Source: Belnapia moabensis DSM 16746 (lineage in GTDB: Bacteria; Pseudomonadota; Alphaproteobacteria; Acetobacterales; Acetobacteraceae). Taken from it: a stretch of 64,000 nucleotides of DNA. Below are positions 1 through 64,000 of this stretch, one piece after another; position 1 is the first letter of the stretch; each line of letters starts with the position of its first letter. The stretch covers positions 1-64,000 of the forward strand of contig NZ_JQKB01000024.1 in assembly GCF_000745835.1 (NCBI RefSeq). The letters are read 5' to 3'. The notes below the pieces were generated by a model that was not told the DNA's origin, made no database searches, and saw only the letters and a program-made list of their open reading frames with translations. A program made the translations under genes and the position numbers.

Positions 1-288
1 CCAGACCCCGGCTGCTTCGGTCGGTAGACCGGGCGCGAGCGCCATTCGACAGCACGGGCAGACATCGGGGCGGTGGGCGACCCTCTCGGACACATCGTCG
101 CTCAAGGGCCGGCTGTGGCCCTCATGGCCCGGCTTGGCGCCTCCAGGCTTGGCATGCTCGCGCCGCTCCTTCCGGTCCGTGGACGGCGGCTTGGAGGATG
201 TGCGCGAGGTCTTCTCCGGCCGCTGCAGCCGCAGCACCAGCTCGATCAGCTCCGCCTTGCTCAGGTGCTCAAGCTCGTCCCGCCCCAT
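1..288 (-). pseudogene. IS66-family transposase, N-terminal part (cut by window edge)
   Basis: The minus strand is open from an ATG at 288 to the window edge (96 codons). It carries the hallmarks of the IS66 TnpC amino-terminal region: a short leucine-rich helix, then SSKPPSTDRKERRE, then KPGGAKPGHEGHSR, then a CPCC zinc-finger half around residues 78-81. The catalytic DDE region would lie beyond the window. There is no good ribosome binding site before this ATG and no recognisable IS66 terminal repeat between it and the next transposase fragment, so the copy is probably a truncated remnant. Whether the missing part is intact cannot be judged here. Confidence 0.8.
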
Positions 289-336
289 CTGGGGATCGAA
301 TCAGCCAACCCGCTCCTGCGCAAGGGGGGTGGGTAA

Positions 337-870
337 TTACTGCGCCGGGGCAAGACCTACGGGACCATTCTCGTCGACCTGGAGAGGCGTCGCGTTGTCG
401 ACCTGCTGCCGGACCGGAGCGCCCCGACGCTGGCCGAATGGCTTCGACACCACCGCGGGGTTCACGCCGTTGCCCGCGACCGCTCGACCGAGTACGCCCA
501 TAGGGAGTTCGTCCGCTTCCTTAATGCCGTCGAACGCGCGGTCCCGGTCGGCAAGGTGATCCATGCCATCGTCGACAACTATGGCACCCATAAACAACCG
601 AAGGTACGGCAATGGCTAGCCGATCACCCCCGCTGGGTTTTCCACTGCACGCCAACCTCGGCATCCTGGATCAACGCCGTCGGGGGCTTCTTCTCCACCA
701 TCACCCGCAGGCGCATCGGACGCGGCGTCTTCAAATCCGTACCCGATCTGCAAGACGCCATCGCCCGCACCATCCGTGACCACAACAGGGCCGCCAAGCC
801 CTTCGTCTGGACCAAGCCCGCCGACACCATCCTCGGCAAGCTGGCCAGGCTCCCTGCACCATCCGTTTGA
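337..870 (+). pseudogene. Chimeric transposase remnant: ISL3-like front fused in frame to IS630-like back
   Basis: One uninterrupted frame from just after a stop at 334-336 to the stop at 868-870. Codons up to about 505 read like the catalytic core of an ISL3-family transposase (LRRGKTYGTILVDLERRRVV, then LPDRSAPTLAEWLRHH, then a RDRSTEYA segment). From about 508 the protein is the carboxy-terminal half of an IS630-family transposase (EFVRFLNAVERAVP, HAIVDNYGTHK, PTSASWINAV, PFVWTK). The two families are unrelated in order, so this is a recombination junction. The amino-terminal part of ISL3 is missing, and the usual IS630 catalytic glutamate in the NAVEGFF motif is glycine here, so the product should be inactive. 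Confidence 0.75.
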
Positions 871-879
871 GTCACTGCA

Positions 880-2061
880 CTAGTGATGCATCCACGCCGC
901 CGTTGCCTCGGCGAAGCCACTCCAGCTGGGTAGCGACAGCTGCGCGGCCTCATCCCAAAGCTGAGCTGCCTGATGGTTGTCCATTACCCGTATGATCGCC
1001 GCCTTGAGCGCCTCCACCGTCAGGGCGCTGAGCCTGATCTGACCCAAGGGCGGAAGTTCATGTACTGATGGAACGTCCCCGCCCACGATAACAGGAATGC
1101 CGAGGTCAAGACCCTCGATGGGCGGCAAGCCATAGCCTTCCGCCTCGCTGAGGTACAGCATCGCGCGGGCGTTCGCCAGCAAGGCGGCCACCTCCGCATC
1201 GGAGGCATACGGCAGATACTGGATGCCTGGGGCATGCGCCGCGGCGGCGTCTGCCACGGCCCGCGCCTGCGCTTGCGCTCCGGCTTGCGTAAAGGCGCCG
1301 CCAATTACCACCAACTCGGCGGGCACACCTGCCGTCCGCAACTGCGCGAACGCGGCCACGATCCGGTCCTGATGCTTGCGGCCATCAATGGAGCCGATCG
1401 CCACGAACAAACGTCGATCCGGCCGAAACTTCTGTCGCGCCAGGCCAGCGTCGCCCTCGTCGCTGCGGCGCAAACCATCGGCTCCAAGGGGCAGCACGAC
1501 GCCCATCAGATCCGTCTGACGCAGAATCCGATGACTGTAGACCTCCTGGATCGCCTGGCTGATGAAGGCGAGACGACCGGCCATCGTCAGGCTCGTGAGA
1601 TAGGGCATCAACTCATGGGTCCGCTCCAACCACATCAGATCGGGTCGCAACCAGGGGATGAAGTCATAGACCAGAAATCTGGCATGCTCCGGCTGGCGCT
1701 CCAGCAGATCCCGATAGAAGCGGCACCGGGACGGGTTGAAGAAGAGTTCAGGCACCAGAATCCGGTCATATCCCGCGAGGTCGATGGGCTGTTTTGCGCC
1801 CGCAGCGATCGCTGCCTCGACCAGCGGCTTGATCTCGCCGACCGACAGTGCGACGTGGCCGGCCCGGCGGTCGGTCAACAGATCCACCGCATTGGGAGGC
1901 AGCGGCACCAAGCCACCGCGTTCGGCGTCAAAGCGGCACGGCAGAAGTGGCCGCGGGCCTGGCCAGTGTTGCAGCACGGCCCGCACCACCCGTTGAATCC
2001 CGGTGCGGATGGGATTGCCGGCCAGTTCACTGACATCGGCCACGATCGGCGTTGTCGGCAT
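880..2061 (-). CDS. GT-B glycosyltransferase, family 4 type
   Basis: About 393 residues. The carboxy half has the GT4 donor-binding fold: FVAIGSIDGRKHQ after a linker, VVIGGAF, YLPYASDAEVAALLANARAMLYLSEAEGYGLPPIEGLDLGIPV with the conserved E-x7-E pair, and a following PSVHEL. The amino half is the variable acceptor domain. The longest frame starts at 2109, inside the upstream gene. The ATG at 2061 is preceded by GAGG at a good distance and starts with a natural strand (MPTTPIVADVSEL), so I chose it; this leaves a 10-base gap to the upstream glycosyltransferase and implies an operon. The substrate is unknown. A role in surface polysaccharide or flagellin glycosylation is only a guess from the neighbourhood. 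Confidence 0.85.
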   Translation of the reverse strand: MPTTPIVADVSELAGNPIRTGIQRVVRAVLQHWPGPRPLLPCRFDAERGGLVPLPPNAVDLLTDRRAGHVALSVGEIKPLVEAAIAAGAKQPIDLAGYDRILVPELFFNPSRCRFYRDLLERQPEHARFLVYDFIPWLRPDLMWLERTHELMPYLTSLTMAGRLAFISQAIQEVYSHRILRQTDLMGVVLPLGADGLRRSDEGDAGLARQKFRPDRRLFVAIGSIDGRKHQDRIVAAFAQLRTAGVPAELVVIGGAFTQAGAQAQARAVADAAAAHAPGIQYLPYASDAEVAALLANARAMLYLSEAEGYGLPPIEGLDLGIPVIVGGDVPSVHELPPLGQIRLSALTVEALKAAIIRVMDNHQAAQLWDEAAQLSLPSWSGFAEATAAWMHH

Positions 2062-2071
2062 GGTCACATCC

Positions 2072-4372
2072 TCAGCCCAGACCCAGGCCAGCCAGCAATG
2101 CCGCCACATACCGGTCCGCCGAATGGTCTACCACATAGGCAGCGCGCGCGCCCTCGTTGCGGTCTGCCAGCAGCCCGGCTTCCGCGATGTCGGCGAGCCT
2201 CTCAGCAATCAGCACGGCGGACACATTGTCGGGCACCCGCCAACATAGGGCAGCCGGCGCCTCCAAGGCGTCGGCCAAATCGTCATTGGCGACAACCGGA
2301 ACCCCGGCGGTGAGGCAATCCATCACCGCGACGGAGATGCTGCCAATCCTATGCATGCACAACTGCACGGCAGCATCAGCGGCCTGTAACCAACTTCGCC
2401 ATGTGGGATCATCGGCGCTGCCGTGAAACCGCACCCCATCCGCTAGGCCCAGCTCCCGTGCCAAGGCCTCGAGCTCCTGTTGCAGCGGGGCTGAGACGGC
2501 GCCCACAAAGGCCAGGATGGCCGGGATCTTCCAGCGCCGCAGCAGGCTGAGCGCCCAGATCAGCTCGTGGGGCGCCGTGTCGGGTGTGACAAAGCCGAAG
2601 GTCACCATCACCCAGGCCTCGGGTGGGAGATGCAGACGGGCGCGGGCGGCAGCCCGGGCGCCCAGCTGCAACGAGCCAGGGTCGGGCAGCCGCATCGCCG
2701 CGAAGGGCAGATAGCCGATCTCGGCGCCGTAGGCTCGGCCAACTAGGTCGCAGGATCTGCGCGAGTGCATGAAGGTTTGCGACGACGCCTGCACAATCTC
2801 AGACAGCAAATAGGTCGGCAATGTGCGCACGTGGTGCAGCCAACCCTCGATCTCGCCCGGCGCCACGGATCGATCCAGCTCCTGTTCCGCCACGGCGCGG
2901 GCCCGCTCATAACCCAGCAACTCAACATAGAAACGCACCATGCGGGCGTCGTGCGCGATGCAGGCTCCGCCATACTCGAGCAGCTGGTGGAAAATCTTGA
3001 GGTGAAAATGCGAGTTGCCCATCACGGCAACCACAGCGTCATAATCGCCGGACAAATGGGCTAAGGGGCTGAGCCGTTCCACTCTGACGGAGGCGGGCAG
3101 GAGGGGCGCCTCAGCTTCGGTGTACACCGTGACCTGCGCGCGCTCCGCCAGCGGGCCCAGGATCACCTGCGTGTAGTTGGCAACCCCGCTGCGGTCCGGC
3201 GGCACCGGCGACAGCATGGCAATGCTGGCCAGGGCACCCCGCTGAATGGCGGGGGCGGCCGGCTCCGCAGCCAAGGCGACCCAAAATGTGGCGGCGACCT
3301 CGGCCTCGGTAAAGCGTCGCCACAGGCCCGCCTGGCGGCCGGCGAGCGCTGTGCGCACGGCGTTGTCAAAGGTCACACGCTCCATCAGCACTTGCAGGCG
3401 TTCCGTATCGTCGGGCGCAAACAGCGCCTCGGCGTCCTCCACCAACTCGGCCTGCGCGCCGCAATTGGCCGCCAGCACCGGACATCCATTGGCGCCGGCC
3501 TCGATCACCGGGATGGAGAATCCTTCCGCGCGCGAGGGCGCGATGGTGGCGAAGGCGGCCGTATAGGCCGCCTGAAGCTCCGCATCGGTCAGGTGGGGCA
3601 AAAACTCGAGAAGCTCCGGTTGGCCACCGTGGCGAGCGTGCAGCGCCCGCAAGGGCTGCTGTTGATCAGCCGGGTAGCCGCCCGCCACCAGCAGCGGTAT
3701 GGCCGCCCGCTGGAGCGCGGCGCTGGACGCATGCGCCACAATCGGCGCCTCAACATTCTTGCGCGGGTCAGGCCCCGCAACCGCGAGCAAATGCGCCGGG
3801 GTGACGGGCCGTTCCGCCGCTGCGAGCGGCAGCAAGCTGCCTCGCACCGCGACGCCGGTCACCACGCTGCGTCGGGACTTCGCGCCAGCGACGAGATCCT
3901 GCAACCGGCCCGCTGTTGTGTGGGAGATCGGCAAAAACAGGTCGTGGGATCCCAACCAAGCCAGACGGGAGTAATAATCGAGGCGATCCGGCTCGGCGCG
4001 CAGATAAAGATCAGGCAGGTCGTGCGGAATAAAATCGTAGATGATGGCGGCCCGCTTGTGGCCAGGACGGGTTAGTAAACGCGCCACCCAGAGCGGATCA
4101 TGGGTCATCGGAGACAGGTTGATGAACCAGCCGCCAACACCCAGACTCGATGCCGCATAGGCGTTGGACACCAACCGATCAAACAGCGCGGCTGCGCGCG
4201 GCAGGGGTGGCGGCAGCTTGGGGTCCGTCACGCCGATCAGAGGCCCGGTCTCGGGGCCCGACGGACGATTTCTCAGCAAGCTTTCGGCATGCTGTCCAAT
4301 ACCGCGTTCACGGTAGGCGGGGTCTTGTAAGCAGCGCGCGTCCACGATCACGGCAGGTAGGGGCATGGCCAC
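2072..4372 (-). CDS. Tandem two-domain GT4-type glycosyltransferase
   Basis: A 766-residue protein with two glycosyltransferase GT-B modules in one chain. Module one (about 1-365) ends with the GT4 signature APSRAEGFSIPVIEAGANGC. Module two (about 378-766) opens with a typical fold start, SPVPPDRSGVANYTQ, and has a donor-domain segment with FGFVTPDT, then VRFHGSADDP, then VAVMDCLTAGVPVVANDDL. Such double enzymes usually add successive sugars to a polysaccharide or repeat unit; which sugars cannot be read from sequence. An ATG also lies two codons downstream (4366). The gene is immediately upstream of the second glycosyltransferase. No other polysaccharide genes are adjacent; IS remnants lie near both sides, which suggests the pair is a leftover of a larger locus. 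Confidence 0.85.
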   Translation of the reverse strand: MAMPLPAVIVDARCLQDPAYRERGIGQHAESLLRNRPSGPETGPLIGVTDPKLPPPLPRAAALFDRLVSNAYAASSLGVGGWFINLSPMTHDPLWVARLLTRPGHKRAAIIYDFIPHDLPDLYLRAEPDRLDYYSRLAWLGSHDLFLPISHTTAGRLQDLVAGAKSRRSVVTGVAVRGSLLPLAAAERPVTPAHLLAVAGPDPRKNVEAPIVAHASSAALQRAAIPLLVAGGYPADQQQPLRALHARHGGQPELLEFLPHLTDAELQAAYTAAFATIAPSRAEGFSIPVIEAGANGCPVLAANCGAQAELVEDAEALFAPDDTERLQVLMERVTFDNAVRTALAGRQAGLWRRFTEAEVAATFWVALAAEPAAPAIQRGALASIAMLSPVPPDRSGVANYTQVILGPLAERAQVTVYTEAEAPLLPASVRVERLSPLAHLSGDYDAVVAVMGNSHFHLKIFHQLLEYGGACIAHDARMVRFYVELLGYERARAVAEQELDRSVAPGEIEGWLHHVRTLPTYLLSEIVQASSQTFMHSRRSCDLVGRAYGAEIGYLPFAAMRLPDPGSLQLGARAAARARLHLPPEAWVMVTFGFVTPDTAPHELIWALSLLRRWKIPAILAFVGAVSAPLQQELEALARELGLADGVRFHGSADDPTWRSWLQAADAAVQLCMHRIGSISVAVMDCLTAGVPVVANDDLADALEAPAALCWRVPDNVSAVLIAERLADIAEAGLLADRNEGARAAYVVDHSADRYVAALLAGLGLG

Positions 4373-5743
4373 TACGAACCATGCATGGGATCAGTCGGCA
4401 AGCCGCTTTCCCACCTTAACTCCGTCGGGGCTCGGCGGTGAGACGGCCAGCACCAAGCCCACAGGGCGGCATGATCCGATCCTCGGCACCAGTGGCCGCG
4501 GCCCGCACGCCTGGGCGCCTCGGCTGCCGGCCTGACGAGTGTCGACGGAGCGGCAGACCCAAGGGCCGACTCACGCCAGGCTGGGGCCTGACCAACACGC
4601 ATCCTATGGGGCTTGGTTGGCGTCCCTCATCGTCGCTGATGGGTCTCCGCCTGTAGCCAACCGATCATCTCACTAAGCCATGCCCCTGGCCGGGGGCGGG
4701 GGCGGAACCGGGTCCCCTGCTCAACCTTCCCGGACAGGTCAGGCCTCCAGCCATCCCCAGCCCTGCGGCCGTTCGGCCTCAAAGACCATGCCTGGTGATG
4801 CAACACCCTGACGCACAGCGCCCTCCGCATCAGTAGGTTGCAATAATATCGACTTGATAAAAACACGATGGAATGGAACCATATGGTTGAATATGATCCA
4901 CTGGCAGAACGCCTAACCGCCGAGGCGACGACACGTGGCCCACCTAATCTCTGCCTCCGACCATGCCGTACCGGACGCCGCTCTTGAATCGGGGAGGCTG
5001 GGCGGTGTGCTGGTCGCCCACCTCGCCGTCCTCCTCATCCGCGCCTCGGCGGCGGCGATTTTACTGTCGCCGCTGCTGATCGCCTGGCTTCTTTGGTGAC
5101 CAGGCCACCGCCAGCTGGGCACCACCGTGCTGGCAAAGGACCACCCAGTCAACGCGCAGCGCCAGCCAACTTTGCCAGCCGACACGCGCTCAAGCTCGCG
5201 GCGCACACGGCGGATCTCCGTTTGGCCAGCGGCCATCGCAGGCACTACCCCATGACCATTTCCGGTCGGAGTAGCAGGGCGTGATGACGGACCTCCTGAA
5301 AGCGGTAGCTTGCGTCGCCAGAATTGCAGGACTGATTGCTCAATGCCGGGCTCCTGGGACCGCTGTGACAATGGCCAACCGCTGCTCTCCAGCGACGGCG
5401 TCGTCGCTGGCCCGATTCCAGCAGCGTGGCCGCTGACGAGAGCGCCCCAGGTACCCGCGCTACCGGTGAGGCTGCCCACGGTTTAGTCACCCAATCGGTC
5501 CGGCTGACACGCCGGCCGGTTGCAAGCGGGGTCGGCGGCAGTGCTGTGGGTTGCGTCATGGACACACCGTGCCAGGCGTTGACCGCCACCGCGGAGGCGT
5601 GGCCAGCACCGATACAGCTGGGCTGGCCGCACTCAGGCCGGACATGGTCATGGTCCGTCGAGCCGCCAGGGTGGCAACGGCGCCATTGCGAAGCATCGTG
5701 CCGGCCGCGCTCCAGCGCCGCGCCGGATCATCGTGCAAGCGCT
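4373..5743. other. Gene-poor stretch with decayed sequence
   Basis: About 1.37 kb without a convincing intact gene. Open frames are short, mutually overlapping and lack good start signals. It includes a locally AT-rich patch around 4845-4900 that stands out from the GC-rich surroundings, containing a 12-base perfect palindrome (AACCATATGGTT, 4877-4888), and a weak transposase remnant at about 5180-5350. It separates the glycosyltransferase pair from the conjugation-linked genes, so it may be an insertion boundary, but no direct repeats or attachment site were seen. Confidence 0.5.
5180..5350 (-). pseudogene. Possible IS3-family OrfA remnant
   Basis: Inside a longer open minus-strand frame, about 57 codons resemble the end of the helix-turn-helix and the start of the coiled coil of IS3-type OrfA proteins: PGIEQSVLQFWRRKL followed after a degenerate linker by QTEIRRVRRELERV. 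In intact OrfA proteins this is followed by a methionine-rich RDILKKA segment; here that is lost. The surrounding frame has no protein-like continuation. The similarity is recalled, not computed, so this remains tentative. Confidence 0.35.
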
Positions 5744-6220
5744 TCATCCCTTGCCTCCCTTCGGCAGTGGCGGCGGCGATAGCCACCAGCCACGGGTGAA
5801 GCCGCACCAATCCCGGTCACCCTGCGGGACGCCGCGCTGGCAGCTCTCCAGCAGGGCACCGAGGTCGTTCCAGCGCAGCGTCTCGGCTTGCGCCGGCGTC
5901 AACCGCCCGAGTGGCGTGGGCTGCGGCAGGCGCTGCCCGGCCCACCAGCCGCCGCCGGCCGCCAGCAGCACCAGCCCGGCCACCGCCAGCCGGCGGATCC
6001 AGGACACCTCGCGGGCTACGCGCGCCATTTGCAACCGGCACTCGGCCACGGCGGCACTGGCAGCGCGCCCGGCCGCCTCGCGGCCGATCCGGTCTGCCGC
6101 GGCGTGGAGGTCCTCAGCTGAGCGGGCAAGGCCCACCATGCTGGCGCGCAGCGGATCGCCCTCGTCCATCCCCGCTGCGTCGCAGAGCGCTGCAACCTGC
6201 TCAGCGGTCACGCCACTCAC
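5744..6220 (-). CDS. Hypothetical single-pass membrane protein next to ParA-like gene
   Basis: A 158-residue protein. Residues 1-75 are helical and alanine/arginine rich, with a possible coiled coil (ARSAEDLHAAADRIGREAAG). A single membrane segment follows at about 77-95 (RLAVAGLVLLAAGGGWWAG). The tail is periplasmic-type with two cysteines (ESCQRG and DWCGF) and a proline/lysine end. Its ATG overlaps the stop of the ParA-like gene by four bases (ATGA), so the two are translationally coupled. I do not recognise a named family. The position suggests an accessory role to the conjugative element, such as a membrane partner of the ATPase; this is inference. Confidence 0.65.
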   Translation of the reverse strand: MSGVTAEQVAALCDAAGMDEGDPLRASMVGLARSAEDLHAAADRIGREAAGRAASAAVAECRLQMARVAREVSWIRRLAVAGLVLLAAGGGWWAGQRLPQPTPLGRLTPAQAETLRWNDLGALLESCQRGVPQGDRDWCGFTRGWWLSPPPLPKGGKG

Positions 6221-6996
6221 GGCAACAAGTCCAATGCTTCGGCCTCGGTGTGGCGCGCCTCAAAGCCGCGGAACCAGTCCCTGATTTGGAACCGCTCCAC
6301 CGGGCCGAGGGGTTTGCCGCCATCGCTGCGTTTGCCCGCCATGGCGTCGCCAAGGCCGAGGCCAAGGCCACGGACCTTTTCCAAACAGGCGAGGTTGCGC
6401 ACCGGTACTGGCAGCGCCCCGTCTTCCACCCAAGCAATGAAAGCCGGCTCGCGGCGCAGCGGGGCAAAGGCCGTCTCCGGGGTCTGCCCCCGCTTGACCA
6501 CCGCCTCACTCAACACCAGGATCGTGTCGCCGCCGTCCAGCAGCCCAGCATCGCGCACCGACAACGCATGCGCCAAGTCGTCCGGATGCGGCCCGAGCAT
6601 GTAGGCTGCCACCGCCTGCACCCCGCTCTCGTCGCAGAACCCGACCAAGTTCAGATCGCGGATAAACTCAGCCATGGCCCGATCCTGGCCGCCGCCGATG
6701 TCAACCAACAGCGAGACCGGACCTGGGTAATCAGCGAGCTCGCCCAAGACCTCGGCCATCATCTCGGCAAATTCTTCCGGTGACCCGCCAGCCGGCACCC
6801 GGGCATTCGGGTACAGTTTCGATAGCGACGGGTTGCGCACATCCGCATCGACCAGAATTACCTCTCGCCCAGCCTGCATGGCGCGCTGGGCAAGGGCGTC
6901 GAGGTATGTGGTTCCACCTAGCCGGCCGCGGCCGAAGCGCACCACAAGCTTCTTGCTGGGCGTCACTTGCCGGGTGACTCTTTGTTCGCTTGCCAT
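6217..6996 (-). CDS. ParA/MinD-like ATPase with atypical P-loop
   Basis: A 259-residue protein of the ParA/MinD superfamily. After a short basic leader it has KLVVRFGRGRLGGTTYLDAL where the P-loop should be, then a helix, then the switch region ILVDADVRNPSLSKLYP, then a Walker-B-like SLLVDIGGG, then a long helical part. The normal ParA P-loop is KGGVGKTT; here both signature lysines are absent (arginine and glycine instead), so ATP binding or hydrolysis may be altered. It starts at an ATG with an ideal GGAGG site and is coupled to the membrane protein downstream. No ParB lies nearby. It could position a plasmid, or act in conjugation like TraL-type ATPases; sequence alone does not decide. Confidence 0.65.
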   Translation of the reverse strand: MASEQRVTRQVTPSKKLVVRFGRGRLGGTTYLDALAQRAMQAGREVILVDADVRNPSLSKLYPNARVPAGGSPEEFAEMMAEVLGELADYPGPVSLLVDIGGGQDRAMAEFIRDLNLVGFCDESGVQAVAAYMLGPHPDDLAHALSVRDAGLLDGGDTILVLSEAVVKRGQTPETAFAPLRREPAFIAWVEDGALPVPVRNLACLEKVRGLGLGLGDAMAGKRSDGGKPLGPVERFQIRDWFRGFEARHTEAEALDLLP

Positions 6997-7071
6997 CGTC
7001 GCCTCCTATGCTGGTCAGCAATCTGCCTAGTCAGTCCCGGCCATCTCACGTGCTGGTATGGGGGCCTCCGG

Positions 7072-7533
7072 TCAGCGGCTGCGCTCCCGCATTTCCCGGT
7101 CCAGTGCTGCCAGCCGCCGCTTGGCGGCGTCCTCGTCCCGCGCCAGCAGTCGCTGCATGCCGTTGCCGCTCCCAACCGGTGAGGGGTTGCGTCGCGTCGC
7201 CTGAGGCATGTCTTGCTGTGCCGATGACCGCGGTGCCGCCGCTTTGCGCTGGCGAAGTCGCTGCCACGCCATGCGTGCGGCACCTGCGGCTCGGCGACGT
7301 GCCCGGATACCATCTGGCCCCTCGGCTCCCCAGCCCTTGGGTGCCGTCATCAATCCGGCAGCAATGAAGCCCGCTGCCCAGCCATCCCAAGCAGCCCCAT
7401 AGGTCCCGATCATCTCAGCGATCTCGTCCTCGCGTTCGGCCATCCAAGCGGACAGCTTGGACCGTCCGGATCCGCCGGCTCGGACATGCTCGCGCATGCG
7501 GTGCAGCAGGGGATCTGTGTCGTCAGCCGGCAT
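7072..7533 (-). CDS. Hypothetical protein upstream of the ParA-like gene
   Basis: About 153 residues from an ATG at 7533, which has AGAGG nine bases upstream. A longer frame continues to 7731, but that extension is low-complexity and runs across the repeat region, so I reject it. The protein has an acidic/helical front (HRMREHVRAGGSGRSKLSAW, then REDEIAEMIGTYGAAWDGWA), a short hydrophobic glycine/alanine stretch (AAGFIAAGLM), then a strongly basic tail (IRARRRAAGAARMAWQRLRQ) and a final helix with RDEDAAKRRLAALDREMRER. The basic helical tail suggests nucleic-acid binding. The family is not recognised. It is the first gene of a run with the ParA-like ATPase and the membrane protein. Confidence 0.6.
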   Translation of the reverse strand: MPADDTDPLLHRMREHVRAGGSGRSKLSAWMAEREDEIAEMIGTYGAAWDGWAAGFIAAGLMTAPKGWGAEGPDGIRARRRAAGAARMAWQRLRQRKAAAPRSSAQQDMPQATRRNPSPVGSGNGMQRLLARDEDAAKRRLAALDREMRERSR

Positions 7534-7612
7534 AGCGCTGCCTCTTCGGCCCGCTTCGGCCTCGGGCGCACGATGATGCGCATGTGGCCGCGCACGCTTG
7601 CGCACGCCGGAA

Positions 7613-7631
7613 GCACGTAAAACCCACGTGC
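7613..7631. repeat. Perfect 6-bp inverted repeat, candidate oriT hairpin
   Basis: GCACGT (7613-7618) and its exact complement ACGTGC (7626-7631) flank a 7-base loop, AAAACCC. It lies upstream of the hypothetical/ParA-like operon, 35 bases from a tandem repeat and about 440 bases beyond the relaxase gene end. Origins of transfer usually contain such short inverted repeats beside direct repeats near the relaxase gene, so this is a candidate oriT component. No nic consensus was identified, and an operator for the divergent genes is equally possible. Confidence 0.4.
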
Positions 7632-7665
7632 CGCGCACGCGTGCCGCACCGAAATGCGACAAGCT

Positions 7666-7707
7666 GCACGCGTGATGAGTTCCGACGCACGCGTGATGAG
7701 TTCCGAC
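7666..7707. repeat. Two adjacent identical 21-bp direct repeats
   Basis: Copy one spans 7666-7686 and copy two 7687-7707, with no gap and no mismatch; the shared core is CGTGATGAGTTCCGAC. A partial GCACGCGTG-like start also precedes them near 7635. The repeats sit between the minus-strand operon starting at 7533 and the plus-strand gene starting at 7814, so they could bind a regulator, the ParA-like system or an oriT accessory protein. Confidence 0.7.
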
Positions 7708-7813
7708 AGACCAAGTGATGCCTCGCAACACCCTGCAGCGGCACGGAAGGCCAGCGCCATAGGGCGGAGAGGGCGGAAAGAATCACCTGCGTCGCGCCGT
7801 CCTGGAGGCACTG

Positions 7814-8074
7814 ATGATCACCACCCCGTGGCATCGCCTCGATCCCGAGACCGGCGCCAGCGGCCTTGGCGTGATGCACAGCGTCCAACACGGCACGCCT
7901 GTGTCGGCAGCGACCTGCTCGGAGATCCTCGTCACGGTGCGGGACCGCGCACGGCGCGGTGCGGTGGTTGCCATCGTCCGCCTCCGCGTTGGCGAGGAGG
8001 AGGTCTTCCTCGGCTCGCCCGCCGAGGCTGCTACCCGGATCCGCCAGGGACTGCATGACGCCTGGTCACGCCGG
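7814..8074 (+). CDS. Short plus-strand gene colliding with the relaxase 3' end
   Basis: An ATG at 7814 has a textbook GGAGG five bases upstream. The following about 85 codons show a coding pattern: by my hand count roughly 73% G/C at first, 48% at second and 84% at third positions, and a balanced protein (SEILVTVRDRARRGAVVAIV, VGEEEVFLGSPAEAATRIRQ). The frame has no stop before the relaxase end; it stays open antisense to the relaxase until 9982. Either the gene lost its own stop when it was joined to the relaxase end, or the protein ends in antisense-encoded sequence. The end given here is therefore nominal (the relaxase boundary). The family is not recognised. Confidence 0.5.
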
Positions 8075-11000
8075 TCAAGCGCCCGGCGCCTGACGCAGCC
8101 CGGTGCTGGCCTTGGCGATGGGGCTGTTGTCCGGGCTGGCGACACTCTGGGTCCCGTGTGGCGGCTCGGCCTGCCGGGCGGCTCGGCCCGCCGCCTCGCG
8201 GTCACGCCAGACATCCACCTCGCGCTGCTGATCCTTACGGATCGCCGCCTTGGCCTTGTGGATTCTGCTGTCGGTCATCGAAGGCTCCCTGGGCGGGCCC
8301 TGGTCCTGGCGTGCCCGCTGCGCCTGCGCCGGCCCCTCCGGCACATCCTGATCCGGACCATGACCGGCCGCCGCCTGGGCGGCACCGCTGCGCAACACGG
8401 CCGCGATGGCGTCGCGGGTCGCTGCCAGCCCGTGTGTCCGGTGGTGATCATTCCAGTCGGTGCCCTGACCGGCGGCGTGCCGCTCCGTGTCCAGCGGCGG
8501 CGCGACCACCACGGCGTTGCCGACCGCCTCGGCGGCCGCCCTGGCCTTCTCCAGGCCGGCATTCGGCAGCGGCGCCGGCCGTGCCGGCAGGTGGTGGTCG
8601 TTGTCAGCAAAGAACACCAGCGCTCGGTCCGGCTCGATCTGGCGGATGGCCTCGGCAAGCGGCTTCAGGTTGCTGGTGTCGAGCGCCATGACCACGGGCA
8701 GGCCGGAGGCCGCCTGGGCGCTCCAGGCGGTGGCGAAACCCTCGGCGATGCCGAGCGGCGCACCCGGCTGCAGCGTGCCAATCAGGAAGCCGGTGCCGCT
8801 CTTCTGGGCGCCCTCCTGGTAGAGCTTATCGGTGCCCTCGCGCGGTGGTCGGGCCAGGATGGTCTGCATGTTCCGCAAGCGGCCGGCGGGGTCACGCAGC
8901 GGGATGACCAGGTTACCCAGCAGGTCCTCGCGCAGGCCGGGCGGGACCTCGATGATGCCCTTGCGGCGCAAATAGGCATTGGCCGGCGTCGCCGGGCGGG
9001 TGCCTTCCAACAGCCAAGCCGTGCGTTGTGCCGCGGCCGCCTCGCGGGCCTGCTGTGCGGCAAGGTTCGCCGCCCGGGCTGCCGCGGCCTGCTCGGCCAG
9101 GCGGCGGTGCTCCGCCGGCGAGAGCGGGACGGCAGCACCCGTGGCCTTCCAGGTCAGGCGGGTGCCGGCCTTGTAGTTCCAGACGATGCCGTTCGGCAGG
9201 CCGCTGTCGTAGAAGCCCATATAGGCGCCGGACTTCTGTCGGCCGCGGTTGCCCTCGACCGGCGCGTAGTGGCGCTGGCCATCCATGATGGGCAGGCCCT
9301 GCAGGCGAAGCCCAGCCGAGCGCAGAGCGTCGGCGAACTGCTGCTGCGCCTCGATCTCACTGAGCCCGATGCGGGTTCGTGGGCGTGCCGGGTGTGGCAG
9401 CCTGATATCGGATTCAGGTGTCGGCCGCGGTCCGGGTGCGGCGGCACCCTGCACCGCCTGGGCTGCGGCGCGCACTTCGTGCGCCGCTGCACCCAGCGTG
9501 AGCGCGAGCTGCCGCGCCGCCTGGGCTTGGTCGAGATTGTCCCGCAGCGTGGTCGGCGCCAGGCCCGACCGCTGGCGCGCCTCGGCGGCGCGCAGGTAGC
9601 GCTGCAGCATGCGGATGGACTGCCGGCTGTCCTGCACCGCGCTCGCCAGCAGCTGCCGCGCGGTCTCTTTCACCGGCTGGCGGGCAATGTTGCCGATCAG
9701 GTTGTCCCAAGCCTCGCGCTCGCGGTTGATCCAGTCCGTCGGTGCTGGCACGCCAGCCGGCCGCGCCTCGTCCACCTGGCGCAGTTCGGCGCCGGCGCTG
9801 CTCAGCAGCAGCGAGCGGACCCGGTGGCGGCTGGCGGCGACATAGTTCTTGAAGCCCTGCACCGCGCGCGAGCCACCCGGCAGGGCATGAATGTGCTCGT
9901 CCGAGGTCAGTCCTTGGCTGCTGTCAATCGTCTTGCAATCGCCATAGGCGATCTGCAGGCGGGTCGAGCCCCGCGCCCGTAGTGCCTCCCAGGCGATGAA
10001 CCCCAACTTGCCGCCGGGCGTCACCATCTCCAGCCCGGCGCGGCGCTCAACCCGCTTGCCGCGGCGGACCGGCTCGTCCACCACCCGGCGCAGCGTCAGC
10101 ACGGTGCCGTTGTTGCCGGCGATGGCGCTGCGCTCAACCCCTTGGGCGCCGCGGAACCGGGCATGGGTGCGCCGGTAGAGCCGGATGCGATCGCCGGCGG
10201 CGAGCGCCATCGGGTACTGCCGGCCAGCACCATCCAAGGCATCGACCACGATCAGGTCCGGCCCGACCTGGCCTGCCTCACGCCGTAGCGCGCGGATCGC
10301 CAGGCTGATCTCGTGCGCGTCGGCGTTGGTCGGCGCCGAGACCGTGACCCGGTAGTCGGCGTCGTGCCCCGCTCGGCCAGAGGCCGCCATGAACGCCTCG
10401 GCCGCGCGGCGGATGACCTCCTCTCGGCCACCGGGAACCAGCTCGGCGGTGCCATCCTCGCGCTTCATCCCGATCGCGCGGGTGACCGCGGCCAGCCGCT
10501 CGACCGGCCCGTCGCCGCGCTCACCGCGGAACAGGGCGGCGATCTGCTGCTCCCGCGCGGTTGCCTGCCGCATGATGGTGAGGATCTCGGGGATCTCGCG
10601 TGGCCCCAGCGCCTCGGCCAGCAGGGCGATGATCGGCCCGGCCTCGATGCTCTGGGCCTGCCGCTCGTCGCCGGTCAGGATCAGCTTGAAGCCGTGCCGC
10701 TGCTGCGCCCGTAGCAGGCCCAGCAACTCCCGCGTGCCGATCTGGCTGAATTCATCCACGATCACGACGGCGCCGGGCTGCATCGGCAGTGGCCGGTCCG
10801 CCCCCGCGCGTAGCCCGTCCAGGAAGGGCTTGATGGCAAATGTCCGCCGCAACTCGATGCCGGCCTCGGCCAGGCGGTTCGCCTGCTCCCAGGCCTGAGC
10901 CGTGCCCCAGACCTCGCGGCCCTGCTGCCGGTAGGCGGCGACCAGCGGTGGCAGGACCCGGGTGGTCTTGCCGCTGCCGCCGACGCCAATGAACACCGAG

Positions 11001-12649
11001 ACGGCACCGCCGACGCCGACCTTGCCGATCGCCCGTTTTTGCTCGCGGCCGATCGCGGTGCTGAAGTCCTGCCCGGCGGTGACCGCCCGCAGCGTCTCCG
11101 GCGTGAGGGCAAAGCGCAGGTCCTGCGCCGCGGCCCGGACCAGGCGGATCACCTCCGCCTCCTGGTCGCGGTGTAGTCCGGTCGTGAGGCGGGCCTGCGG
11201 GTTACTGGTGCCGGCCGGCGCCAGCACCTCGGTCCAGCGACCCTGCTGCCGCACACCCTGGCTGGCCAGCCGCACCAGCACCCGATCGACATCCGCCGTC
11301 TCGGCTGCGCCGGAGGCGATCAGCCCGCGCGCGGCGGCGATGCGGGCGTCAGCGACCTTGACCACCGCCCGGGCATCCAGCTCGCGCTCCAGCACCGGCA
11401 GCGCGGCCCACCATCCGGCCTTGGCCCTTTCGGCGGCGTCCGCCTCGGGCTCGGCCGGCGCGGCGGTGATGACGGTCTCATGGCGAAAGCCGAGGCGGTC
11501 GGCTTGCGCTGCCCATGCGGCGAAGTCGGCCAGGTCGTCCCGCCGGGCGGCTCGCCCGAAGGCCTGGCCCTCCGGGGTGAGGGCGAAGTCCTTCGGCAGC
11601 TTGTGGTTCTGGGTGCCGGACTTGAGCAGCGCCACCTTGCGCTCGGCGTCCAGGCTATCCCAATCCAGCCCGGCCTCGGCGGCAAAGGCCCGCGCCGCGG
11701 CGGCGCCGTTCTGGCTGCGGTGCGAGAAGGCCTCGCATACCGCCGCGGGAATGGCCGGCAGGCGGGCGGTCAGGGTGCGCTCGCACAGCACGACCTCGAC
11801 GCCGAGCCGGCGGAGGTGGGTCGCCAGCATCGCATGGTAGACGGCGCCGAACTCGTGGATCCGGCCGGCGAGGCCGTCACGGTTGACCGCCACCAGCCGG
11901 CCGCTCTCCGTCACCATGATGTTTGGCAGGATCGTGTGGGTGTGCAGCTGCGGGTCGCCCCGCACCCGATCGCCGGCCTGCACGGCATAGAGTTCGGTCC
12001 CGACCACCCCGGTCTGCGGGTCGGGCCGGGTGATCTCGACCGTCGGGCGGGCAGTGAAGTGCTCGATGGTGATCCAGGCCAGTCGGCCAGGCTCATGCCC
12101 GCCCTGGCGATGGCCGTCGCCGAACCCCGCACGCGCGGTCTCATGCTCGACATAGTGCAGGGCGTCGGTGACCGCGTCACGGTGCGCCTGCAGCAGCGAC
12201 CAGCGCTCGGCATCAGTCGCGGCCATGGCCCAGGCAACCGAGAGGCTCTTGGGTGCTGAGAAGGTCAGGTCCAGGCCGGCGACGCGGTGCCGGACGGCGT
12301 GTCCTTCGGCATTCTCGTAAGTGCGAATGTTATGGTGCTGGTTGCTTTGGTGCCCGATCTCCTCCCCGTCCGCCCGCCGGCCGCCCAGCACCTGGGCCAG
12401 ATGATCCGGCTCGAGTACGGCGTTCGGCCGGAGGCCGAGCGCCGCAGCAAGGGCAGGATCGAGGTCGGCGCGGACCAGTGGGATCGAACCCATGGCATCC
12501 GCCCGGTCTGTTGGCGGCGCCTGCCCCTGGGTGTAGTAGACCGCCTGCGCCATGCGCTCGGCGGCCAAGGTCTTTTCCAGCAGGTGCGCCGCAAAGGCGG
12601 CCGCCTCCTGCCGGGCACCGGGCGCGAAGGTGCGGTAGGTGCAGACCAT
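8075..12649 (-). CDS. MobF relaxase-helicase with TOPRIM-like C-terminal domain
   Basis: A 1524-residue conjugative relaxase that nicks and unwinds the transferred strand. Residues 1-300 are the TrwC/TraI relaxase: candidate catalytic tyrosines Y38-Y39 (AVYYTQ), SAPKSLS at 131-137, and the metal-binding HTHTILPN near 236-243. Residues about 500-950 are an SF1 helicase: Walker A GVGGSGKTT at 555-563, Walker B VIVDEFSQIG near 629-638. Residues about 1130-1420 resemble the TOPRIM region of plasmid primases: NAYLRRKG, EGFATAW near 1303, FFADNDHH near 1348-1354 and GTDWNDHH near 1398. The tail is basic. MobF proteins usually end after the helicase, so the TOPRIM-like part is an added module that may prime or process the strand on transfer. 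It lies just downstream of the coiled-coil gene and virD4. Confidence 0.92.
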   Translation of the reverse strand: MVCTYRTFAPGARQEAAAFAAHLLEKTLAAERMAQAVYYTQGQAPPTDRADAMGSIPLVRADLDPALAAALGLRPNAVLEPDHLAQVLGGRRADGEEIGHQSNQHHNIRTYENAEGHAVRHRVAGLDLTFSAPKSLSVAWAMAATDAERWSLLQAHRDAVTDALHYVEHETARAGFGDGHRQGGHEPGRLAWITIEHFTARPTVEITRPDPQTGVVGTELYAVQAGDRVRGDPQLHTHTILPNIMVTESGRLVAVNRDGLAGRIHEFGAVYHAMLATHLRRLGVEVVLCERTLTARLPAIPAAVCEAFSHRSQNGAAAARAFAAEAGLDWDSLDAERKVALLKSGTQNHKLPKDFALTPEGQAFGRAARRDDLADFAAWAAQADRLGFRHETVITAAPAEPEADAAERAKAGWWAALPVLERELDARAVVKVADARIAAARGLIASGAAETADVDRVLVRLASQGVRQQGRWTEVLAPAGTSNPQARLTTGLHRDQEAEVIRLVRAAAQDLRFALTPETLRAVTAGQDFSTAIGREQKRAIGKVGVGGAVSVFIGVGGSGKTTRVLPPLVAAYRQQGREVWGTAQAWEQANRLAEAGIELRRTFAIKPFLDGLRAGADRPLPMQPGAVVIVDEFSQIGTRELLGLLRAQQRHGFKLILTGDERQAQSIEAGPIIALLAEALGPREIPEILTIMRQATAREQQIAALFRGERGDGPVERLAAVTRAIGMKREDGTAELVPGGREEVIRRAAEAFMAASGRAGHDADYRVTVSAPTNADAHEISLAIRALRREAGQVGPDLIVVDALDGAGRQYPMALAAGDRIRLYRRTHARFRGAQGVERSAIAGNNGTVLTLRRVVDEPVRRGKRVERRAGLEMVTPGGKLGFIAWEALRARGSTRLQIAYGDCKTIDSSQGLTSDEHIHALPGGSRAVQGFKNYVAASRHRVRSLLLSSAGAELRQVDEARPAGVPAPTDWINREREAWDNLIGNIARQPVKETARQLLASAVQDSRQSIRMLQRYLRAAEARQRSGLAPTTLRDNLDQAQAARQLALTLGAAAHEVRAAAQAVQGAAAPGPRPTPESDIRLPHPARPRTRIGLSEIEAQQQFADALRSAGLRLQGLPIMDGQRHYAPVEGNRGRQKSGAYMGFYDSGLPNGIVWNYKAGTRLTWKATGAAVPLSPAEHRRLAEQAAAARAANLAAQQAREAAAAQRTAWLLEGTRPATPANAYLRRKGIIEVPPGLREDLLGNLVIPLRDPAGRLRNMQTILARPPREGTDKLYQEGAQKSGTGFLIGTLQPGAPLGIAEGFATAWSAQAASGLPVVMALDTSNLKPLAEAIRQIEPDRALVFFADNDHHLPARPAPLPNAGLEKARAAAEAVGNAVVVAPPLDTERHAAGQGTDWNDHHRTHGLAATRDAIAAVLRSGAAQAAAGHGPDQDVPEGPAQAQRARQDQGPPREPSMTDSRIHKAKAAIRKDQQREVDVWRDREAAGRAARQAEPPHGTQSVASPDNSPIAKASTGLRQAPGA

Positions 12650-12655
12650 GCCCGG

Positions 12656-12970
12656 CTAGCCCGGCAGTGGCCGCGGCCCCACCGCGGCCAGGATAGCCCG
12701 CACGTCCCCGCCCATGGTGGCGATCGCCGTCGCCATCTGCCGAATTGCCTCCTGCAACTCACCGCTCGCCTCGCGGGTGCAGGCCTCCAGGATGCGCTGC
12801 AGCACCTCCTGGTCGGCGCGGCGGGCGGCCACCAGCTCGCCGATCACCGCGGTCAGCGCGGCGACCGCCTGCTCCAGGGAGGCGAGCTCCCGGCGCTGCC
12901 CCGCCTGCTCGGTCCGTACCGCGTGGATCACGCCGACACCCTCCTCGAGCAGGCGGTGCAGGTCGTTCAT
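12656..12970 (-). CDS. Small coiled-coil protein between virD4 and relaxase
   Basis: A 104-residue, almost entirely helical protein starting MNDLHRLLEEGVGVIHAV; its ATG overlaps the virD4 stop by four bases. A longer frame exists upstream but is the shadow of virD4. Heptad-like leucine/alanine spacing (ELASLEQAVAALTAVIGELV, then EVLQRILEA) suggests a coiled coil. It ends seven bases before the relaxase start. A relaxosome accessory or adaptor between relaxase and coupling protein fits its position, but there is no recognised domain. Confidence 0.65.
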   Translation of the reverse strand: MNDLHRLLEEGVGVIHAVRTEQAGQRRELASLEQAVAALTAVIGELVAARRADQEVLQRILEACTREASGELQEAIRQMATAIATMGGDVRAILAAVGPRPLPG

Positions 12971-14823
12971 GTGGCGTGCTCCAGGTCCTCGCCGGCAAAG
13001 CGCGTCTGGTAGTCGGTTTGGCCGAGGCGGGCGGCGATCTCGGGCCGGCAGAAGTCGATGGCGCTGAGGTGGCGGATGGGACGGTCGTTGGCGACGATGG
13101 TGATGCGCTCGTTGGCGCGCAGCTCTTGCAGCAGCTCGTGCGGCTTCATCAGCTCGCGCGCCAGCTCGCTTTCCTGGGCACTGTCGCCGCGCTGGCGGGA
13201 GGCCCATTCCAGCGGCCGCCCACTGCTGCCGGCGCTGTTGCTCCGACTCTCGGCCTTGGCGCCATAGGTGCCGAGCGTGGTGACGAGGTCCTTCGCGGTG
13301 GTGACGGTCTGCACCCGGGTATAGCTGCGGAAGCTGACGCCATCGAACCAGGCATCCCGCTGCGCCTTGCCCCAGACATCCTCGATCTGCCCCTCGCTCT
13401 GGTAGAACAGCTGCAGGGTGACCTTGGATTTGCGGCCCTGGTCGCGGGCCAGCTTGAGCGAGGGTTCGGGGCCGAGCAGCACCGCCTCGTCGATAAAGAA
13501 GCCAACCCGGCCGACCACCCTGCCTTGCTGGGCCAGCACGGCATCAAGCAGCCCGCCGATGAGGACGCGGGCCAGGCTCGGGGTGACCTGGAGAACCTCC
13601 TGCGGGATCTGCACGAAGATCGCATGCCGCCCCCGCACGATGTCGCGCATCCGCAGGGCGCCGCCGGAGACGAGGTTGGCATAGGCCTCGGTCGCCAGCC
13701 ACTCGGTGTCGTCCATGGCATTGCCCACGGCACCACCCCAGGTCTCGTCCGGCAGGTCCATGACATTGGCCGCCATGCTGCGGGCCAGACCGGAGGAGGA
13801 GCGTTCGTACACACCACGCAGCCGGTCGCGCAGCCGCTCGCTCGGCACGTCGAGGCCGCAGCGAAGCTGGCGCAGGGTCTTGGCGGCGGCGGGGATATCG
13901 TCGCGGTGAACCAGGTCGGCCAGCAGGGCAAGGACGATGGCCCGGCCCCAGCGCTTAAAGCGGCCGGCATTGCCGCTGTCGTCCCTGGGCATCGGCCCGA
14001 TCACCCGGCTGGCGACGCTGCGCAGCCGGCTGTCCGCCATCAGCCGGCCCTCGGGGGTTGCGAGGTCGATGGCGTCGAGCACGTTCGGCCCGGCGGCGCC
14101 GAGATCGAGTCGGAGGACGGTCTTGCCAGCCTCGGCGAGCGCCTGGCCCAGCTTGGCATGGAGCTCGCGGGCGGGGTCGAGGATGACTGCGCTCGGTCGC
14201 CAGTGCAGCAGGGTGGTGGTCAGGGTGGTGGACTTGTAGGTGCCGCCACCGCCAATGATCAGCGAGTGGGTGGTGCCGCGCTCGCAGTGGTCGAACATCA
14301 GCGGCCCGCGACCCTGGCTGCCCCAGGTGGTGGGGTCACGCGGGTCGAAGGTCAGGGCGTGCTGCGGCGTCAGGTCATCGCGGCTCCGCTCCCCCACCAC
14401 CACACCGGCGATCTCGGGATGGGGGACCGGAGGGAACAGGCTGCTGATCCGCGCCTCCGCCATCCAGTCGGCCTGGCCGTGGTTGTTGCTGCTGGCCCGG
14501 CGGATCTGGCCGAGCCGCTGCCCGACGCCGCGCAGGCCGCCGAGGCTGCGCCAGCGCCAGCGCGCGACCAAGGTGGCGAGGCTGAGCAGCGGCACGGCGA
14601 CAGCGCCGGCGCTGAGAACGAGGCCGAGGGTGACGGTGGTGTTGCGCCCGGCATGGGGCAGGTAGCGCCACCAGCCCCAGAGATAATCGGTGGCAGGCAT
14701 CTGCGGATGACTCCACAGGCCGGTAACGGCGAGAAAGGCCGAAGAGGCGCCGGCGGTCCAGGCCGCGGCGATGATGGCGGTGCCGAGCGCGGCCTCGGCC
14801 AGGGCCTTGCGGGCGGTGCTCAT
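12967..14823 (-). CDS. virD4: Type IV coupling protein, VirD4/TraG family
   Basis: A 618-residue inner-membrane ATPase that docks the relaxase-DNA complex onto the secretion channel. Two membrane segments lie at about 13-34 and 63-87. The nucleotide-binding domain has Walker A GGGGTYKSTT at 191-200 (the usual form is GxxGxGKT/S; a tyrosine stands in the penultimate slot) and a Walker B GFFIDEAVLLG near 435. A later FYQSEGQIEDVWG matches the conserved glutamine-containing helix of TraG/VirD4. It overlaps virB11 upstream by four bases and the coiled-coil gene downstream by four bases. Its length is normal for the family. Confidence 0.9.
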   Translation of the reverse strand: MSTARKALAEAALGTAIIAAAWTAGASSAFLAVTGLWSHPQMPATDYLWGWWRYLPHAGRNTTVTLGLVLSAGAVAVPLLSLATLVARWRWRSLGGLRGVGQRLGQIRRASSNNHGQADWMAEARISSLFPPVPHPEIAGVVVGERSRDDLTPQHALTFDPRDPTTWGSQGRGPLMFDHCERGTTHSLIIGGGGTYKSTTLTTTLLHWRPSAVILDPARELHAKLGQALAEAGKTVLRLDLGAAGPNVLDAIDLATPEGRLMADSRLRSVASRVIGPMPRDDSGNAGRFKRWGRAIVLALLADLVHRDDIPAAAKTLRQLRCGLDVPSERLRDRLRGVYERSSSGLARSMAANVMDLPDETWGGAVGNAMDDTEWLATEAYANLVSGGALRMRDIVRGRHAIFVQIPQEVLQVTPSLARVLIGGLLDAVLAQQGRVVGRVGFFIDEAVLLGPEPSLKLARDQGRKSKVTLQLFYQSEGQIEDVWGKAQRDAWFDGVSFRSYTRVQTVTTAKDLVTTLGTYGAKAESRSNSAGSSGRPLEWASRQRGDSAQESELARELMKPHELLQELRANERITIVANDRPIRHLSAIDFCRPEIAARLGQTDYQTRFAGEDLEHAT

Positions 14824-15827
14824 GGCGCCCGCACGTCCTCGACATGCAGGCAGCGGTAGGGCACGCCCTCATTAGCCTCGTCCACTCGGGCGCAGTGCAG
14901 CACGACGTCGATATTGGCGTGGAGCATCGCCCGCAGCGTCGCCTCGTCCATCGCTGCCGAGTGCGGCGACTGGCGGATCATCGGGTGCAGGGCACGGAAC
15001 AGTCCCTCGAAGCCTTGGTGGCGGTGTGCCGTGGCGATGGCGCCGCGCAGGCCGGTCTGCAGCGAGCGCAGCCAGGCCCAGGCCTCAGCATTGCGCAGCT
15101 CGCCGAACAGCACGCGATCGAGCCGCATGCGGAGCGCCATTTCGAGTGCCGCCTCGGCGCTGGGCAGGCCGATACCGGGGCGCTGTTCCTGGGCATAACG
15201 GATGGGTGCCCAGTTGCGCCGGTCGAGCTCCCATTCCGGCGTGCTTTCGAGGGTGCCAAGGCGCTCCCAGTCGGGGATCTCCTTGATCAGCGCCTCGGCC
15301 CCGGTGGTCTTGGACGAGCCGATGCTGCCGAGCAGGACGATATTGGCCCGGCCGCGGACCTTGGCGCGCAGCCAGGCGGCCCAACCCTCGGCCGGGTGGA
15401 ACGGCGCGCCGCCATGGGTCGTGCCGCGGGTCCAGCGGAACCAGCCGCGGGCCGCCAGCCAGTCGAGGCTGGGATCGAAGCTCCTGGCCCGCTGGCGGAT
15501 GGTCAGCTGGATCACCCCCTCTGGCATCATCGGCGGCAGGTTGACCGTGATGCGTTGGCCGTCCGGCAGGCGGGAGGAACAGGCCGGGGCGGCGCTGGAC
15601 AGGTCCTGGTGGGTCATCCGGCCGGCCAAGCGGCCGAGCGCGTCGAGCCAGCGATAGGTCAGCCGCGCGTCGCCGTGCCAGGTCCAGCCCTGGTCGCCCT
15701 CGACCCCGAAGCTGCCAGGCTGGGTGACGACGATCTCGCGGGTGTCGTCGAGCGCCATGGCGGCGGCGAAGGGCTCGAGCAGGCGGCGCAGCGTCAGCAC
15801 GCCGGGGATGGGGAGGGGGTCCATCAT
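14820..15827 (-). CDS. virB11: VirB11 traffic ATPase
   Basis: A 335-residue secretion ATPase of the VirB11/PulE family, expected as a hexamer at the inner membrane base of the channel. Visible motifs are Walker A GSIGSSKTT at 167-175, an Asp box RLDRVLFGELRN near 232-243, and the His box GAIATAHRHQ near 258-267. The amino-terminal domain (1-150) carries the usual SRLPDGQRITVNLPP strand. The start ATGATG overlaps the virB10 stop (ATGA). Operon position between virB10 and virD4 is typical. Confidence 0.92.
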   Translation of the reverse strand: MMDPLPIPGVLTLRRLLEPFAAAMALDDTREIVVTQPGSFGVEGDQGWTWHGDARLTYRWLDALGRLAGRMTHQDLSSAAPACSSRLPDGQRITVNLPPMMPEGVIQLTIRQRARSFDPSLDWLAARGWFRWTRGTTHGGAPFHPAEGWAAWLRAKVRGRANIVLLGSIGSSKTTGAEALIKEIPDWERLGTLESTPEWELDRRNWAPIRYAQEQRPGIGLPSAEAALEMALRMRLDRVLFGELRNAEAWAWLRSLQTGLRGAIATAHRHQGFEGLFRALHPMIRQSPHSAAMDEATLRAMLHANIDVVLHCARVDEANEGVPYRCLHVEDVRAP

Positions 15828-16930
15828 CGCGCTCCCGTCGGCGCGAGGCGGTAGGCATCGGCGAAGCTGATCGGCTGGTTGAGCATGAAGGCGATCTCCG
15901 TCCCGGCCGGCACGTCCACGGTGTTCTGGATGTTGAGGGTGTTGCGTAGCGTCGCAGCGAGCGCCGCATCGAGGCTGGCGGTGTTGAGGTTGACGTAAAA
16001 GTTGCCGCTGCCGCGGGTGAGCGAAGCCTGCAGCGCGGCGCTGGCAGCCTGGAAGGCACCCTGGGTGACCATCAGGGTGATGGCGCCGCCGAAGCGAGCC
16101 CAGAAATGGGTGTTGACCGTGCCCGGCATGCCGGCCCGGCCGGTGCCGTCGGCCACCACGGCGTCGCCGAGTGGCACCGGCACGCCCTGCGGGGTGAGGC
16201 CCCAGGCGGCGGCGGAGACGATGCGCTCCTGACCGGGTCCGACCTCGCTCTTGTAGGTGCCCCAGAGGCGACTGCCGCGCTCCATGAGGACCACGCCGGC
16301 AGGGGAGCGGATGGCCTCGGGCAGGATGCCGAAGAAGCTGCCGCCGCGCTCGCTGTTGATCGGCGCCGCCAGCACCAGGCGGTAGAGGCCGGGCGGCATG
16401 ACGAAGGTCAGGTCGATTGCCGGGCCGGCGCGCAGGCCCGGCATCGCGCCTGCGGCAAAGGCGACGCTGGTCGCCTCCGGCCGACCGACGCCGGTGGCAA
16501 GACTCGCTGCGGCAGGCGCCCCGCTGGCCGAGGGGGGTGCTCCCCCAGGCGAGGGCGGGGGCTGAGCAGACTGACCGGTCTGCTGTGCCTTGGCAGCGAA
16601 GCTGGTGACGCGGCGCGGCCCCTGGGCATTGCCCTGCGGCAGCAGGGCATTGTTGGCGGGCATGACTGGCGCGGCCGGGCCCGGCTGCGGCAAGGCCATA
16701 ACGGCCGGCTGCACGGCAGGCAGGGTGGGCTGGGTAATCGCGGCGCCGGGCGTGATGGTGTCCGCGCCGGCCTCGGTCTGCGACGGATTGACCGCGGGGC
16801 TCAACTCGCTCCGGAGCGCGAAGGCGACCACCGCTGCGCCGGTCACCAGCAGTCCGGCGACGCCGAGGCCGGAGCGGACCGGGCGCCCGAAGCGGCCGAG
16901 CCGGGTCGGGATGTCGCGCTCCTCCGCCAT
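15824..16930 (-). CDS. virB10: VirB10 core-complex protein
   Basis: A 368-residue protein that spans the inner membrane and periplasm and links ATPase energy to the outer-membrane pore. A short cytoplasmic head precedes a membrane helix at about 22-40 (GLGVAGLLVTGAAVVAFAL). A proline/alanine-rich linker runs to about 175. The carboxy-terminal TrbI/VirB10 beta-barrel domain has RLVLAAPINSERGG, LMERGSRLWGTYKS, ERIVSAAAWGLTPQG and a late NQPISFADAYRL. The first base of its ATG is the last base of the virB9 stop (TGATG), indicating tight coupling. Confidence 0.92.
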   Translation of the reverse strand: MAEERDIPTRLGRFGRPVRSGLGVAGLLVTGAAVVAFALRSELSPAVNPSQTEAGADTITPGAAITQPTLPAVQPAVMALPQPGPAAPVMPANNALLPQGNAQGPRRVTSFAAKAQQTGQSAQPPPSPGGAPPSASGAPAAASLATGVGRPEATSVAFAAGAMPGLRAGPAIDLTFVMPPGLYRLVLAAPINSERGGSFFGILPEAIRSPAGVVLMERGSRLWGTYKSEVGPGQERIVSAAAWGLTPQGVPVPLGDAVVADGTGRAGMPGTVNTHFWARFGGAITLMVTQGAFQAASAALQASLTRGSGNFYVNLNTASLDAALAATLRNTLNIQNTVDVPAGTEIAFMLNQPISFADAYRLAPTGAR

Positions 16931-17928
16931 CAGCGCGGCGCCTCGCGGGCCAGGGCCGGGCGGCGGAGCACGCGCGCTACGTCGGGGCTGACGGTGCCGG
17001 TCTGGGCGACGCAGTCCGGCGGCAGCAGGTGGCGGTTGTAGACATGCACCACCGCCTGGCCGAGCCGCAGCCGGAACTGCGGCGCGACCGCTTGGAGGGT
17101 CACCGTCTCCGGGCCGCGCAGCACCGGAAAGACCGGCACCTCGGTCACTCCGTCGGCAGCGAGGCGGTAAAATGCGGGCAGCTCGCGGTTGCCGCGGAAG
17201 ACGAAGACCGTCTCCTGGCCGTTGTCGGACACCGCGTCGGGGAGGATGCGCTGGCGGCCGGCATCGTTGGCCTCGGCCTCATACTGCCAGTTGCGGCAGG
17301 CGCCGCCGGCGAAGGCGTCGGTCTCGAGCCGGGCACGCATACCTGCGGTCTGCAGCGCCTCGGCCCGGGCTTGGCGCAGCGGCGCCTCGGCCTCCCACTG
17401 GGCGCGCCGGGCCTCGGCGGCTGCCCTGGCAGCGGCCTCGTGCTCGGCCCGCTCATCGTCTGGATAGGTGAAGGTCAACCCATAGGTGGCCTCTGGATCG
17501 TCGCAGGCCAGGCGGCCACAGGGCGGCACGCCGCGCGCCAGGGCTCCCAGCTGGTAGGCCCGCTGGCCCTTGGGCGAGCGGGTGATGATGGCGATGGCGG
17601 TGTAGCCGGGGCGGCGCGGGTAGAGGTAGACGATATTCTCGAGCGGGCTCTCCTGCACCTCCTGTGGGCTCGGCCCCTCCCAAGACTGCTCGGCACCGTC
17701 GCCGCCGTCGCCGATCATCACCCGGATCACCTCCTCGCCGGGGCGGAAGGTGATCACGGTGGGGCGGCCGATATTGCCGATGACCTGGACCCGGGCATGC
17801 GGGTGGTAGGGCACGATACGCATGTTGGGGTTGGGGCCGGCGACCGCCGGCGTATTCGGGTCACCCTGGGCCAGGGCCGAGGCGGCGAGAGCGGTGGCGA
17901 CCATCAGGGCAGGGGCGATCGGGCGCAT
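16930..17928 (-). CDS. virB9: VirB9 core-complex protein
   Basis: About 332 residues, starting at the ATG at 17928; the frame extends further upstream but only as a shadow of virB8, and the chosen start gives a clean signal peptide (MRPIAPALMVATALAASALA). The amino-terminal domain has YHPHARVQVIGNIGRPTVI and EEVIRVMIGDG; the carboxy-terminal VirB9 domain contains NWQYEAEAN, ETVFVFRGNRELPAFYRLA and VVHVYNRH, the strands that pair with VirB7/VirB10 at the outer membrane. A charged alanine-rich helix (about 165-220) links them. The gene lies two bases after virB8. Confidence 0.9.
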   Translation of the reverse strand: MRPIAPALMVATALAASALAQGDPNTPAVAGPNPNMRIVPYHPHARVQVIGNIGRPTVITFRPGEEVIRVMIGDGGDGAEQSWEGPSPQEVQESPLENIVYLYPRRPGYTAIAIITRSPKGQRAYQLGALARGVPPCGRLACDDPEATYGLTFTYPDDERAEHEAAARAAAEARRAQWEAEAPLRQARAEALQTAGMRARLETDAFAGGACRNWQYEAEANDAGRQRILPDAVSDNGQETVFVFRGNRELPAFYRLAADGVTEVPVFPVLRGPETVTLQAVAPQFRLRLGQAVVHVYNRHLLPPDCVAQTGTVSPDVARVLRRPALAREAPR

Positions 17929-17930
17929 GG

Positions 17931-18686
17931 TCAGCACTCGGGCTTGCGGACGGGATCGGGGCCGCTGCGGCGGTCGCTGATCTGCAGGCCGCCGAGGTTG
18001 ATGACCCGGTGCTCGTCGGCCATGCGCAGGTCGGGCCGCCAGCGGAAGGTCACCACCGTGGTCCAGGGCAGGCACTCGATGGGCCGGCCTGGCCGGGCAA
18101 AGACCTTGACGTAGCGCATGCCCCAGACCTGCGTGCCGTCGCGTGCGGCGGCGACCTGCTCATAGGTCACTCGGTCGGCGACCGAGACCGAGCCGTCGCG
18201 ACCGTAGCGGGCGATCGGGCTGTCCGGGTTGGTCTGCTCGACTTCGCGGGCATGCACCGCCTGCTGCTGCGGCGTGAGGAAGAGCTGGCAGCGCCGGGCA
18301 TTGAGCAGGTAGGTCGGGTAGAGGTAGGCCTCGCAATGGTCGAGCACCATGCGCAGGTGCTGCCGAACGGTGGCATCGGTGAACCGGGCGGCTGCTTCCA
18401 GCGGCCGCGGCAATTGGGCGAGCTCGCCGGTGCGCGGGTCGCGCTCGAGGAAGACCCGCTCCGGGCCGCCGGCGAGGGTCTGCGCCAGGACCACCATGCC
18501 GGTGATGCCGAGCAGGCCGACCAGGGCGCCAATGCCGCCGACCCAGAGCCCGGTGCGGCGGATGGCGCGGTTGGTCTCGGCGATGGCGGCGGCGCGGTCC
18601 TGCCCGGCGGCGACATGCGCGTCTCGGTCGGCTGCCAGGACGGGATCGCCCACGGCCCGACGGGCGAGGAACTGAACGGCGCTCAT
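17931..18686 (-). CDS. virB8: VirB8 inner-membrane scaffold
   Basis: A 251-residue bitopic protein. Its cytoplasmic head ends in a membrane helix at about 46-70 (GLWVGGIGALVGLLGITGMV). The periplasmic NTF2-like domain follows, with YLYPTYLLNARRCQLFLTPQ, the acidic loop ARYGRDGSVSVADRVTYEQV, WGMRYVKVF and WTTVVTFRWRPDLRMADEHR, which matches the order of VirB8 core strands. VirB8 nucleates assembly by contacting VirB9, VirB10 and VirB4. Its start overlaps the end of the VirB7-like lipoprotein gene by four bases. Confidence 0.9.
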   Translation of the reverse strand: MSAVQFLARRAVGDPVLAADRDAHVAAGQDRAAAIAETNRAIRRTGLWVGGIGALVGLLGITGMVVLAQTLAGGPERVFLERDPRTGELAQLPRPLEAAARFTDATVRQHLRMVLDHCEAYLYPTYLLNARRCQLFLTPQQQAVHAREVEQTNPDSPIARYGRDGSVSVADRVTYEQVAAARDGTQVWGMRYVKVFARPGRPIECLPWTTVVTFRWRPDLRMADEHRVINLGGLQISDRRSGPDPVRKPEC

Positions 18687-18850
18687 CGCGCGGCGGTCCT
18701 GGCAGGCACCGCCGGGAGATCGTTCACCGTCGTGGGCCAGCGGTCGGCATTAAGGCGGAACACCTGGCCGTCGGGCTTCGGCAGGGCCGCGGGCCCGGTG
18801 CTGCAGGCGGTGAGGACAAAGACGGCGACAAGGGCGATGACGAGACGCAT
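18683..18850 (-). CDS. virB7: VirB7-like small lipoprotein
   Basis: A 55-residue lipoprotein. It begins MRLVIALVAVFVLTAC, where LTAC is a perfect lipobox with the lipidated cysteine at residue 16, followed by a short proline-containing periplasmic tail. The start has GGAGG upstream. The gene fits exactly between virB6 and virB8, the usual place for virB7, which stabilises VirB9 in the outer-membrane core complex. Its stop overlaps the virB8 ATG. It is below the size limit many gene finders use. The VirB7 assignment rests on position, size and lipobox, since this family has little sequence conservation. Confidence 0.85.
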   Translation of the reverse strand: MRLVIALVAVFVLTACSTGPAALPKPDGQVFRLNADRWPTTVNDLPAVPARTAAR

Positions 18851-18866
18851 GGCGGTGTCCCTCCGA

Positions 18867-19868
18867 CTATCCGAGCGACTGGCCGGGCGGCGTGGACCGG
18901 GGCACGGGGTGCGGCACCGGCAGTAGCTGCGGCGCGCCGGGCGAGGTCAGATCCGGCGTGCCAGCGTGCGGCGAAAGCTGCGGCGGTGCCGTTGATGGGC
19001 TACCAAAGCTCGGCAGGCGGCTAAAGGTCATCTGGCCGAAGCCGGTGAAGCCATGCGCCCAGGTGGCGGCGAGACCCGGAAGCTGCTTGGCCAACCAGGC
19101 CAGCAGGCCGAAGACGATGCCGGACAAAAGCAGACGCCCGACATTGGTGATCTCGTTCTGAAGGTTGGCCGCCACCAAACCCAGGATGCGCCTAATAGCC
19201 TCAAGGAGCACTGCCAGTACGGCGATGAGCAGGATCTGCAGCAGGACGTTGGCAAGGGTCGAGCGGAGCCAGCCCCAGGCGAGGCCACGGGTCCAGGGGA
19301 ATGCAAACAGGCCAACGCCGAGTGGCCAGAAGCCCACCAGCAGTGCCACCATGACGAAGGCGGTCAGCCAGATGAAGAAGGCCACCGCGACGCAGCCGAA
19401 GGCGAAGATCCAGTAGAAGACCACCAGGACGGCAAGCGCCCAGGCCTTTAGCGAGAAGGTCGGCAGCTTGTTGTAGACGTCGAGTCCAGCCGCCCAGGCA
19501 CGAGCCAAGGCATCGTCGAAGAGATTAGCGCCAAGCTGTTGTCCCGCAATGACGCCTAGGAGTAGACGGCCGATTTCGTCGGATACTCCACTGAGCAGCA
19601 GGTTGCGCGCCTGTGGCCCAAGGCCGGCAGCTGTGGTCGCGGCATAAATGAAGATCGAACCCGAGATCATGATGGCGAGGCTGTCGCCGAACGGGTTGCC
19701 GTCTCCGCGCAACGTTGCCCAAATCATCCGGCCGACGGCATAGAGCACCACACCCGAGACCAGGATGGGCCGCATCCAGCCCTGCAGCGCAGCTACCATG
19801 GCGTCGACGGCCTGGATGATCGGTGGCCCAATTCCATCAAACAGCATGGCGAAAATGGGAAGATCCAT
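18867..19868 (-). CDS. virB6: VirB6 polytopic membrane protein
   Basis: About 333 residues from the ATG at 19868, which has GGAGG upstream; a longer frame begins inside the preceding gene and is rejected. Hydrophobic helices lie at about 30-50, 62-82, 138-165 (ALAVLVVFYWIFAFGCVAVA), 168-190, 195-215 and 218-240, typical of VirB6/TrbL. The tryptophan/glycine segment FPWTRGLAWGWLRSTLANVL between helices is characteristic of the family. A proline/serine-rich cytoplasmic or periplasmic tail ends the protein. VirB6 forms part of the inner-membrane passage for the transferred strand. Confidence 0.88.
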   Translation of the reverse strand: MDLPIFAMLFDGIGPPIIQAVDAMVAALQGWMRPILVSGVVLYAVGRMIWATLRGDGNPFGDSLAIMISGSIFIYAATTAAGLGPQARNLLLSGVSDEIGRLLLGVIAGQQLGANLFDDALARAWAAGLDVYNKLPTFSLKAWALAVLVVFYWIFAFGCVAVAFFIWLTAFVMVALLVGFWPLGVGLFAFPWTRGLAWGWLRSTLANVLLQILLIAVLAVLLEAIRRILGLVAANLQNEITNVGRLLLSGIVFGLLAWLAKQLPGLAATWAHGFTGFGQMTFSRLPSFGSPSTAPPQLSPHAGTPDLTSPGAPQLLPVPHPVPRSTPPGQSLG

Positions 19869-19869
19869 T

Positions 19870-20325
19870 TTACGTCCTCCCGGGCGGTCGGGGAGACCGA
19901 AGCTGCGGACTGGGCTGTTGCGCACGCTGCTCGGCGCGTCGCTCGGCTTCTTGGGCCTCGCGGTCGGCCGCCTCAGCTTCTGGGCACCACAGCCGCGGCA
20001 TGGTTGGTGGTATACGGCTGCAGGTTATGAGGTGCCGCCTGCGCTCTTCCGGGCGGTCAAGCCAGTACTTCAGCGAGGTGGGTGGCGTCCGATCGCCCAA
20101 ATTCCGGGTCACTTCACGCGACGCGGCGATGCCGGCCCCCTCAAAAGCTGCCTTGCAGCGATCGTCATGCTCGGCCGGCCCTGGATGCTCGCGGCAAAGA
20201 TCGAGAATGCGATTGCGCGGTCCGGGGTTGTCGGCGAACCAGGTTGCCGACGGGGACGGGGACTGTGCTGCGGCTGGCAACGCGGCGATTGCCAGGACCG
20301 TGAGAGTGAGCCCGCTCGGGATCAT
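19870..20325 (-). CDS. EexN-like entry-exclusion protein with duplicated unit
   Basis: A 151-residue exported protein (signal peptide to about residue 20, ending AALPAAA). The mature part resembles EexN entry-exclusion proteins, whose core is an aromatic residue, a charged helix, a cysteine, then a second cysteine. Here the unit appears twice: TWFADNPGPRNRILDLCREH with a second cysteine at 57, and KYWLDRPEERRRHLITCSRI with a second cysteine at 114. The cysteine spacings are 13 and 12. The mature part lacks a lipobox cysteine, unlike many EexN proteins. It sits between virB5 and virB6, the standard place for eex. A glutamine/glutamate-rich tail follows. It should block uptake of a second copy of the element. 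Confidence 0.65.
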   Translation of the reverse strand: MIPSGLTLTVLAIAALPAAAQSPSPSATWFADNPGPRNRILDLCREHPGPAEHDDRCKAAFEGAGIAASREVTRNLGDRTPPTSLKYWLDRPEERRRHLITCSRIPPTMPRLWCPEAEAADREAQEAERRAEQRAQQPSPQLRSPRPPGRT

Positions 20326-21065
20326 CGGGCATAGCCCCGGGCGCGGAGCCGCTGCAGCTCCTCGTCGATGCTCTGCTGCAGGCGCTCAGTACCCTGCTGC
20401 TCGCGCATGGCGATCTGCTGCTGGCCAAAGGTCTGCACCGCGATCGCCTGGACCAGCTGGTTGCTGGACTGCGCGTTGGCGGCCGTGAGCTGGGCGGTCA
20501 GGGCCTCGCGCTCGGCGGGCGTGCGCGCCGCGGCGATCTGCGCCTGTAGGGCGGTGATTTGCGGCGCCCGATCGGCCGCCGAGGTGTAGAGCTGCATCGA
20601 GGCGGCCTGGGTGCCGGCGGCCCCGTTGCGGAACCGCTCCATGGCGCCGCAGATCCAGGCACCGCTGTTGCACTGGTAGACCGCGAGGTTCTGGCTGTTG
20701 GTGGTGAACAGGTTGCCGATCTGGCCGATCATGCCCTGGGTGCCGCCGGAGCCATTCATCAGCGACTGCACGGCATAGGGGTTGATCGGCAGCGGATTGC
20801 TGATGCCGACCATCTGCAGAGCGCCCACTGCCGAGCCGAGGTCGCGGATGTTGGTGAAGGCTTGGTAGGTGGCGTTCGCCTGGGCGTAGATCGCCTGCAA
20901 CTCGCGCAGATGGTTGGCATATTCGGCCAACTGCTTGCCAAAGCGCAGCGCTTCCTGCACCTCGGTCGGGCAGGTCACGCAGGCCACCGCGACCTGCGCC
21001 TCCGCCCGACCAGGGACGAGGCAGAGCGCCGCGGTGGCAGCGCTGGCGAGGATGAGGCGCTTCAT
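20322..21065 (-). CDS. virB5: VirB5 minor pilus protein
   Basis: A 247-residue exported protein. The signal peptide is MKRLILASAATAALCLVPG plus RAEA, with cleavage expected near residue 23. The mature chain is mostly helical, as in VirB5/TraC: FGKQLAEYANHLRELQAIYA near the front, then a central NSGAWICGAMERFRNGAAG, and a long carboxy-terminal helix pair (QQIAMREQQGTERLQQSIDE). VirB5 is found at the pilus tip and in cell contact. Its stop overlaps the eex-like gene start by four bases and its start overlaps the virB4 stop. Confidence 0.88.
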   Translation of the reverse strand: MKRLILASAATAALCLVPGRAEAQVAVACVTCPTEVQEALRFGKQLAEYANHLRELQAIYAQANATYQAFTNIRDLGSAVGALQMVGISNPLPINPYAVQSLMNGSGGTQGMIGQIGNLFTTNSQNLAVYQCNSGAWICGAMERFRNGAAGTQAASMQLYTSAADRAPQITALQAQIAAARTPAEREALTAQLTAANAQSSNQLVQAIAVQTFGQQQIAMREQQGTERLQQSIDEELQRLRARGYAR

Positions 21066-23590
21066 GACATCTCCTCCTGGGAAAGGCGCTGCCGCTCCCG
21101 GCTATGCCGGGCGGCGATGGCCTTGCGGCGGCGGTGGAACTCGGCCTGGAAGCGGATCGGGTCGGCTCGGTCTGCCTCCGCCATGCCGTCGATCGCCTCG
21201 AGGTTGGCCTCCGAGACGGAGAGGATGGCGAGGGCATCATCAAGCCCGGCCAGCGGCACGCACTGGATGCTGCTGTGGATACCCTTGTGCAGCAGAAAGG
21301 CGCCGGTACCCTTTTGCAGGCCCATCAGCGCGTCGAACTCACCGTCGGTCAGCGAGAGCGCGCGGTAGTCCTCCCGCCGGGCTTTCGGGTTCGAGAAGTG
21401 CATTTGGTTGGGGAACTGCTCGACCAGCGCCGCGCCCATGCCGGCCCGCACCGGATCGCCGGGCGACTGCGTGATGAAGACCAGCACGCCGTTCTTGCTG
21501 CGGATGGTCCGGCTGATCTTCTCCATCGCCGGCGCGAAGACCGTGCTCTCCAGCAACACGTACCAGCCCTCGTCCACGGTAATCAGCAGCGGGCTGCCGT
21601 CGAGGCGCTGCTCGACCCGGAAGAACAGGGTGAACATCGCCGGCCCGCGGGCCCGCTCGTTGGCCAACAGCCGGGTCGTGTCGAACCCGTTGATGTCGCG
21701 GCTCATATCGACGCGATCAACTGGGGCATCGAGCACCCAACCGAGTTCCTCGCCCCAGCACCACTTGCGCAGCCGGGCCCCGGCGCCGTCCGGGTGGTTG
21801 CCGAGAAAGGCCTGCACCTCGCGGATCCAACGGTGCTCCGGCGGGTTGTCCATGACGGTCTCGATACCGAGCGCCAGCCGGTACTCCTCCTCTGGCGTGA
21901 TCGCGTACTCGCCCCCCTGCAGGATGCAGCCGCGCAGCAGGGTGTTGAGGAACTCGCGGCTGCGCGGCGTATTCGCCAGCGCCTTCATCGGCGCGAAGGC
22001 CGGCTCGCCGTCGCCTAGGATGCTGTAGGACCCACCCATGGCCAGGGTGAGGGCATTCCAGCCGCGCTTATGATCGAGGCCGATCCAGCCGCCGCCGCGC
22101 TCCCAGACCCGGGCGACGGTGCATAGTAGCAGAAAGCCCATGGTGCCGGTCTTGCCCGAGCCGGTCCAGCCAGTGATCAGAGTATTGCCCACCGCGCTGT
22201 CGCCGGTGCCGTCATACCAATGATAGTTGTAGGGCGTTCCTCCAGGCGAGACGGTGATGGCGATCGGCTCGCCCCAGCGGCTCAGCGCCGGGCCGCGGGC
22301 ATAGCCGAGCAGGGGGTTGAAGCCTGCGAAGTTGAGGCTGGTGATCGCGCCGGACCGCGGGTGCAGCCGGTCGTTGCCGGGCAGCATGGAGAGCCACGCC
22401 CCCATTAAAGCCCGGCTCTCGCGGGCCACGGTGCAGCCGGTCGAGCCGAGCAGCTTCCAGGCGGCGTTGACCACGTCGGAGAGCGGGTTGCTGTCGGGCC
22501 GGCCGATGGCGGCCTGCACCGCGCCGTCGAATACGTCGAGGGCATAGGCGGGCAGGCCGGTGCGGGCTACCGCCTCCTGGGCCCGGGCGAGGAGGCGGTC
22601 GTACAGGGCCGAGCCGGTGCCGGCGCGGTCGGCGAAGACGCAGAGTGTCATGGCGTGCTCGCCCATGACGAAGTCGCCCGATTGCAACTGGTCGGCGGCC
22701 AGCGAGAGGCCGGCGATCTGGCTGGCCGCCTTGTCGTTGGCCCAGACCATCTTGTTTTGCTTGCGGGTGATCACCGCCTGACCCTCGGCCGGCTCCATAA
22801 AGCGGAAGCTGTGCACCAGCGAGAACCGGAAGGGCGCAGCCAGCAGGCCGTTCAGGATGCCTGGGTAGGTCCGGGCGGGGTACTCCTTGAAGGTTACAAC
22901 GGCAGCGTAGGTGGTGCTACCGGGGCTGCGGATTTCGAGGTGCTCGTGGTGCAGCACAACGTCCTCGGCCAGCGCGATGTCGCCGGGGCGCCCGCGGGTC
23001 ATGCCGATCGGTCGCCAGAGGCCGGTGGCGATGAGTGCCGCGGCCTCCAGCATCTCGTCGAACACCTGTCGGCCGCCCGGTACGACGCGCTCGACCAAGC
23101 CGAGGCGGCGCAGGCCGTAGTCGGCCAGCGACGTCTGCAGCAGCGTGCAGGCGCGCTCCAGCAGGTCGAGGCGCTCCTGGATGGTCTGCTCGGTGCCGGA
23201 GCCACCCGTGCCGGTTCCAGCGGCGCGGTACTCCATAGTGATAAAGAGCCGGTTGTCGTACAGCCGCCGATCCAGCAGCCGGTCGCGGTAGGCATGCAGC
23301 ACATCCTCGATGAAGGGGATGGTGCAGCGCTGGTGCGGCCAAGTGGTCGGGTCGGCGTGGCTGCGGATCAGGGTCACTTTGAGGACCAAGCGGCTGTCGC
23401 GGAGGTTGCGCAGCACTGTGTTGATGTCGGCATGGCAGCGGCGGACGCTGGCCTGGTCGGCGGTGTCGCCCTGCAGCCCGTCTGCCTCGAAAGCGGCGTA
23501 GACATGGCCACCGCGCAGCAGGCGAGCAGCTGGGGACAAGGTGTCCTCGATTGGCACCCAATAGGCGAGCTCGGCGCGGGGCTTACGCAT
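21062..23590 (-). CDS. virB4: VirB4 secretion ATPase
   Basis: About 842 residues. The longest frame begins at 23656, but the ATG at 23590 (MRKPRAELAYWVP) gives the normal VirB4/TrbE start and an eight-base overlap with virB3. The amino-terminal CagE/TrbE/VirB4 domain covers about 170-390. Walker A LITGWTGSGKTG is near 471-482, Walker B LLITVDEGWYVLL is near 660, and the following SPGDPVRAGMGAALVEQFPN is the conserved glutamine/RAP-type segment. VirB4 powers pilus biogenesis and substrate passage. Its length is typical. Confidence 0.93.
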   Translation of the reverse strand: MRKPRAELAYWVPIEDTLSPAARLLRGGHVYAAFEADGLQGDTADQASVRRCHADINTVLRNLRDSRLVLKVTLIRSHADPTTWPHQRCTIPFIEDVLHAYRDRLLDRRLYDNRLFITMEYRAAGTGTGGSGTEQTIQERLDLLERACTLLQTSLADYGLRRLGLVERVVPGGRQVFDEMLEAAALIATGLWRPIGMTRGRPGDIALAEDVVLHHEHLEIRSPGSTTYAAVVTFKEYPARTYPGILNGLLAAPFRFSLVHSFRFMEPAEGQAVITRKQNKMVWANDKAASQIAGLSLAADQLQSGDFVMGEHAMTLCVFADRAGTGSALYDRLLARAQEAVARTGLPAYALDVFDGAVQAAIGRPDSNPLSDVVNAAWKLLGSTGCTVARESRALMGAWLSMLPGNDRLHPRSGAITSLNFAGFNPLLGYARGPALSRWGEPIAITVSPGGTPYNYHWYDGTGDSAVGNTLITGWTGSGKTGTMGFLLLCTVARVWERGGGWIGLDHKRGWNALTLAMGGSYSILGDGEPAFAPMKALANTPRSREFLNTLLRGCILQGGEYAITPEEEYRLALGIETVMDNPPEHRWIREVQAFLGNHPDGAGARLRKWCWGEELGWVLDAPVDRVDMSRDINGFDTTRLLANERARGPAMFTLFFRVEQRLDGSPLLITVDEGWYVLLESTVFAPAMEKISRTIRSKNGVLVFITQSPGDPVRAGMGAALVEQFPNQMHFSNPKARREDYRALSLTDGEFDALMGLQKGTGAFLLHKGIHSSIQCVPLAGLDDALAILSVSEANLEAIDGMAEADRADPIRFQAEFHRRRKAIAARHSRERQRLSQEEMS

Positions 23591-23897
23591 CCGACTGATC
23601 CTGCAGTGCACAGAGCGGCCGGCCAGACGGAAGGGACCACAGAACGCCGTCGGCAACAGCGGCCTTGGTGTCCAGCCATACCCGCCACTCGCGGAAGAAG
23701 TTCGGGTTCCGGTTGCTGACCGCTCGCAGCGGCAGGTAGGCGAGGCCGCCGAGCAGCCAGTAGAGCGGGTGGCCGAGATACATGCCGCCGATGCCGGTGC
23801 CGAAGACCAGCAGGTACCAGGCCTCCATCGGCAGGCCCATACGCATGGCCGGTCTGGTGCAGGCGAGGAACAGCGTGTCGCGTCCCGGGCCGACCAT
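23583..23897 (-). CDS. virB3: VirB3 inner-membrane protein
   Basis: A 104-residue protein. An amino-terminal polar part (DTLFLACTRPAMRMGLP) matches the VirB3/TrbD opening, followed by two close membrane helices at about 25-42 (AWYLLVFGTGIGGMYLGH) and 46-60. The carboxy end is charged and short. It starts two bases after virB2 and overlaps the virB4 start by eight bases. VirB3 assists VirB4 at the membrane during pilus assembly. Confidence 0.85.
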   Translation of the reverse strand: MVGPGRDTLFLACTRPAMRMGLPMEAWYLLVFGTGIGGMYLGHPLYWLLGGLAYLPLRAVSNRNPNFFREWRVWLDTKAAVADGVLWSLPSGRPLCALQDQSDA

Positions 23898-23899
23898 GG

Positions 23900-24100
23900 T
23901 CAGACCGCCTGCATGTAGGAGGTGATCAGGAAGGAGGCGAGCCAGGCCATCAGCTCGCTGGCGAAGGCAACGAAGCCGACGCGTGGCGGCAGCAACTGGG
24001 CAGCGGCAGCGAGGAAGCAGCAGATCACCGCCAGGGTGATCAGGCTGACGCCCCAGCCGCCGCGGATGAAAGTCAGGACGCCGAGAATGAAGGACTGCAT
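23900..24100 (-). CDS. virB2: VirB2-type pilin
   Basis: A very short pilin of 66 residues with two hydrophobic helices, at about 15-37 (GWGVSLITLAVICCFLAAAA) and 42-62. VirB2/TrbC pilins usually have a long cleaved leader of 30-50 residues before the two helices; here only about 12 residues precede the first helix, so either it is processed unusually or it inserts without a leader. It lies between virB1 and virB3, which supports the call. Confidence 0.8.
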   Translation of the reverse strand: MQSFILGVLTFIRGGWGVSLITLAVICCFLAAAAQLLPPRVGFVAFASELMAWLASFLITSYMQAV

Positions 24101-24113
24101 GGCAGTGCTCCTG

Positions 24114-24647
24114 TTAGCGGCCGTAGGTCAGCGTCCGCCCCGAGACCGTTCGGCCGAGGGAGAGGGTTGGGGGACGAGGCGGGGGCGGATTGAGGGGCAG
24201 CGTCGCGGCTGGCGCCGGAGCCTGCGCGGCGTTGCTGACGCTCGCAGCGAGGACGCGAGCGACATAACCATTGGTGAAGCCGCGCTGCGGGTGGCCGGTG
24301 TTGTAGCCACTGAAGCTGGTGAGCACGCGTGCCCCGGCGGCGATGTTGCGGCAGGGGTCGAAGGCGTCCTCGATCGAGAGGCCGAGCCAGCCGAGATTGC
24401 GGCTGTTGATCTGCATCAGGCCGAGGTCGATGGAGCGGCCCTCGCGGAGCAGGGCATGAGCGCGTTCGATTGCCTCGTGCCGGGTCGTGGGCAGGATGGC
24501 GCCACCGCCTGCGCCATTGGCACGGATGGCGAGAATGCGCTGGCCGCTCTCAGCGCGTGCAATGGCGGCCACGGTCTCAGGCGCGACACTGGGAGCGCAG
24601 GCTGTGGCCAGCGCGTGGATGGCAGCGAGGGTGAGGGTAGGGCTCAC
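24114..24647 (-). CDS. virB1: VirB1-type lytic transglycosylase
   Basis: About 177 residues of the SLT/VirB1 family, which opens the cell wall for the channel. The catalytic glutamate is in ETVAAIARAESGQ; the family triad continues with DLGLMQINSRN and a late FSGYNTGHPQRGFTNGYVARV. A proline-rich tail follows. The open frame extends to 24887, but that extension is antisense to a regulator remnant and lacks protein character; a GTG at 24647 gives MSPTLTLAAIHALATACAPS, a plausible weak signal sequence. The start is uncertain because the ribosome site is poor. It is the first gene of the virB operon. Confidence 0.82.
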   Translation of the reverse strand: MSPTLTLAAIHALATACAPSVAPETVAAIARAESGQRILAIRANGAGGGAILPTTRHEAIERAHALLREGRSIDLGLMQINSRNLGWLGLSIEDAFDPCRNIAAGARVLTSFSGYNTGHPQRGFTNGYVARVLAASVSNAAQAPAPAATLPLNPPPPRPPTLSLGRTVSGRTLTYGR

Positions 24648-24665
24648 TGCTGTAACTCGCTGCTG

Positions 24666-24884
24666 GCCAGGGCAAGCGAACGCTTGCAATGGAGCCGGCA
24701 CGACCTTGCTGCGCGGGCGACGCTGTCGCGGCTTGTCGTGCAGGATTTCGAGCGACGGGTCTGGGTGCCTATGCGCCACAACCTGACCGCACTCCGCCCA
24801 GCCCTGAAGGACGGTGGTGTCGTCATTCTGCCAAGCAGCGCCGGCCATTCCTGCGTTACCTTTGCGGACAGCGACGCAATCTGA
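24666..24884 (+). pseudogene. XRE-type helix-turn-helix regulator, N-terminally truncated
   Basis: Plus strand, about 72 codons ending at TGA 24882-24884. The sequence WSRHDLAARATLSRLVVQDF, then ERRVWVPMRHNLTALRPAL, then KDGGVVILPSS matches the small XRE regulators found in alphaproteobacteria, which normally begin with a short leader such as ARALLGWSQ. No ATG or GTG with a ribosome site precedes it in frame, and the upstream frame is the shadow of virB1, so the start has been lost. It is divergent from virB1 and may be a former regulator of the conjugation operon, or a fragment brought in with the element boundary. Confidence 0.6.
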
Positions 24885-24947
24885 CATCCCGCTTGTGCCG
24901 CAGCCGACACAGTTTGAAATGGCAACGGATACAAGGGCGTTGGCCGG

Positions 24948-25937
24948 CTAACCATCGAGCCGGATCCTTGTGACCCGCACCAGTTCGCCCCAGCGCGCCG
25001 TCTCGGCACGCACAAAGGCGGCGAAGTCACCTGCAGTCCCAGGCGTGGGTACCGCGCCGAACTCCGCGAAGCGGTCCACCAGAACTGGGTCGCGCAGGCC
25101 GACTTGGATCGCTGCATTGATCGCCTCGACAAGCCGTGCCGGCGTGGCGGCAGGCGCGACCAGCCCACCCCAGCCGACCACCTCAAAGCCGGGACTGACC
25201 GTTTCGGCGACCGTCGGCGTCTCCGGCCAGCCCGGCAGCCGCTGCGCCGTGGTGACCGCCAGCAGCCGCACCCGGCCAGCGCGTGCCTGCGGCAGCGCGC
25301 TCGCAGCGGAGTCCACCATCAGCGGCAGCACCCCAGCCACCAGGTCAGCCATTGCCGGGCCACTGCCGCGATAGGCCACGTGTTCCAGGGCGAGACCAAG
25401 CCGGCGCGCCAATAGCTCGGCCGAGAGGTGTGACGTTGTGGCAGGCCCAGCCGAGGCGTAGCGCGTACCTGGGTTGGCCCGCAGCCAGGTCACCAGGTCT
25501 GGCAAGGTTCGCGCCGCCACCGAGGGGTGGACAACCACTGCCTGTGCACCAGCAAACACCCCTGCCACAGGGGTCAAATCGCGGTCCGGGTCGTAGGGCA
25601 GTTGCGGCAGCAGGGTGGGGTTGACTGCCAGCGTGCTCATCGCCCCGATGCCAAGCATGTGCCCGTCCGGCGTGGCGCGGACCACTGCTTCCGTGCCCGG
25701 CACGCCGACGCCCCCGGCTTTGTTCTCAAACATCAATGGATAGGGCAGTCGCCGCGTCAGCACCTCGCCCAGGATGCGCGGCATCACATCCATGGATTGT
25801 CCGGGCGGAAAAGGCACCACGACCCGCACGGTGCGGACGGGCCACACAGCGCCCGCCTGAACGGGGCTTGGCCGTAGCAGCGACGTGGTTGCCAGCGCTG
25901 CACTGAGCAGCCCTCGTCTGGGGAGGTGATCGGGCAT
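24948..25937 (-). CDS. TctC/Bug-family solute-binding protein
   Basis: A 329-residue periplasmic receptor of the tripartite tricarboxylate transporter type. The ATG at 25937 has GGAGGGG upstream and gives MPDHLPRRGLLSAALATT, a twin-arginine-like signal; the longer frame to 25976 lacks a ribosome site. Family motifs are VRVVVPFPPGQSMDVMPRIL, FENKAGGVGVPGTEAVVRA, PDGHMLGIGAMSTLAVNP, YASAGPATTSHLSAELLA and the YRGSGPAMADLVAG ligand loop. The membrane partners TctA and TctB are not adjacent, which is common for this expanded family in Acetobacteraceae and Betaproteobacteria. The ligand is likely a carboxylate but cannot be named. The divergent LysR gene is probably its regulator. Confidence 0.9.
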   Translation of the reverse strand: MPDHLPRRGLLSAALATTSLLRPSPVQAGAVWPVRTVRVVVPFPPGQSMDVMPRILGEVLTRRLPYPLMFENKAGGVGVPGTEAVVRATPDGHMLGIGAMSTLAVNPTLLPQLPYDPDRDLTPVAGVFAGAQAVVVHPSVAARTLPDLVTWLRANPGTRYASAGPATTSHLSAELLARRLGLALEHVAYRGSGPAMADLVAGVLPLMVDSAASALPQARAGRVRLLAVTTAQRLPGWPETPTVAETVSPGFEVVGWGGLVAPAATPARLVEAINAAIQVGLRDPVLVDRFAEFGAVPTPGTAGDFAAFVRAETARWGELVRVTRIRLDG

Positions 25938-26001
25938 GACTACCCCTCCGCTTCCCGCGGTCTGTAGTCTGTTCAATCTGATGGACGCCAGGGCGTCGAG
26001 T

Positions 26002-26013
26002 TGTAAGCTTACA
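26002..26013. promoter_or_regulatory. Perfect palindrome, candidate LysR operator
   Basis: TGTAAGCTTACA is a 12-base perfect palindrome in the 181-base gap between the divergent TctC and LysR genes, 65 bases upstream of the TctC start. LysR-type regulators bind interrupted palindromes with a T at one end and an A at the other (T-N11-A); this one is T-N10-A. A second, weaker pair of direct repeats (ACCCCCATAAG, ATACCCCTATTAG) follows at 26012-26062. Promoter elements could not be assigned with confidence. Confidence 0.4.
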
Positions 26014-26118
26014 CCCCCATAAGTCGGATGGTAGTGCTTTTACATACTCATACCCCTATTAGTTGTATTTCGGAACATCGAGAGCAGGACAGTCGAACCG
26101 CAACCAAAGGGCCTGTTC

Positions 26119-27089
26119 ATGGCGCCAATACTCGATCCCGACGATAGCGCTTGCCGCGGCATCCGCCTGCGCGACCTGCGTGTCACCCTGGCGGTCATGC
26201 AAACCGGCAGCTGGAGCCGCGCTGCCGATGCGCTTGGCATCACCCAGTCCGCCGTATCGCACCACGTCTCCGACCTGGAGCGCGCTGTGGGTCAGCCTCT
26301 GCTGGAGCGCGGCCAGGGCGGCGCGACATTGACGCGGGTCGGCGATCAATTCCTGCCACTCGCCGCTGAGGCGCTCGACCTGCTGGATCAGTCACTGCGC
26401 GAAGCCACGTCTGTCGGCGATCCAGGCTCCGGCGAGGTGCGGATTGGCGCGTCCGGTCCCTATATCGCCGGCGGTTTCCTGGCGGCGGCCATCCAGCGGG
26501 CACAGCAATACCACCCGCAACTCACTGTCCTCGTCGAGGAGGCAGACACCGGCGCGCTCGATTTCAGGGGGCTGCGCGAGCGGCGGCTCGACGTGGTTCT
26601 CGGTCGCATGTCGGCCTTGGATGCCTGCGCGGACATCCAGGCAGAGGTGCTGTTCAGCGAACCGATCCTGGTGGCGACCGGAGCCCAAAGCTTTTGGGCA
26701 AGGCTACCGGCCGTGACCTTGCGGGACCTGATGTCAGCGCGTTGGCTTCTGGGGCCACCCGACACGGCCATCCGCGCGCTGGTGGTCGAGGCATTCCAAG
26801 CCGAAGGGCTGGAGCCACCCAGAGCCGCAGTGAGCACGCACAACATGGAGCTGCGCATGCAGCTGCTGGCGCGAAGCGACTATGTCACCTCGCTGCCGGC
26901 CTCGCTGCTGCGAGCGAACGGCGAACGCTGGGGCCTGCGGGCACTACCCATCACACTCCAACGGCCCGTGCCCGCGTGATGGCCACTTTGCGCCGCCGAC
27001 GGCTGATCGCGGCCGTGCAGCTCTTTCTCAATCACCTTCGCGCTGTGACAGCAGAACTCAACGGCGCAGCAGACAACCAGCCGGGCTGA
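26119..27089 (+). pseudogene. LysR-family regulator with C-terminal frameshift
   Basis: The first frame encodes 286 residues (to 26979). It has a winged helix near 15-75 (LRDLRVTLAVMQTGSWSRAA, DALGITQSAVSHHVSDLERA) and a substrate-binding domain with SGEVRIGASGPYIAGGF. The frame stops just where LysR proteins continue with a final strand and helix. That missing end is present at once in another frame: VMATLRRRRLIAAVQLFLNH and LRAVTAELNG, ending at 27089. A one-base indel near 26965-26980 therefore separates the two parts. Without the last helix the regulator may still fold, but it is likely impaired. It is divergent from the TctC gene, the usual arrangement for a regulator and its target. A sequencing error cannot be excluded. 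Confidence 0.75.
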
Positions 27090-27104
27090 TCAGGCGAGCC
27101 GGGT

Positions 27105-27293
27105 TCACTGGATCGCCTCAACCCGCTGCAGACTGCCGATCATGGACGTGTTGAGCAGCCAGGCGGACGCCCGGACTGGATCGGACGCCGCCTCGGTCAG
27201 CCGTGCCTGGAAAGCCCGCTGCGCCTCAGGGTCCGTCGCTTCCAACCTTTGTATGTTGGCGATGGTCTGCTGCTGGACGTGTTCCACAGCCAC
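27105..27293 (-). CDS. Small hypothetical protein, 62 residues
   Basis: A GTG-started minus-strand frame (a stop lies three codons upstream of that GTG). The protein is helical and well composed: VQQQTIANIQRLEATDPEAQ, then RLTEAASDPVRASAWLLNTS. Third codon positions are G/C rich. There is no signal peptide or known domain, and the ribosome site is weak. It is convergent with the LysR end. It could be a complete small protein or a fragment of a larger decayed one. Confidence 0.4.
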   Translation of the reverse strand: MAVEHVQQQTIANIQRLEATDPEAQRAFQARLTEAASDPVRASAWLLNTSMIGSLQRVEAIQ

Positions 27294-27791
27294 CCCACGC
27301 CGTCACCAGTCATAGGGGTCAAGCGGTGCTTCGAGCGCCTCGCAATGTCACACCGCGGCGAGCTTCGAAGCCAGGTCGCAGGCGTCGTGCACGCTACCGT
27401 TCAGCCCTATGCCGCCGGTCACATCGCGTCCTGCTTCAGCAGGACCGGCTGGTGGCTGGTCCCAACACCACCATCGCGGCGCAAGGTAGCGCCGCAGTGG
27501 CGACCGATGCATGACCGCTCGTCGAGCGGCCCCGGGGTCGGCACCACCGGGGACAGGGTTGTCTCGGCCATTGGCGTTGCAGACCACGCCACCGTGGGGT
27601 CGAACCAAGAATGGCGCCATGCCCGCTCGCCGCTGCGGCGGGCGGCATGCTCAGGATCCGCCTTGCGCCATCCCGGTGATCAGCTCCCAATCGGAGCACC
27701 GCCCCGACGCTGTCACAGGACCATTGGGCCTCGCGTGCAGGCTTAAGGGTGGCAATCCGACGGAGCCGGTCCGGCCTGTGCCAGGCTGATG
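27294..27791. other. Intergenic stretch without recognisable gene
   Basis: About 500 bases. Several overlapping open frames exist on both strands, but none has a ribosome site combined with a sensible protein. I see no repeats or RNA structure that I can name. Confidence 0.5.
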
Positions 27792-28142
27792 TTACTCAGC
27801 GAGCAGCCGGCCACGAGTTGCCACCACGCGGCTGACCGCGCAGATGTCGACGCCGCGGATTTCGGCCTCGCCGCCGCCACTCCACACGACCCTGAAGTCA
27901 TAGGCGCCGCCGGCGCCCGGCCGGAAGCTGGCCTTGCGGCCCGCCGTCAGGACATTGTCACCCAGCCTGTCGCGTCCCCAATTGCTGTTGGACGACGGAT
28001 TAAAATACAGCTCGTCGATCTGGACGCCGGAGTTGTTGACCACCTCGATTGAGGTATCGCAGGACTGGCCGGCGGCTTGAGTGGCTGTGAGCGCCGCGAG
28101 GGCGGCCAGCAGTGGCAGCGACAGGGCAAGACGGCGCAGCAT
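27792..28142 (-). CDS. Small secreted protein, beta-rich
   Basis: About 116 residues from the ATG at 28142, which has GGAG at good spacing; a longer frame to 28229 is rejected. The signal peptide is MLRRLALSLPLLAALAALTA with cleavage after about AAGQS. The mature part has a cysteine pair (SCDTSIEV and VDICAVS) and beta-strand text: VNNSGVQIDELYFNPSSNSN, WGRDRLGDNVLTAG, YDFRVVWSGGGEAEIRGVDI. It resembles small periplasmic proteins common in alphaproteobacteria that are often labelled Tat-pathway-signal proteins, with no assigned function. Confidence 0.7.
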   Translation of the reverse strand: MLRRLALSLPLLAALAALTATQAAGQSCDTSIEVVNNSGVQIDELYFNPSSNSNWGRDRLGDNVLTAGRKASFRPGAGGAYDFRVVWSGGGEAEIRGVDICAVSRVVATRGRLLAE

Positions 28143-28646
28143 GACAATCTCCGCAACATCACAGCAGGACAATTCCCGCTGCATCACCCGTGTGAGTAAT
28201 GCCAGAACCGTTTCGAAGAGGTTAAGCATTGGCGGAACAGGCCGGGCTGCACTGAAGACTGTGCGGCGCTCCGTGGCACCAGGTCACCCAAGGGTGGTGG
28301 TTGGCCCATACTCCGCGTGCAGGCTGCGGACCGCGATGCGGTTCTGCTCACAGCCGATGCCGTGTCGCCTCGCCCTGCTTCGACGGTGTCTGCGTTGACG
28401 GCCGGACGAGGCGGCCCTGTCCCTGTCACGGGGTGGAGGACTGCGCTCGGCCCATGCAGCCCAGGGAGGAACGCCTAAACTAGGACCTGGCATTCCCGTC
28501 CGGATAGCAGGTGGACGAGGATCGATGTCGCGTCGGGTGCGGCGCTGCATGGCTGCGCTGTTGGCGGACTGGGCCATGGCCAGCACCACCAACAGCGGCG
28601 TCGGGGCGGCTGCACCGGCGGAGCGAGATCATCGCTCCCGCCAGGG
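28143..28646. other. Intergenic stretch, boundary of the flagellar cluster
   Basis: About 500 bases between the small secreted protein and the end of flgH. Only short overlapping frames are present, and none is convincing. No clear terminator hairpin with a T run was found after flgH, so its terminator, if factor-independent, is not obvious. Confidence 0.5.
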
Positions 28647-29414
28647 TCAGAACGGCAGGATGCGCTCCAGGACCTGCTGGCCCCAATGCGGTCGTTGGAC
28701 GTCGCTCGAGATCCCGCGCCCTCCATAGATGATGCGGGCTTCCGCGATTTTCTCCGAGTCAATCCGGTTGTTGTACTGGATGTCCTCTGGCCTGATCAGG
28801 CCGCGCAGCTGCAACTCGCGCAGCTCATCATTCACCCGGATTTCTTGCGAACCGGCAATCTCCAGATTGCCGCTAGGCAGCCGCCGGATCACGGTTGCGG
28901 CGACCTGCAGCTTGATCTTTTCCGCCCGGTTGATTTGTCCCTGTCCATTGGACGTGCTGCCGCCGCCCACATCCACCAGAGGCGCTGCGGCGCCACCGAC
29001 GGTGCGAACCAGGCGGGACAGCATGCCTTGCGCACCAAACAAGCCAGAGATGGTTTGATTCTGCGAGCTGGTCCGCTGCAGCTGGGTCTGGTTATCAAAC
29101 GACACGCTGTGATCAATCTCGATTTCCACGGTCAGCAGGTCGCCCACCGCACGGGCGCGCTGGTCGCGGAAGAAGCTCCGGGCGCCGGGACGCCAGAGCG
29201 ACCCCGCCATCATCGGCTCCAGCGGCTCTTCCCGGGGACGGTAGGCCACCGCCATGGGGCTTTCCGTAGGGACGGTGGGCGGAATCGCCCGCAACTGGCC
29301 CGGCGCCGACATATCGGGCGGCTTCTGGATATGACCGAAGGTGTCGCAGGCACCGAGGCTGAGTAGGCCGGCCGTCAAACACAGGCGCAGGAAAGGTGCC
29401 GAGGATACGGTCAT
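28647..29414 (-). CDS. flgH: Flagellar L-ring lipoprotein FlgH
   Basis: A 255-residue outer-membrane lipoprotein that forms the L ring. The lipobox is LGAC with the lipidated cysteine near residue 23. Family blocks are SLWRPGARSFFRDQRARAVG, DLLTVEIEIDHSVSFDNQT, the glycine-rich central loop, ATVIRRLPSGNLEIAGSQEI and the closing IRPEDIQYNNRIDSEKIAEA. Length is typical. It is the last gene of flgF-flgG-flgA-flgH, the common alphaproteobacterial order. Confidence 0.96.
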   Translation of the reverse strand: MTVSSAPFLRLCLTAGLLSLGACDTFGHIQKPPDMSAPGQLRAIPPTVPTESPMAVAYRPREEPLEPMMAGSLWRPGARSFFRDQRARAVGDLLTVEIEIDHSVSFDNQTQLQRTSSQNQTISGLFGAQGMLSRLVRTVGGAAAPLVDVGGGSTSNGQGQINRAEKIKLQVAATVIRRLPSGNLEIAGSQEIRVNDELRELQLRGLIRPEDIQYNNRIDSEKIAEARIIYGGRGISSDVQRPHWGQQVLERILPF

Positions 29415-29461
29415 TCGATGGGGCTGCCGTGGTTAGGAGTTGCGGCGGATGGGCGCATCAC

Positions 29462-29914
29462 TCAGGGCGCCGCCGTGATTTCGGCGGTTCCTTCGGCAAC
29501 CACGATGGCGCGGAACGTCCGTCCGCTATTGGGATTGCTGATGCGGATCTCGGCACCGGCTGCTCCATTCTCCAGCGCGCGGCCCTGCAACTCCAAGGTC
29601 ATCCCGGCAGACTTCCAGAACACCCGCACGGGTTGGCTGGCCCGCACCAGATCACGCTCGCCAATGTCGCGCTCGTGCAACGCCATGCCAGCCGCCAGGC
29701 GGCGCTTGACTTCCAGCCCTATGATGGGGCGCTCTGCATCCAGCATGGTGAAGCGGTCGCGCGCCGGCGGCACCTCGACCGCCCGCACGTCATCACTGCG
29801 CAGCGTGTCGCCCGGCATCAACGGGCGCGCGGTATGCCACACCTCCCGCGCCGCCGCAGAGGACAGCAGCACGGCTATCATCAGGGGCGCCGCCGCCCAG
29901 GCCAGGATGCGCAT
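29462..29914 (-). CDS. flgA: P-ring chaperone FlgA
   Basis: A 150-residue exported protein (signal to about residue 22, LLSSAAA) that assists FlgI polymerisation into the P ring. The SAF-like domain shows PLMPGDTLRSDDVRAVEVPP, RPIIGLEVKRRLAAGMALHE, and a carboxy strand set SGRTFRAIVVAEGTAEI. It is short but within the range of alphaproteobacterial FlgA. It is 47 bases upstream of flgH and nine bases after flgG. Confidence 0.9.
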   Translation of the reverse strand: MRILAWAAAPLMIAVLLSSAAAREVWHTARPLMPGDTLRSDDVRAVEVPPARDRFTMLDAERPIIGLEVKRRLAAGMALHERDIGERDLVRASQPVRVFWKSAGMTLELQGRALENGAAGAEIRISNPNSGRTFRAIVVAEGTAEITAAP

Positions 29915-29923
29915 CGGTTTGGC

Positions 29924-30706
29924 CTATCGGATGTTGTTGGCGGTCTGCAGCATCTGATCCGATGCTTCGATCACCTTGGAGTTCATCTCATAGGCACGCT
30001 GCGCCTGGATCAGCTGGGTGATCTCCTGCACAACATTGACGTTGGAGCCCTCGAGATAGCCCTGTCGTACACGGCCAAAGCCGGGATCCGTGGCCAAGCC
30101 GCGGGTGGGCTGGCCCGAGGCGGCGCTCTCAAGAAACTTGTTGCCGCCCGTCGCCTCCAGGCCGGCCTCGTTTTCGAACAGGTACAGGTTGAGACGGCCG
30201 GCCGTCTGCTGCGTGCCGGTGGCCGTCGTGACGATCACCTCACCAGCCTGGTTGATGGTCACGTCGCGCACATTGGCCGCCACCGTGGTCGCCGGCTCCA
30301 CGGGGTAGCCCTCGGTGGTGACCAGCTGACCCTGCGGCGACAGCTTGAAGCTGCCGTCACGGGTATAGGCGATTGAGCTGTCCGGCAGCAGCACGCCGAA
30401 ATAGCCGCGCCCTTCGATGGCCAGGTCGAAGCGGTTCTCGGTCTGCGTCAGCGTGCCCTGCAAGGTCACCCGGTTGACGCCCGAATTCCGCGTGCCCAGG
30501 CCGACCTGGGTCCCGACCGGCAGCACCGTTCCCGCTTCAGAGGAGGACGAGCCCACCCGCTCCGAGGATTGATACAGGAGATCCTGGAACTCCGCGCGGC
30601 GGCGCGAAAAGGCGGTGGTCGAGACGTTGGCAATGTTGTTGGCAATGACCTCGACATTGGTCTGCTGGGCCTGCATGCCGGTGGCCGCGATGCTCATGGC
30701 TCGCAT
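29924..30706 (-). CDS. flgG: Distal rod protein FlgG
   Basis: A 260-residue axial protein. The amino end MRAMSIAATGMQAQQTNVEV followed by IANNIANVSTTAFSRRRAEF is the flagellar rod/hook signature, and LALEGRGYF appears as IEGRGYFGV. The carboxy end ITQLIQAQRAYEMNSKVIEA is the conserved helix that pairs with the amino-terminal helix. The FlgG-type insertion QDLLYQSSERVGSSSSEAG follows the first helix, as in distal rod proteins. Length is standard. Confidence 0.96.
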   Translation of the reverse strand: MRAMSIAATGMQAQQTNVEVIANNIANVSTTAFSRRRAEFQDLLYQSSERVGSSSSEAGTVLPVGTQVGLGTRNSGVNRVTLQGTLTQTENRFDLAIEGRGYFGVLLPDSSIAYTRDGSFKLSPQGQLVTTEGYPVEPATTVAANVRDVTINQAGEVIVTTATGTQQTAGRLNLYLFENEAGLEATGGNKFLESAASGQPTRGLATDPGFGRVRQGYLEGSNVNVVQEITQLIQAQRAYEMNSKVIEASDQMLQTANNIR

Positions 30707-30729
30707 GATGAGAATCCTTTGTTGCGATG

Positions 30730-31485
30730 TTAGTTGGGACGCCCCAGCGCCTCGATCATGCGGCGCAAGCGGCTGTCATCATCGGACATGATCTTCTGCA
30801 TCCGCTCATAGCTGCGCTGCAGATCCGTCAGATTGGTGATCTCACCCACCGCGTGCACCGAGGAGGCCTCCAAGGCGCCCTGGGCAATTCGGGTGCTGCG
30901 CGCCTGGGGGTCGACCGGCCGCAGCTCGGCTTGCGGGATCTCATACAGCCCATCGCCGGCTTTGCGGACCGCCCGCGGCTCATTGGCGCGGAACAGGCCG
31001 AGACGGGCCACCTGCTGGGGTAGCCGATCGATGGTGGCAATGATGCTGCCATCAGCGCGGATCTCCAGCGCCGTGGAGCGTTCCGGCATCAGGATGCGGT
31101 TGCCCCCGTCATCCAGAACAGGCCGCCCGCTGCTGTCGACCAGGGTGCGATCAGCGCCGATCCGCAGCCGGCCATCCCGGCTATAGCCCCGACCGGCATT
31201 GCCCGGGCGCTCGATGGCGAAGAAGCCTTCGCCATTGATGGCCGCATCAAGCGGGTTGCCTGTGGTCTCGATGGCGCCCTGGCCCACATCGACATAAGTC
31301 GCGCGATCCTGGACAAAAGCGACCTGCCGGCCCGGCACGGCCAGCGGCGACACGAAAGACTGAAACAGCATCCGGTCGCGGCGGAACCCGGCCGTGTTCA
31401 TATTGGCGATGTTGTTGGCGGTGGCTTCCAGCTGCCGCTGCAAGGCCACTTGGCCCGACAGGCCAATGATTCCAGGTCCGTCCAC
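30730..31485 (-). CDS. flgF: Proximal rod protein FlgF
   Basis: A 251-residue rod protein, with a GTG start preceded by AGAGG. The amino end contains LSGQVALQRQLEATANNIAN MNTAGFRRDRMLFQSF split over the usual helix, then NGEGFFAIERPGN, and the conserved tail IGEITNLTDLQRSYERMQKI-like helix (VGEITNLTDLQRSYERM). It starts the flgF-flgG-flgA-flgH block and lies 18 bases after the large helical-repeat gene. Confidence 0.94.
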   Translation of the reverse strand: MDGPGIIGLSGQVALQRQLEATANNIANMNTAGFRRDRMLFQSFVSPLAVPGRQVAFVQDRATYVDVGQGAIETTGNPLDAAINGEGFFAIERPGNAGRGYSRDGRLRIGADRTLVDSSGRPVLDDGGNRILMPERSTALEIRADGSIIATIDRLPQQVARLGLFRANEPRAVRKAGDGLYEIPQAELRPVDPQARSTRIAQGALEASSVHAVGEITNLTDLQRSYERMQKIMSDDDSRLRRMIEALGRPN

Positions 31486-31503
31486 AGCTAGGTCCTCTCG
31501 GTA

Positions 31504-33993
31504 TCAGCGTTCAGCCGGGGATTGCAGCAGGCTTTCGATCAGCTTGGCCCGCTCGAGGGCCGACCGGAGCTGACCGATCGCCGGCCGCGCGGCCGTCGCC
31601 GCGACGGCGGTGCCCGCCGTGAGCTGCAACAGCGCCGTGGTGTTCCCATCCGCGGGCGTCAGCAGGGGCGCCGGCACAGCCGGGGGGCGCTGCTGGGCCA
31701 AGGCCATGGCGCTGGCATAGCGGGTCGTGGCCTCCGCCCGCCGCGGGGCGTCCAGCGCCGGATCGCGCAACACATCGCCATAGGCGGCGGCGGCGTCGGT
31801 CCAGGCCCGGGCGGTATACAGATGCGTGGCGCGATGCAGCAGATCCGCGGTGCCACTGAGGCCTTTCAGCTCGTTGGCCGCCTCCAGCAGACGACCCAGG
31901 CGCGCCAGGGATAGGGCGGCGACGCGCTTCACGTCGTCCGAGGGCGGCAGCTGCCGCAGCAGCGCCAGCGCGCGCTGCGGGTCGCCTTGAGCCGCACTGG
32001 CCTCGGCTCGCGCCAGGAGCAGCTTCGCCGCAGGCGTTTGGGCGGTGACCGGCGCCAGCTGTCGGACGGTGTCCAGGGCCGCCTCGGCCAGGCCCTGATC
32101 CAGCATCAGCCGCGCCGCACCAAGGCGAATGTCGTCGCCGCGCTCGCCGGGCGTGGCATAGCCTTCAAACTGCCAGAACAGGGCGAGCCGATCCGATGGG
32201 GCGGGCAGGGGGGCACCCTTGGCATCCACCAGCAGCAGTCGCAGGATCTGCGCCGCCAGATTGGTCCCTCGGCTCACGGCACCCGGCCGGGTATTGGCCT
32301 GGCTTGCCCCATCAGCCGCCACGAGCGCCTCGGCCAATTCGCCGCGCTCGAGGAACAGATGGGCCAGCAGAACCGCGGCTTCTTCCCCCAGCGCGTCGTT
32401 GCGATAGGTCCGGACAAAGTCGACCAAACTCGCCTCCGCGCGTTCGCCCTCGAGGCCTGGCTGCGCGGCCTGCAGGGCCGCGAGCCGGGCCGTGGCGAAC
32501 AGGCTGGGCGGCAACCGGCCGGCATTGGCGGCGCGGCGCAGATAAAGCAGCTCGCCCTCGCGGTTGTTCTCGGCCCCGGCGATCCGAGCCTGCAACCAGT
32601 TGCGGGCCGCCGCCTCGGCGGGAGTCGCCTCCGTGGTACGGATGGGGGCCAGGAGGTTGCGCAGCGCTTCAGGGTCGTCGCCCATGGCATCGGCCAGGGT
32701 GAAGGTCATGGCAAAGCGGAGCCGTTCCGGGACGGCGCGCAGCGCCTCGCGGGCGCGCGGCGCTAGCCGCGTGACGGTGGCGGCATCGCCATTGGCAGCC
32801 GCATTCAGCGCCCGCCACAGGCCGATATCATCGCGCTCGCAATCCGCGGTTTCCGCCAGCAATGGGGAGCTGCCGTCCACCGGCAGGCGCTGCAGCAGAC
32901 GGGCGACGTCGCGCACCCGGGACAGCCGGGCACGCAGATCCTGCGCCATGTCATCCGGCAAGGGCGCGGACAGGGCGGCGAGCGCCTCATGCGCGAAGAT
33001 ATGGGCCACCTGGAACTCGGTCAGCGCCGCCAGCTCGGCGGGTGCCTCATGCGAGCGCGCGAGGGCGCGCCGGAGCGCGGCCAAGCGGTCGCCGAAGGCC
33101 ACGCCATCGGCCTCCCCCATCCAGTCCTTCATGTCAAACGGCGCCGCACAGCGCGGGCGCACCGGCGGCGTGCTGGTGGGCACGGCGGCCGGGCTGGACG
33201 GTGTGGCGCCAGGCTGCGGGCGCCCGCTGAGGGCTGCCAGCTGGGCCGTCAGGTGGTCCCGCAGCTGCGCTGCCTCATCCACGGCCGGGGCCCCGGAGGC
33301 CGCCGGCGGCGTCCCAGGCCGGCGTGCGGCCGCCACCGTCGCTGGGGCGGCGGGAGGCGCAGCAGGGGCGGCCGCCAGCATTGCAGCCGCCTGATCCCGC
33401 GTCATCAGCCCCGCCCGGACCGCCTCATCCAGCAGCCGGCGGCGCAGCGCCGCGGTTTCGGCCGCCCGCGCAGCCTCCCGCGCCGCGGGCCGCGCCGCTC
33501 CGCGCGCCGCAGCGGCGCCGGGTGCGCTGGTCGCCGCCGCGGTCGCTGTGGACGCGGGGGCGAAATCCAGCCAGAGCATGCCCGAGCCGGAGGCTACCTC
33601 GATGCGGCAGTCGCAGGCGAGCTGCAGCAGCAGCACCGTATCAGCACCCTGGCGCTGCGCCTGCACGGACACCAGGTTTGGCAGCGGACGCAGTCCCGCC
33701 AGGTTCAAGTCGTACACACCCTGCAGCTGCAACTCGATGCCATTGGCGGTTTTTCGCATTTGATGGGGCGGAATCCGGCCGAGATGCAGCACGACGCGGC
33801 CATGGGTGGCGTGCTGCCCGGTGCGCACCCGGATCGCGCCCTGCGATGCGGCAGGGGCAGGGAATGCGGTGGCGCCAGCGGCTGCCGCCGGTCCGGGCGG
33901 CACCACGGCGGCGGGCGTCGGCTGGGCCCAGCTGGCCGGCGCCAGGCTCAGCCAGGGCAGGGCGGTGGTCAGAAGGAGGGTGCTGCGGCGCAT
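31504..33993 (-). CDS. Large periplasmic helical-repeat protein of the motor locus, function unknown
   Basis: About 829 residues from the ATG at 33993, which has GAGGAG upstream and lies two bases after motA. A signal peptide ends near residue 24 (SLAPASWAQ). Residues about 50-145 form a beta-rich domain with AMIN-like flavour (GRVVLHLGRIPPHQMRKTAN, LLLQLACDCRIEV). An alanine/proline-rich linker runs to about 280. The remaining 550 residues are helix pairs resembling TPR/Sel1-type repeats (AKLLLARAEASAAQGDPQRA, LLRQLPPSDDVKRVAALSLA). Its place after motA and before flgF suggests a periplasmic motor component, comparable in position to MotC of rhizobia, although the sequence match is not evident. 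Confidence 0.7.
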   Translation of the reverse strand: MRRSTLLLTTALPWLSLAPASWAQPTPAAVVPPGPAAAAGATAFPAPAASQGAIRVRTGQHATHGRVVLHLGRIPPHQMRKTANGIELQLQGVYDLNLAGLRPLPNLVSVQAQRQGADTVLLLQLACDCRIEVASGSGMLWLDFAPASTATAAATSAPGAAAARGAARPAAREAARAAETAALRRRLLDEAVRAGLMTRDQAAAMLAAAPAAPPAAPATVAAARRPGTPPAASGAPAVDEAAQLRDHLTAQLAALSGRPQPGATPSSPAAVPTSTPPVRPRCAAPFDMKDWMGEADGVAFGDRLAALRRALARSHEAPAELAALTEFQVAHIFAHEALAALSAPLPDDMAQDLRARLSRVRDVARLLQRLPVDGSSPLLAETADCERDDIGLWRALNAAANGDAATVTRLAPRAREALRAVPERLRFAMTFTLADAMGDDPEALRNLLAPIRTTEATPAEAAARNWLQARIAGAENNREGELLYLRRAANAGRLPPSLFATARLAALQAAQPGLEGERAEASLVDFVRTYRNDALGEEAAVLLAHLFLERGELAEALVAADGASQANTRPGAVSRGTNLAAQILRLLLVDAKGAPLPAPSDRLALFWQFEGYATPGERGDDIRLGAARLMLDQGLAEAALDTVRQLAPVTAQTPAAKLLLARAEASAAQGDPQRALALLRQLPPSDDVKRVAALSLARLGRLLEAANELKGLSGTADLLHRATHLYTARAWTDAAAAYGDVLRDPALDAPRRAEATTRYASAMALAQQRPPAVPAPLLTPADGNTTALLQLTAGTAVAATAARPAIGQLRSALERAKLIESLLQSPAER

Positions 33994-33995
33994 GC

Positions 33996-34889
33996 TCAAG
34001 TCTCCTCGCCACCGCCATCGGATTTGGTTCGGCTGGCCTCGCGCAGCTGCGTTTCCATGTCGTTGTAGCTGGGTTGCAAGGCGCTCGGGATGCCCTGCCG
34101 ACCCACCTCGACGCAGATTTGCGGCGACAGATTTTCGAGATAGCTGGTGAAGACCGCACGGGCGACGTCGAACAGGCGCCGCTCTTCCTCGCGGATCGCC
34201 TTGACCCGCGCCGCCATGGGACCCACCAGCCCATAGGACAGAAAGACGCCGAGGAAGGTTCCCACCAGGGCCGAGCCAATCATGCCGCCCAGCACTTCGG
34301 GCGGCTCGGTGATGGAGCCCATGGCCTTGATGACGCCGAGCACCGCCGCAACAATCCCCAGCGCCGGAAAGGCATCCGCCACGGTCTGCAGCGCCTTGGC
34401 CGGCTTCATGTCCTCGTGGAACTTCTTCTCGATGGTGCTTTCCATCATTTCGCCGACCCGATGCGGGTCTTTGTTATTGAGCGAAATGGTGCGGAAGGTG
34501 TCGCACAGCAGCGCGCAGAGCGGCGCATCGCGCAGAATATTGGGGTAGCGGCTGAAAATGGCGGAGTCTTCGGGCTTCTCGATATGCCGCTCGAGCTTCG
34601 CGGCGCCCTCTTTTTGGTGCACCCGCATCAACAGAAACGTCAGGCACAGCAGGTCGCCGTAATCGCCGCGCTTCCACCGCGGCCCTTTGAAGACAACGCC
34701 GAATGCCTTCATCACCTTGGCGACGCCGGCGCCGTCATTCGCAATCAGCAGGGTCATGAAGCCGCCGCCCGCGATCACCACGAGCTCGCCGCCCAGGGCA
34801 TGCAAAATCACGCCCATCTGGCCGCCCGTGGCGTAGTAGCCGCCGAACACGGCGGCGACCACACCGGCAATGCCAAGCAATTGGATCAT
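33996..34889 (-). CDS. motA: Motor stator protein MotA
   Basis: A 297-residue inner-membrane stator subunit that conducts ions with MotB. Four membrane helices are visible (about 5-22, 30-48, 168-190, 200-220). Family blocks include GGELVVIAGGGFMTLLIAND, the cytoplasmic PEDSAIFSRYPNILRD, VADAFPALGIVAAVLGVIKA MG (the classic proline-containing helix) and GSALVGTFLGVFLSYGLVGP. motB is not adjacent but about 11 kb away, an arrangement seen in several alphaproteobacteria. A TATGCGAAAAA element lies about 105 bases upstream of the start. Confidence 0.95.
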   Translation of the reverse strand: MIQLLGIAGVVAAVFGGYYATGGQMGVILHALGGELVVIAGGGFMTLLIANDGAGVAKVMKAFGVVFKGPRWKRGDYGDLLCLTFLLMRVHQKEGAAKLERHIEKPEDSAIFSRYPNILRDAPLCALLCDTFRTISLNNKDPHRVGEMMESTIEKKFHEDMKPAKALQTVADAFPALGIVAAVLGVIKAMGSITEPPEVLGGMIGSALVGTFLGVFLSYGLVGPMAARVKAIREEERRLFDVARAVFTSYLENLSPQICVEVGRQGIPSALQPSYNDMETQLREASRTKSDGGGEET

Positions 34890-34966
34890 GCGGAAGCGCC
34901 GTCCTTGCGTCTGCTAAGGGTTAGTTTCGGTTGACAAGGACCTAAGTGGACCGTAGGTGCCTCATA

Positions 34967-35005
34967 GCATTTCGCACAACAAACGCATAGACTGTTTTTC
35001 GCATA
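34967..35005 (-). promoter_or_regulatory. TATGCGAAAAA element with two degenerate neighbours
   Basis: Read toward motA, this stretch contains TATGCGAAAAA (35005-34995), then TATGCGTTTG, then TGTGCGAAATG, spaced about 12-16 bases apart. The same core recurs upstream of flgK, motB and fliF. It is in the gap between motA and the divergent transglycosylase and could control either or both. No known sigma-54 or sigma-28 consensus overlaps it. Confidence 0.5.
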
Positions 35006-35031
35006 ACCCTTGTCCCTGGAGACCCCCGGCC

Positions 35032-36030
35032 TTGCCACTCCCCATTCTCCCCCTCTCCTCCGCCGATCTCGCGGCCGGACAGTCGGCCTTGGAGCGCCTT
35101 GCGGGTGGCGCAGCCGGGGCGACCCGCCAACTGGCGGCCCGGGCCGGCAGCACCGGCGGCCAGGTGCTGGGCGCACTGCGCACCGCGGCGTCGGCGACCG
35201 GCGTCAATTTCGAAGTGTTGGCGACCAAGGCTGCCATGGAGAGTGGCTTCCGCCCCACCGCGCAGGCCTCGACCTCTTCCGCGCGTGGCCTGTTCCAGTT
35301 CATCGACCAGACCTGGTTGGATATGGTGCAGCGCCATGGCGCCGAGCACGGTCTCGGCGCCGAAGCCGCGGCCATCCGGCCCGTCGGGGGCGGCCGACTT
35401 TCAGTGGCGGATCCGGCCGAGCGCAGCCGCATCCTGGCTCTCCGGGACAATCCGGAACTGTCGGCCCGGCTGGCTGGGGAGTATTTGAAAGAGGTGTCTG
35501 ACAAGCTGACCCCGGTGCTGGGCCGGCGCCCGGACGCAGCCGAACTGTATATGGGGCATTTTCTCGGCACCGGCGGCGCCACCCAGATGCTGCGCCATCT
35601 GGGCAGCGATCCGGGACGTGCCGCCGCCGAGATCTTGCCGGCGGCCGCCGCCGCCAACCCCAGCATGTTCAAGGGCGCCGATGGTCGCCCCCTGACAGTG
35701 GCCCAGTTCGCCGACCGGATCCGCGAACGTCTGAATAAAACCTATGCTGAGCTGGGCTTGAGCCCGCCAGACGGCGCCATGACCTTCCAGCCCAATACCC
35801 CGGCCGTCATGGGTCAGGAACCTGGCTTGTGGAATAGCTCTACGCCAGTTCGCACGGCCCATGCCCCCGAACGCGCCATGGTGTCGGCCTTGGTGGAGGT
35901 ATTTTCCCGTATGGGCCGCGTGACCATTGGCCAGGGGGCGCGTGGTGCTGAGGAGGCCAAGCCCAACACCGGTCATGGCTCCGGCACAGCTTTGCCGGCT
36001 GCCGTGGTGGCCGCGATGCGGGACCGGTAG
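35032..36030 (+). CDS. Lytic transglycosylase, flagellar-type
   Basis: A 332-residue protein, taking the TTG at 35032 (GGAG upstream). An ATG at 34957 would add 25 residues that overlap the regulatory repeat and look non-coding. The SLT catalytic domain spans about 45-200: VLATKAAMESGFRPTAQAST with the catalytic glutamate, SSARGLFQFIDQTWLDMVQR, and AELYMGHFLGTGGATQML. Lytic transglycosylases of this form cut peptidoglycan for the rod, replacing the muramidase half of FlgJ that many alphaproteobacteria lack. No clear signal peptide is seen; export may be through the flagellar apparatus. A proline-rich tail contains PAVMGQEPGLWNSSTPVR. Confidence 0.85.
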   Translation: MPLPILPLSSADLAAGQSALERLAGGAAGATRQLAARAGSTGGQVLGALRTAASATGVNFEVLATKAAMESGFRPTAQASTSSARGLFQFIDQTWLDMVQRHGAEHGLGAEAAAIRPVGGGRLSVADPAERSRILALRDNPELSARLAGEYLKEVSDKLTPVLGRRPDAAELYMGHFLGTGGATQMLRHLGSDPGRAAAEILPAAAAANPSMFKGADGRPLTVAQFADRIRERLNKTYAELGLSPPDGAMTFQPNTPAVMGQEPGLWNSSTPVRTAHAPERAMVSALVEVFSRMGRVTIGQGARGAEEAKPNTGHGSGTALPAAVVAAMRDR

Positions 36031-36260
36031 GCGGATCGCGCCGGCGCCATCTGAACCCAGCGGGGTAGGGGGCGTATCCCTGCGGCAGGTCCGAGCGAAG
36101 CGGCGTAGCTCTTCAGCGACGCTTCGTGCAGTCTGGTTCCTGGTCTGAGCGGGCGGTTCACCGCCGAACGAGGCTCTCATCTCGGGGCTGTGACACCATA
36201 AGGCGAGATTCTTCGGCATCTACACTGTGGTTTGGTTGTGAGATGCCAAGGAGGGTTCGG

Positions 36261-36791
36261 ATGCGCTGGCCTTGGATGGTGATGCTGGTCGGACTCGCGG
36301 GCGTCGCCGGTAGCGCCTGGTCACAGCGCGGGCCGCAACACCTGCCGCCGATCCCACTGGAGCGCTTGGGTCCTGACAGCTTTGATGCGCGAAGCTTTGA
36401 CGGTCTCGCTCGCCGCGCCGGACCCCGGCCATTGGAACCGCTGTCGCCGGATCGCGCGCCACTGCCAGGAGGCTCGGCCAGATCGCCCGCAGGCTCCGAG
36501 AGCCTGTCCTACCCCTATGCAGCCCCTCCCTATGCTGCACCGCCGCCCTGGCGAGGCGCCGAAGGGTATGCTGGGGCAGTGCCCTACTGGGGTAGCCCAC
36601 ACCCGGGGGCCATTCCACAGGTGCCGGGGGGTTGGGCCGGCGGCGGGGTGCCGCCGCCCTTTCCCCTCCTGCTCCCCGAATGGATGCCCCCGCCGCAGGG
36701 CGAGGGGCCGGCGGAACGCAGGCCTGCCCCTGAACGGCGGCCCATGTTCAGCCAGGGTTGGACCAGAGACGGTTTTGGCGGCCAGCGCTGA
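36261..36791 (+). CDS. Proline-rich secreted protein
   Basis: A 176-residue protein. The ATG at 36261 has a perfect AAGGAGG upstream; a longer frame to 36126 is rejected. The signal peptide is MRWPWMVMLVGLAGVAGSAW with cleavage near residue 21. The rest is proline, glycine and tyrosine rich (SYPYAAPPYAAPPPWRGAEG, GGWAGGGVPPPFP) and probably unstructured. There is no catalytic motif. It is a lineage-specific exported protein inside the flagellar cluster, with unknown role. Confidence 0.65.
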   Translation: MRWPWMVMLVGLAGVAGSAWSQRGPQHLPPIPLERLGPDSFDARSFDGLARRAGPRPLEPLSPDRAPLPGGSARSPAGSESLSYPYAAPPYAAPPPWRGAEGYAGAVPYWGSPHPGAIPQVPGGWAGGGVPPPFPLLLPEWMPPPQGEGPAERRPAPERRPMFSQGWTRDGFGGQR

Positions 36792-37974
36792 GCTGCACCA
36801 GCAACCGCGCCCATGATTCAGCGGTGTTCCGGCCGACCTGTCCAGCCCGCGGTTGGGCAGCATCGCCATGGCCAGCCAGCCGCGCAATGCGGATCCCTGC
36901 CACCGCCCCCGCATCCCACGATGTGGCTCGGATAGCCCCGCTCGCTCGGAAGACAGGATCGATCCTCGCCTGTGTCGTCGCCCCTCCAGCCGGGAGCCCG
37001 GGCGGAGCAGCGAAGCAGCAATCGCACCCTCGCAGTGCCCTGCAACGGCCTTCCCACCGCCAGCAGCGAGCGGCGCGCACGGCCGGCGCCGTGCTTCGAC
37101 AGCCTGACCTGGCTTTGCCCGCTCGGTACGCGGCATGGCGGTCCACCCTACGCACGGCCACGTCGCGCCTTCGCCGGCATTCGCAATAATCTCTCAGGCC
37201 TGGGCACTCGATCCATGCCTCAGTCCGGGACATCCCTGTTCCTTGGAATGCTCCACTCCGCCGTGGATATGGATCCTCCCATTCCAACTCATTCACGGGG
37301 GATACGCGCCAGAGGCGGCACGGGCCGGTATCGATGCCGCCATCGTGCGGTATGCTTCAGACTGGTGAGATTGGGACGCCCCGATCCCAACTCCCCCGGA
37401 TCGACCGCTTATACTCGGTCCCGAACCACACCGCCTGTGTGCAGGTTTCCGGAAAGGGCAGGGGGGCTGGCGGTTCGGCTGCCAGTTAAGCGTGGTGACA
37501 ATCCCCATCCGGGCAGCCTCGCGGTTCTTCGGACCGGCTTCCAAACAGGTCCCAAACGGAAGCTTCGGTGTGGGGACTGACCGCCGCAACCCAAGCTTGC
37601 CGCAGCCGCACGCCTGCCCGACGCCCATGGCGCGCCTCCAGGATGCAAAACCCGATGCGCAGGCAGCAACCCCACCACTCTGAGGCACTCGCGTCATTCC
37701 TTTCGCGCTCAAGTTGAGGCCAATTGTTGGCCAAGCCAGACGTTTCGCTGTGCCGTCGCGGTGGCCGCTTGGCCTCCGTGGGGCGTGACGACTCTGCCGG
37801 CTTGCAAGTCACGTATTCCACTCACCGCAGTTAGGACTGGCGCGGATGCTGTCGTTTCTCCGGACATCCCAACGACCGCGCCGTGTTGGGCGACTCATCG
37901 CTCCGCAATTTGTCTGCCTGTCCCCACCCCCATCGCTGGTCGCCACCGAGACACCGCCAGAGCCTGGCTACGCC
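36792..37974. other. Long stretch without convincing gene
   Basis: About 1.2 kb. Open frames on both strands are present but are low-complexity and lack ribosome sites. The frame of the next gene is open back to 37846, but its first 43 codons have poor third-position G/C and I do not count them as coding. No repeats or RNA features were recognised. Confidence 0.45.
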
Positions 37975-38697
37975 ATGTGGCAGGCGTCCTTCGAGACGTT
38001 CAGCCAGGGCTCCTCGCCTCTCAGCGAGAGCACGCGTCACAAGGTGACCATCACGCGCTGCGCTACGGCGACCGCACAGGCTGCCGATAGCTTCGACGTG
38101 CATGTCGATTGCGCGCCTGAGGCCCAGGATAGCGACCAAATGCGGGTCATGGCAGGCGAGGCGCACCATCGAGGCGGCTATCGTGGCTTGGATTTCGCCA
38201 GCGCCGCACGGCAAGGATTGCAGTTGACTCATGACGCGGTCGCCGGCACCCAAAGCTGGCAGCCCAGCTTCGTATCCGACTTCTGGCGTATGGATAATAC
38301 CTGGCTGCATCTGCACATCGCCCGCTTCAGTATCGCCCGCCCGGATTGCCCATCGGCGCGCGCTGATGGCGCCACCCACGATGTGTGGATTCGGCGGTGG
38401 CGATCCCCCACCACACGGCACGGGTACCTCGGCAGCGCGGCGGTGTATGCCGAGATCGAACTGCGCGCCATTCTCGACGATGGCCCACCGCAGCGACACC
38501 GCCTGACCCGGGCCCTGCAGGATGAGGATGCTGAAGCTGGGCTGCGGGCGCTGACCCAAGAGGCGTTGCAGCTTGTGTTGAGCGACGGAGACGAGCTGCA
38601 GCAGTCCGAGGCCAGCGATCCATTCAAACCCATGCGTCAGGGCAGCACGACGGAGCTGCAACACGCCCATCGCGCAGCCCGGCTGCGCGTTCTCTAG
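37975..38697 (+). CDS. Hypothetical protein, unknown family
   Basis: About 240 residues if the ATG at 37975 is used; an ATG at 37846 (with AGGA upstream) would add 43 residues of non-coding character. A competing minus-strand frame covers the same region but has less protein-like content. Visible text includes FETFSQGSSPLSESTRHKVT, SFVSDFWRMDNTWLHLHIAR, a basic DVWIRRWRSPTTRHGYLGSA, YAEIELRAILDD and a helical tail LRALTQEALQLVLSDGDELQ. It has no signal peptide and no membrane segment. It lies 41 bases before another unrecognised gene in the same direction, so the two may form an operon. Confidence 0.5.
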   Translation: MWQASFETFSQGSSPLSESTRHKVTITRCATATAQAADSFDVHVDCAPEAQDSDQMRVMAGEAHHRGGYRGLDFASAARQGLQLTHDAVAGTQSWQPSFVSDFWRMDNTWLHLHIARFSIARPDCPSARADGATHDVWIRRWRSPTTRHGYLGSAAVYAEIELRAILDDGPPQRHRLTRALQDEDAEAGLRALTQEALQLVLSDGDELQQSEASDPFKPMRQGSTTELQHAHRAARLRVL

Positions 38698-38738
38698 CCG
38701 GCGATGGCCCGACTGGCCGAGTGAAGGAAGACAGCACC

Positions 38739-39500
38739 ATGGCACGCTTTGTGGGCCCGCATTTTGTGACCATCGAGGGCGACCCCGACGGCGGTGGATG
38801 GATCCGCCGCGGTTGTGCCTTTACCACCATGGCGCCGGGTTGGCGGCAGGATCGGACCGGAGCGACCCACTTCCATTCCTGTACCGTGCTCAAGGCCAGC
38901 CCATCCCCAGTTCGGCATGAGGCTTTGGCCTGGCGGACCGAGAGCTTGGCGCTCGGCCGTGGGTTTGAGGACATCATACTCGGTGCGCAAGGCGGTGTGG
39001 CTGCCGCGGAAGCCATGACGGTGGCGGGCGGCACCGAGACGGGCCTCCCATCGGCCATCATCGCGGCGCTCAGCGCGGCCTACCAGCCCCTGAGCGCGGA
39101 GCTCGACCCGCATGGTGAGCCCTTGTTGGGCACGGTCTATGTGGCGCCTGCCTTTGTCGAGATCCGCCGCGAACCGGGTCTGCCACGCGTCTGGGCCTGC
39201 GACTTCCTGAGCCAGGAGCACCGTCAGGCCACGGATGGCCCGACCTGGACGCATCTCCAATCCTGCTTGATCCGCGAACGCCCCGGTCATGCCCGGCACG
39301 GCTTTCTCTGCGAGGTCGAGAGCCTGCCTCCGGCGCTCGTCATGCAGCGCCTCCGCGCGGATTCGGAAACGCTGCCGGAGGCCAACAGCCAGGCCGGATA
39401 CCGGGCGCTCCGCTGGAGCTGCGATAACTTGCAGAGTGCCATTGCCGAATGTCTCCGGACGGCGCTGGCCGAACCCGAAACCAACGCAACCAGGCCGTAG
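38739..39500 (+). CDS. Hypothetical protein, unknown family
   Basis: A 253-residue protein from the ATG at 38739, preceded by AAGGAAG. It is soluble, with two apparent halves that each contain a WTHLQSCL/THFHSCTVLK-like segment: ATHFHSCTVLKASPSPVRHE then LAWRTESLALGRGFEDIILG, and later TWTHLQSCLIRERPGHARHG then FLCEVESLPPALVMQRLRAD. This suggests an internal duplication. Between them is PLLGTVYVAPAFVEIRREPG. No known domain was recognised. It follows the previous hypothetical gene closely and both sit inside the flagellar cluster. Confidence 0.6.
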   Translation: MARFVGPHFVTIEGDPDGGGWIRRGCAFTTMAPGWRQDRTGATHFHSCTVLKASPSPVRHEALAWRTESLALGRGFEDIILGAQGGVAAAEAMTVAGGTETGLPSAIIAALSAAYQPLSAELDPHGEPLLGTVYVAPAFVEIRREPGLPRVWACDFLSQEHRQATDGPTWTHLQSCLIRERPGHARHGFLCEVESLPPALVMQRLRADSETLPEANSQAGYRALRWSCDNLQSAIAECLRTALAEPETNATRP

Positions 39501-39680
39501 GGACCGCCGCACGCGCGGCACCGCCGGTGCTGCGACTTGCGATATCCCTCCGACCTCACCCTCTGGTAGAAGAATAAGCCAGTTGAACTGCCCAGAGCGC
39601 AAGCTGCGCCGGCGGCATTCAGCCTGGCGCTGGCCGCCACTGGTCTGCCGCCGGCCAGCCCTCAGAGTTCGGAGTTTGCC

Positions 39681-40007
39681 ATGTCGCCCACCATTCCGCT
39701 GCTAATGGCCATCCTGGCCCTCCTCGGATGCACGCGTGTGACCTATCTGGATGTCACCGAAGCCCATTACCGGCCAGATCCGGCCTTTGGTGGCCGACGC
39801 GTCGCCTTCGCGCCCTATCCGCCCCCCTATGCGCCGCCGCCGACCATCCTGGTCGAACCGGCCGCGGTGCTGGTGGTGCCGGCACCGCCGGCTGTCCCGC
39901 CCGCCGTCCTGCTACCGCTCGACCTGACATCGCCGCGCCTGCCGCAGCCCCCGGTCCGGGTCGAGCCCCTGCCGCCGATCGCCCAGCCCCCGGTCATACG
40001 TCGGTAA
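39681..40007 (+). CDS. Small proline-rich lipoprotein
   Basis: A 108-residue protein with signal MSPTIPLLMAILALLGC; LLGC is a lipobox with the lipidated cysteine at 17. The tail is more than a quarter proline, with FAPYPPPYAPPPTILVEPAA and repeated VVPAPPAVPP, likely an extended wall-spanning chain. It resembles the proline-rich secreted protein at 36261 in composition but not in sequence. It is convergent with flgI. Confidence 0.6.
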   Translation: MSPTIPLLMAILALLGCTRVTYLDVTEAHYRPDPAFGGRRVAFAPYPPPYAPPPTILVEPAAVLVVPAPPAVPPAVLLPLDLTSPRLPQPPVRVEPLPPIAQPPVIRR

Positions 40008-40087
40008 GGGTAACGCCGCGACCCACCCGGCCGCTGTGGAGCCGGCTGCGGGGCTGGCGCCCGAGCCGGCCTCGCACTGGCCAGGGT

Positions 40088-41215
40088 TCAGATAAACGAC
40101 AACTCGGCGTGCAAGGCACCCGCCGCGCGCAGCGCGTTCAGCACCGAAATCAGATCCCGCGGCGCCAAACCCAGGGCATTTAGGCCGTCCACCAAGCTCT
40201 GCAGGGTATTGGCCCGTGGCAGGGTGGCCAGCCGTCGTCCGCGCTGGTCGTCCACCTCCACCTGGGTCCGGGGAACCACCACCGTCTCGCCATTGGAAAA
40301 GGCGCCAGGCTGGCTCACGACCGGTGTTTCGGTGATGCGGATGACGAGGTTGCCATGGGTGATGGCCACCGGCTCAATCCGCACCTGGGCCCCGACCACG
40401 ATGGTTCCGGTGCGCTCATCAACCACCACCCGAGCCGGGGTGTCCGGACGGACCTGCAGCGATTCCATCTGGGCCACCAGCGCCGGCAGGTGATCTCGCA
40501 GCGACGGCGGCACCTGGAGTTCGACCGTGGCCAGATCCAGCGCCTTGGCTGAACTCGGGCCAAACCGGGCATTGAGCACCTCCTCAATCCGGATGGCGGT
40601 GGTGAAATCCGGCGCACGCAGCGCTAGGCGGATGCTGCTCTGATTGCGCTGCGACTGCTGCACCTCGCGTTCCACAATTCCACCCCCCGGCACGCGGCCG
40701 GTCGTGGTCACGCCGCTGGTGATCGACTGGGCCTGGCCTGCGGCGGCAAAGCCGCCCACCACCACGGGACCCTGGGCGACGGCATAGGCTTCGCCATCAG
40801 CGCCCATAAGGGGCGTCGCAATCAGGGTGCCGCCATTGAGGCTGCGGGCGTCACCCAGGGAGGAGACCATCACATCGAGGGGCGTCCCTTGGCGGGCAAA
40901 GGCCGGCAAGGTCGCAATGACCATGACGGCGGCGGTGTTGCGCGTTTGCAGCCGCTGATCCGCGACATTGACGCCCATCCGCTCGAGCATGGCGGTGAGG
41001 CTCTGCTGCGTGAAGGGCACATTGCGCAGCTGGTCGCCGGTGCTCTGCAAGCCAATCACCAGCCCATAGCCGACCAGCTGGTTGTTGCGCACCCCTTCGA
41101 TCGTGACAATGTCCTTGAGGCGCACCTGCGCTATCGCCGTGCCAGGCGCTACAATGCAAGCAGCCGCGGCGAAGCACGTCGCCGCGGCGAGCGTACGGGC
41201 CCAATGAGGCGCCAT
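40088..41215 (-). CDS. flgI: Flagellar P-ring protein FlgI
   Basis: About 375 residues from the ATG at 41215, which has GAGGAGA upstream; a longer frame to 41266 overlaps the previous gene. The signal peptide ends near GTAIA, and the mature protein starts VRLKDIVTIEGVRNNQLVGY, followed by GLVIGLQSTGDQL, FTQQSLTAMLERMGVN, NTAAVMVIATLPAF and GGTLIATPLMGADGEAYAVA. The close NTLQSLVDGLNALGLAPRDL then ISVLNALRAAGALHAEL is the standard FlgI end. FlgI forms the periplasmic P ring with FlgA as chaperone. Confidence 0.96.
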   Translation of the reverse strand: MAPHWARTLAAATCFAAAACIVAPGTAIAQVRLKDIVTIEGVRNNQLVGYGLVIGLQSTGDQLRNVPFTQQSLTAMLERMGVNVADQRLQTRNTAAVMVIATLPAFARQGTPLDVMVSSLGDARSLNGGTLIATPLMGADGEAYAVAQGPVVVGGFAAAGQAQSITSGVTTTGRVPGGGIVEREVQQSQRNQSSIRLALRAPDFTTAIRIEEVLNARFGPSSAKALDLATVELQVPPSLRDHLPALVAQMESLQVRPDTPARVVVDERTGTIVVGAQVRIEPVAITHGNLVIRITETPVVSQPGAFSNGETVVVPRTQVEVDDQRGRRLATLPRANTLQSLVDGLNALGLAPRDLISVLNALRAAGALHAELSFI

Positions 41216-41225
41216 GCTGATCTCC

Positions 41226-41597
41226 TCAGGCCCGGTAGCGCAGGCCGATATCCGCGAGGACATCATGCGGCATCGCCTGGGGGTCTAGCCCGATGAGACC
41301 ACGCAGCCCGTGCAAGGCTTGAGCATGCGCCGCTTCGAGTGCCAAGCAGCTCGCAGCAGGATCGCCACTGGCAGCAGAGTTGGCAATCTGACTGCGAACT
41401 GTGGCGGCATTGACCCACATCAGGGCGGCGGCTCGCCGCGCCTTCGGCGTCGCCAGCATGAAACCCGTGGCACAGTCCTCAAGTGCGCAGCCCAGAGCTT
41501 CGGCCATGGCGCTGTAGGTTGCGATATCCTCCGCCTCAAGGGCAATCGGGATATAGGCCTCAGCGGAGGCTGAGGTCATGAGACCAGTGTCAGTCAC
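41226..41597 (-). CDS. Hypothetical helical protein between flgL and flgI
   Basis: A 123-residue protein with a GTG start preceded by GGAG. It is almost wholly helical: EAEDIATYSAMAEALGCALE, FMLATPKARRAAALMWVNAA, SCLALEAAHAQALHGLRGLI. It has no signal peptide and no membrane helix. Its place in the operon between the hook-filament junction gene and the P-ring gene suggests a cytoplasmic chaperone or regulator (for example FlgN- or FlaF-like), but the FlaF signature is not seen. It ends ten bases before flgI. Confidence 0.6.
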   Translation of the reverse strand: MTDTGLMTSASAEAYIPIALEAEDIATYSAMAEALGCALEDCATGFMLATPKARRAAALMWVNAATVRSQIANSAASGDPAASCLALEAAHAQALHGLRGLIGLDPQAMPHDVLADIGLRYRA

Positions 41598-41659
41598 GTC
41601 GGATTCTCCGTGTGAGAACTCAAAAACCCTGCTGATAAGAATGATCGGCGGGGCCGCCC

Positions 41660-42727
41660 TTACCGCAGATAGTTCACTAGGCTCAGATCAGACAGCTTGG
41701 CCGTAATCGAATAGGTGGCCTTGAGCTGGATCTCGAGCGAGCTAATGCGATCTGAGGCAGTATAGTAATCGACCCCTTCGAGCGTGTTGATCTGGGCGGT
41801 GGCCGCGGTTACCGCCTTGTCCTGAATATCGGACACCGACTCCAGCCGCTGCTGCTTGACGCCAAGCTCACCAGCGACCGTAGTCAGAAGCGACTGTGCC
41901 TTGCCCAGCAAGCTATTCGCCTTCTCGAGCACGAGGGCCTTGGCATCCTCATCCAGCATATCCACGCCAGTCGCAGTCTTGGCGTCGAGAAGTGACATCA
42001 GCGACAATGCCTGGAAGGCCTCTTTGAAACCCGGATTGTCGCCGCGGACGTCATAGTTCAGCGTCTCGCCCGCGCCAATGCGGATTTGCGATGGCGCACC
42101 GCCAGTCTTGCTGCTCGATGTATAGAACAAATTCTCATAGGACAGGGCGGGAGGGGGGCCGACCGTGACATTGAAGAGATCGTTCATGCCCGTCAGCAGC
42201 GCAGGCACATCCGTTTCGTCGAGCGGCAGGCCCGCATTGCTGGCATCAAGCACCGCGCGGATACCAGCCAATCCAACACTGCTCGGCAGCATTGGAGCTT
42301 TGCCGCTATCGGTGCCCGCGAACACCGCTTCGCCATCCACCTGCGTATTGAGCAGAGTCGCCAGGGAGGCGATGGTGTCACGCGCCTGGGTAGCGACGAT
42401 CGCTTGTGAACCAGGGGGGCTGATATTCACCGCTTGCAACCCAACAGTCGCCATACTGCCAAGCAGCTTGCCGGTGGAACTCAGCGCAGTCTGCATGGTC
42501 TCGAGGCGCTGCCCGGCCATGGTGCCCACGCTGCGGATCGCGTCGCCCTGCTGAACGTCGGTGTACAGCTTGTAAAGGACGGACACACCTACACCGAGTT
42601 CCCTCGACGGATCCGCTTTCTTCCCCGAGGACACCTCAGAGGTCAATGTAGCGAGTTCGCCTTGCAGGTTTTGCAGCGTGAGCTGACGGCCTAAGGCGAC
42701 ACCGAGCGATGTGATGCGGTTAAACAT
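41660..42727 (-). CDS. flgL: Hook-filament junction protein FlgL
   Basis: A 355-residue flagellin-like protein. The amino end MFNRITSLGVALGRQLTLQN then LQGELATLTSEVSSGKKADP fits the junction-protein helix, and the carboxy end QINTLEGVDYYTASDRISSL then EIQLKATYSITAKLSDLSLV NYLR closes the coiled coil. The centre is variable (GEAVFAGTDSGKAPML resembles the FlgL conserved FAG motif). The gene lies 21 bases after flgK. Confidence 0.9.
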   Translation of the reverse strand: MFNRITSLGVALGRQLTLQNLQGELATLTSEVSSGKKADPSRELGVGVSVLYKLYTDVQQGDAIRSVGTMAGQRLETMQTALSSTGKLLGSMATVGLQAVNISPPGSQAIVATQARDTIASLATLLNTQVDGEAVFAGTDSGKAPMLPSSVGLAGIRAVLDASNAGLPLDETDVPALLTGMNDLFNVTVGPPPALSYENLFYTSSSKTGGAPSQIRIGAGETLNYDVRGDNPGFKEAFQALSLMSLLDAKTATGVDMLDEDAKALVLEKANSLLGKAQSLLTTVAGELGVKQQRLESVSDIQDKAVTAATAQINTLEGVDYYTASDRISSLEIQLKATYSITAKLSDLSLVNYLR

Positions 42728-42748
42728 GGGGTATCTCCTCGACCAGAC

Positions 42749-44257
42749 TCAGCGCGCGTTCAGCGTGTTCAGTGTGTCCAGCATCTTAGCGGCTGCCTGG
42801 ATCACTTGGGCGGAGGCGCTGTAGGTCTGCTGCACCAGCAGCAGGCGCTGCATTTCCTCGTCGACATTGACGCCGGTCTTGTTGGAGAGATCCTGCCCGG
42901 CCTGCGTCGCCAGCCGGGTCCGGGTGTCCGCGCGGACCAGCCAGCCACTATTGTCACTCTGAATGCGCCCCAGTGACTGCGCGGCGGCGTTGGCAATCGT
43001 GAGCTGGCCCGGCAGTCCCGTTGAGGTGCCATAGGCTTGGTTCTGGTCCATGGCGTTGAGAGCGGCCAGGATGATGCTGTTGTCAGACGCATTCCCTGGT
43101 GTGGCGTCGTCATTCGCGCCATCGCGGATCCGTCGCGGCTCATTGCCAGGCTGGTTCGGATCAACTTTCGGGTTGAGCGCCAGGGTTCGGGCAAAGCCGT
43201 TATACGTCGCGGGGTCGGCCAGGTTGACCACCACAAAGCTGGGCGCACCAACATTAGTGGCGCCAACCCTGGTAAACAGGCCGGCCAGTTTTGCCCCGCT
43301 GCCATCAACGGCCGCAACCCTGGCAATCGGGTCAGCGGTTTGGAAGCCGGTGGCCAGATTGGCCGCCATCTGGTCCAGCATATCACCGTATTGCGGCAGT
43401 TCCTTGTCGCGGAGTTGCAGGCCCGCGGCAATCGATCCTGTCTGCGTGCTGCGCAGGACGGCACCGTCGACCATCACCGCGGAAAGGCCACCGCTGGGCC
43501 CGCTTGCTGGTATCAGCGCACTATGCGTGAAGGTCAGACGATGGACAGTGCCGGTGTCCAGCAGTGTCGTGCCCTGGTCGGTCCGTAGGATCAACTGGCC
43601 TGGCCCGTTGCCAAAAACCCTGACCGGCACATTGGCAGCGATACTGTCAATCAGGGTGGCCCGCCGATCTTCGAATTCGGCCGTCGACTCGCCGCGGGCT
43701 GCCGCACGCGCATAATCTCGTTCAACCCGGGCGAGCTCGTCCAGCGCGGTATTGACGGCGTCGACATCCTGCGCGACGCCCAGATCGGCGTTGATACGGG
43801 CGTCGGAAACGGCGCGATCGAGGATGTGGAACGTATCGACCAGGCCGGATGCCGCTGAGATCGCCTGGGTCTGGGTGACGGCATCAGCGGGCGTGCTGGA
43901 CAGGCTGGTCATGGCAGCCTGAAACTTGCCCAGCATCGACGACAGCGAGCGCGGGTCCGAAGGTTGGCCAGCGATGCGGGTCAGGGCCCCCAGGATGTCG
44001 GTCATGCGGGTGCCATAGGCCTTGTCGCCATTGGCCGAGCGAGCCACGATCTCGAGCAGGCTGTCGCCAGCGCGCTGGGTGACCCCCAAAGCGACGCCGT
44101 TGCCTTCGCGGCCTGCCATGTTTTCCGAGCGCGGCAGGTCACGTCGCACATAGCCGGGCGTGCTGGCATTGGCGATATTATTGGCGATGATCTGCGCCTG
44201 GGCCTGCTCGGCAGCCAGCGACGACAGGGCATTCAACAGGGCGCCTTGGATGGTCAT
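42749..44257 (-). CDS. flgK: Hook-filament junction protein FlgK
   Basis: A 502-residue hook-associated protein 1. The amino end reads ALLNALSSLAAEQAQAQIIA NNIANASTPGYVRRDL, the rod/hook family signature; the carboxy end has GVNVDEEMQRLLLVQQTYSA then SAQVIQAAAKMLDTLNTL, the standard FlgK end. The middle has the expected EFEDRRATLIDSIAAN. Length is typical. A TATGCGAAAAA element is 37 bases upstream of the start, inside the flgE-flgK gap. Confidence 0.95.
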   Translation of the reverse strand: MTIQGALLNALSSLAAEQAQAQIIANNIANASTPGYVRRDLPRSENMAGREGNGVALGVTQRAGDSLLEIVARSANGDKAYGTRMTDILGALTRIAGQPSDPRSLSSMLGKFQAAMTSLSSTPADAVTQTQAISAASGLVDTFHILDRAVSDARINADLGVAQDVDAVNTALDELARVERDYARAAARGESTAEFEDRRATLIDSIAANVPVRVFGNGPGQLILRTDQGTTLLDTGTVHRLTFTHSALIPASGPSGGLSAVMVDGAVLRSTQTGSIAAGLQLRDKELPQYGDMLDQMAANLATGFQTADPIARVAAVDGSGAKLAGLFTRVGATNVGAPSFVVVNLADPATYNGFARTLALNPKVDPNQPGNEPRRIRDGANDDATPGNASDNSIILAALNAMDQNQAYGTSTGLPGQLTIANAAAQSLGRIQSDNSGWLVRADTRTRLATQAGQDLSNKTGVNVDEEMQRLLLVQQTYSASAQVIQAAAKMLDTLNTLNAR

Positions 44258-44293
44258 GGTCGAAATCCTTGCAGGCGCCGAAGGCTACCTTAA

Positions 44294-44304
44294 TTTTTCG
44301 CATA
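44294..44304 (-). promoter_or_regulatory. TATGCGAAAAA element upstream of flgK
   Basis: Read toward flgK the sequence is TATGCGAAAAA followed by TTAAGG. It is 37 bases upstream of the flgK start in the 113-base gap after flgE. It is identical to the elements near motA and fliF, suggesting that flgK has its own promoter or operator within the operon. Confidence 0.5.
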
Positions 44305-44370
44305 GAACGAGAGGAGCGTGTGCCTCACTCTCGTCCTAGCGATCAACGGTGGTTTCGGCGGCGACCGATC

Positions 44371-45708
44371 TTAACGTTTCAGCTCGTTGGCTTCCTGCAG
44401 CATCTGGTCTGCCGTGCGGATCACCGTGGCATTCGAGCTGTAAGCCCGCTGTGTTTCGATCAGATTGGTCAGCTCGGTGCCCATATCGACATTGGAGGAT
44501 TCGAGGGCGTTGCCGGCGACACTGCCCGCGGCGCCCGTGCCCGGATCCAGGAGCCGCGGCGCACCGGCTGCAATCGACATCTCATAGGCGTCGCCGCGGA
44601 CCGGGTTCATGCCGTCAGCATTGGCAAAGGTGGCGAGCTTCAGCTGGTAGATCGGCCGAGACTTGCCATTGGAGAAGGTCGCCATGACCCGGCCATCCTT
44701 CTCCACGCCAATGTTCTGGAGCAGGCCGAAGGCCGAGCCGTCCTTCTCGATCTTGGTTTCCGTGTACGCTCCTTCGAGCTGGCTCATGCCCGAGGCACTG
44801 TCCAGAATGCCAATCATGAGCTTCAGGGTGGGACCGGTGCTGTTGCCGGTAGGAACGGTAAAGCTGCCGTCCACCGGGTTATAGGCCGCTGCCGGTGTCG
44901 TCGCCGTCACCGTGTCGATGGTGCCGGCGTTCGGGCCGCTGGCATTAAAGGTGAGCGTCGCCTGGCCCACCCGGCGGGCCGCCGCATCAACCGCTCCCGT
45001 TCCAGTGGCAGTATCAAAGACCTCCATGGTCCATATATTGGTCGCCGGGGCTGCCGCCGATGCTGCCATGGTCGGAGTGAACTTATAGGTCAGAGTCTGT
45101 GCACCGCCGAGAGCATCGTAGTAGTCGACGCTGCTCACCTTCGGAGTGGGAGCGGTGGTATAGAATTTGGTGTCGCTGGCGGGCAGATTCGCCCAGAAGC
45201 TGATGGTTGTACTCGGCGCCGATGCGACCGTAACACTGTTGACATTGACCGTCGTCAGACTGTCAATGTTGTTGCCGCCAAGTCCATTGAGCGGTTTGCC
45301 CGCCGCGTCGAGCGGCACGCCCTGCAGGTAATAGCCGGCGGTGTTGACCAGATTACCGAACTGATCCGCGCGGAAGGAGCCCGCTCGGGTCGCCAGGTAC
45401 TTGCCCGTGCTACCAGACTGCTCATTGACGACCAGAAAACCATCGCCGTTCACCGCGATATCCGTCGCATTGCCGGTGCTCTGCACCTGGCCCGCTTTGC
45501 TGATTTCCACCCGATTGTGCGAGGTGGTCCCGGCCATGGCCGAGGCGCCGCTTCCCGAGCCTTCCAGAACCAGGCTTTCGAACTGGGTGGCCACGCGCTT
45601 ATAGCCAACCGTGGAGCTGTTGGCGATGTTGTTGGAAATGCCAGACAGCTTCTTGGACTGGGCATTCAAGCCAGACACGCTGGAGCGGAGAGCGTCTAGA
45701 GCGGACAT
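44371..45708 (-). CDS. flgE: Flagellar hook protein FlgE
   Basis: A 445-residue hook subunit. The amino end MSALDALRSSVSGLNAQSKK then LSGISNNIANSSTVGYKRVA and TQFESLV is the FlgE signature. The FlgE central beta-domain has GDGFLVVNEQSGSTG, LVNTAGYYLQGVPLDAAGKP. The carboxy end is VDMGTELTNLIETQRAYSSN then ATVIRTADQMLQEANELKR. Alphaproteobacterial hook proteins vary from about 400 to 600 residues, so the length fits. It is 89 bases after motB. Confidence 0.95.
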   Translation of the reverse strand: MSALDALRSSVSGLNAQSKKLSGISNNIANSSTVGYKRVATQFESLVLEGSGSGASAMAGTTSHNRVEISKAGQVQSTGNATDIAVNGDGFLVVNEQSGSTGKYLATRAGSFRADQFGNLVNTAGYYLQGVPLDAAGKPLNGLGGNNIDSLTTVNVNSVTVASAPSTTISFWANLPASDTKFYTTAPTPKVSSVDYYDALGGAQTLTYKFTPTMAASAAAPATNIWTMEVFDTATGTGAVDAAARRVGQATLTFNASGPNAGTIDTVTATTPAAAYNPVDGSFTVPTGNSTGPTLKLMIGILDSASGMSQLEGAYTETKIEKDGSAFGLLQNIGVEKDGRVMATFSNGKSRPIYQLKLATFANADGMNPVRGDAYEMSIAAGAPRLLDPGTGAAGSVAGNALESSNVDMGTELTNLIETQRAYSSNATVIRTADQMLQEANELKR

Positions 45709-45797
45709 TGGAGATCCTGGCGCTAGGGTTATAGGGATGGACTATACAAAAGCCGGCGCAGGCGTTCTGCAGCACCGGCGCAGGGGATGGCAGGGCG

Positions 45798-46727
45798 TTA
45801 CCGCCGCGATGACGAGGCGCCGCTCTGAGCGGCCGATGCGTTGCGCGCAGCGGCGACCGCCTCCGAGCGCAATACGGTGATGACGATCCGGCGATTGCGG
45901 GGATCGGTCAGCTGGTCTGCGAAGAGGGGCTCGGAGGCGGCCTTGCCCTCCACCCGGAACACGCGACCAGGCAGCAAGCCGGACCGCTCCAACACCCGGC
46001 GCGAGTTGTTGGCCCGATCGGTGGACAGTTCCCAGTTGCCGTAGCTGCCGCGTCCCAGCGGCTGAGCATCGGTATGCCCCGCCACCACCACCTCATTGGG
46101 CACGCTGGCGAGGACGCTGCCGACCACACCCAGCATGCGAGAGAGACGGGGGGTTGGTTCGGCCGAGGCCGGCAGAAACATCGGCGCCCCTTCGCGGTCG
46201 AACAGCTGCAGTCGCAACCCCTCTGGCGTCATCTCCACCAGGATGCTGGACGCAAAACTGTGCAGCTCGCCCTGATCGGTTAGCATCTGCCGCTCGAACT
46301 CGGCCTTCATGGCGTCCAGCCGCTGGCGCTCGATGCGGTCGCGCGCCGCTGCGCCTGACCCATCGGCCGTTTGCGCATTGGCTTCGCGGGCGGCGGCGCC
46401 GCTATCCTCGTTTTGCGCTACCCCACCCTCGGCCGATTCCGGACTTTCTTGGCGGGACGCGCCAGCCGTCATCACCGATCGCCCGCCCTCCAGCATGCCG
46501 GTCCCCGCGGGCATATCCACCGAGTTGGAGGAGGTAAAGAATTTCGCAATGCCCTCCTTCTGCACCTCCGTGGTGCTCGAGAGCAGCCACATCACCAGAA
46601 AGAACGCCATCATCGCCGTCACGAAGTCAGCGTAGGCGATCTTCCACTGGCCACCATGCTCGTCATCATGCGCAGCATGCGCACGTTTCACGATGATCTG
46701 GCGTTTGTGCTTGTTATCGGAACTCAT
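45798..46727 (-). CDS. motB: Motor stator protein MotB
   Basis: A 309-residue peptidoglycan-anchored stator subunit. A cytoplasmic basic leader is followed by a single membrane helix at about 28-50 with WKIAYADFVTAMMAFFLVMW; the aspartate at 34 is the proton-carrying residue. The linker (about 60-140) is glutamate/alanine rich and long. The OmpA-like domain has PNEVVVAGHTDAQPLGRGSY then NWELSTDRANNSRRVLERSG and DPRNRRIVITVL. Only MotB, not the partner MotA, is encoded here. Confidence 0.95.
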   Translation of the reverse strand: MSSDNKHKRQIIVKRAHAAHDDEHGGQWKIAYADFVTAMMAFFLVMWLLSSTTEVQKEGIAKFFTSSNSVDMPAGTGMLEGGRSVMTAGASRQESPESAEGGVAQNEDSGAAAREANAQTADGSGAAARDRIERQRLDAMKAEFERQMLTDQGELHSFASSILVEMTPEGLRLQLFDREGAPMFLPASAEPTPRLSRMLGVVGSVLASVPNEVVVAGHTDAQPLGRGSYGNWELSTDRANNSRRVLERSGLLPGRVFRVEGKAASEPLFADQLTDPRNRRIVITVLRSEAVAAARNASAAQSGASSSRR

Positions 46728-46773
46728 GCGGTCAGGACGCCAACCAAGGGTTGATCATCCTATACCCCAATCA

Positions 46774-46784
46774 TTTTTCGCATT
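46774..46784 (-). promoter_or_regulatory. AATGCGAAAAA element upstream of motB
   Basis: Read toward motB the sequence is AATGCGAAAAA, one mismatch from the motA, flgK and fliF copies. It begins at the last base of the upstream gene's stop codon and ends 47 bases before the motB start, so it occupies the whole start of the intergenic gap. A nearby CAACC-AAG-GGTTG inverted repeat (46741-46753) lies between it and the gene. Confidence 0.5.
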
Positions 46785-47473
46785 CAAGTGCGGCGCTCAT
46801 GCTGGGCGTGCCTCAATGTCAAACATCCCTCCAGCCCCAGCCGCAGGAGCGCCGCCGCAAAACACTCGGTCACATCGAAAGCTAGCGGTTTCGGCAGGGG
46901 ATGCTGGGTTTCCATCACAGCGTCGAGCCGCAGGCCTTCAAGGCGGCCGCGAATCTCAATCCGCCCGGTGACGGGAAGTCGCAGCCGCACGGCAAAGCCG
47001 CCACGATCAGGGCCGCGGCGGTCGGGCCGCCAAAACAGCTCGATCCACTCGGCCCGACCATCCACAGCCAGCAGAGGAACGCGGCGCCCGGCCCAGGCCA
47101 CGCTCTCCCCCAGCGCGGCCGGGGGCTGCGGGACCGCATCCAGCAAACTGGTCAACGCAGCATCCTTGAGGCCCAGCTTGGCTGCCAGCTGGCGCAACCG
47201 CTCTCGCCCCAGCCATCGCCGTGCATCCGGGCGCAGCACGGCCAGGGCAAAGGCCAGGACAAAAGGTCCTGACAGGCTGGGCAGCAGGCTGTCGGCACCC
47301 CGGAGGGGCAAGACCGGAGCGGCAGCGCCGGTTCGGTCGGCCGCCCGGCCTGCTGCATAGCCAGCGGCGATCTCGCGCCCCAAGCGTGACGCCATGCCGC
47401 CGCCCGGGGCCGGATCGGCTGCCATCGTGCCAACCTCACCGGGAGCGTGCGACAGCAAACGACTGGCTAACAT
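46784..47473 (-). CDS. Possible FliK-like hook-length/flagellar protein
   Basis: About 229 residues from the ATG at 47473, seven bases after fliG; a longer frame into fliG is rejected. The amino part is glycine/alanine rich. Then come helices (RLRQLAAKLGLKDAALTSLL) and a carboxy half of strands: WIELFWRPDRRG, GFAVRLRLPVTGRIEIRGRL, EGLRLDAVMETQHPLPKPL, followed by a helix FAAALLRLGLEGCL. The strand pattern (rlrLp-tG-ieirG, LrLdavmet) resembles the carboxy domain of FliK, but it lacks the long proline/glutamine-rich front. It could be a fliK relative or an unrelated motor protein. Confidence 0.5.
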   Translation of the reverse strand: MLASRLLSHAPGEVGTMAADPAPGGGMASRLGREIAAGYAAGRAADRTGAAAPVLPLRGADSLLPSLSGPFVLAFALAVLRPDARRWLGRERLRQLAAKLGLKDAALTSLLDAVPQPPAALGESVAWAGRRVPLLAVDGRAEWIELFWRPDRRGPDRGGFAVRLRLPVTGRIEIRGRLEGLRLDAVMETQHPLPKPLAFDVTECFAAALLRLGLEGCLTLRHAQHERRT

Positions 47474-47480
47474 GACCCAC

Positions 47481-48518
47481 TCAGCCCTCGGCTTCATCCT
47501 CGTCGAGGATGAAGATCCGCCCCTCATCGGCGAGACGCTTGGCGATGGTGATGATCTCACCCTGCGCATCTTCGACGGTCTTCCGGCGCTGGGCCGGCAT
47601 GCTGTCGATCTCGTCGCGCAGCATCGTCGCCGCCCGTTCCGACATACTGCCGAGGAACATGTCCCGCAGCTCCTGGCTCGCGCCGCTCAGCGCAACCTGC
47701 AGCTTGTCGGTCGGGCATTCGGCAACCAGGGTGCCGAAGGTGCTCCGATCAACCCGGACCAGATCGTCAAAGGTGAACATGATCCGGCGGATTCGCGATG
47801 CCGTTTGCGGCTCCCGCGCCTCGATATGCGTCATCAGGCGCTCGAGCAGGCTCTTGTCGGTGCGGTTCAGGATTTCCGCGACAATCTGCGAGCTATCGCG
47901 CTCATAGGAGCGGGCCAGATTGGTGATGAATTCACGCTGCAGGGTCTGCTCGATGTCGTTCAACACGTGCTTTTGGATGCTGTCCATACGCACCATGCGC
48001 AGCACGATTTCATCGACCGAAGCTTGTGGCAGCAGCGCCAGCACCCGCGCGGCATGCTGGGCCGGCAGTTTCGTCAGGACCACGGCCGCCGTCTGCGCCA
48101 ATTCTGTCTTGAGATAGGTCGCCAAGACCTCCGGCGAGATATTGGCGAGCTTCTCCCACATCGTCTTGCCCTCGGGACCACGGATCTCATCCATGATCTC
48201 GTTGACCTTCTCATTGGGAAGCAGGCGCCGCAGCAGGCGCTCGGTGCTCTCCGCCGTGCCGATCACGCTACCCGTGCGGCCCACCTCACTGCGGAAGCGG
48301 GTGATGACCCGTTCCACCTGTTCGATGTCCACCTTGCCGAGCAACGACATGGAGCGGCTGACCCGGCGGATCTCCTCCTCTTCCAGGCGCGCGAAGATGC
48401 TTTGCGCTCGCTGCTCGTCCAGCGCCATGAACAACACGGCCACATCCGCCAGCGGGTCCGTCGGCCCGGCGTCACCAGATGTCGTTCGCAGATTGCGGCG
48501 TGGTTCGGGAGCCTTCAT
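47481..48518 (-). CDS. fliG: Rotor switch protein FliG
   Basis: A 345-residue switch-complex protein that binds FliF at its amino end and contacts MotA at its carboxy end. The middle domain has EKLANISPEVLATYLKTELA then QTAAVVLTKLPAQHAARVLA (the usual EHPQ motif is degenerate here, with QTAA). The carboxy domain has IRRIMFTFDDLVRVDRSTFG, the charged helix ELRDMFLGSMSERAATMLRD and MPAQRRKTVEDAQGEIITIA. It lies after fliP and an unknown gene, not directly after fliF as is usual. Confidence 0.94.
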   Translation of the reverse strand: MKAPEPRRNLRTTSGDAGPTDPLADVAVLFMALDEQRAQSIFARLEEEEIRRVSRSMSLLGKVDIEQVERVITRFRSEVGRTGSVIGTAESTERLLRRLLPNEKVNEIMDEIRGPEGKTMWEKLANISPEVLATYLKTELAQTAAVVLTKLPAQHAARVLALLPQASVDEIVLRMVRMDSIQKHVLNDIEQTLQREFITNLARSYERDSSQIVAEILNRTDKSLLERLMTHIEAREPQTASRIRRIMFTFDDLVRVDRSTFGTLVAECPTDKLQVALSGASQELRDMFLGSMSERAATMLRDEIDSMPAQRRKTVEDAQGEIITIAKRLADEGRIFILDEDEAEG

Positions 48519-48865
48519 GGGCTGGGATTCCTGGCAGCGTCGAGAGGCGCGGTGGCGGGGGCAGGACAGTGCAGCAGCGGCAGCAGGATGGCTGCCAGCG
48601 CGGCACAGACCTCAGGTGGGATGGGCGCTGTCGCGGCCACACGAGCGAGTTGCTCAGGCAGATCGGCGCCCAGACTCTGGAGGCGCTGCTCGTCGGCCAT
48701 GGCCTGGACCTGCAGGGCCAGCGGATCGCTCGGGCGTGCCAGGCTGGATCCTGCAGTGAGGGACAGCGCCTCCTGGGTGGCCAGCCAACGTAGGGTTCCG
48801 GCCAACCGCCGCCGACGTTGGGTGCGCGGGCCGCCCAGCGCCGTGGGTTGCACCAGGGCGGTCAT
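48515..48865 (-). CDS. Hypothetical protein between fliP and fliG
   Basis: A 116-residue protein whose start overlaps the fliP stop and whose stop overlaps the fliG start, each by four bases. A basic front (RTQRRRRLAGTLRWLATQEA) is followed by helices (DPLALQVQAMADEQRLQSLG, PPEVCAALAAILLPLLHC). No signal peptide and only a marginal hydrophobic segment. It is not FliO-like (FliO has a clear membrane helix). The tight coupling on both sides argues that it is a real flagellar gene. Confidence 0.6.
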   Translation of the reverse strand: MTALVQPTALGGPRTQRRRRLAGTLRWLATQEALSLTAGSSLARPSDPLALQVQAMADEQRLQSLGADLPEQLARVAATAPIPPEVCAALAAILLPLLHCPAPATAPLDAARNPSP

Positions 48866-49728
48866 AGCGAAAACCCACGCACCAGCGAGCCGGCGACCAA
48901 GGCCCAGCCGTCGATCAGCACGAAGAAAATCAGCTTGAAGGGAAGGCTGATGGCCACGGGCGACAACATCATCATGCCCATGCCCATCAGAATGGCACTG
49001 ACGGCGATATCAATCGCCAGGAAGGGCAAAAACAACAAGAACCCGATCTGGAAGGCCTTGGCCAGCTCCGAGGTCAGGAACGCTGCCGCCATGATATGCA
49101 GGGGAACCTGCGACCGGCTCTCGCGGGGCAGGGGGATGGCAGAGCCGGCAGCGGGCGAGGGGCTCGCCGGTGCGGTGCGGGCGGAGGACCCTGCAGCATC
49201 GCCCGCCTCGGCACTGGGCCGCCATTGGGCGATTTCAATAAACAGGGCCAGATCGCGCTCCCGCACATTGGCCTCCATAAAGCTTCGGAACGGCCGCAGC
49301 GCCCGTTCGGCGGCCTGCTCCTCCGCAATCGCGCCATCCATCAGCGGGCGCGCCGCATCTTGCCAGACGGTCTCCAGCACGGGCGCCATCACAAAGGCCG
49401 ACAGAAACAAGGACAGGCTGACGATCACCGTGTTGGGGGGCGACTGCTGCAGCCCCAGCGCAGTCCGCAACATGGAGAGCACCACCACGATGCGGGTAAA
49501 GGCTGTTGCCACGACCAAAATACCTGGTGCGATCGCCAGCAGCGTCGTCCCTACAACCAGGGCAACCAGGTTGGTCGTCAGGCTCTGTCCGCCACTGGCC
49601 GTCGCCGCGGCGCCACTGGCACCAACATTGATCGACACGCTTTGTGCCAAGGCCAGATCAGGCAGCGCCAGCAGCACGCCCATTGCGCCCAGGCCGGGGA
49701 TCCACCACCGCAGAGGAAAGCTTGGCAT
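48862..49728 (-). CDS. fliP: Flagellar export gate protein FliP
   Basis: A 288-residue export-gate subunit. After a signal-like hydrophobic front come LVALVVGTTLLAIAPGILVV then ATAFTRIVVVLSMLRTALGL QQSPPNTVIVSLSLFLSAFV, the classic FliP blocks, then PLHIMAAAFLTSELAKAFQI and GFLLFLPFLAIDIAVSAILM GMGMMMLSPVAISLPFKL. A serine/alanine-rich insertion (about residues 172-195) lies in the large periplasmic loop. fliQ and fliR are about 12 kb away. FliP pairs with FliR to form the gate. Confidence 0.96.
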   Translation of the reverse strand: MPSFPLRWWIPGLGAMGVLLALPDLALAQSVSINVGASGAAATASGGQSLTTNLVALVVGTTLLAIAPGILVVATAFTRIVVVLSMLRTALGLQQSPPNTVIVSLSLFLSAFVMAPVLETVWQDAARPLMDGAIAEEQAAERALRPFRSFMEANVRERDLALFIEIAQWRPSAEAGDAAGSSARTAPASPSPAAGSAIPLPRESRSQVPLHIMAAAFLTSELAKAFQIGFLLFLPFLAIDIAVSAILMGMGMMMLSPVAISLPFKLIFFVLIDGWALVAGSLVRGFSL

Positions 49729-49754
49729 TCTGCCGACTTTCGTAATGTGAAGCG

Positions 49755-50039
49755 CTAGACGGACGACGAGACAATCTCAGTGATGGAGATCGACAGCCGA
49801 CCATCATCCGTGATCTGGATCTCGCCACGCGCAATCAGGCGTTCATTGGCGAGGAGATCGACCGGCTCTCCGACCTTCTTGTCGAATTCGATGACCGAAC
49901 CTCGGCTGAGATTGAACAGGGCCGCCATCGGCAAGCGCTTATTGCCCAGCACAACCTGAACATTGACGGGAATGTCCATAATCCGCGGCTTGCGGTCGCC
50001 GCTGGACGATGGCTCGGAGGCGAAGGGATCACTGGTCAT
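49755..50039 (-). CDS. fliN: C-ring protein FliN
   Basis: A 94-residue SpoA-domain protein. The core is IPVNVQVVLGNKRLPMAALF-like (the text is MDIPVNVQVVLGNKRLPMAA), then NLSRGSVIEFDKKVGEPVDL, ANERLIARGEIQITDDGRLS and a final ISITEIV. FliN forms the base of the switch complex with FliM. Its start overlaps the fliH stop by four bases. Confidence 0.95.
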   Translation of the reverse strand: MTSDPFASEPSSSGDRKPRIMDIPVNVQVVLGNKRLPMAALFNLSRGSVIEFDKKVGEPVDLLANERLIARGEIQITDDGRLSISITEIVSSSV

Positions 50040-50725
50040 GGCGTCATTTCCTGCTGAGGACGAATCTCGGTCGGCATCGGACCAAGAATGGCGAGCGCAC
50101 GCGCCGCCATCGTGCGTGGATCCATGAGCAAGCCCCCGCCGGTCCAGGCGGCGGTGGCCGCTCCAGGCGGCATGGCGGGATCAGGCTCCAACAGCAGACG
50201 CTCCGCCTCGCCCGCCGCGAGGCCGGGCAGCGGTCCCGCCGCCGGGAATCCACCGGGCTCGAGCAGGGCCAGCGTGTCGGGATGCGCCCGCACCACGATG
50301 CGGTCGGCCGTGCGCTGGGTCATGGCTTCGGCGATCAGCGCCAGGAGATTGGCGCCGGCCTCGTGCTCCAGCAGCGCCGGCACCACCAGGGTCAGGACGG
50401 CGGCGAGAGCCGCACGCATCTCCCGATCCAGGGCGGCGCGGTCCTGGCTCCGCCCGGCCGCCAAGTCCACGAGAGCCTGCTCGGCGGCCATCGCGCCATG
50501 GCGGCGCTGCTCCGCAAAACCCGCCTCCGCCTCGGCCTGACCCTCCAGGCGTCCCGTTGCCGCGCCCTCGAGCCGACCGCGGCTCAGGCCCTCGGCCAGG
50601 CCGCGGGCATGGCCGTCGGCAAAGGCGGCATCGCGCAGCTGGGCCTCGGCGGCGATGCGGGCCGCCACCATTCCGTCGGCCCCACTGAGGGCCTCGAGCG
50701 AGGGTGGGAGGAATGGACGCATCAT
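50036..50725 (-). CDS. fliH: Export ATPase regulator FliH
   Basis: A 229-residue protein that carries the FliI ATPase to the C ring. The front has ADGHARGLAEGLSRGRLEGA then ATGRLEGQAEAEAGFAEQRR; the glycine-spaced GxxxG-type repeat is the typical FliH pattern. The carboxy end DRIVVRAHPDTLALLEP, LLLEPDPAMPPGAATAAW and GGLLMDPRTM matches the conserved V-ATPase E-like domain. Coupled with fliF upstream and fliN downstream. Its partner FliI is not in the window. Confidence 0.9.
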   Translation of the reverse strand: MMRPFLPPSLEALSGADGMVAARIAAEAQLRDAAFADGHARGLAEGLSRGRLEGAATGRLEGQAEAEAGFAEQRRHGAMAAEQALVDLAAGRSQDRAALDREMRAALAAVLTLVVPALLEHEAGANLLALIAEAMTQRTADRIVVRAHPDTLALLEPGGFPAAGPLPGLAAGEAERLLLEPDPAMPPGAATAAWTGGGLLMDPRTMAARALAILGPMPTEIRPQQEMTP

Positions 50726-52284
50726 CCCGGCGTCCCCTCCTGGATCCAGGCCCGGACCACCGACAAGGCCTCGTCGGGACGTTCGTCAATGAGTTCGTTG
50801 AGCGCGTTCAGCGAGGAGAGGCGGATCTGCAGGTCAGGACCGATATTGGCAATCGCTTCCTGCAGCGCCTCGGACTGGGCCGACGTTGCCGCTGCCGCGC
50901 GGGCCGCGGCCGCAACCCGGCGGCGGTGCAGCAGGACACCGCCACCGGCCGTCAGCACCACCACCAGCCCCAGGCCCAGCTGCCACCAGGCGATGCCAGT
51001 GGCAGCAACCTCGCCCCCGGCCAGGGTGCCCAGGGGGTCCTCGCTCAGGAAGCGCATGCCATCGACCGTGACCCGGTCACCGCGCTGTTCGTTAAAGCCG
51101 ACGGCCGAGCGCACCAGGGCGGTAAAGCGCTCCAGCTCAGCGGCAGAGCGTGGCTGGATGACGCCATTCGCATCGGGCGCGCCATCCACCACCACGGCGA
51201 CGCTCAGCCGCCGGACCGCGCCGGGCTCCCGCGTGGTTTCCTCAGTGCGCGAGGAGATCTCGTAATTGATGGTCTCGTTGTTGCGCTGGGCCGTGGCATT
51301 GGTCCGCTGATTGTTGGGCGCCACCTGCTGGTTCGGCAGGTTCTGCCCCACCGTGACCGGCTGCTGCCCCCGCGAATCCTCGTTTGTCTCCTGCTCCGTC
51401 GAGGTCTGACGGCTCCGCTCCACCTGACCGAGTGGGTCGTATTTCTCCTCGCGGGCCACCACACGCGCGGCGTCAATCTCCACGGCGGCAATGGCGCGCA
51501 CCTTGCCATGGCCGACAATCGGCTCCAGCAGATCCAGGACCGCCTTTTGGTAAACCGCCTCTTGGGCGGCGCGCAATTCACCCACCCGGCCTGCAATCGC
51601 GCCGGTCCCGCCATCCGCAGCCAGGACGATCCCCGTGGGATCAACGACGGACACGCCCTCTTGGCGCAGCCGCGGCACGGCACCGGCCACCAACAAGCGA
51701 ATCGCCGCGGCCTGGGCACTGCCAAGCCGCTGGCCGGCCTGAGTGGTCACCGTCACCGAGGCCGTGGGTGGCGGCGCATCCCGCGAAAAACTCTCGCGCT
51801 CCGGCAGGACGATATGCACCCGGGCGGTGCGCACACCGTGCATGGTGATAATGGTGCGGGCGAGCTCGCCCTCGAGGGCTCGCAGCCGCTGCACCCGCTG
51901 CATAAAGGAGGTCATCTGCATGGGGCTGGCCTGGTCCAGCAGCTCGTAACCGGCGCCGGTCTGCCGCGGCAGACCCTCGGAGGCCAGCTGCATGCGCAGC
52001 CGCGGCACCTGGTCGAGCGGCACCAGAATCGTGCCATCACCGCGGGCATCCAGGGGAATTTTGAGCTCCTCCAGCCGCGCTACAATGCGCCCGGCATCGG
52101 CCGGCTCGAGCCCTGAATAGAGCAGGCCATTGGGACTTTGCGGCGCCCGTGCCACCAACACGACGCCCACCAGCGCCGCCAGGGCGACCCCGCTCAGCGC
52201 AGCAAGTTTCGCAGATCCCAGGCCGGCCAAGCTGGCCCCAAGGCTCCGCAACTGGAATGCGGGTTCGAGAGTCTTGGTTTCCAT
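50722..52284 (-). CDS. fliF: MS-ring protein FliF
   Basis: A 520-residue ring protein. Membrane helices at about 27-45 (AALSGVALAALVGVVLVARA) and 440-460. The secretin-like domains have LYSGLEPADAGRIVARLEEL, LPRQTGAGYELLDQASPMQM, RALEGELARTIITMHGVRTA RVHIVLPERESF and the carboxy end with FliG-binding helix (LRSLNALNELIDERPDEALS-like; read as SSLNALNELIDERPDEALSV). It starts the fliF-fliH-fliN-fliP run; fliG, usually next, is displaced. Confidence 0.95.
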   Translation of the reverse strand: METKTLEPAFQLRSLGASLAGLGSAKLAALSGVALAALVGVVLVARAPQSPNGLLYSGLEPADAGRIVARLEELKIPLDARGDGTILVPLDQVPRLRMQLASEGLPRQTGAGYELLDQASPMQMTSFMQRVQRLRALEGELARTIITMHGVRTARVHIVLPERESFSRDAPPPTASVTVTTQAGQRLGSAQAAAIRLLVAGAVPRLRQEGVSVVDPTGIVLAADGGTGAIAGRVGELRAAQEAVYQKAVLDLLEPIVGHGKVRAIAAVEIDAARVVAREEKYDPLGQVERSRQTSTEQETNEDSRGQQPVTVGQNLPNQQVAPNNQRTNATAQRNNETINYEISSRTEETTREPGAVRRLSVAVVVDGAPDANGVIQPRSAAELERFTALVRSAVGFNEQRGDRVTVDGMRFLSEDPLGTLAGGEVAATGIAWWQLGLGLVVVLTAGGGVLLHRRRVAAAARAAAATSAQSEALQEAIANIGPDLQIRLSSLNALNELIDERPDEALSVVRAWIQEGTPG

Positions 52285-52356
52285 CGACGTTCTGTCGTTC
52301 CGTCCTAGTGCCGACCAACCCGTCCGGCGCGCCTCAACGAGATACCGTCTTCTGCG

Positions 52357-52436
52357 TTTTTCGCATAGCGCGAAAACCGACGGTAGCGTATATATTTCGC
52401 ATTCTACGCTACCGCGTCCTATTCGTATGCGAGAGA
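52357..52436. promoter_or_regulatory. Cluster of TATGCGAAA-type elements in the fliF/fliL gap
   Basis: Toward fliF: TATGCGAAAAA at 52367-52357 (73 bases upstream of its start) and AATGCGAAATA at 52403-52393. Toward fliL: TATGCGAGAGA at 52426-52436. The first copy is also part of an inverted repeat, TTTTTCGC-ATAG-CGCGAAAA (52357-52376). The 158-base gap must hold promoters for both directions, so these are candidate shared control sites. Confidence 0.5.
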
Positions 52437-52442
52437 AACCGC

Positions 52443-52958
52443 ATGTCAGATGTTACCGCTGAGGTTTCAACGAGGCCAGCTGCCTCGCCGGGACGCCGCC
52501 GTGGCCGCCTGCCCCTGTTGGCTCTTGGCGGCGTCCTGCTGCTGGGGGGAGGGGCGGCCGGCGCCTGGTTCTTCGTGCCGGGCATTGCTGAGGGCGCCCG
52601 CGGGATGCTCGCCGGCGTGCTGGGTCCGACCCCAGCCCCCGCTGTCCCGGCCCCCAAGCCGGCCTTTGTTGAACTACCAGAGATGACGCTGACCCTGCCC
52701 AATGGGGGGCGGCCGCGTCAGTTGCGCCTGGCCCTGTCTATCGAGATCATGGGCGATGCCAGTTTGGTGCAGCCGATGCTGGTGGGGCCTCGGGTGTATG
52801 ACAATCTCATCCTGTATCTGCGGACCCTGCGCGATGGCGAGCTGGAGGGGGCGCTGGCTATTGACCGCCTGCGCAGCGACCTGTTCCGTCGCTTGGAGGT
52901 GCTGCTCGGGCCGGATGTGGTGCGCGACGTGCTGATCACCGGCTTTACGGTGGCCTGA
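52443..52958 (+). CDS. fliL: Flagellar basal-body protein FliL
   Basis: About 171 residues from the ATG at 52443; the longer frame to 52149 is the shadow of fliF. A single membrane helix lies at about 24-46 (LPLLALGGVLLLGGGAAGAW). The periplasmic part has FVELPEMTLTLPNGGRPRQL then RLALSIEIMGDASLVQPMLV, LYLRTLRDGELEGALAIDRL and RSDLFRRLEVLLGPDVVRDV LITGFTV, all FliL-typical. FliL surrounds the stator units. It starts the fliL-fliM operon, three bases before fliM. Confidence 0.95.
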   Translation: MSDVTAEVSTRPAASPGRRRGRLPLLALGGVLLLGGGAAGAWFFVPGIAEGARGMLAGVLGPTPAPAVPAPKPAFVELPEMTLTLPNGGRPRQLRLALSIEIMGDASLVQPMLVGPRVYDNLILYLRTLRDGELEGALAIDRLRSDLFRRLEVLLGPDVVRDVLITGFTVA

Positions 52959-52961
52959 GCC

Positions 52962-54032
52962 ATGAGCGATGAAAACGACTCCGCCGCCGCCGATAACGAC
53001 ATGGCGGAATGGGCCAATGCCGCTGGCCCGCAATTGGGCCAGGGCGATATTGATGATCTCTTTGGTGGCTCGGAGGCCGCTGCACCAGAGGCGCCGCGGC
53101 GTGGCCTCGAAGCCTTGTTCGGCGGTGCCGTTCGCTATGAACGGCTGCCGATGCTGGACATTGTGGTGGACCGGCTGGCGCGGCTGCTGACCAGCAGCGT
53201 GCGTAAATTCACGGCGGATAATGCCGAGGTGGTGATTGACCGCACCCGCCCGGTGCGGGTCGGCGCCTTTCTCGACAGCGTCACGCTGCCCGCCATGATC
53301 GGGGTGATTCACATCGAGGAATGGGATGGCTACTGCCTCGCAACCCTCGATTCCCGGCTGATCGGCTCCATTGTCGACATCCTGCTGGGCGGCCGCCGCA
53401 ATGCGGTGCAACCCATCGAGGGACGCCCCTACACCCCCATCGAGCGGACCTTTGTGGAAAAGCTGGTGAGCGTGGTGACGCAGGATCTCAGCAAGGCCTT
53501 CGAGGCGGTCTGTCCGGCCACCTTCCGCCTGGAGCGCTTTGAGATCACCCCGGGCTATGCCCTGATCACCAAGCCCACCGCGGCGGCTGTGACCTTCCGC
53601 GCGGAGATCGCCATGGAAGGTCGCGGCGGCAACATCGATTTTCTGCTGCCCTACTCCGCCATCGAGCCGGTGCGCGATCTCCTGAGCCAGGACGTGATGG
53701 GGCGGAAACAGGGCGGCGACACCATCTGGCGCCACCATCTGGCGGAAGAACTGCCGCGGGCCACGGTCGAGTTGCGCGCCGTGATCGAGAGCCGGACCAT
53801 GTTCTTCTCAGAGCTGGCCGCCTGGCAGCCTGGCTCAGTGGTGCCGCTCGACCGCCGGCAGGAGGAGCCGGTCGAGGTGTTCTGTGAGGATCTCCTGATC
53901 TGCCGCGCCCATATGGCCGCCAAAAGCGGCCGGGTGGTGCTGCAGGTTGATGAGCGCATCGTAGAGCAGGACTGGCCAAGCTCCCGAGCTGTCGAGAAGA
54001 CCGCCGAGGATCGCACGCGTCTCATCGCATAG
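52962..54032 (+). CDS. fliM: Switch protein FliM
   Basis: A 356-residue switch-complex protein. Residues 25-34, LGQGDIDDLF, are the CheY-phosphate binding motif, preceded by a 24-residue acidic extension not seen in enteric FliM. The middle CheC-like domain has FLDSVTLPAMIGVIHIEEWD, LIGSIVDILLGG and RPYTPIERTFVEKLVSVVTQ DLSKAFEAV. The carboxy SpoA domain has PGSVVPLDRRQEEPVEVFCE and the closing KSGRVVLQVDERIV. The motif implies that rotation is controlled by chemotaxis. Confidence 0.95.
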   Translation: MSDENDSAAADNDMAEWANAAGPQLGQGDIDDLFGGSEAAAPEAPRRGLEALFGGAVRYERLPMLDIVVDRLARLLTSSVRKFTADNAEVVIDRTRPVRVGAFLDSVTLPAMIGVIHIEEWDGYCLATLDSRLIGSIVDILLGGRRNAVQPIEGRPYTPIERTFVEKLVSVVTQDLSKAFEAVCPATFRLERFEITPGYALITKPTAAAVTFRAEIAMEGRGGNIDFLLPYSAIEPVRDLLSQDVMGRKQGGDTIWRHHLAEELPRATVELRAVIESRTMFFSELAAWQPGSVVPLDRRQEEPVEVFCEDLLICRAHMAAKSGRVVLQVDERIVEQDWPSSRAVEKTAEDRTRLIA

Positions 54033-54071
54033 CTCGCGCCAGACACCGTTTGCCGGCTTGTGGAGAATCCC

Positions 54072-54620
54072 ATGACCTTGTTGCAGATCCTCGATGCGTC
54101 GGGGCTCGCCATCTTAACCGCCCAATCGGGCTGGATCGTCTTGCTGTATCGCCGCATGGGCAGTTTGCGGACGGCGCTTGGGCAGGCTGGTACCGTGATT
54201 GCCCAGCTCGACGCCGCATCGCAGCGGCTTGATCTGTCCGCCAGCGGCATCGCGCGGAAGGTCAAAGAGGGCCTGACCGAGGTCGACAGCAAGCTGAACT
54301 CCTGCCGGCATATCGCCCAGGAGCTGACCATCGCGTCCCGCAATGCCGAAGAGGTCGCGGCGCGGCTTGATCAAGCCCTGCGGCAAAGCCGGAAGCTCAA
54401 CAACGCCCGCGTTGCCGCCCCGCCGCGGGAGCTGGTGGAACCACTGGGCTTTGCCGAGAAGCTTGCCGCTCGCCTGGAATCCCCCAGCCCAGTGGAGTTC
54501 CGCCAGCCCGAGCAGATCCTGGCCGCCGAGCTGACCTTTGCACCCGCGCCGGGACCGACCGCTGTCGCCGAGCTGGCGCAAGCACCCATCGAACGCGCTG
54601 TGCGCGTCAAACTCGGCTAG
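54072..54620 (+). CDS. DUF6468-like flagellar-locus membrane protein
   Basis: A 182-residue protein from the ATG at 54072 (GGAG upstream). One membrane segment is at about 8-27 (ASGLAILTAQSGWIVLLYRR), then a long helix with LRTALGQAGTVIAQLDAASQ and EGLTEVDSKLNSCRHIAQEL TIASRNAEEVAARLDQALRQ, likely a coiled coil, then a proline-containing tail. Proteins of this form sit after fliM in many alphaproteobacteria (DUF6468; PflI-like positioning proteins of Caulobacter). The assignment rests on position and recalled resemblance. It lies 18 bases before the MotE-like gene. Confidence 0.65.
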   Translation: MTLLQILDASGLAILTAQSGWIVLLYRRMGSLRTALGQAGTVIAQLDAASQRLDLSASGIARKVKEGLTEVDSKLNSCRHIAQELTIASRNAEEVAARLDQALRQSRKLNNARVAAPPRELVEPLGFAEKLAARLESPSPVEFRQPEQILAAELTFAPAPGPTAVAELAQAPIERAVRVKLG

Positions 54621-54637
54621 CGGCTGGAGATCGATCA

Positions 54638-55375
54638 ATGAACCGCATCCCTCGGGTTTCGAACAGCCGGCCCACACTGGAAGCGCCGAACCGGTCTCTC
54701 GGGTGGGTTCTCGGCCCACGGCTTGGTCTGCCGTTGATGGTGCTCGGCATCGCCGCGCTGGTGCCGGCGCGCATCATGGGCTTGGCTGAACTGTGGTCCG
54801 GTACGACGCCGAGCGCCAGCTCGATCCCGAGCATCGTTGAGGCGCCGGCGCTCGAGGTCGTCGGCAGTTCGATGACACTGCGGAGCGGGGTGACCGTGAC
54901 CCCCACAGTCTCCACGACGCTGTCCGGTCCTGTCAGGACCAATCCCCTGGCTGAAACCCGCCAGAATGACGGCCGGCTGCTGGCCGAAGTGTCTCGACGC
55001 CAGGCGGAAACCGAACGTCGTGAGCGATCCCTGGAAGTGCGTGAGGCTCGCGCCGTAGCCGCCGAAGCCATGGCGCGCACCCAACTGGCCGAGCTGGCCA
55101 AGCTCCGCGAGGAAGTCGAGCGCCTCGTCGCCCGCGAAGTGACGGCGGCCGAGGGCGACATCGATTCCCTGGTGTCCCTCTACGTCAACATGCGCCCGCA
55201 ACAGGCGGCGAAGGTGATGGAGCGCCTGGAAGCGACGCAGGCCGCGGTGATCCTGCTGAAGATCCCCGAGCGCCAGGCCGGCCCGATCCTGGCGCAGATG
55301 GATCCACCAGCAGCCATGGCGGTGACGCAGGAGATTGCAGGCCGGCGTGAGGCGTTCCGCCGCCAGGAGAAGTAG
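54638..55375 (+). CDS. MotE-like protein with MgtE intracellular-type domain
   Basis: A 245-residue protein with one membrane helix near 30-47 (GLPLMVLGIAALVPARIMG), a variable periplasmic or cytoplasmic linker, a coiled coil (LLAEVSRRQAETERRERSLE, EAMARTQLAELAKLREEVER LV) and a carboxy domain YVNMRPQQAAKVMERLEATQ then AAVILLKIPERQAGPILAQM DPPAAMAVTQEI. This carboxy end is the MgtE-N/FliG-like domain of MotE, the chaperone of MotC in rhizobia. With the unknown periplasmic protein beside motA, it may form a similar pair. Confidence 0.75.
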   Translation: MNRIPRVSNSRPTLEAPNRSLGWVLGPRLGLPLMVLGIAALVPARIMGLAELWSGTTPSASSIPSIVEAPALEVVGSSMTLRSGVTVTPTVSTTLSGPVRTNPLAETRQNDGRLLAEVSRRQAETERRERSLEVREARAVAAEAMARTQLAELAKLREEVERLVAREVTAAEGDIDSLVSLYVNMRPQQAAKVMERLEATQAAVILLKIPERQAGPILAQMDPPAAMAVTQEIAGRREAFRRQEK

Positions 55376-56264
55376 GGTTCCCAGCGGAGGGTTTAACCCA
55401 GCGTCCGGGTGTCAGTGGCAGGCGCTGGCGCGACGCCAGCGCATGGCGTAGCGCCACATGGCGGCACCGGACATCCTGATGCGGCGCCTCCTGCCAAGGC
55501 ACTGGCCCGGCGCAAGCCTCTGCCGCATCCGGGTTACGAGGTTAGCACCGGCTGCCAGCATCTCGCTGCCGCAGGAGCGCCAGGATAGTGACGCCGTCAC
55601 AGTCGGAGGCCGCGACTGCTGGCAGGACGCTGTGACAGAGCTGGGACGGGGCTTGGCCCGCCAACATCATCGATGGGCGGCCGCGCGACCGGCAGACGGC
55701 GCCCCCGCGAATACCCTCTCCGGCGCCAACCAGAACCGCTGACACCGTCGTCACTCTGGATCCGGCCCTGCCGCACGCGATCGGGTCTGCTGGACGGTGT
55801 TGTCTCGCCGCCACCAACCCAGGCGGGGACCTGGCGAGGTCTGCGGGCCATACCAGGAGTGTAGCCGTCAGGGCAAGGCTACATGGCCACGGCACCAGCC
55901 ACCGGATACCGCCGCTGGCCGGCGGCGCGGCAGGCCCAGGCGCTAGCCTGAACGCCCGGATGCCACATCGCCACGCAGGCACCGAAACCGACGGCGCCGC
56001 GCGGCCAGGGTGCATATCGTCGGTCCCCCATGATTTTCGGTTCAAACCACGCCGTCGAGATCAGGCTCGATCCGCTCAAGCTGGTCTTGCTCAAGTTCCC
56101 TCGGGCGTCGCAGCACCTGCAGCCGCAGCACCCGTTGCTTTTGAGGCACGCAAGCGGCGCGGCTCTCGCCCGCACAGGGACGTGACCGCACTAAGATCAT
56201 ACCCTGCAGCCGGTCCGTTCCGATCCCCTTGGCAACTGCCGCGCCGCACCGGGGCCTCCTATCG
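55376..56264. other. Intergenic stretch, no gene recognised
   Basis: About 890 bases. One minus-strand frame (56045-55542) is open for 167 codons but has no ribosome site, poor third-position bias and cysteine/arginine-rich text, so I do not call it. No RNA gene was identified. It probably holds the promoter of the following MHYT protein, but no consensus was visible. Confidence 0.45.
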
Positions 56265-59018
56265 ATGTTTCGCATCCTCGCCTGCGTCGTGACCGAGCAC
56301 GACCTCCGTCTCGTCCTCGCTGCCGCCTTGATCTGCATGCTGTCGGCCACCCTCTCGGTGACCCTTCTGGGGCAGCAACCGGCGGCGACGCGGCTTGCGA
56401 CGAGCTATGGGCGGGCGATCATGGCTGCAATTGCTCTGGGTGGCGGCGCCTGGGCCACGCATTTTGTCGCCATGCTGGCCTATGATCCCGGTCTTCCCAC
56501 GGCCTTTGCCGTGGTGCCAACGCTCGGCTCGGCATTTACGGTCGTCGCCGCGGTGGCGGTTGGCATCCTGGTCTGGCGGCGCGCGCAGGGCGCCACCGGC
56601 CGCGCACTCGGCGGCGCCATTGTGGGTCTCGGCATCGGCGCCATGCACTATATGGGCATGGCGGCCATCCAGCTTCCCGGCCGGATTGCCTATGATTGGG
56701 GGCTGGTCGCCATCTCCGTGCTGCTGGGCGCGAGCGTCATGGCAGCCAGCTTCGCGCGATGGACTGGAGCTGGCTCTCCACGCCGCCGCATCCTGGCTGC
56801 CGCTGGCATTGTGGCGGGGATCGTGCTGTTGCATTTCACCGGCATGGGCGCGGTGGAGATCCTGCCCGAGGGGGGCTCGGACTTCGTGGGATCCGGGCTG
56901 GATCATGGCCGGCTGGCGATCCTGGTGGTGGCTGGCGCCGGCTTTGGTCTTTCGCTGGGTGCCGTCGCACTCTGGACGGAAGCACGGGCGCGGGCCGGCG
57001 GTCTGCGGACGGAAGCCATGCGACTGCGTGGACTGGCCGATGCAGGCCTGGACGGCCTGGTGCTCTGCGCTGCGGATGGCACCATTGTCGAAGTCAATAC
57101 CCGGTTTTGTGGATGGGCCGGCCGCGAGCGTCAGGCGTTGCTGGGCCTCGATATCTGCAGCCTGATTCAACCGCAGCCGGCAGGCGGCGCGAATGCGCTC
57201 CAGGGCGTTCCGGGCGCGGCGCGGCGCGCCATGCTGCGGGGCACGGCCGGTGACGTCCCGGTGGAGATCGTGCGGGGTGAGATCGACACCGCCGAAGGTC
57301 GGCGAGCCGTTCTCGCCGTGCGCGACTTGCGCGAGCGGTTGCGCACCGAAGCCCGCTTCGAGGCGGCGCTGACGAATATGCCGCATGGGCTAGCCATGTT
57401 CGATGACGAAGCCCGCCTGCTGGTCGCCAACACCCGTTATGCCGAGATGTATCGCCTGCCCCCGGAGCTCGTCCGGCCTGGCACCTCGCTCCCAGACATC
57501 CTGGCCCACCATGTCGCCGCGGCGGTGTGTTCTCGCGGGCTGGAGGATCGTGTGGCGTCTCATTTGCCCAGCCTGAGCAAGAGTGGCGCAGCCTATGAGG
57601 TCCGGGATCTCGTGGACGGGCGGACCATTGCCATCTCCCGGCGGCAAATGGCCCGGGGAGGCTGGATTTCGGTCCATGAGGATGTGACCGAGCGGCGCAG
57701 GACCGAGGCCCAAATCGCCCATCTCGCACGCCATGATGCGCTGACCGGCTTGCCGAACCGGATGCTCTTCCGCGAGCGGCTGGAGGGCGCGCTGACCCGC
57801 GTACGGCGCGGTGGCCGCTGTGCCATCCTCTACCTCGACCTCGACCGCTTCAAGGAGGTCAACGATACTCTCGGTCATCCCCTTGGGGATGCCCTGCTGC
57901 AAACCGTCGCAACACGGCTGAATGCTGAACTGCGCGAATGCGACACCTTGGCGCGGCTGGGCGGCGACGAGTTTGCCATTGTTCAGACCGACATCGAACA
58001 TCCCCAAGATGCGAAGACTCTTGCGCGACGCCTGATCAGCGCCATCGAGCGTCCCTTTGAGCTGGATGGCCATCAGGTGGTGATCGGCACCTCCGTCGGT
58101 ATCGCCATTGGTCCCGGCGACGGTCTTGATCCCGACATCCTGCTCAAGGCTGCCGACATGGCCCTCTATCGGGCCAAGGCGGAAGGGCGTGGTCGGCTGC
58201 GCTTCTTCGAGGCGGAGATGGACGCCCGCATGCAGATGCGGCGCACGCTGGAGCTGGAGCTGCGCCGCGCGCTCGCGGCGGGTGAGTTCGAGTTATATTA
58301 CCAACCCATCGTCGAGGTCGCGACCCGCCGAGTGTGCGGGCTGGAGGCGCTGGTACGCTGGAATCATCCAGACCGCGGCCTGGTGCCGCCTGATCAGTTC
58401 ATCCCACTGTGTGAAGAAATTGGCCTGATTATTCCTTTGGGCGAGTGGGTTTTGACCCGTGCCTGCGCCGAAGCCACCGGATGGGCGGGCGCCCCCAAGG
58501 TAGCGGTCAATCTCTCACCGGCCCAGTTTGCCAGTCGGGGCCTGGTGGACAGCGTTGCCGCAGCCCTGGCGGCGTCCGGGCTGGAGCCCAGGCGGCTGGA
58601 ACTGGAAATCACCGAAACCGTCATGTTGCGGGACACGGAAACGACCCTAGTCACACTGCATCGCCTGAAAGCCTTGGGTGTGCGAATCGCCATGGACGAT
58701 TTCGGAACCGGCTACTCCTCGCTCAGCTACCTGCAACGCTTTCCGTTCGATAAGGTGAAAATCGACCGCTCCTTCGTGAAAGACTTGAATCGATCGCGCC
58801 AGAGCAACGCCATCATCACCGCTGTGGCCGATCTATGTTACGGCCTCGACATGGCAACCACCGCCGAAGGCGTTGAAACGGAGGAGCAGTTCCTGGCGCT
58901 GCACCGCAAGGGATGCGGCGAGGCGCAAGGCTACCTGTTCAGCAAGCCGCGTCCCGGAGCGGACATACCGGACCTGCTGGCGCGACTGGACCAGGCCGCT
59001 GATGCCGAGGCGTCCTGA
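56265..59018 (+). CDS. MHYT-PAS-GGDEF-EAL cyclic-di-GMP enzyme
   Basis: A 917-residue membrane sensor with both cyclic-di-GMP-making and -degrading domains. The ATG at 56265 gives MFRILACVVTEHDLRLVLAA, the standard MHYT start; a TTG at 56229 is less likely. Seven helices span 15-236, with the copper/oxygen-type MHYT repeats ATHFVAM (64-70), MHYMGM (127-132) and HFTGMG (190-195). Two PAS-like regions follow (about 255-350, 365-478). GGDEF is intact at 566-570 with an inhibitory RxxD site (R557, D560) exactly five residues before it. EAL is at 693-695 (EALVR), and DDFGTGYSSL follows, so both activities look possible. Its place beside fliM/motE suggests motility control. Confidence 0.93.
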   Translation: MFRILACVVTEHDLRLVLAAALICMLSATLSVTLLGQQPAATRLATSYGRAIMAAIALGGGAWATHFVAMLAYDPGLPTAFAVVPTLGSAFTVVAAVAVGILVWRRAQGATGRALGGAIVGLGIGAMHYMGMAAIQLPGRIAYDWGLVAISVLLGASVMAASFARWTGAGSPRRRILAAAGIVAGIVLLHFTGMGAVEILPEGGSDFVGSGLDHGRLAILVVAGAGFGLSLGAVALWTEARARAGGLRTEAMRLRGLADAGLDGLVLCAADGTIVEVNTRFCGWAGRERQALLGLDICSLIQPQPAGGANALQGVPGAARRAMLRGTAGDVPVEIVRGEIDTAEGRRAVLAVRDLRERLRTEARFEAALTNMPHGLAMFDDEARLLVANTRYAEMYRLPPELVRPGTSLPDILAHHVAAAVCSRGLEDRVASHLPSLSKSGAAYEVRDLVDGRTIAISRRQMARGGWISVHEDVTERRRTEAQIAHLARHDALTGLPNRMLFRERLEGALTRVRRGGRCAILYLDLDRFKEVNDTLGHPLGDALLQTVATRLNAELRECDTLARLGGDEFAIVQTDIEHPQDAKTLARRLISAIERPFELDGHQVVIGTSVGIAIGPGDGLDPDILLKAADMALYRAKAEGRGRLRFFEAEMDARMQMRRTLELELRRALAAGEFELYYQPIVEVATRRVCGLEALVRWNHPDRGLVPPDQFIPLCEEIGLIIPLGEWVLTRACAEATGWAGAPKVAVNLSPAQFASRGLVDSVAAALAASGLEPRRLELEITETVMLRDTETTLVTLHRLKALGVRIAMDDFGTGYSSLSYLQRFPFDKVKIDRSFVKDLNRSRQSNAIITAVADLCYGLDMATTAEGVETEEQFLALHRKGCGEAQGYLFSKPRPGADIPDLLARLDQAADAEAS

Positions 59019-59768
59019 AGGCGGGGCCGTCACGTCACCGGCGTCACACCGCCGGCCCAGCCCCGTTGCCGGCTCAGCCTGACGCTCAGGCTGTTGCTGC
59101 CGGCGCAGCGCGGTCGTGCCATCCCTAGGCCAAGACGCTCCGCGCAGCCGGGTTGTTCAAGGCCAGCGAGTACAACGATGGCCTCAGCGGCCAATCATCC
59201 GGGCGCACCCAACCTGATCCAGGCGGCGGCGGACCATACCGACGCATACAGACCAGCCCGGCTCTCGGCCCCAACGCCGGATCGCACGCACCCTGACCGC
59301 CATGGAGTGGGCCTCATGGTCCATCCATGAGCTTTGCGCGGCAGGCTGCCACCAGCCTCCCCCAACTCGCCATGAGGCGCGATCAGGGAGCAGGCTTTGG
59401 CAGGGCGGACAAGGCCGGTTCCTGGGACGGCTCGTCTGGGTCCAGGCCTCGACCTCTCTCAGTCAGCGCCGAGGCAGACCGCCGTTGGCCAGCCCGGTCC
59501 GGTCGGCATCACCGGCGTCGGAGCACCGGCCACCGACGCCCAGGATAACCCACCCATCCGCGACGGCCGCCGGCACCGCAAACGGGATCCGATCGCTCTT
59601 GCACGGTCCAGGTCGCGCTCGAGCCATGACCTAGGTGCGACCGGCAGGCTCGGCCCGGACCGTTGCCCTGACAGCCGCATCGCCAGCCGGGCGACATGGC
59701 CCAGGCCGTCCAGTATGGCCATGCCATGCGCAGGCTTGTCGTGGGGCGCCAAGGCAACCCCACGCTGA
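59019..59768. other. Intergenic stretch, no gene recognised
   Basis: About 750 bases between the convergent MHYT protein gene and flhB. Overlapping short frames on both strands lack ribosome sites. A TCAGCCTGACGCTCAGGCTG segment near 59074-59093 has inverted CAGCCTGA/CTCAGGCTG arms and may be a terminator stem for the MHYT gene, though no T run follows. Confidence 0.45.
59074..59093 (+). terminator. Candidate stem-loop after the MHYT gene
   Basis: CAGCCTGA and TCAGGCTG are exact complements separated by the short loop CGC, about 57 bases after the MHYT gene stop. There is no T run behind it; it could form part of a factor-dependent terminator or protect the message end. Confidence 0.4.
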
Positions 59769-60887
59769 TTAGGGTTGCATGCCACTGTTCGCCTGTGCCA
59801 ACTGAGGGACTCCTGCAGACTGACGCATCGCCTGCTGTCCCCAAATCAGCCCGATGATCTTTGCCACAGCTTCGAAATGCGCCTGCGGGATGACATCATC
59901 GATCTCGACGGTGGCGAACAAGGCGCGCGCCAGGGGCTTTTCCTCAACGATGGGCACACCCGCCGCTGTGGCTGCCTCGCGGATCCGCAGCGCCACCTGG
60001 TCGGCGCCCTTGGCCACGCAAATCGGCGCGTCATCCTCACCACGGCGATAGCGCAAGGCCACCGCGAAATGTGTTGGATTGGTGATTACCACCGTCGCCC
60101 GAGGCACCTCGGCCAACATGCGGCGCTGCGACCGCTTGCGCTGCAGCTTCCGCCGCTGCGCTTTCACATGCGGGTCGCCCTCGGTCGACCGCATCTCCTC
60201 CCGCAATTCCTGCAAGCTCATGCGATGCCGCCGACGATAGTCAAACTGCTGGAAGCTGACATCCACGACCGCGACCACGCCGGCCACCAGGGTCACCGCG
60301 AACAGAACGGCAATAATCGCCTCTGTTGCCAGGGACAGAAAGGCCGACGGGTCCACCGCCGCCAGATTGCCGCTGCTCTCATACAGGGGCAATCCCACAA
60401 CCCAGCAGGCGGCGCCCACGGCCACCGCCTTCAGCAAGGACTTGCCGAATTCAAATAGTGCCTTGAGCCCGATGATCCGCTTGGCGCCGGCCGACGGGGA
60501 TAGGTGGGAGAATTTCGGACGGATCCGCTCAGTAGCCACAACAATGGAATTTTGTGCCAAATGCGGCAGGAGGGCGCCGGCGATCATCAATCCAAAGAGC
60601 GGGACAAGCGCAATGGCCATGGCTCCAAGCACAGCGTTGCCAGCACGCTGATAGCCTTGGGCGGTGAGCTCCAGATAATCCGAGGATTGCTCCACCATGG
60701 GCGTGAGAATGTTCGTGAACTGGCTGGCGATGAGGCCGCCCGCAAGACCGACCGCAATCAGCGCCCCGGCATATACCCCGAAGGCCGATCCCTCCCGAGA
60801 CAGCGGCACGTCACCGCGTGCGCGCGCCTGTTCGAGCTTGCGGGGGGTGGCATCAAAGGTTTTTTCCTGACCAGACTCCTCCGCCAT
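59769..60887 (-). CDS. flhB: Flagellar export switch protein FlhB
   Basis: A 372-residue export-gate protein. The front EESGQEKTFDATPRKLEQAR then ARGDVPLSRE is diagnostic. Four membrane helices follow (about 35-58, 88-112, 150-172, 188-212). The autocleavage site NPTH is at 270-273 in VVITNPTHFAVALRYRRGED. The carboxy part has GVPIVEEKPLARALFATVEI then DDVIPQAHFEAVAKIIGLIW. FlhB switches export from hook to filament proteins. It follows fliR by ten bases. Confidence 0.96.
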   Translation of the reverse strand: MAEESGQEKTFDATPRKLEQARARGDVPLSREGSAFGVYAGALIAVGLAGGLIASQFTNILTPMVEQSSDYLELTAQGYQRAGNAVLGAMAIALVPLFGLMIAGALLPHLAQNSIVVATERIRPKFSHLSPSAGAKRIIGLKALFEFGKSLLKAVAVGAACWVVGLPLYESSGNLAAVDPSAFLSLATEAIIAVLFAVTLVAGVVAVVDVSFQQFDYRRRHRMSLQELREEMRSTEGDPHVKAQRRKLQRKRSQRRMLAEVPRATVVITNPTHFAVALRYRRGEDDAPICVAKGADQVALRIREAATAAGVPIVEEKPLARALFATVEIDDVIPQAHFEAVAKIIGLIWGQQAMRQSAGVPQLAQANSGMQP

Positions 60888-60897
60888 GACGCGTCCC

Positions 60898-61659
60898 TCA
60901 CCGTAGCGGCTGGAAGACTAGGGCATAGGCCCCAAGGATCTCGGTGAGGATGGTCGGCGCGGTCACACCGAGCAGCTGGAGACCGGCGAAGAGCAGGGCC
61001 GGCGCGCCAATCATAAATACCGGTACGGCTGGCATGGCACGGTTCATGCCAGCCAGTGCCAGGTTGAACAGCAGGGTCAGCAATAAAAAGGGCAGGGACA
61101 GCTGCAGCGCCAGATGAAAGGCCTGGGCGACTGTCTCCGAGATCGACCGTGCCGAGCCGGACAATCCGGGCGGCATTCCAAGCGGCAACGCCGTATAGCT
61201 GTCGGCAATGGCGCGCAGCGCAACATGATGACCGTCGACCGCAAAGAGGGCCGCCAGACATCCTGCATGCAGCGCCGCCCCGATGGTGGCCGAGCTGTCG
61301 AGGCCGATGCCCACAGTGAAGATATTAGCCACGCCGATACACTGGCCGATCACCTGACCCGCCATCTGCAATGCTGAGATGATGATCCGAGCCAACGTGC
61401 CGATCAGCATGCCGACCGCGATTTCTGACAAGAGTGCGGCCAGAACCGTCCAGCTGCCTGGCACCGGGACGGCCTGCCCGGCGAGGGGGGCCATGCACAA
61501 GGCGATGGCCATGCTGGCGAGCACCCTTAAGCGCGGCGGCATGGCACCATCGCCAAAGCCAGGCAGCAGCAAGAGTGCCGTGGACACGCGACAGAACACC
61601 AGCAACAGCCGGTAGAGCTCGGCCGACAGGGCCGTCTCCAGGAGCAGGCCGGCCGTCAT
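60898..61659 (-). CDS. fliR: Flagellar export gate protein FliR
   Basis: A 253-residue gate protein with several membrane helices. Family text includes LLLVFCRVSTALLLLPGFGD, the AMPPRLRVLASMAIALCMAP block, IGTLARIIISALQMAGQVIG QCIGVANIF and late SLPFLLLTLLFNLALAGMNR then AMPAVPVFMIGAPALLFAGL. Length and order are typical. It lies between flhA (five bases) and flhB. Confidence 0.95.
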   Translation of the reverse strand: MTAGLLLETALSAELYRLLLVFCRVSTALLLLPGFGDGAMPPRLRVLASMAIALCMAPLAGQAVPVPGSWTVLAALLSEIAVGMLIGTLARIIISALQMAGQVIGQCIGVANIFTVGIGLDSSATIGAALHAGCLAALFAVDGHHVALRAIADSYTALPLGMPPGLSGSARSISETVAQAFHLALQLSLPFLLLTLLFNLALAGMNRAMPAVPVFMIGAPALLFAGLQLLGVTAPTILTEILGAYALVFQPLR

Positions 61660-61664
61660 GCCGG

Positions 61665-63725
61665 CTAGATCTGCCCGACGGTGCGCAACCGGGTTCGCTG
61701 ATGCACCTCGGCATGCGAGATCACCGCAATGGTGGGATTAATGCGTTCGACCAGATGCCGGACGAAGGGCCGAGCCCCGGCCGAGGTCAGGATCGCGGGC
61801 CAGTCACCCCGGGCCGTCGCATCCGCAATCCGGCTCCGCATGGCGCCAATCAGCTCCTGGATCTTGGAGGGCGACATCACGAAGCTTCGGTGGTCATTCT
61901 CCTCAATGATCGCCGAGCTGACCTCGCGCTCCCAATCCGGCGAGAGCAGCAGCGCCGTGACATAGCCATCATCCTGCATTAGGCCACGGCAAATCTGCAA
62001 CGAGAGCCGTTGCCGAACATGCTCCGCCAACAAGGACACATTGCGGGTAAATCCGGCCGCCTCATGCAGCGACTCGAGCACCAATGGCAGGTTGCGGATC
62101 GACACCCGCTCCGCCAGCAGCGAGGACAGCACCTTCTGCACTGTCGCCACCGGCAAGGTGCCGGGCACTAGGTCCGCCACCAATTTCTGATGTTCCGGGG
62201 CGACAGAATCCAGCAATTTCTGGGTCGCAGAGTAACCCTGCAGCTGCGCCATATGGGCCTTCAGGGTTTCGGAGAGATGGGTTGTCAGGACCGTCTCAAC
62301 ATCCACAACGGTGAGGCCGCTGCGCATCGCCTGATCACGGTATTGCGGCTCCACCCAACGAGCGCGGATTTTGAAGGAAGGCTCCTGCGTATCCACTCCG
62401 GGGATCGTCAATTCCTGACCGCCGGGGGCAAACACCAGCAGCCGGCCCAACATCAGGGCTTCCCGCGCGACCTCGACCCCCTGAATCTGGATTGAGTACT
62501 CGCCCGAGGCTAGGCTCATATTGTCCTTGATGCGCACCGCCGGCAGGACAAAGCCGAATTCCAGGCCGAAAGCCCGGCGGAGTTTGCGGATCTTCTCCGA
62601 CAGACCGCCCTGTGGGCTGGCGGTGAGCGACACCAAGCCCATGCCCAGCTCAAGACAGACGTCGTCAACCCGGATCAGCTCGGTGATCGATTCCTCACGC
62701 TCCGGCGCATCCGGCGGCGCGGCAGCGCGGCTGTCCAGTGCCGCCTGTTCGGTCTTACGCTGAGACAGGAAACCGGCACCGGCGGCAGCCACCGATAGGG
62801 CCGCGAAAGGCAGGAACGGCAAGCCGGGCAGAATGGCAAACATCATGGCCAAGCCAGCCGCCAGGTAGAGCGGCTTCGCCTGGGCGCTGAGCTGCGCCAC
62901 CAGCGCCTTGTCCGTCGATCCGCGGACATTGCCCTTGGAGACCAGCATGCCGGCGCCGATGGAGACGACCAAACCCGGAATCTGCGACACAATACCGTCG
63001 CCCACCGACAGGGTCACATAATTGGCTGCAGCACCGGAAATCGGCATGGAGTGGCGCAGGGTGCCGACCACGATGCCGCCGAGAACGTTCACTCCTGTGA
63101 TGATAATGGAGGCAATCGCGTCGCCGCGCACAAATTTCGAGGCACCGTCCATGGCACCAAAGAAGGAGTTCTCGTCCTCCAGCTCCTTGCGGCGCCGCTT
63201 GGCCTCGATGTCGTCGATGGTTCCGGCCGCCAGGTCGGCGTCGATCGCCATCTGCTTGCCCGGCATGGCATCCAGGCTGAAGCGGGCGGCGACTTCAGCG
63301 ATACGCGTCGCGCCTTTGGTCACCACGATGAAATTGACGATGATCAGGATGGTGAAGACCACCACGCCAATGATGAAGTCACCGCCGACAACAAAGGCGG
63401 CAAAGCCATGAATGACGCTGCCGGCCGCATCGAGCCCGCGATGGCCGTCGGCCAGGATCAGGCGCGTCGTCGCCAGATTGAGCGCCAGGCGGAGCAGCGT
63501 GGCGACCAGGAGCACCGTGGGAAAGGCCGAGAAATCCAGCGGGCGCTCAATCCAGAGCGCCACCATCAGGATCAGCACCGACAGGGTGATGGAGGTGGCC
63601 AGTCCGATATCGACCAGCCAGACCGGCATGGGCAGCACCAGAACGGCGAGCAGCAGGACCAAGCCTGCCGCGAACAGCACGTCCTGATGACCGAGGCTGC
63701 GCCGGAAACGGTGTAGGAGATTCAC
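61665..63725 (-). CDS. flhA: Flagellar export gate protein FlhA
   Basis: A 686-residue protein with eight membrane helices in the first 330 residues and a large cytoplasmic ring domain. The GTG start at 63725 has GAGG upstream. Blocks include FSAFPTVLLVATLLRLALNL ATTRLIL, the FHIPEP-type KGATRIAEVAARFSLDAMPG KQMAIDADLAAG, EDENSFFGAMDGASKFVRGD AIA and RELTIPG-like GGQELTIPGVDTQEPSFKIR. The carboxy end QTRLRTVGQI completes the nonamer ring. It receives FliI and chaperone-substrate complexes. Confidence 0.97.
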   Translation of the reverse strand: MNLLHRFRRSLGHQDVLFAAGLVLLLAVLVLPMPVWLVDIGLATSITLSVLILMVALWIERPLDFSAFPTVLLVATLLRLALNLATTRLILADGHRGLDAAGSVIHGFAAFVVGGDFIIGVVVFTILIIVNFIVVTKGATRIAEVAARFSLDAMPGKQMAIDADLAAGTIDDIEAKRRRKELEDENSFFGAMDGASKFVRGDAIASIIITGVNVLGGIVVGTLRHSMPISGAAANYVTLSVGDGIVSQIPGLVVSIGAGMLVSKGNVRGSTDKALVAQLSAQAKPLYLAAGLAMMFAILPGLPFLPFAALSVAAAGAGFLSQRKTEQAALDSRAAAPPDAPEREESITELIRVDDVCLELGMGLVSLTASPQGGLSEKIRKLRRAFGLEFGFVLPAVRIKDNMSLASGEYSIQIQGVEVAREALMLGRLLVFAPGGQELTIPGVDTQEPSFKIRARWVEPQYRDQAMRSGLTVVDVETVLTTHLSETLKAHMAQLQGYSATQKLLDSVAPEHQKLVADLVPGTLPVATVQKVLSSLLAERVSIRNLPLVLESLHEAAGFTRNVSLLAEHVRQRLSLQICRGLMQDDGYVTALLLSPDWEREVSSAIIEENDHRSFVMSPSKIQELIGAMRSRIADATARGDWPAILTSAGARPFVRHLVERINPTIAVISHAEVHQRTRLRTVGQI

Positions 63726-63757
63726 ATGGGCCTCGCACTTTGGCGGGGAAACGAAAT

Positions 63758-64000
63758 CTACAGGCCCACGATCCGCTGCATGATTTCCTCAACATAGGAC
63801 CGCAGCGCAGCGAAGGCGAAGGGCAAGCTCAGCATGGTCACCACCAGGGTGACCAGGATCTTCGGCACAAAGGAAAGCGTCATCTCCTGGATCTGCGTCA
63901 GGGCCTGCAGAACGGAGATGACCAACCCGGTCACCAGCGCTGCCAACAGGGGCGCGCTTGTCATGGCGATCGTCGCGTAGAACCCGCTCCGCAGGATCTC
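63758..64000 (-). CDS. fliQ: Flagellar export gate protein FliQ (cut by window edge)
   Basis: The minus-strand frame is open beyond 64000; the last 80 codons are in view. An internal ATG at 63964 is not the start, because the twelve codons before it (EILRSGFYATIA) fit the first helix of FliQ. The text TGLVISVLQALTQIQEMTLS and FVPKILVTLVVTMLSLPF is the FliQ signature. About eight to ten residues of the front are missing. It lies 32 bases upstream of flhA. Confidence 0.95.
   Translation of the reverse strand, partial: EILRSGFYATIAMTSAPLLAALVTGLVISVLQALTQIQEMTLSFVPKILVTLVVTMLSLPFAFAALRSYVEEIMQRIVGL

Follow-up and report, generated by a model that had tools for sequence, protein, structure and literature searches.

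Flagellar gene clusters are large and costly, and the way in which a cluster gets switched on once it has been transferred to a new host is a question raised by the 64,000-nucleotide stretch of Belnapia moabensis DNA analysed here (the window). Encoded in the window is a flagellar system additional to another one in the genome, the two FliF proteins sharing 45% identity. The closest relatives of this second system were found in Pseudoroseomonas, Roseomonas and kin, on both contigs and plasmids. An earlier note on this DNA had singled out an 11-base word that recurs upstream of flagellar genes. Its copies are where the note placed them (Table 1): exact upstream of motA, flgK and fliF and with one mismatch upstream of motB, all on the minus strand, together with degenerate copies by motA, at the distal fliF site and facing fliL. 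The consensus may be written as approximately tWATGCGAAAAAt, reading toward the gene. The element looks like a private control signal of the second, often plasmid-borne flagellar gene set, because it is placed before the operons of that set and is rare elsewhere in the genome.

Table 1. Copies of the element and associated flagellar genes in the B. moabensis window.
Feature	Position	Strand	Remarks
Distal motA site	34995-35005	-	TATGCGAAAAA, exact copy
TATGCGTTT by motA	34989-34981		Degenerate copy
Proximal motA site	34968-34979	-	TTGTGCGAAATG; GTGCGAAA at 34977-34970
flgK site	44294-44304	-	TATGCGAAAAA, exact copy
motB site	46774-46784	-	AATGCGAAAAA, one mismatch
Proximal fliF site	52357-52367	-	TATGCGAAAAA; part of TTTTCGC-GCTAT-GCGAAAA (52376-52358)
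Distal fliF site	52393-52403	-	AATGCGAAATA; within 9-bp inverted repeat 52413-52405 / 52390-52382
Copy facing fliL	52426-52436	+	TATGCGAGAGA, degenerate copy
Copy in coding sequence downstream of motA	33750-33760	-	AATGCGAAAAA, in frame ATG CGA AAA
motA	33996-34889	-	MotA_N, MotA_ExbB domains
flgK	42749-44257	-	
motB	45798-46727	-	
fliF, second flagellar system	50722-52284	-	
fliL	52443-52958	+	Start set by alignment with P. cervicalis protein

Of the copies that had been assigned to intergenic gaps, the motB copy shares the last base of the stop codon of the upstream open reading frame. One copy had been missed, that within coding sequence downstream of motA; loci L158 and L091 have identical codons at the corresponding position, and in the remaining loci that were scanned the search pattern did not detect it. 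A copy with two mismatches at 56266-56276, where a predicted gene begins, is probably due to chance. The ATGCGAAA of the distal motA site has its A 115 bp ahead of the start codon as placed here, and the proximal site follows about 28 bp downstream; motA orthologs have a second TGCGAAAT-like copy too, at similar spacing.

Recurrence of the word is, as had been proposed, unlikely to result from chance. Eight matches with up to two mismatches were observed in the window, against a mean of 2.8 in its shuffled versions, and none of 100 shuffles reached eight. Nor is the word equally frequent elsewhere: WATGCGAAAWA occurs seven times in the 6.73-Mb genome, where about 1.2 copies are expected from the window's trinucleotide composition, and six of the seven are in the 64-kb window (binomial P ~5e-12). 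The seventh adjoins minC on contig C58; this contig and flagellar plasmids of relatives have a block of genes in common. ATGCGAAA has 62 copies in the genome versus 26 for the word read backward, and 14 of the 62 are on the window's 88.5-kb contig (P ~8e-14).

The element was found again before the same genes in the Pseudoroseomonas- and Roseomonas-type relatives, and its conservation is apparent from the counts: 91 copies of ATGCGAAA in 18 loci of second-system type versus 7.8 expected, these loci being related and the counts thus not independent. Going beyond the earlier note, the element belongs to the second flagellar system, which is plasmid-located in relatives, and is also found before minC and cheY; the primary-type flagellar loci of relatives do without the ATGCGAAA form (2 observed versus 7.6 expected in 25 loci). 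A TTGCGAAA form is over-represented in primary-type loci as well (12 versus 4.7 expected). In two annotated plasmid stretches, intergenic DNA makes up 8,167 of 100,000 bases (8%) and holds 21 of 24 copies of ATGCGAAA and 21 of 28 of TGCGAAAA. Exceptions occur: locus L081 has no ATGCGAAA at all, and in genome G289, where 9 of 11 exact matches are on contigs without a cluster gene in the stretch examined, no strong site was seen in the motA upstream region. It is scarcely credible that the copies are a functionless repeat family or chance A-runs. A point in favour is one relative, G081, in which the searched word occurs 91 times; among the matches listed all are AATGCGAAAAAY, four of them 104 bp apart, and these copies are clearly a repeat. 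Accessory-system sites, however, differ in their flanks but agree in the word itself and in where it stands ahead of each gene; the copies are not random relative to genes, and the word read in reverse gave no or almost no control matches (0 in the 18 second-system loci and 0 in the 25 primary-type loci).

Placement is specific with respect to gene, direction and distance. Counted with a weight matrix that had been trained on the same loci, upstream sites are present for MotA (13/13), MotB (14/14), FlgB (10/10), flagellin (9/9) and the rod-binding protein (9/9), and for most orthologs of FliF (15/17), FliL (14/17) and FlgK (10/14); 13 other gene families have none (0/138), the lists of head and internal genes having been compiled after these counts. 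Sites also precede minC (10/10), cheY (9 of 9 distinct regions) and h121 (8/10). In B. moabensis itself, minC (on C58) has a strong site in reversed orientation and h121 has no site. Four of eight hyp17587 orthologs are without a site, and fliI-directed copies exceed the threshold in 7 of 10 fliI regions, mostly weakly, the B. moabensis copy being strong. Between divergent genes, the element points toward motA in 13 of 13 cases and toward the transglycosylase gene in none of 13; likewise, it points toward the rod-binding gene in 9 of 9 and toward the gene for a 146-residue protein in none of 9. Spacing is 49-59 bp at motB in 14/14, 101-103 bp at motA in 8/13 and 56-62 bp at cheY in 8/9. The motif is one-sided; a palindromic site, as the inverted partner of the proximal fliF copy could suggest, was rejected, because the aggregate of 108 sites has no such partner.

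Thus, as in a dedicated regulon, the element stands before operons, is rare inside genes and is kept in relatives. Judged from sequence, it is probably the site of a dedicated transcription factor that would switch on the operons of the second system as one regulon. The statement that the element is not a CtrA, sigma-54 or sigma-28 site holds for the patterns tested at head regions: none of 138 had a CtrA pair (TTAA-N7-TTAA with N6-8, also N5-N11; likewise 0 in the 18 second-system loci), a sigma-54 site (TGGC-N8/9-TTGC, two patterns tried) or a sigma-28 site (TAAA-N15-GCCGATAA), and these three were rejected as the identity of the element. Primary-type loci have TTAA pairs at nine places with N6-8; CtrA control is only suggested there, because matches also occur at N5 (three) and N10 (four).

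The earlier note had left the choice between the site of an undescribed flagellar regulator and a non-canonical promoter, and this view is supported by the genome-wide concentration of the word and its recurrence in relatives. Being one-sided and mostly directional, the element could be part of the core promoter, e.g. as the -35 sequence for an alternative sigma factor, with no separate regulator, and a -10-like hexamer does lie 24-25 bp on, near -35/-10 spacing, in the promoters of the flagellin and rod-binding genes. We consider this rather improbable because the offset to the -10-like hexamer seems too variable across gene families: the best offsets are about 11 (motA), 12 (bactofilin), 19 (motB), 21 (hyp21353), 24 and 25, and that of flgB is 36 with a poor score, all these hexamers being predicted from a table. 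Furthermore, no sigma factor is listed in the incomplete gene tables of the two plasmids consulted, pL11-D and p1318-2. The variable spacing to the predicted hexamers favours a putative regulator site.

A dedicated transcription factor would most likely be an activator, may bind beside or over the -35 region and may be encoded together with the second flagellar system. The cluster encodes three candidate readers: a tandem ParB-like protein, the orphan basic 146-residue protein and, adjoining minC-minD, a helix-turn-helix protein of 74-90 residues; each has evidence against it and none is a complete fit. The motif and the 146-residue protein had appeared to occur together, but the Rhodovastum cluster (G164) has a diverged form of the element (TTTGCGAAA; TTCTTGCGAAAAAT before minC) without the protein, which was rejected as a universal reader; it was not found in G289 either. 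A weak Rhodovastum tblastn match (E 0.45) was dismissed, having a much longer open frame and lacking the conserved pattern. No credible relative of this protein was found in Pfam, NCBIfam, PHROGs or solved structures, and a search of viral contigs gave none either. In G229 the search for the helix-turn-helix protein found no copy, and a gene named MinE-like by eye has no Pfam match. The one-sided motif also speaks against the helix-turn-helix and ParB-like candidates, since palindromes are the usual targets of ParB proteins and of helix-turn-helix dimers.

Among 299 genomes, the ParB-like gene is present in all nine carriers of the window-type FlhA and is the only candidate found in all. Its likeness to ParB comes from the annotation of one record and from PHROGs, where it matches ParB-like families weakly (best E 0.012), with no Pfam match; the B. 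moabensis and P. cervicalis proteins are 77% identical. The element might be a loading site for this protein, spreading of which would relieve silencing, as with VirB at Shigella virulence genes. Consistent with this, in addition to its presence in all carriers and its conservation, sites are found upstream of the gene in 10 of 11 orthologs, many of them weak, and in G258, which is without the window-type FlhA, a strong site immediately precedes the gene, the contig being just 3.3 kb long. Against this, the motif is one-sided and mostly retains its distance and direction, whereas virS sites, in the part of the source drawn on here, are parS-like palindromes that may act from more than 1 kb (PMC10770331). 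Moreover, seven distant copies (41-51%) in five genomes have no other cluster gene found there and show weak or remote copies of the element only now and then, as seen in the seven stretches covered; G043 and G275 have further partial copies. We therefore regard such loading as improbable. That no other cluster-encoded candidate is found in all carriers could also be explained by a chromosome-encoded regulator common to the family. This is unlikely, as most carrier genomes have the motif concentrated on their accessory system and primary-type loci show no excess of ATGCGAAA. Matches to WATGCGAAAAWY lie on system-carrying contigs in G183 (6/6), G287 (7/7), G225 (4/4), G310 (8/8), G129 (6/8) and G229 (4/5).

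Returning to a dedicated regulator, the accessory system, minC and cheY share one strict element. One tentative possibility is a mobile flagellar system of the Acetobacteraceae with its own circuit, in which a regulator new to flagella replaces CtrA and drives flagella, CheY and plasmid MinCD; this regulator could be the 146-residue, the small helix-turn-helix or the tandem ParB-like protein. If so, the plasmid would supply the machine plus its placement and division control, a concrete and testable case in a class where CtrA explains much of flagellar control. We found no account of such an element among the papers listed by searches of an open-access library on flagella, including searches on Acetobacteraceae, Pseudoroseomonas, Roseomonas and Rhodovastum atsumiense. 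For the environmental carrier R. atsumiense G2-11, both conjugation and a deletion mutant have been described (PMC9938234).

Flagellar control in Alphaproteobacteria by sigma-54/FlbD, sigma-28 and Rem/VisNR involves shared cis elements or regulators; the second system differs from sigma-54/FlbD and sigma-28 control in that the tested patterns of both sigma factors are absent from its head regions. It resembles the VirB/virS system of Shigella, as far as the cited portion describes it, in being a plasmid-borne regulon of a protein-export machine with a ParB-like protein encoded alongside, and differs from it in that virS is palindromic and acts at a distance, whereas the Acetobacteraceae element is one-sided and near genes (PMC10770331). 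In Rhodobacter sphaeroides, according to the section consulted, the promoters of the second flagellar system, fla2, are CtrA-controlled through TTAA-N6/7-TTAA sites (PMC6180460). Both second systems have operons that share one kind of regulator site near their promoters, including the divergent fliF-fliL and flgB-fliI pairs, but the TTAA sites of fla2 have no counterpart in the 138 heads and 18 loci of the window-type system. Similarly, motility of P. inhibens depends on the CtrA phosphorelay, in the excerpt cited (PMC11974857), whereas the second system of Acetobacteraceae lacks CtrA-like pairs and shares a different element. Rhodobacterales nevertheless offer a parallel: in the parts of these reports used here, several flagellar gene cluster types occur within one alphaproteobacterial order (PMC11974857), some being plasmid-located, and motility can be plasmid-borne (PMC12843797), much as in the family studied here.

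The recurring 11-base word is probably a cis element that serves one flagellar regulon in particular, putatively as the site of a regulator. The earlier note had placed it upstream of minus-strand flagellar genes in the window, and its four copies were confirmed there. Pfam matches back motA, flgK, motB, fliF and fliL, which are surrounded by flgE, flgI, fliG, fliP, flhA, flhB and others. With up to two mismatches the window holds eight matches against a shuffle mean of 2.8, and eight were reached in 0 of 100 shuffles. At one copy overlooked earlier the element sequence lies in frame as ATG CGA AAA, equally at L158:38380 and L091:3064, three species in all, despite the low share of CGA among arginine codons (21 of 343 in 11 window genes counted).

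Element copies and other features
Feature	Position	Strand	Context
Element copy TATGCGAAAAA	34995-35005	minus	upstream of minus-strand flagellar gene
Element copy TATGCGAAAAA	44294-44304	minus	upstream of minus-strand flagellar gene
Element copy TATGCGAAAAA	52357-52367	minus	upstream of minus-strand flagellar gene
Element copy AATGCGAAAAA	46774-46784	minus	upstream of minus-strand flagellar gene
Extra element copy	33750-33760		within coding sequence
Perfect 9-bp inverted repeat GGTAGCGTA / TACGCTACC	52382-52413		both sides of distal fliF site
MHYT-PAS-GGDEF-EAL protein (cyclic-di-GMP turnover)	56229-59018		amid flagellar region; plasmid pL11-D has an EAL gene too
Transposase gene (DDE_Tnp_ISAZ013)	L009:3726-4694		within final 8.5 kb of contig C24

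A scan of the whole genome (6.73 Mb, 282 contigs), as the earlier note proposed, returned seven copies of WATGCGAAAWA, six of them in the window, which makes up the opening 64 kb of contig C24 (88.5 kb), and one on contig C58. The word ATGCGAAA occurs 62 times, against 26 for the backwards word, and 14 of the 62 lie on C24 (P ~8e-14). Surroundings were read for 57 of these copies, leaving out those on C130, C138, C154, C164 and C167; off C24 and C58 (n=41), 27 are within genes and 14 outside, by our own simple gene caller. On C24 past the window, copies outside genes are found at flgB/fliI, in front of the flagellin and rod-binding genes and in two more places, and one further copy lies within the start of flgB.

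These genes belong to a second flagellar system. Another FliF of the same genome (C28:63203) is 45% identical to that of the window, and FliF of seven congeners searched is at 43-48%. Close relatives of the window's FliF (67-73%) occur at 14 loci (L078-L091) of Pseudoroseomonas, Paracraurococcus, Roseomonas and an Acetobacteraceae strain, and others are on plasmids of P. cervicalis (70%), R. marmotae (76%) and Rhodovastum (58%). FlhA with at least 72% identity to the window type is present in 9 of 299 family genomes, the next being at most 52% among the matches listed.

Conservation in relatives is borne out by ATGCGAAA, found 91 times versus 7.8 expected (second-order Markov model) in 18 loci of the second system (420 kb, of which 1 kb of L008 is shared with the window) and twice versus 7.6 in 25 primary-type flagellar loci of relatives (463 kb, chosen by us from the remaining loci of the FliF comparison). 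Its reversed word is absent from the 18 and from the 25. Copies per second-system locus range from 0 (L081) to 15. The form TTGCGAAA is in excess in the second system (25 versus 4.5) and also in primary-type loci (12 versus 4.7), which counts against confinement of the element to the second system. In 50-kb stretches of the flagellar plasmids pL11-D and p1318-2, 21 of 24 ATGCGAAA and 21 of 28 TGCGAAAA copies are intergenic by annotation alone, with 8,167 of 100,000 bases being intergenic.

Among single genomes of the survey, WATGCGAAAAWY matches fall on system-carrying contigs in G183 (6/6), G287 (7/7), G225 (4/4), G310 (8/8), G129 (6/8) and G229 (4/5); in the non-carriers G121 and G254, taken for comparison, they are scattered across contigs. 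In G289, 2 of 11 are on contigs with cluster genes found, some other contigs having been read in part. Strong element copies on its contigs C17, C43, C135, C234, C615, C633 and C634, where no known-cluster gene was found, lie in some cases upstream of predicted genes and perhaps mark an enlarged regulon. Both matches in G164, which we infer to be Rhodovastum, are off the cluster's contig; its cluster has a diverged element, which reads TTTGCGAAA at several heads and, in front of minC, TTCTTGCGAAAAAT. The 91 copies of the searched word on many contigs of G081 (those listed are AATGCGAAAAAY, four spaced 104 bp on C240) are a repeat family unrelated to the element.

Sites were scanned with a matrix from 108 sites at a threshold of 9 of 30.4, from -250 to +30 in either orientation; the background in primary-type loci is 2.35 matches per 10 kb. 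Divergent pairs share regions, scored for both genes, and identical regions were dropped while related species were kept. Upstream regions carry a site for MotA and the transglycosylase gene (13/13 each), MotB (14/14), FlgB and FliI (10/10 each), flagellin, rod-binding, the 146-residue gene and the protease (9/9 each), the MetRS-named gene (8/8), hyp21353 (7/7), bactofilin (8/9), ParB-like (10/11), FliF (15/17), FliL (14/17), FlgK (10/14), hyp17587 (4/8) and FlgH (1/3). Thirteen internal families (FlgI, FlgL, FlgE, FliG, FliP, FliM, FlhA, FlhB, FlbT, DUF1217, FlgG, FlgA, TPR), all 3´ of another same-strand gene in pL11-D, have a site in 0 of 138 regions. For TGCGAAAA, 12 head families (138 regions) have 111 copies and the 138 internal regions have none, the lists having been compiled after the site-by-gene result was known.

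The element points at motA in 13/13 (transglycosylase gene 0/13), at the rod-binding gene in 9/9 (146-residue gene 0/9) and at hyp21353 in 7/7 (protease 2/9); flgB is addressed in 10/10, and fliI-directed copies over threshold, mostly weak, occur in 7/10. Distances to the gene are mostly kept per family: 49-59 bp for motB (14/14), 101-103 bp for motA (8/13, remainder 90-124) and 56-62 bp for cheY (8/9). The 108-site aggregate is one-sided, strong over tWATGCGAAAAAt, weaker and AT-rich to ~+22, with little upstream of -4. Were the element a core promoter, predicted -10-like hexamers should keep one offset; theirs is fairly constant within a gene family and differs between families, which favours a regulator site.

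The C58 copy adjoins minC. The order there, helix-turn-helix gene, short gene, minD, minC, h228, h121, matches two flagellar plasmids; C24 and C58 may be parts of a single plasmid. The short gene is MinE-like by eye, with no Pfam match. On the plasmids a plasmid initiator gene neighbours the minCD block; it did not turn up in the part of C58 that was read. At threshold 12, sites precede minC in 10/10 regions, cheY in 9/9 distinct ones (one Rhodovastum stretch fills two of the 10 rows; the 37%-identical receiver gene of the own genome is below cut-off) and h121 in 8/10. Flagellar plasmids bring minC, minD, the short gene and the helix-turn-helix gene along (L010:3983-6024 on C58; L210, L213, L201).

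Three cluster-encoded candidates for the protein reading the element were compared across the same 299 genomes. The helix-turn-helix protein is at least 53% identical in 7 of 9 FlhA carriers and 49% in G289, with no match in G229 and at most 51% in other genomes among the matches listed; Pfam HTH_3 is matched by the own protein (4e-9) and by that of P. cervicalis (9e-9), and the copy in Rhodovastum has only a weak match, under the cut-off, to another helix-turn-helix model. As reader it is possible but doubtful. The ParB-like protein is found in 9/9 carriers (at least 74% in eight, 54% in G164) and also, at 78%, in G258, which is without window-type FlhA. It is related to PHROG 5931 (E 2.5e-79) and has no Pfam match. 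As reader it is unlikely. This large protein (L008:13238-14989 and relatives) has two similar halves by eye and shows 77% conservation between two species; some carrier genomes have more distant copies at other places. The one-sided site suits the usual binding mode of neither protein.

Less likely still is the 146-residue protein, strongly matched in 7/9 carriers and in no other of the 299 (marginally in G063 and G015), and the one candidate of the three not found in Rhodovastum. No known family was found for it; its C-terminal half is strongly conserved, and its basic N-terminal half could by eye be a helix-turn-helix. The leader of its gene (L161, L162, L164, L165, L166) has two hairpin-like stretches by eye, one around AGAAGGAG and one GC-rich, between element and start codon, possibly for post-transcriptional control. 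A reader other than these three is slightly more probable than any single one of them, though less likely than not.

Among known systems, the ParB-like gene makes a parallel with VirB attractive, but the palindromy of the VirB site (PMC10770331) is not shared by the element, and a VirB-type reading fails on this point. Primary-type loci contain nine CtrA-like pairs at N6-8; since pairs occur at other spacings too, CtrA control of these loci is only suggested. In the second system here CtrA-like pairs were not found, in agreement with the earlier note, which had seen no CtrA match, and unlike the CtrA-controlled fla2 of R. sphaeroides. The architecture of fla2 is the closest: its divergent fliF-fliL and flgB-fliI pairs (PMC6180460) are the same here.
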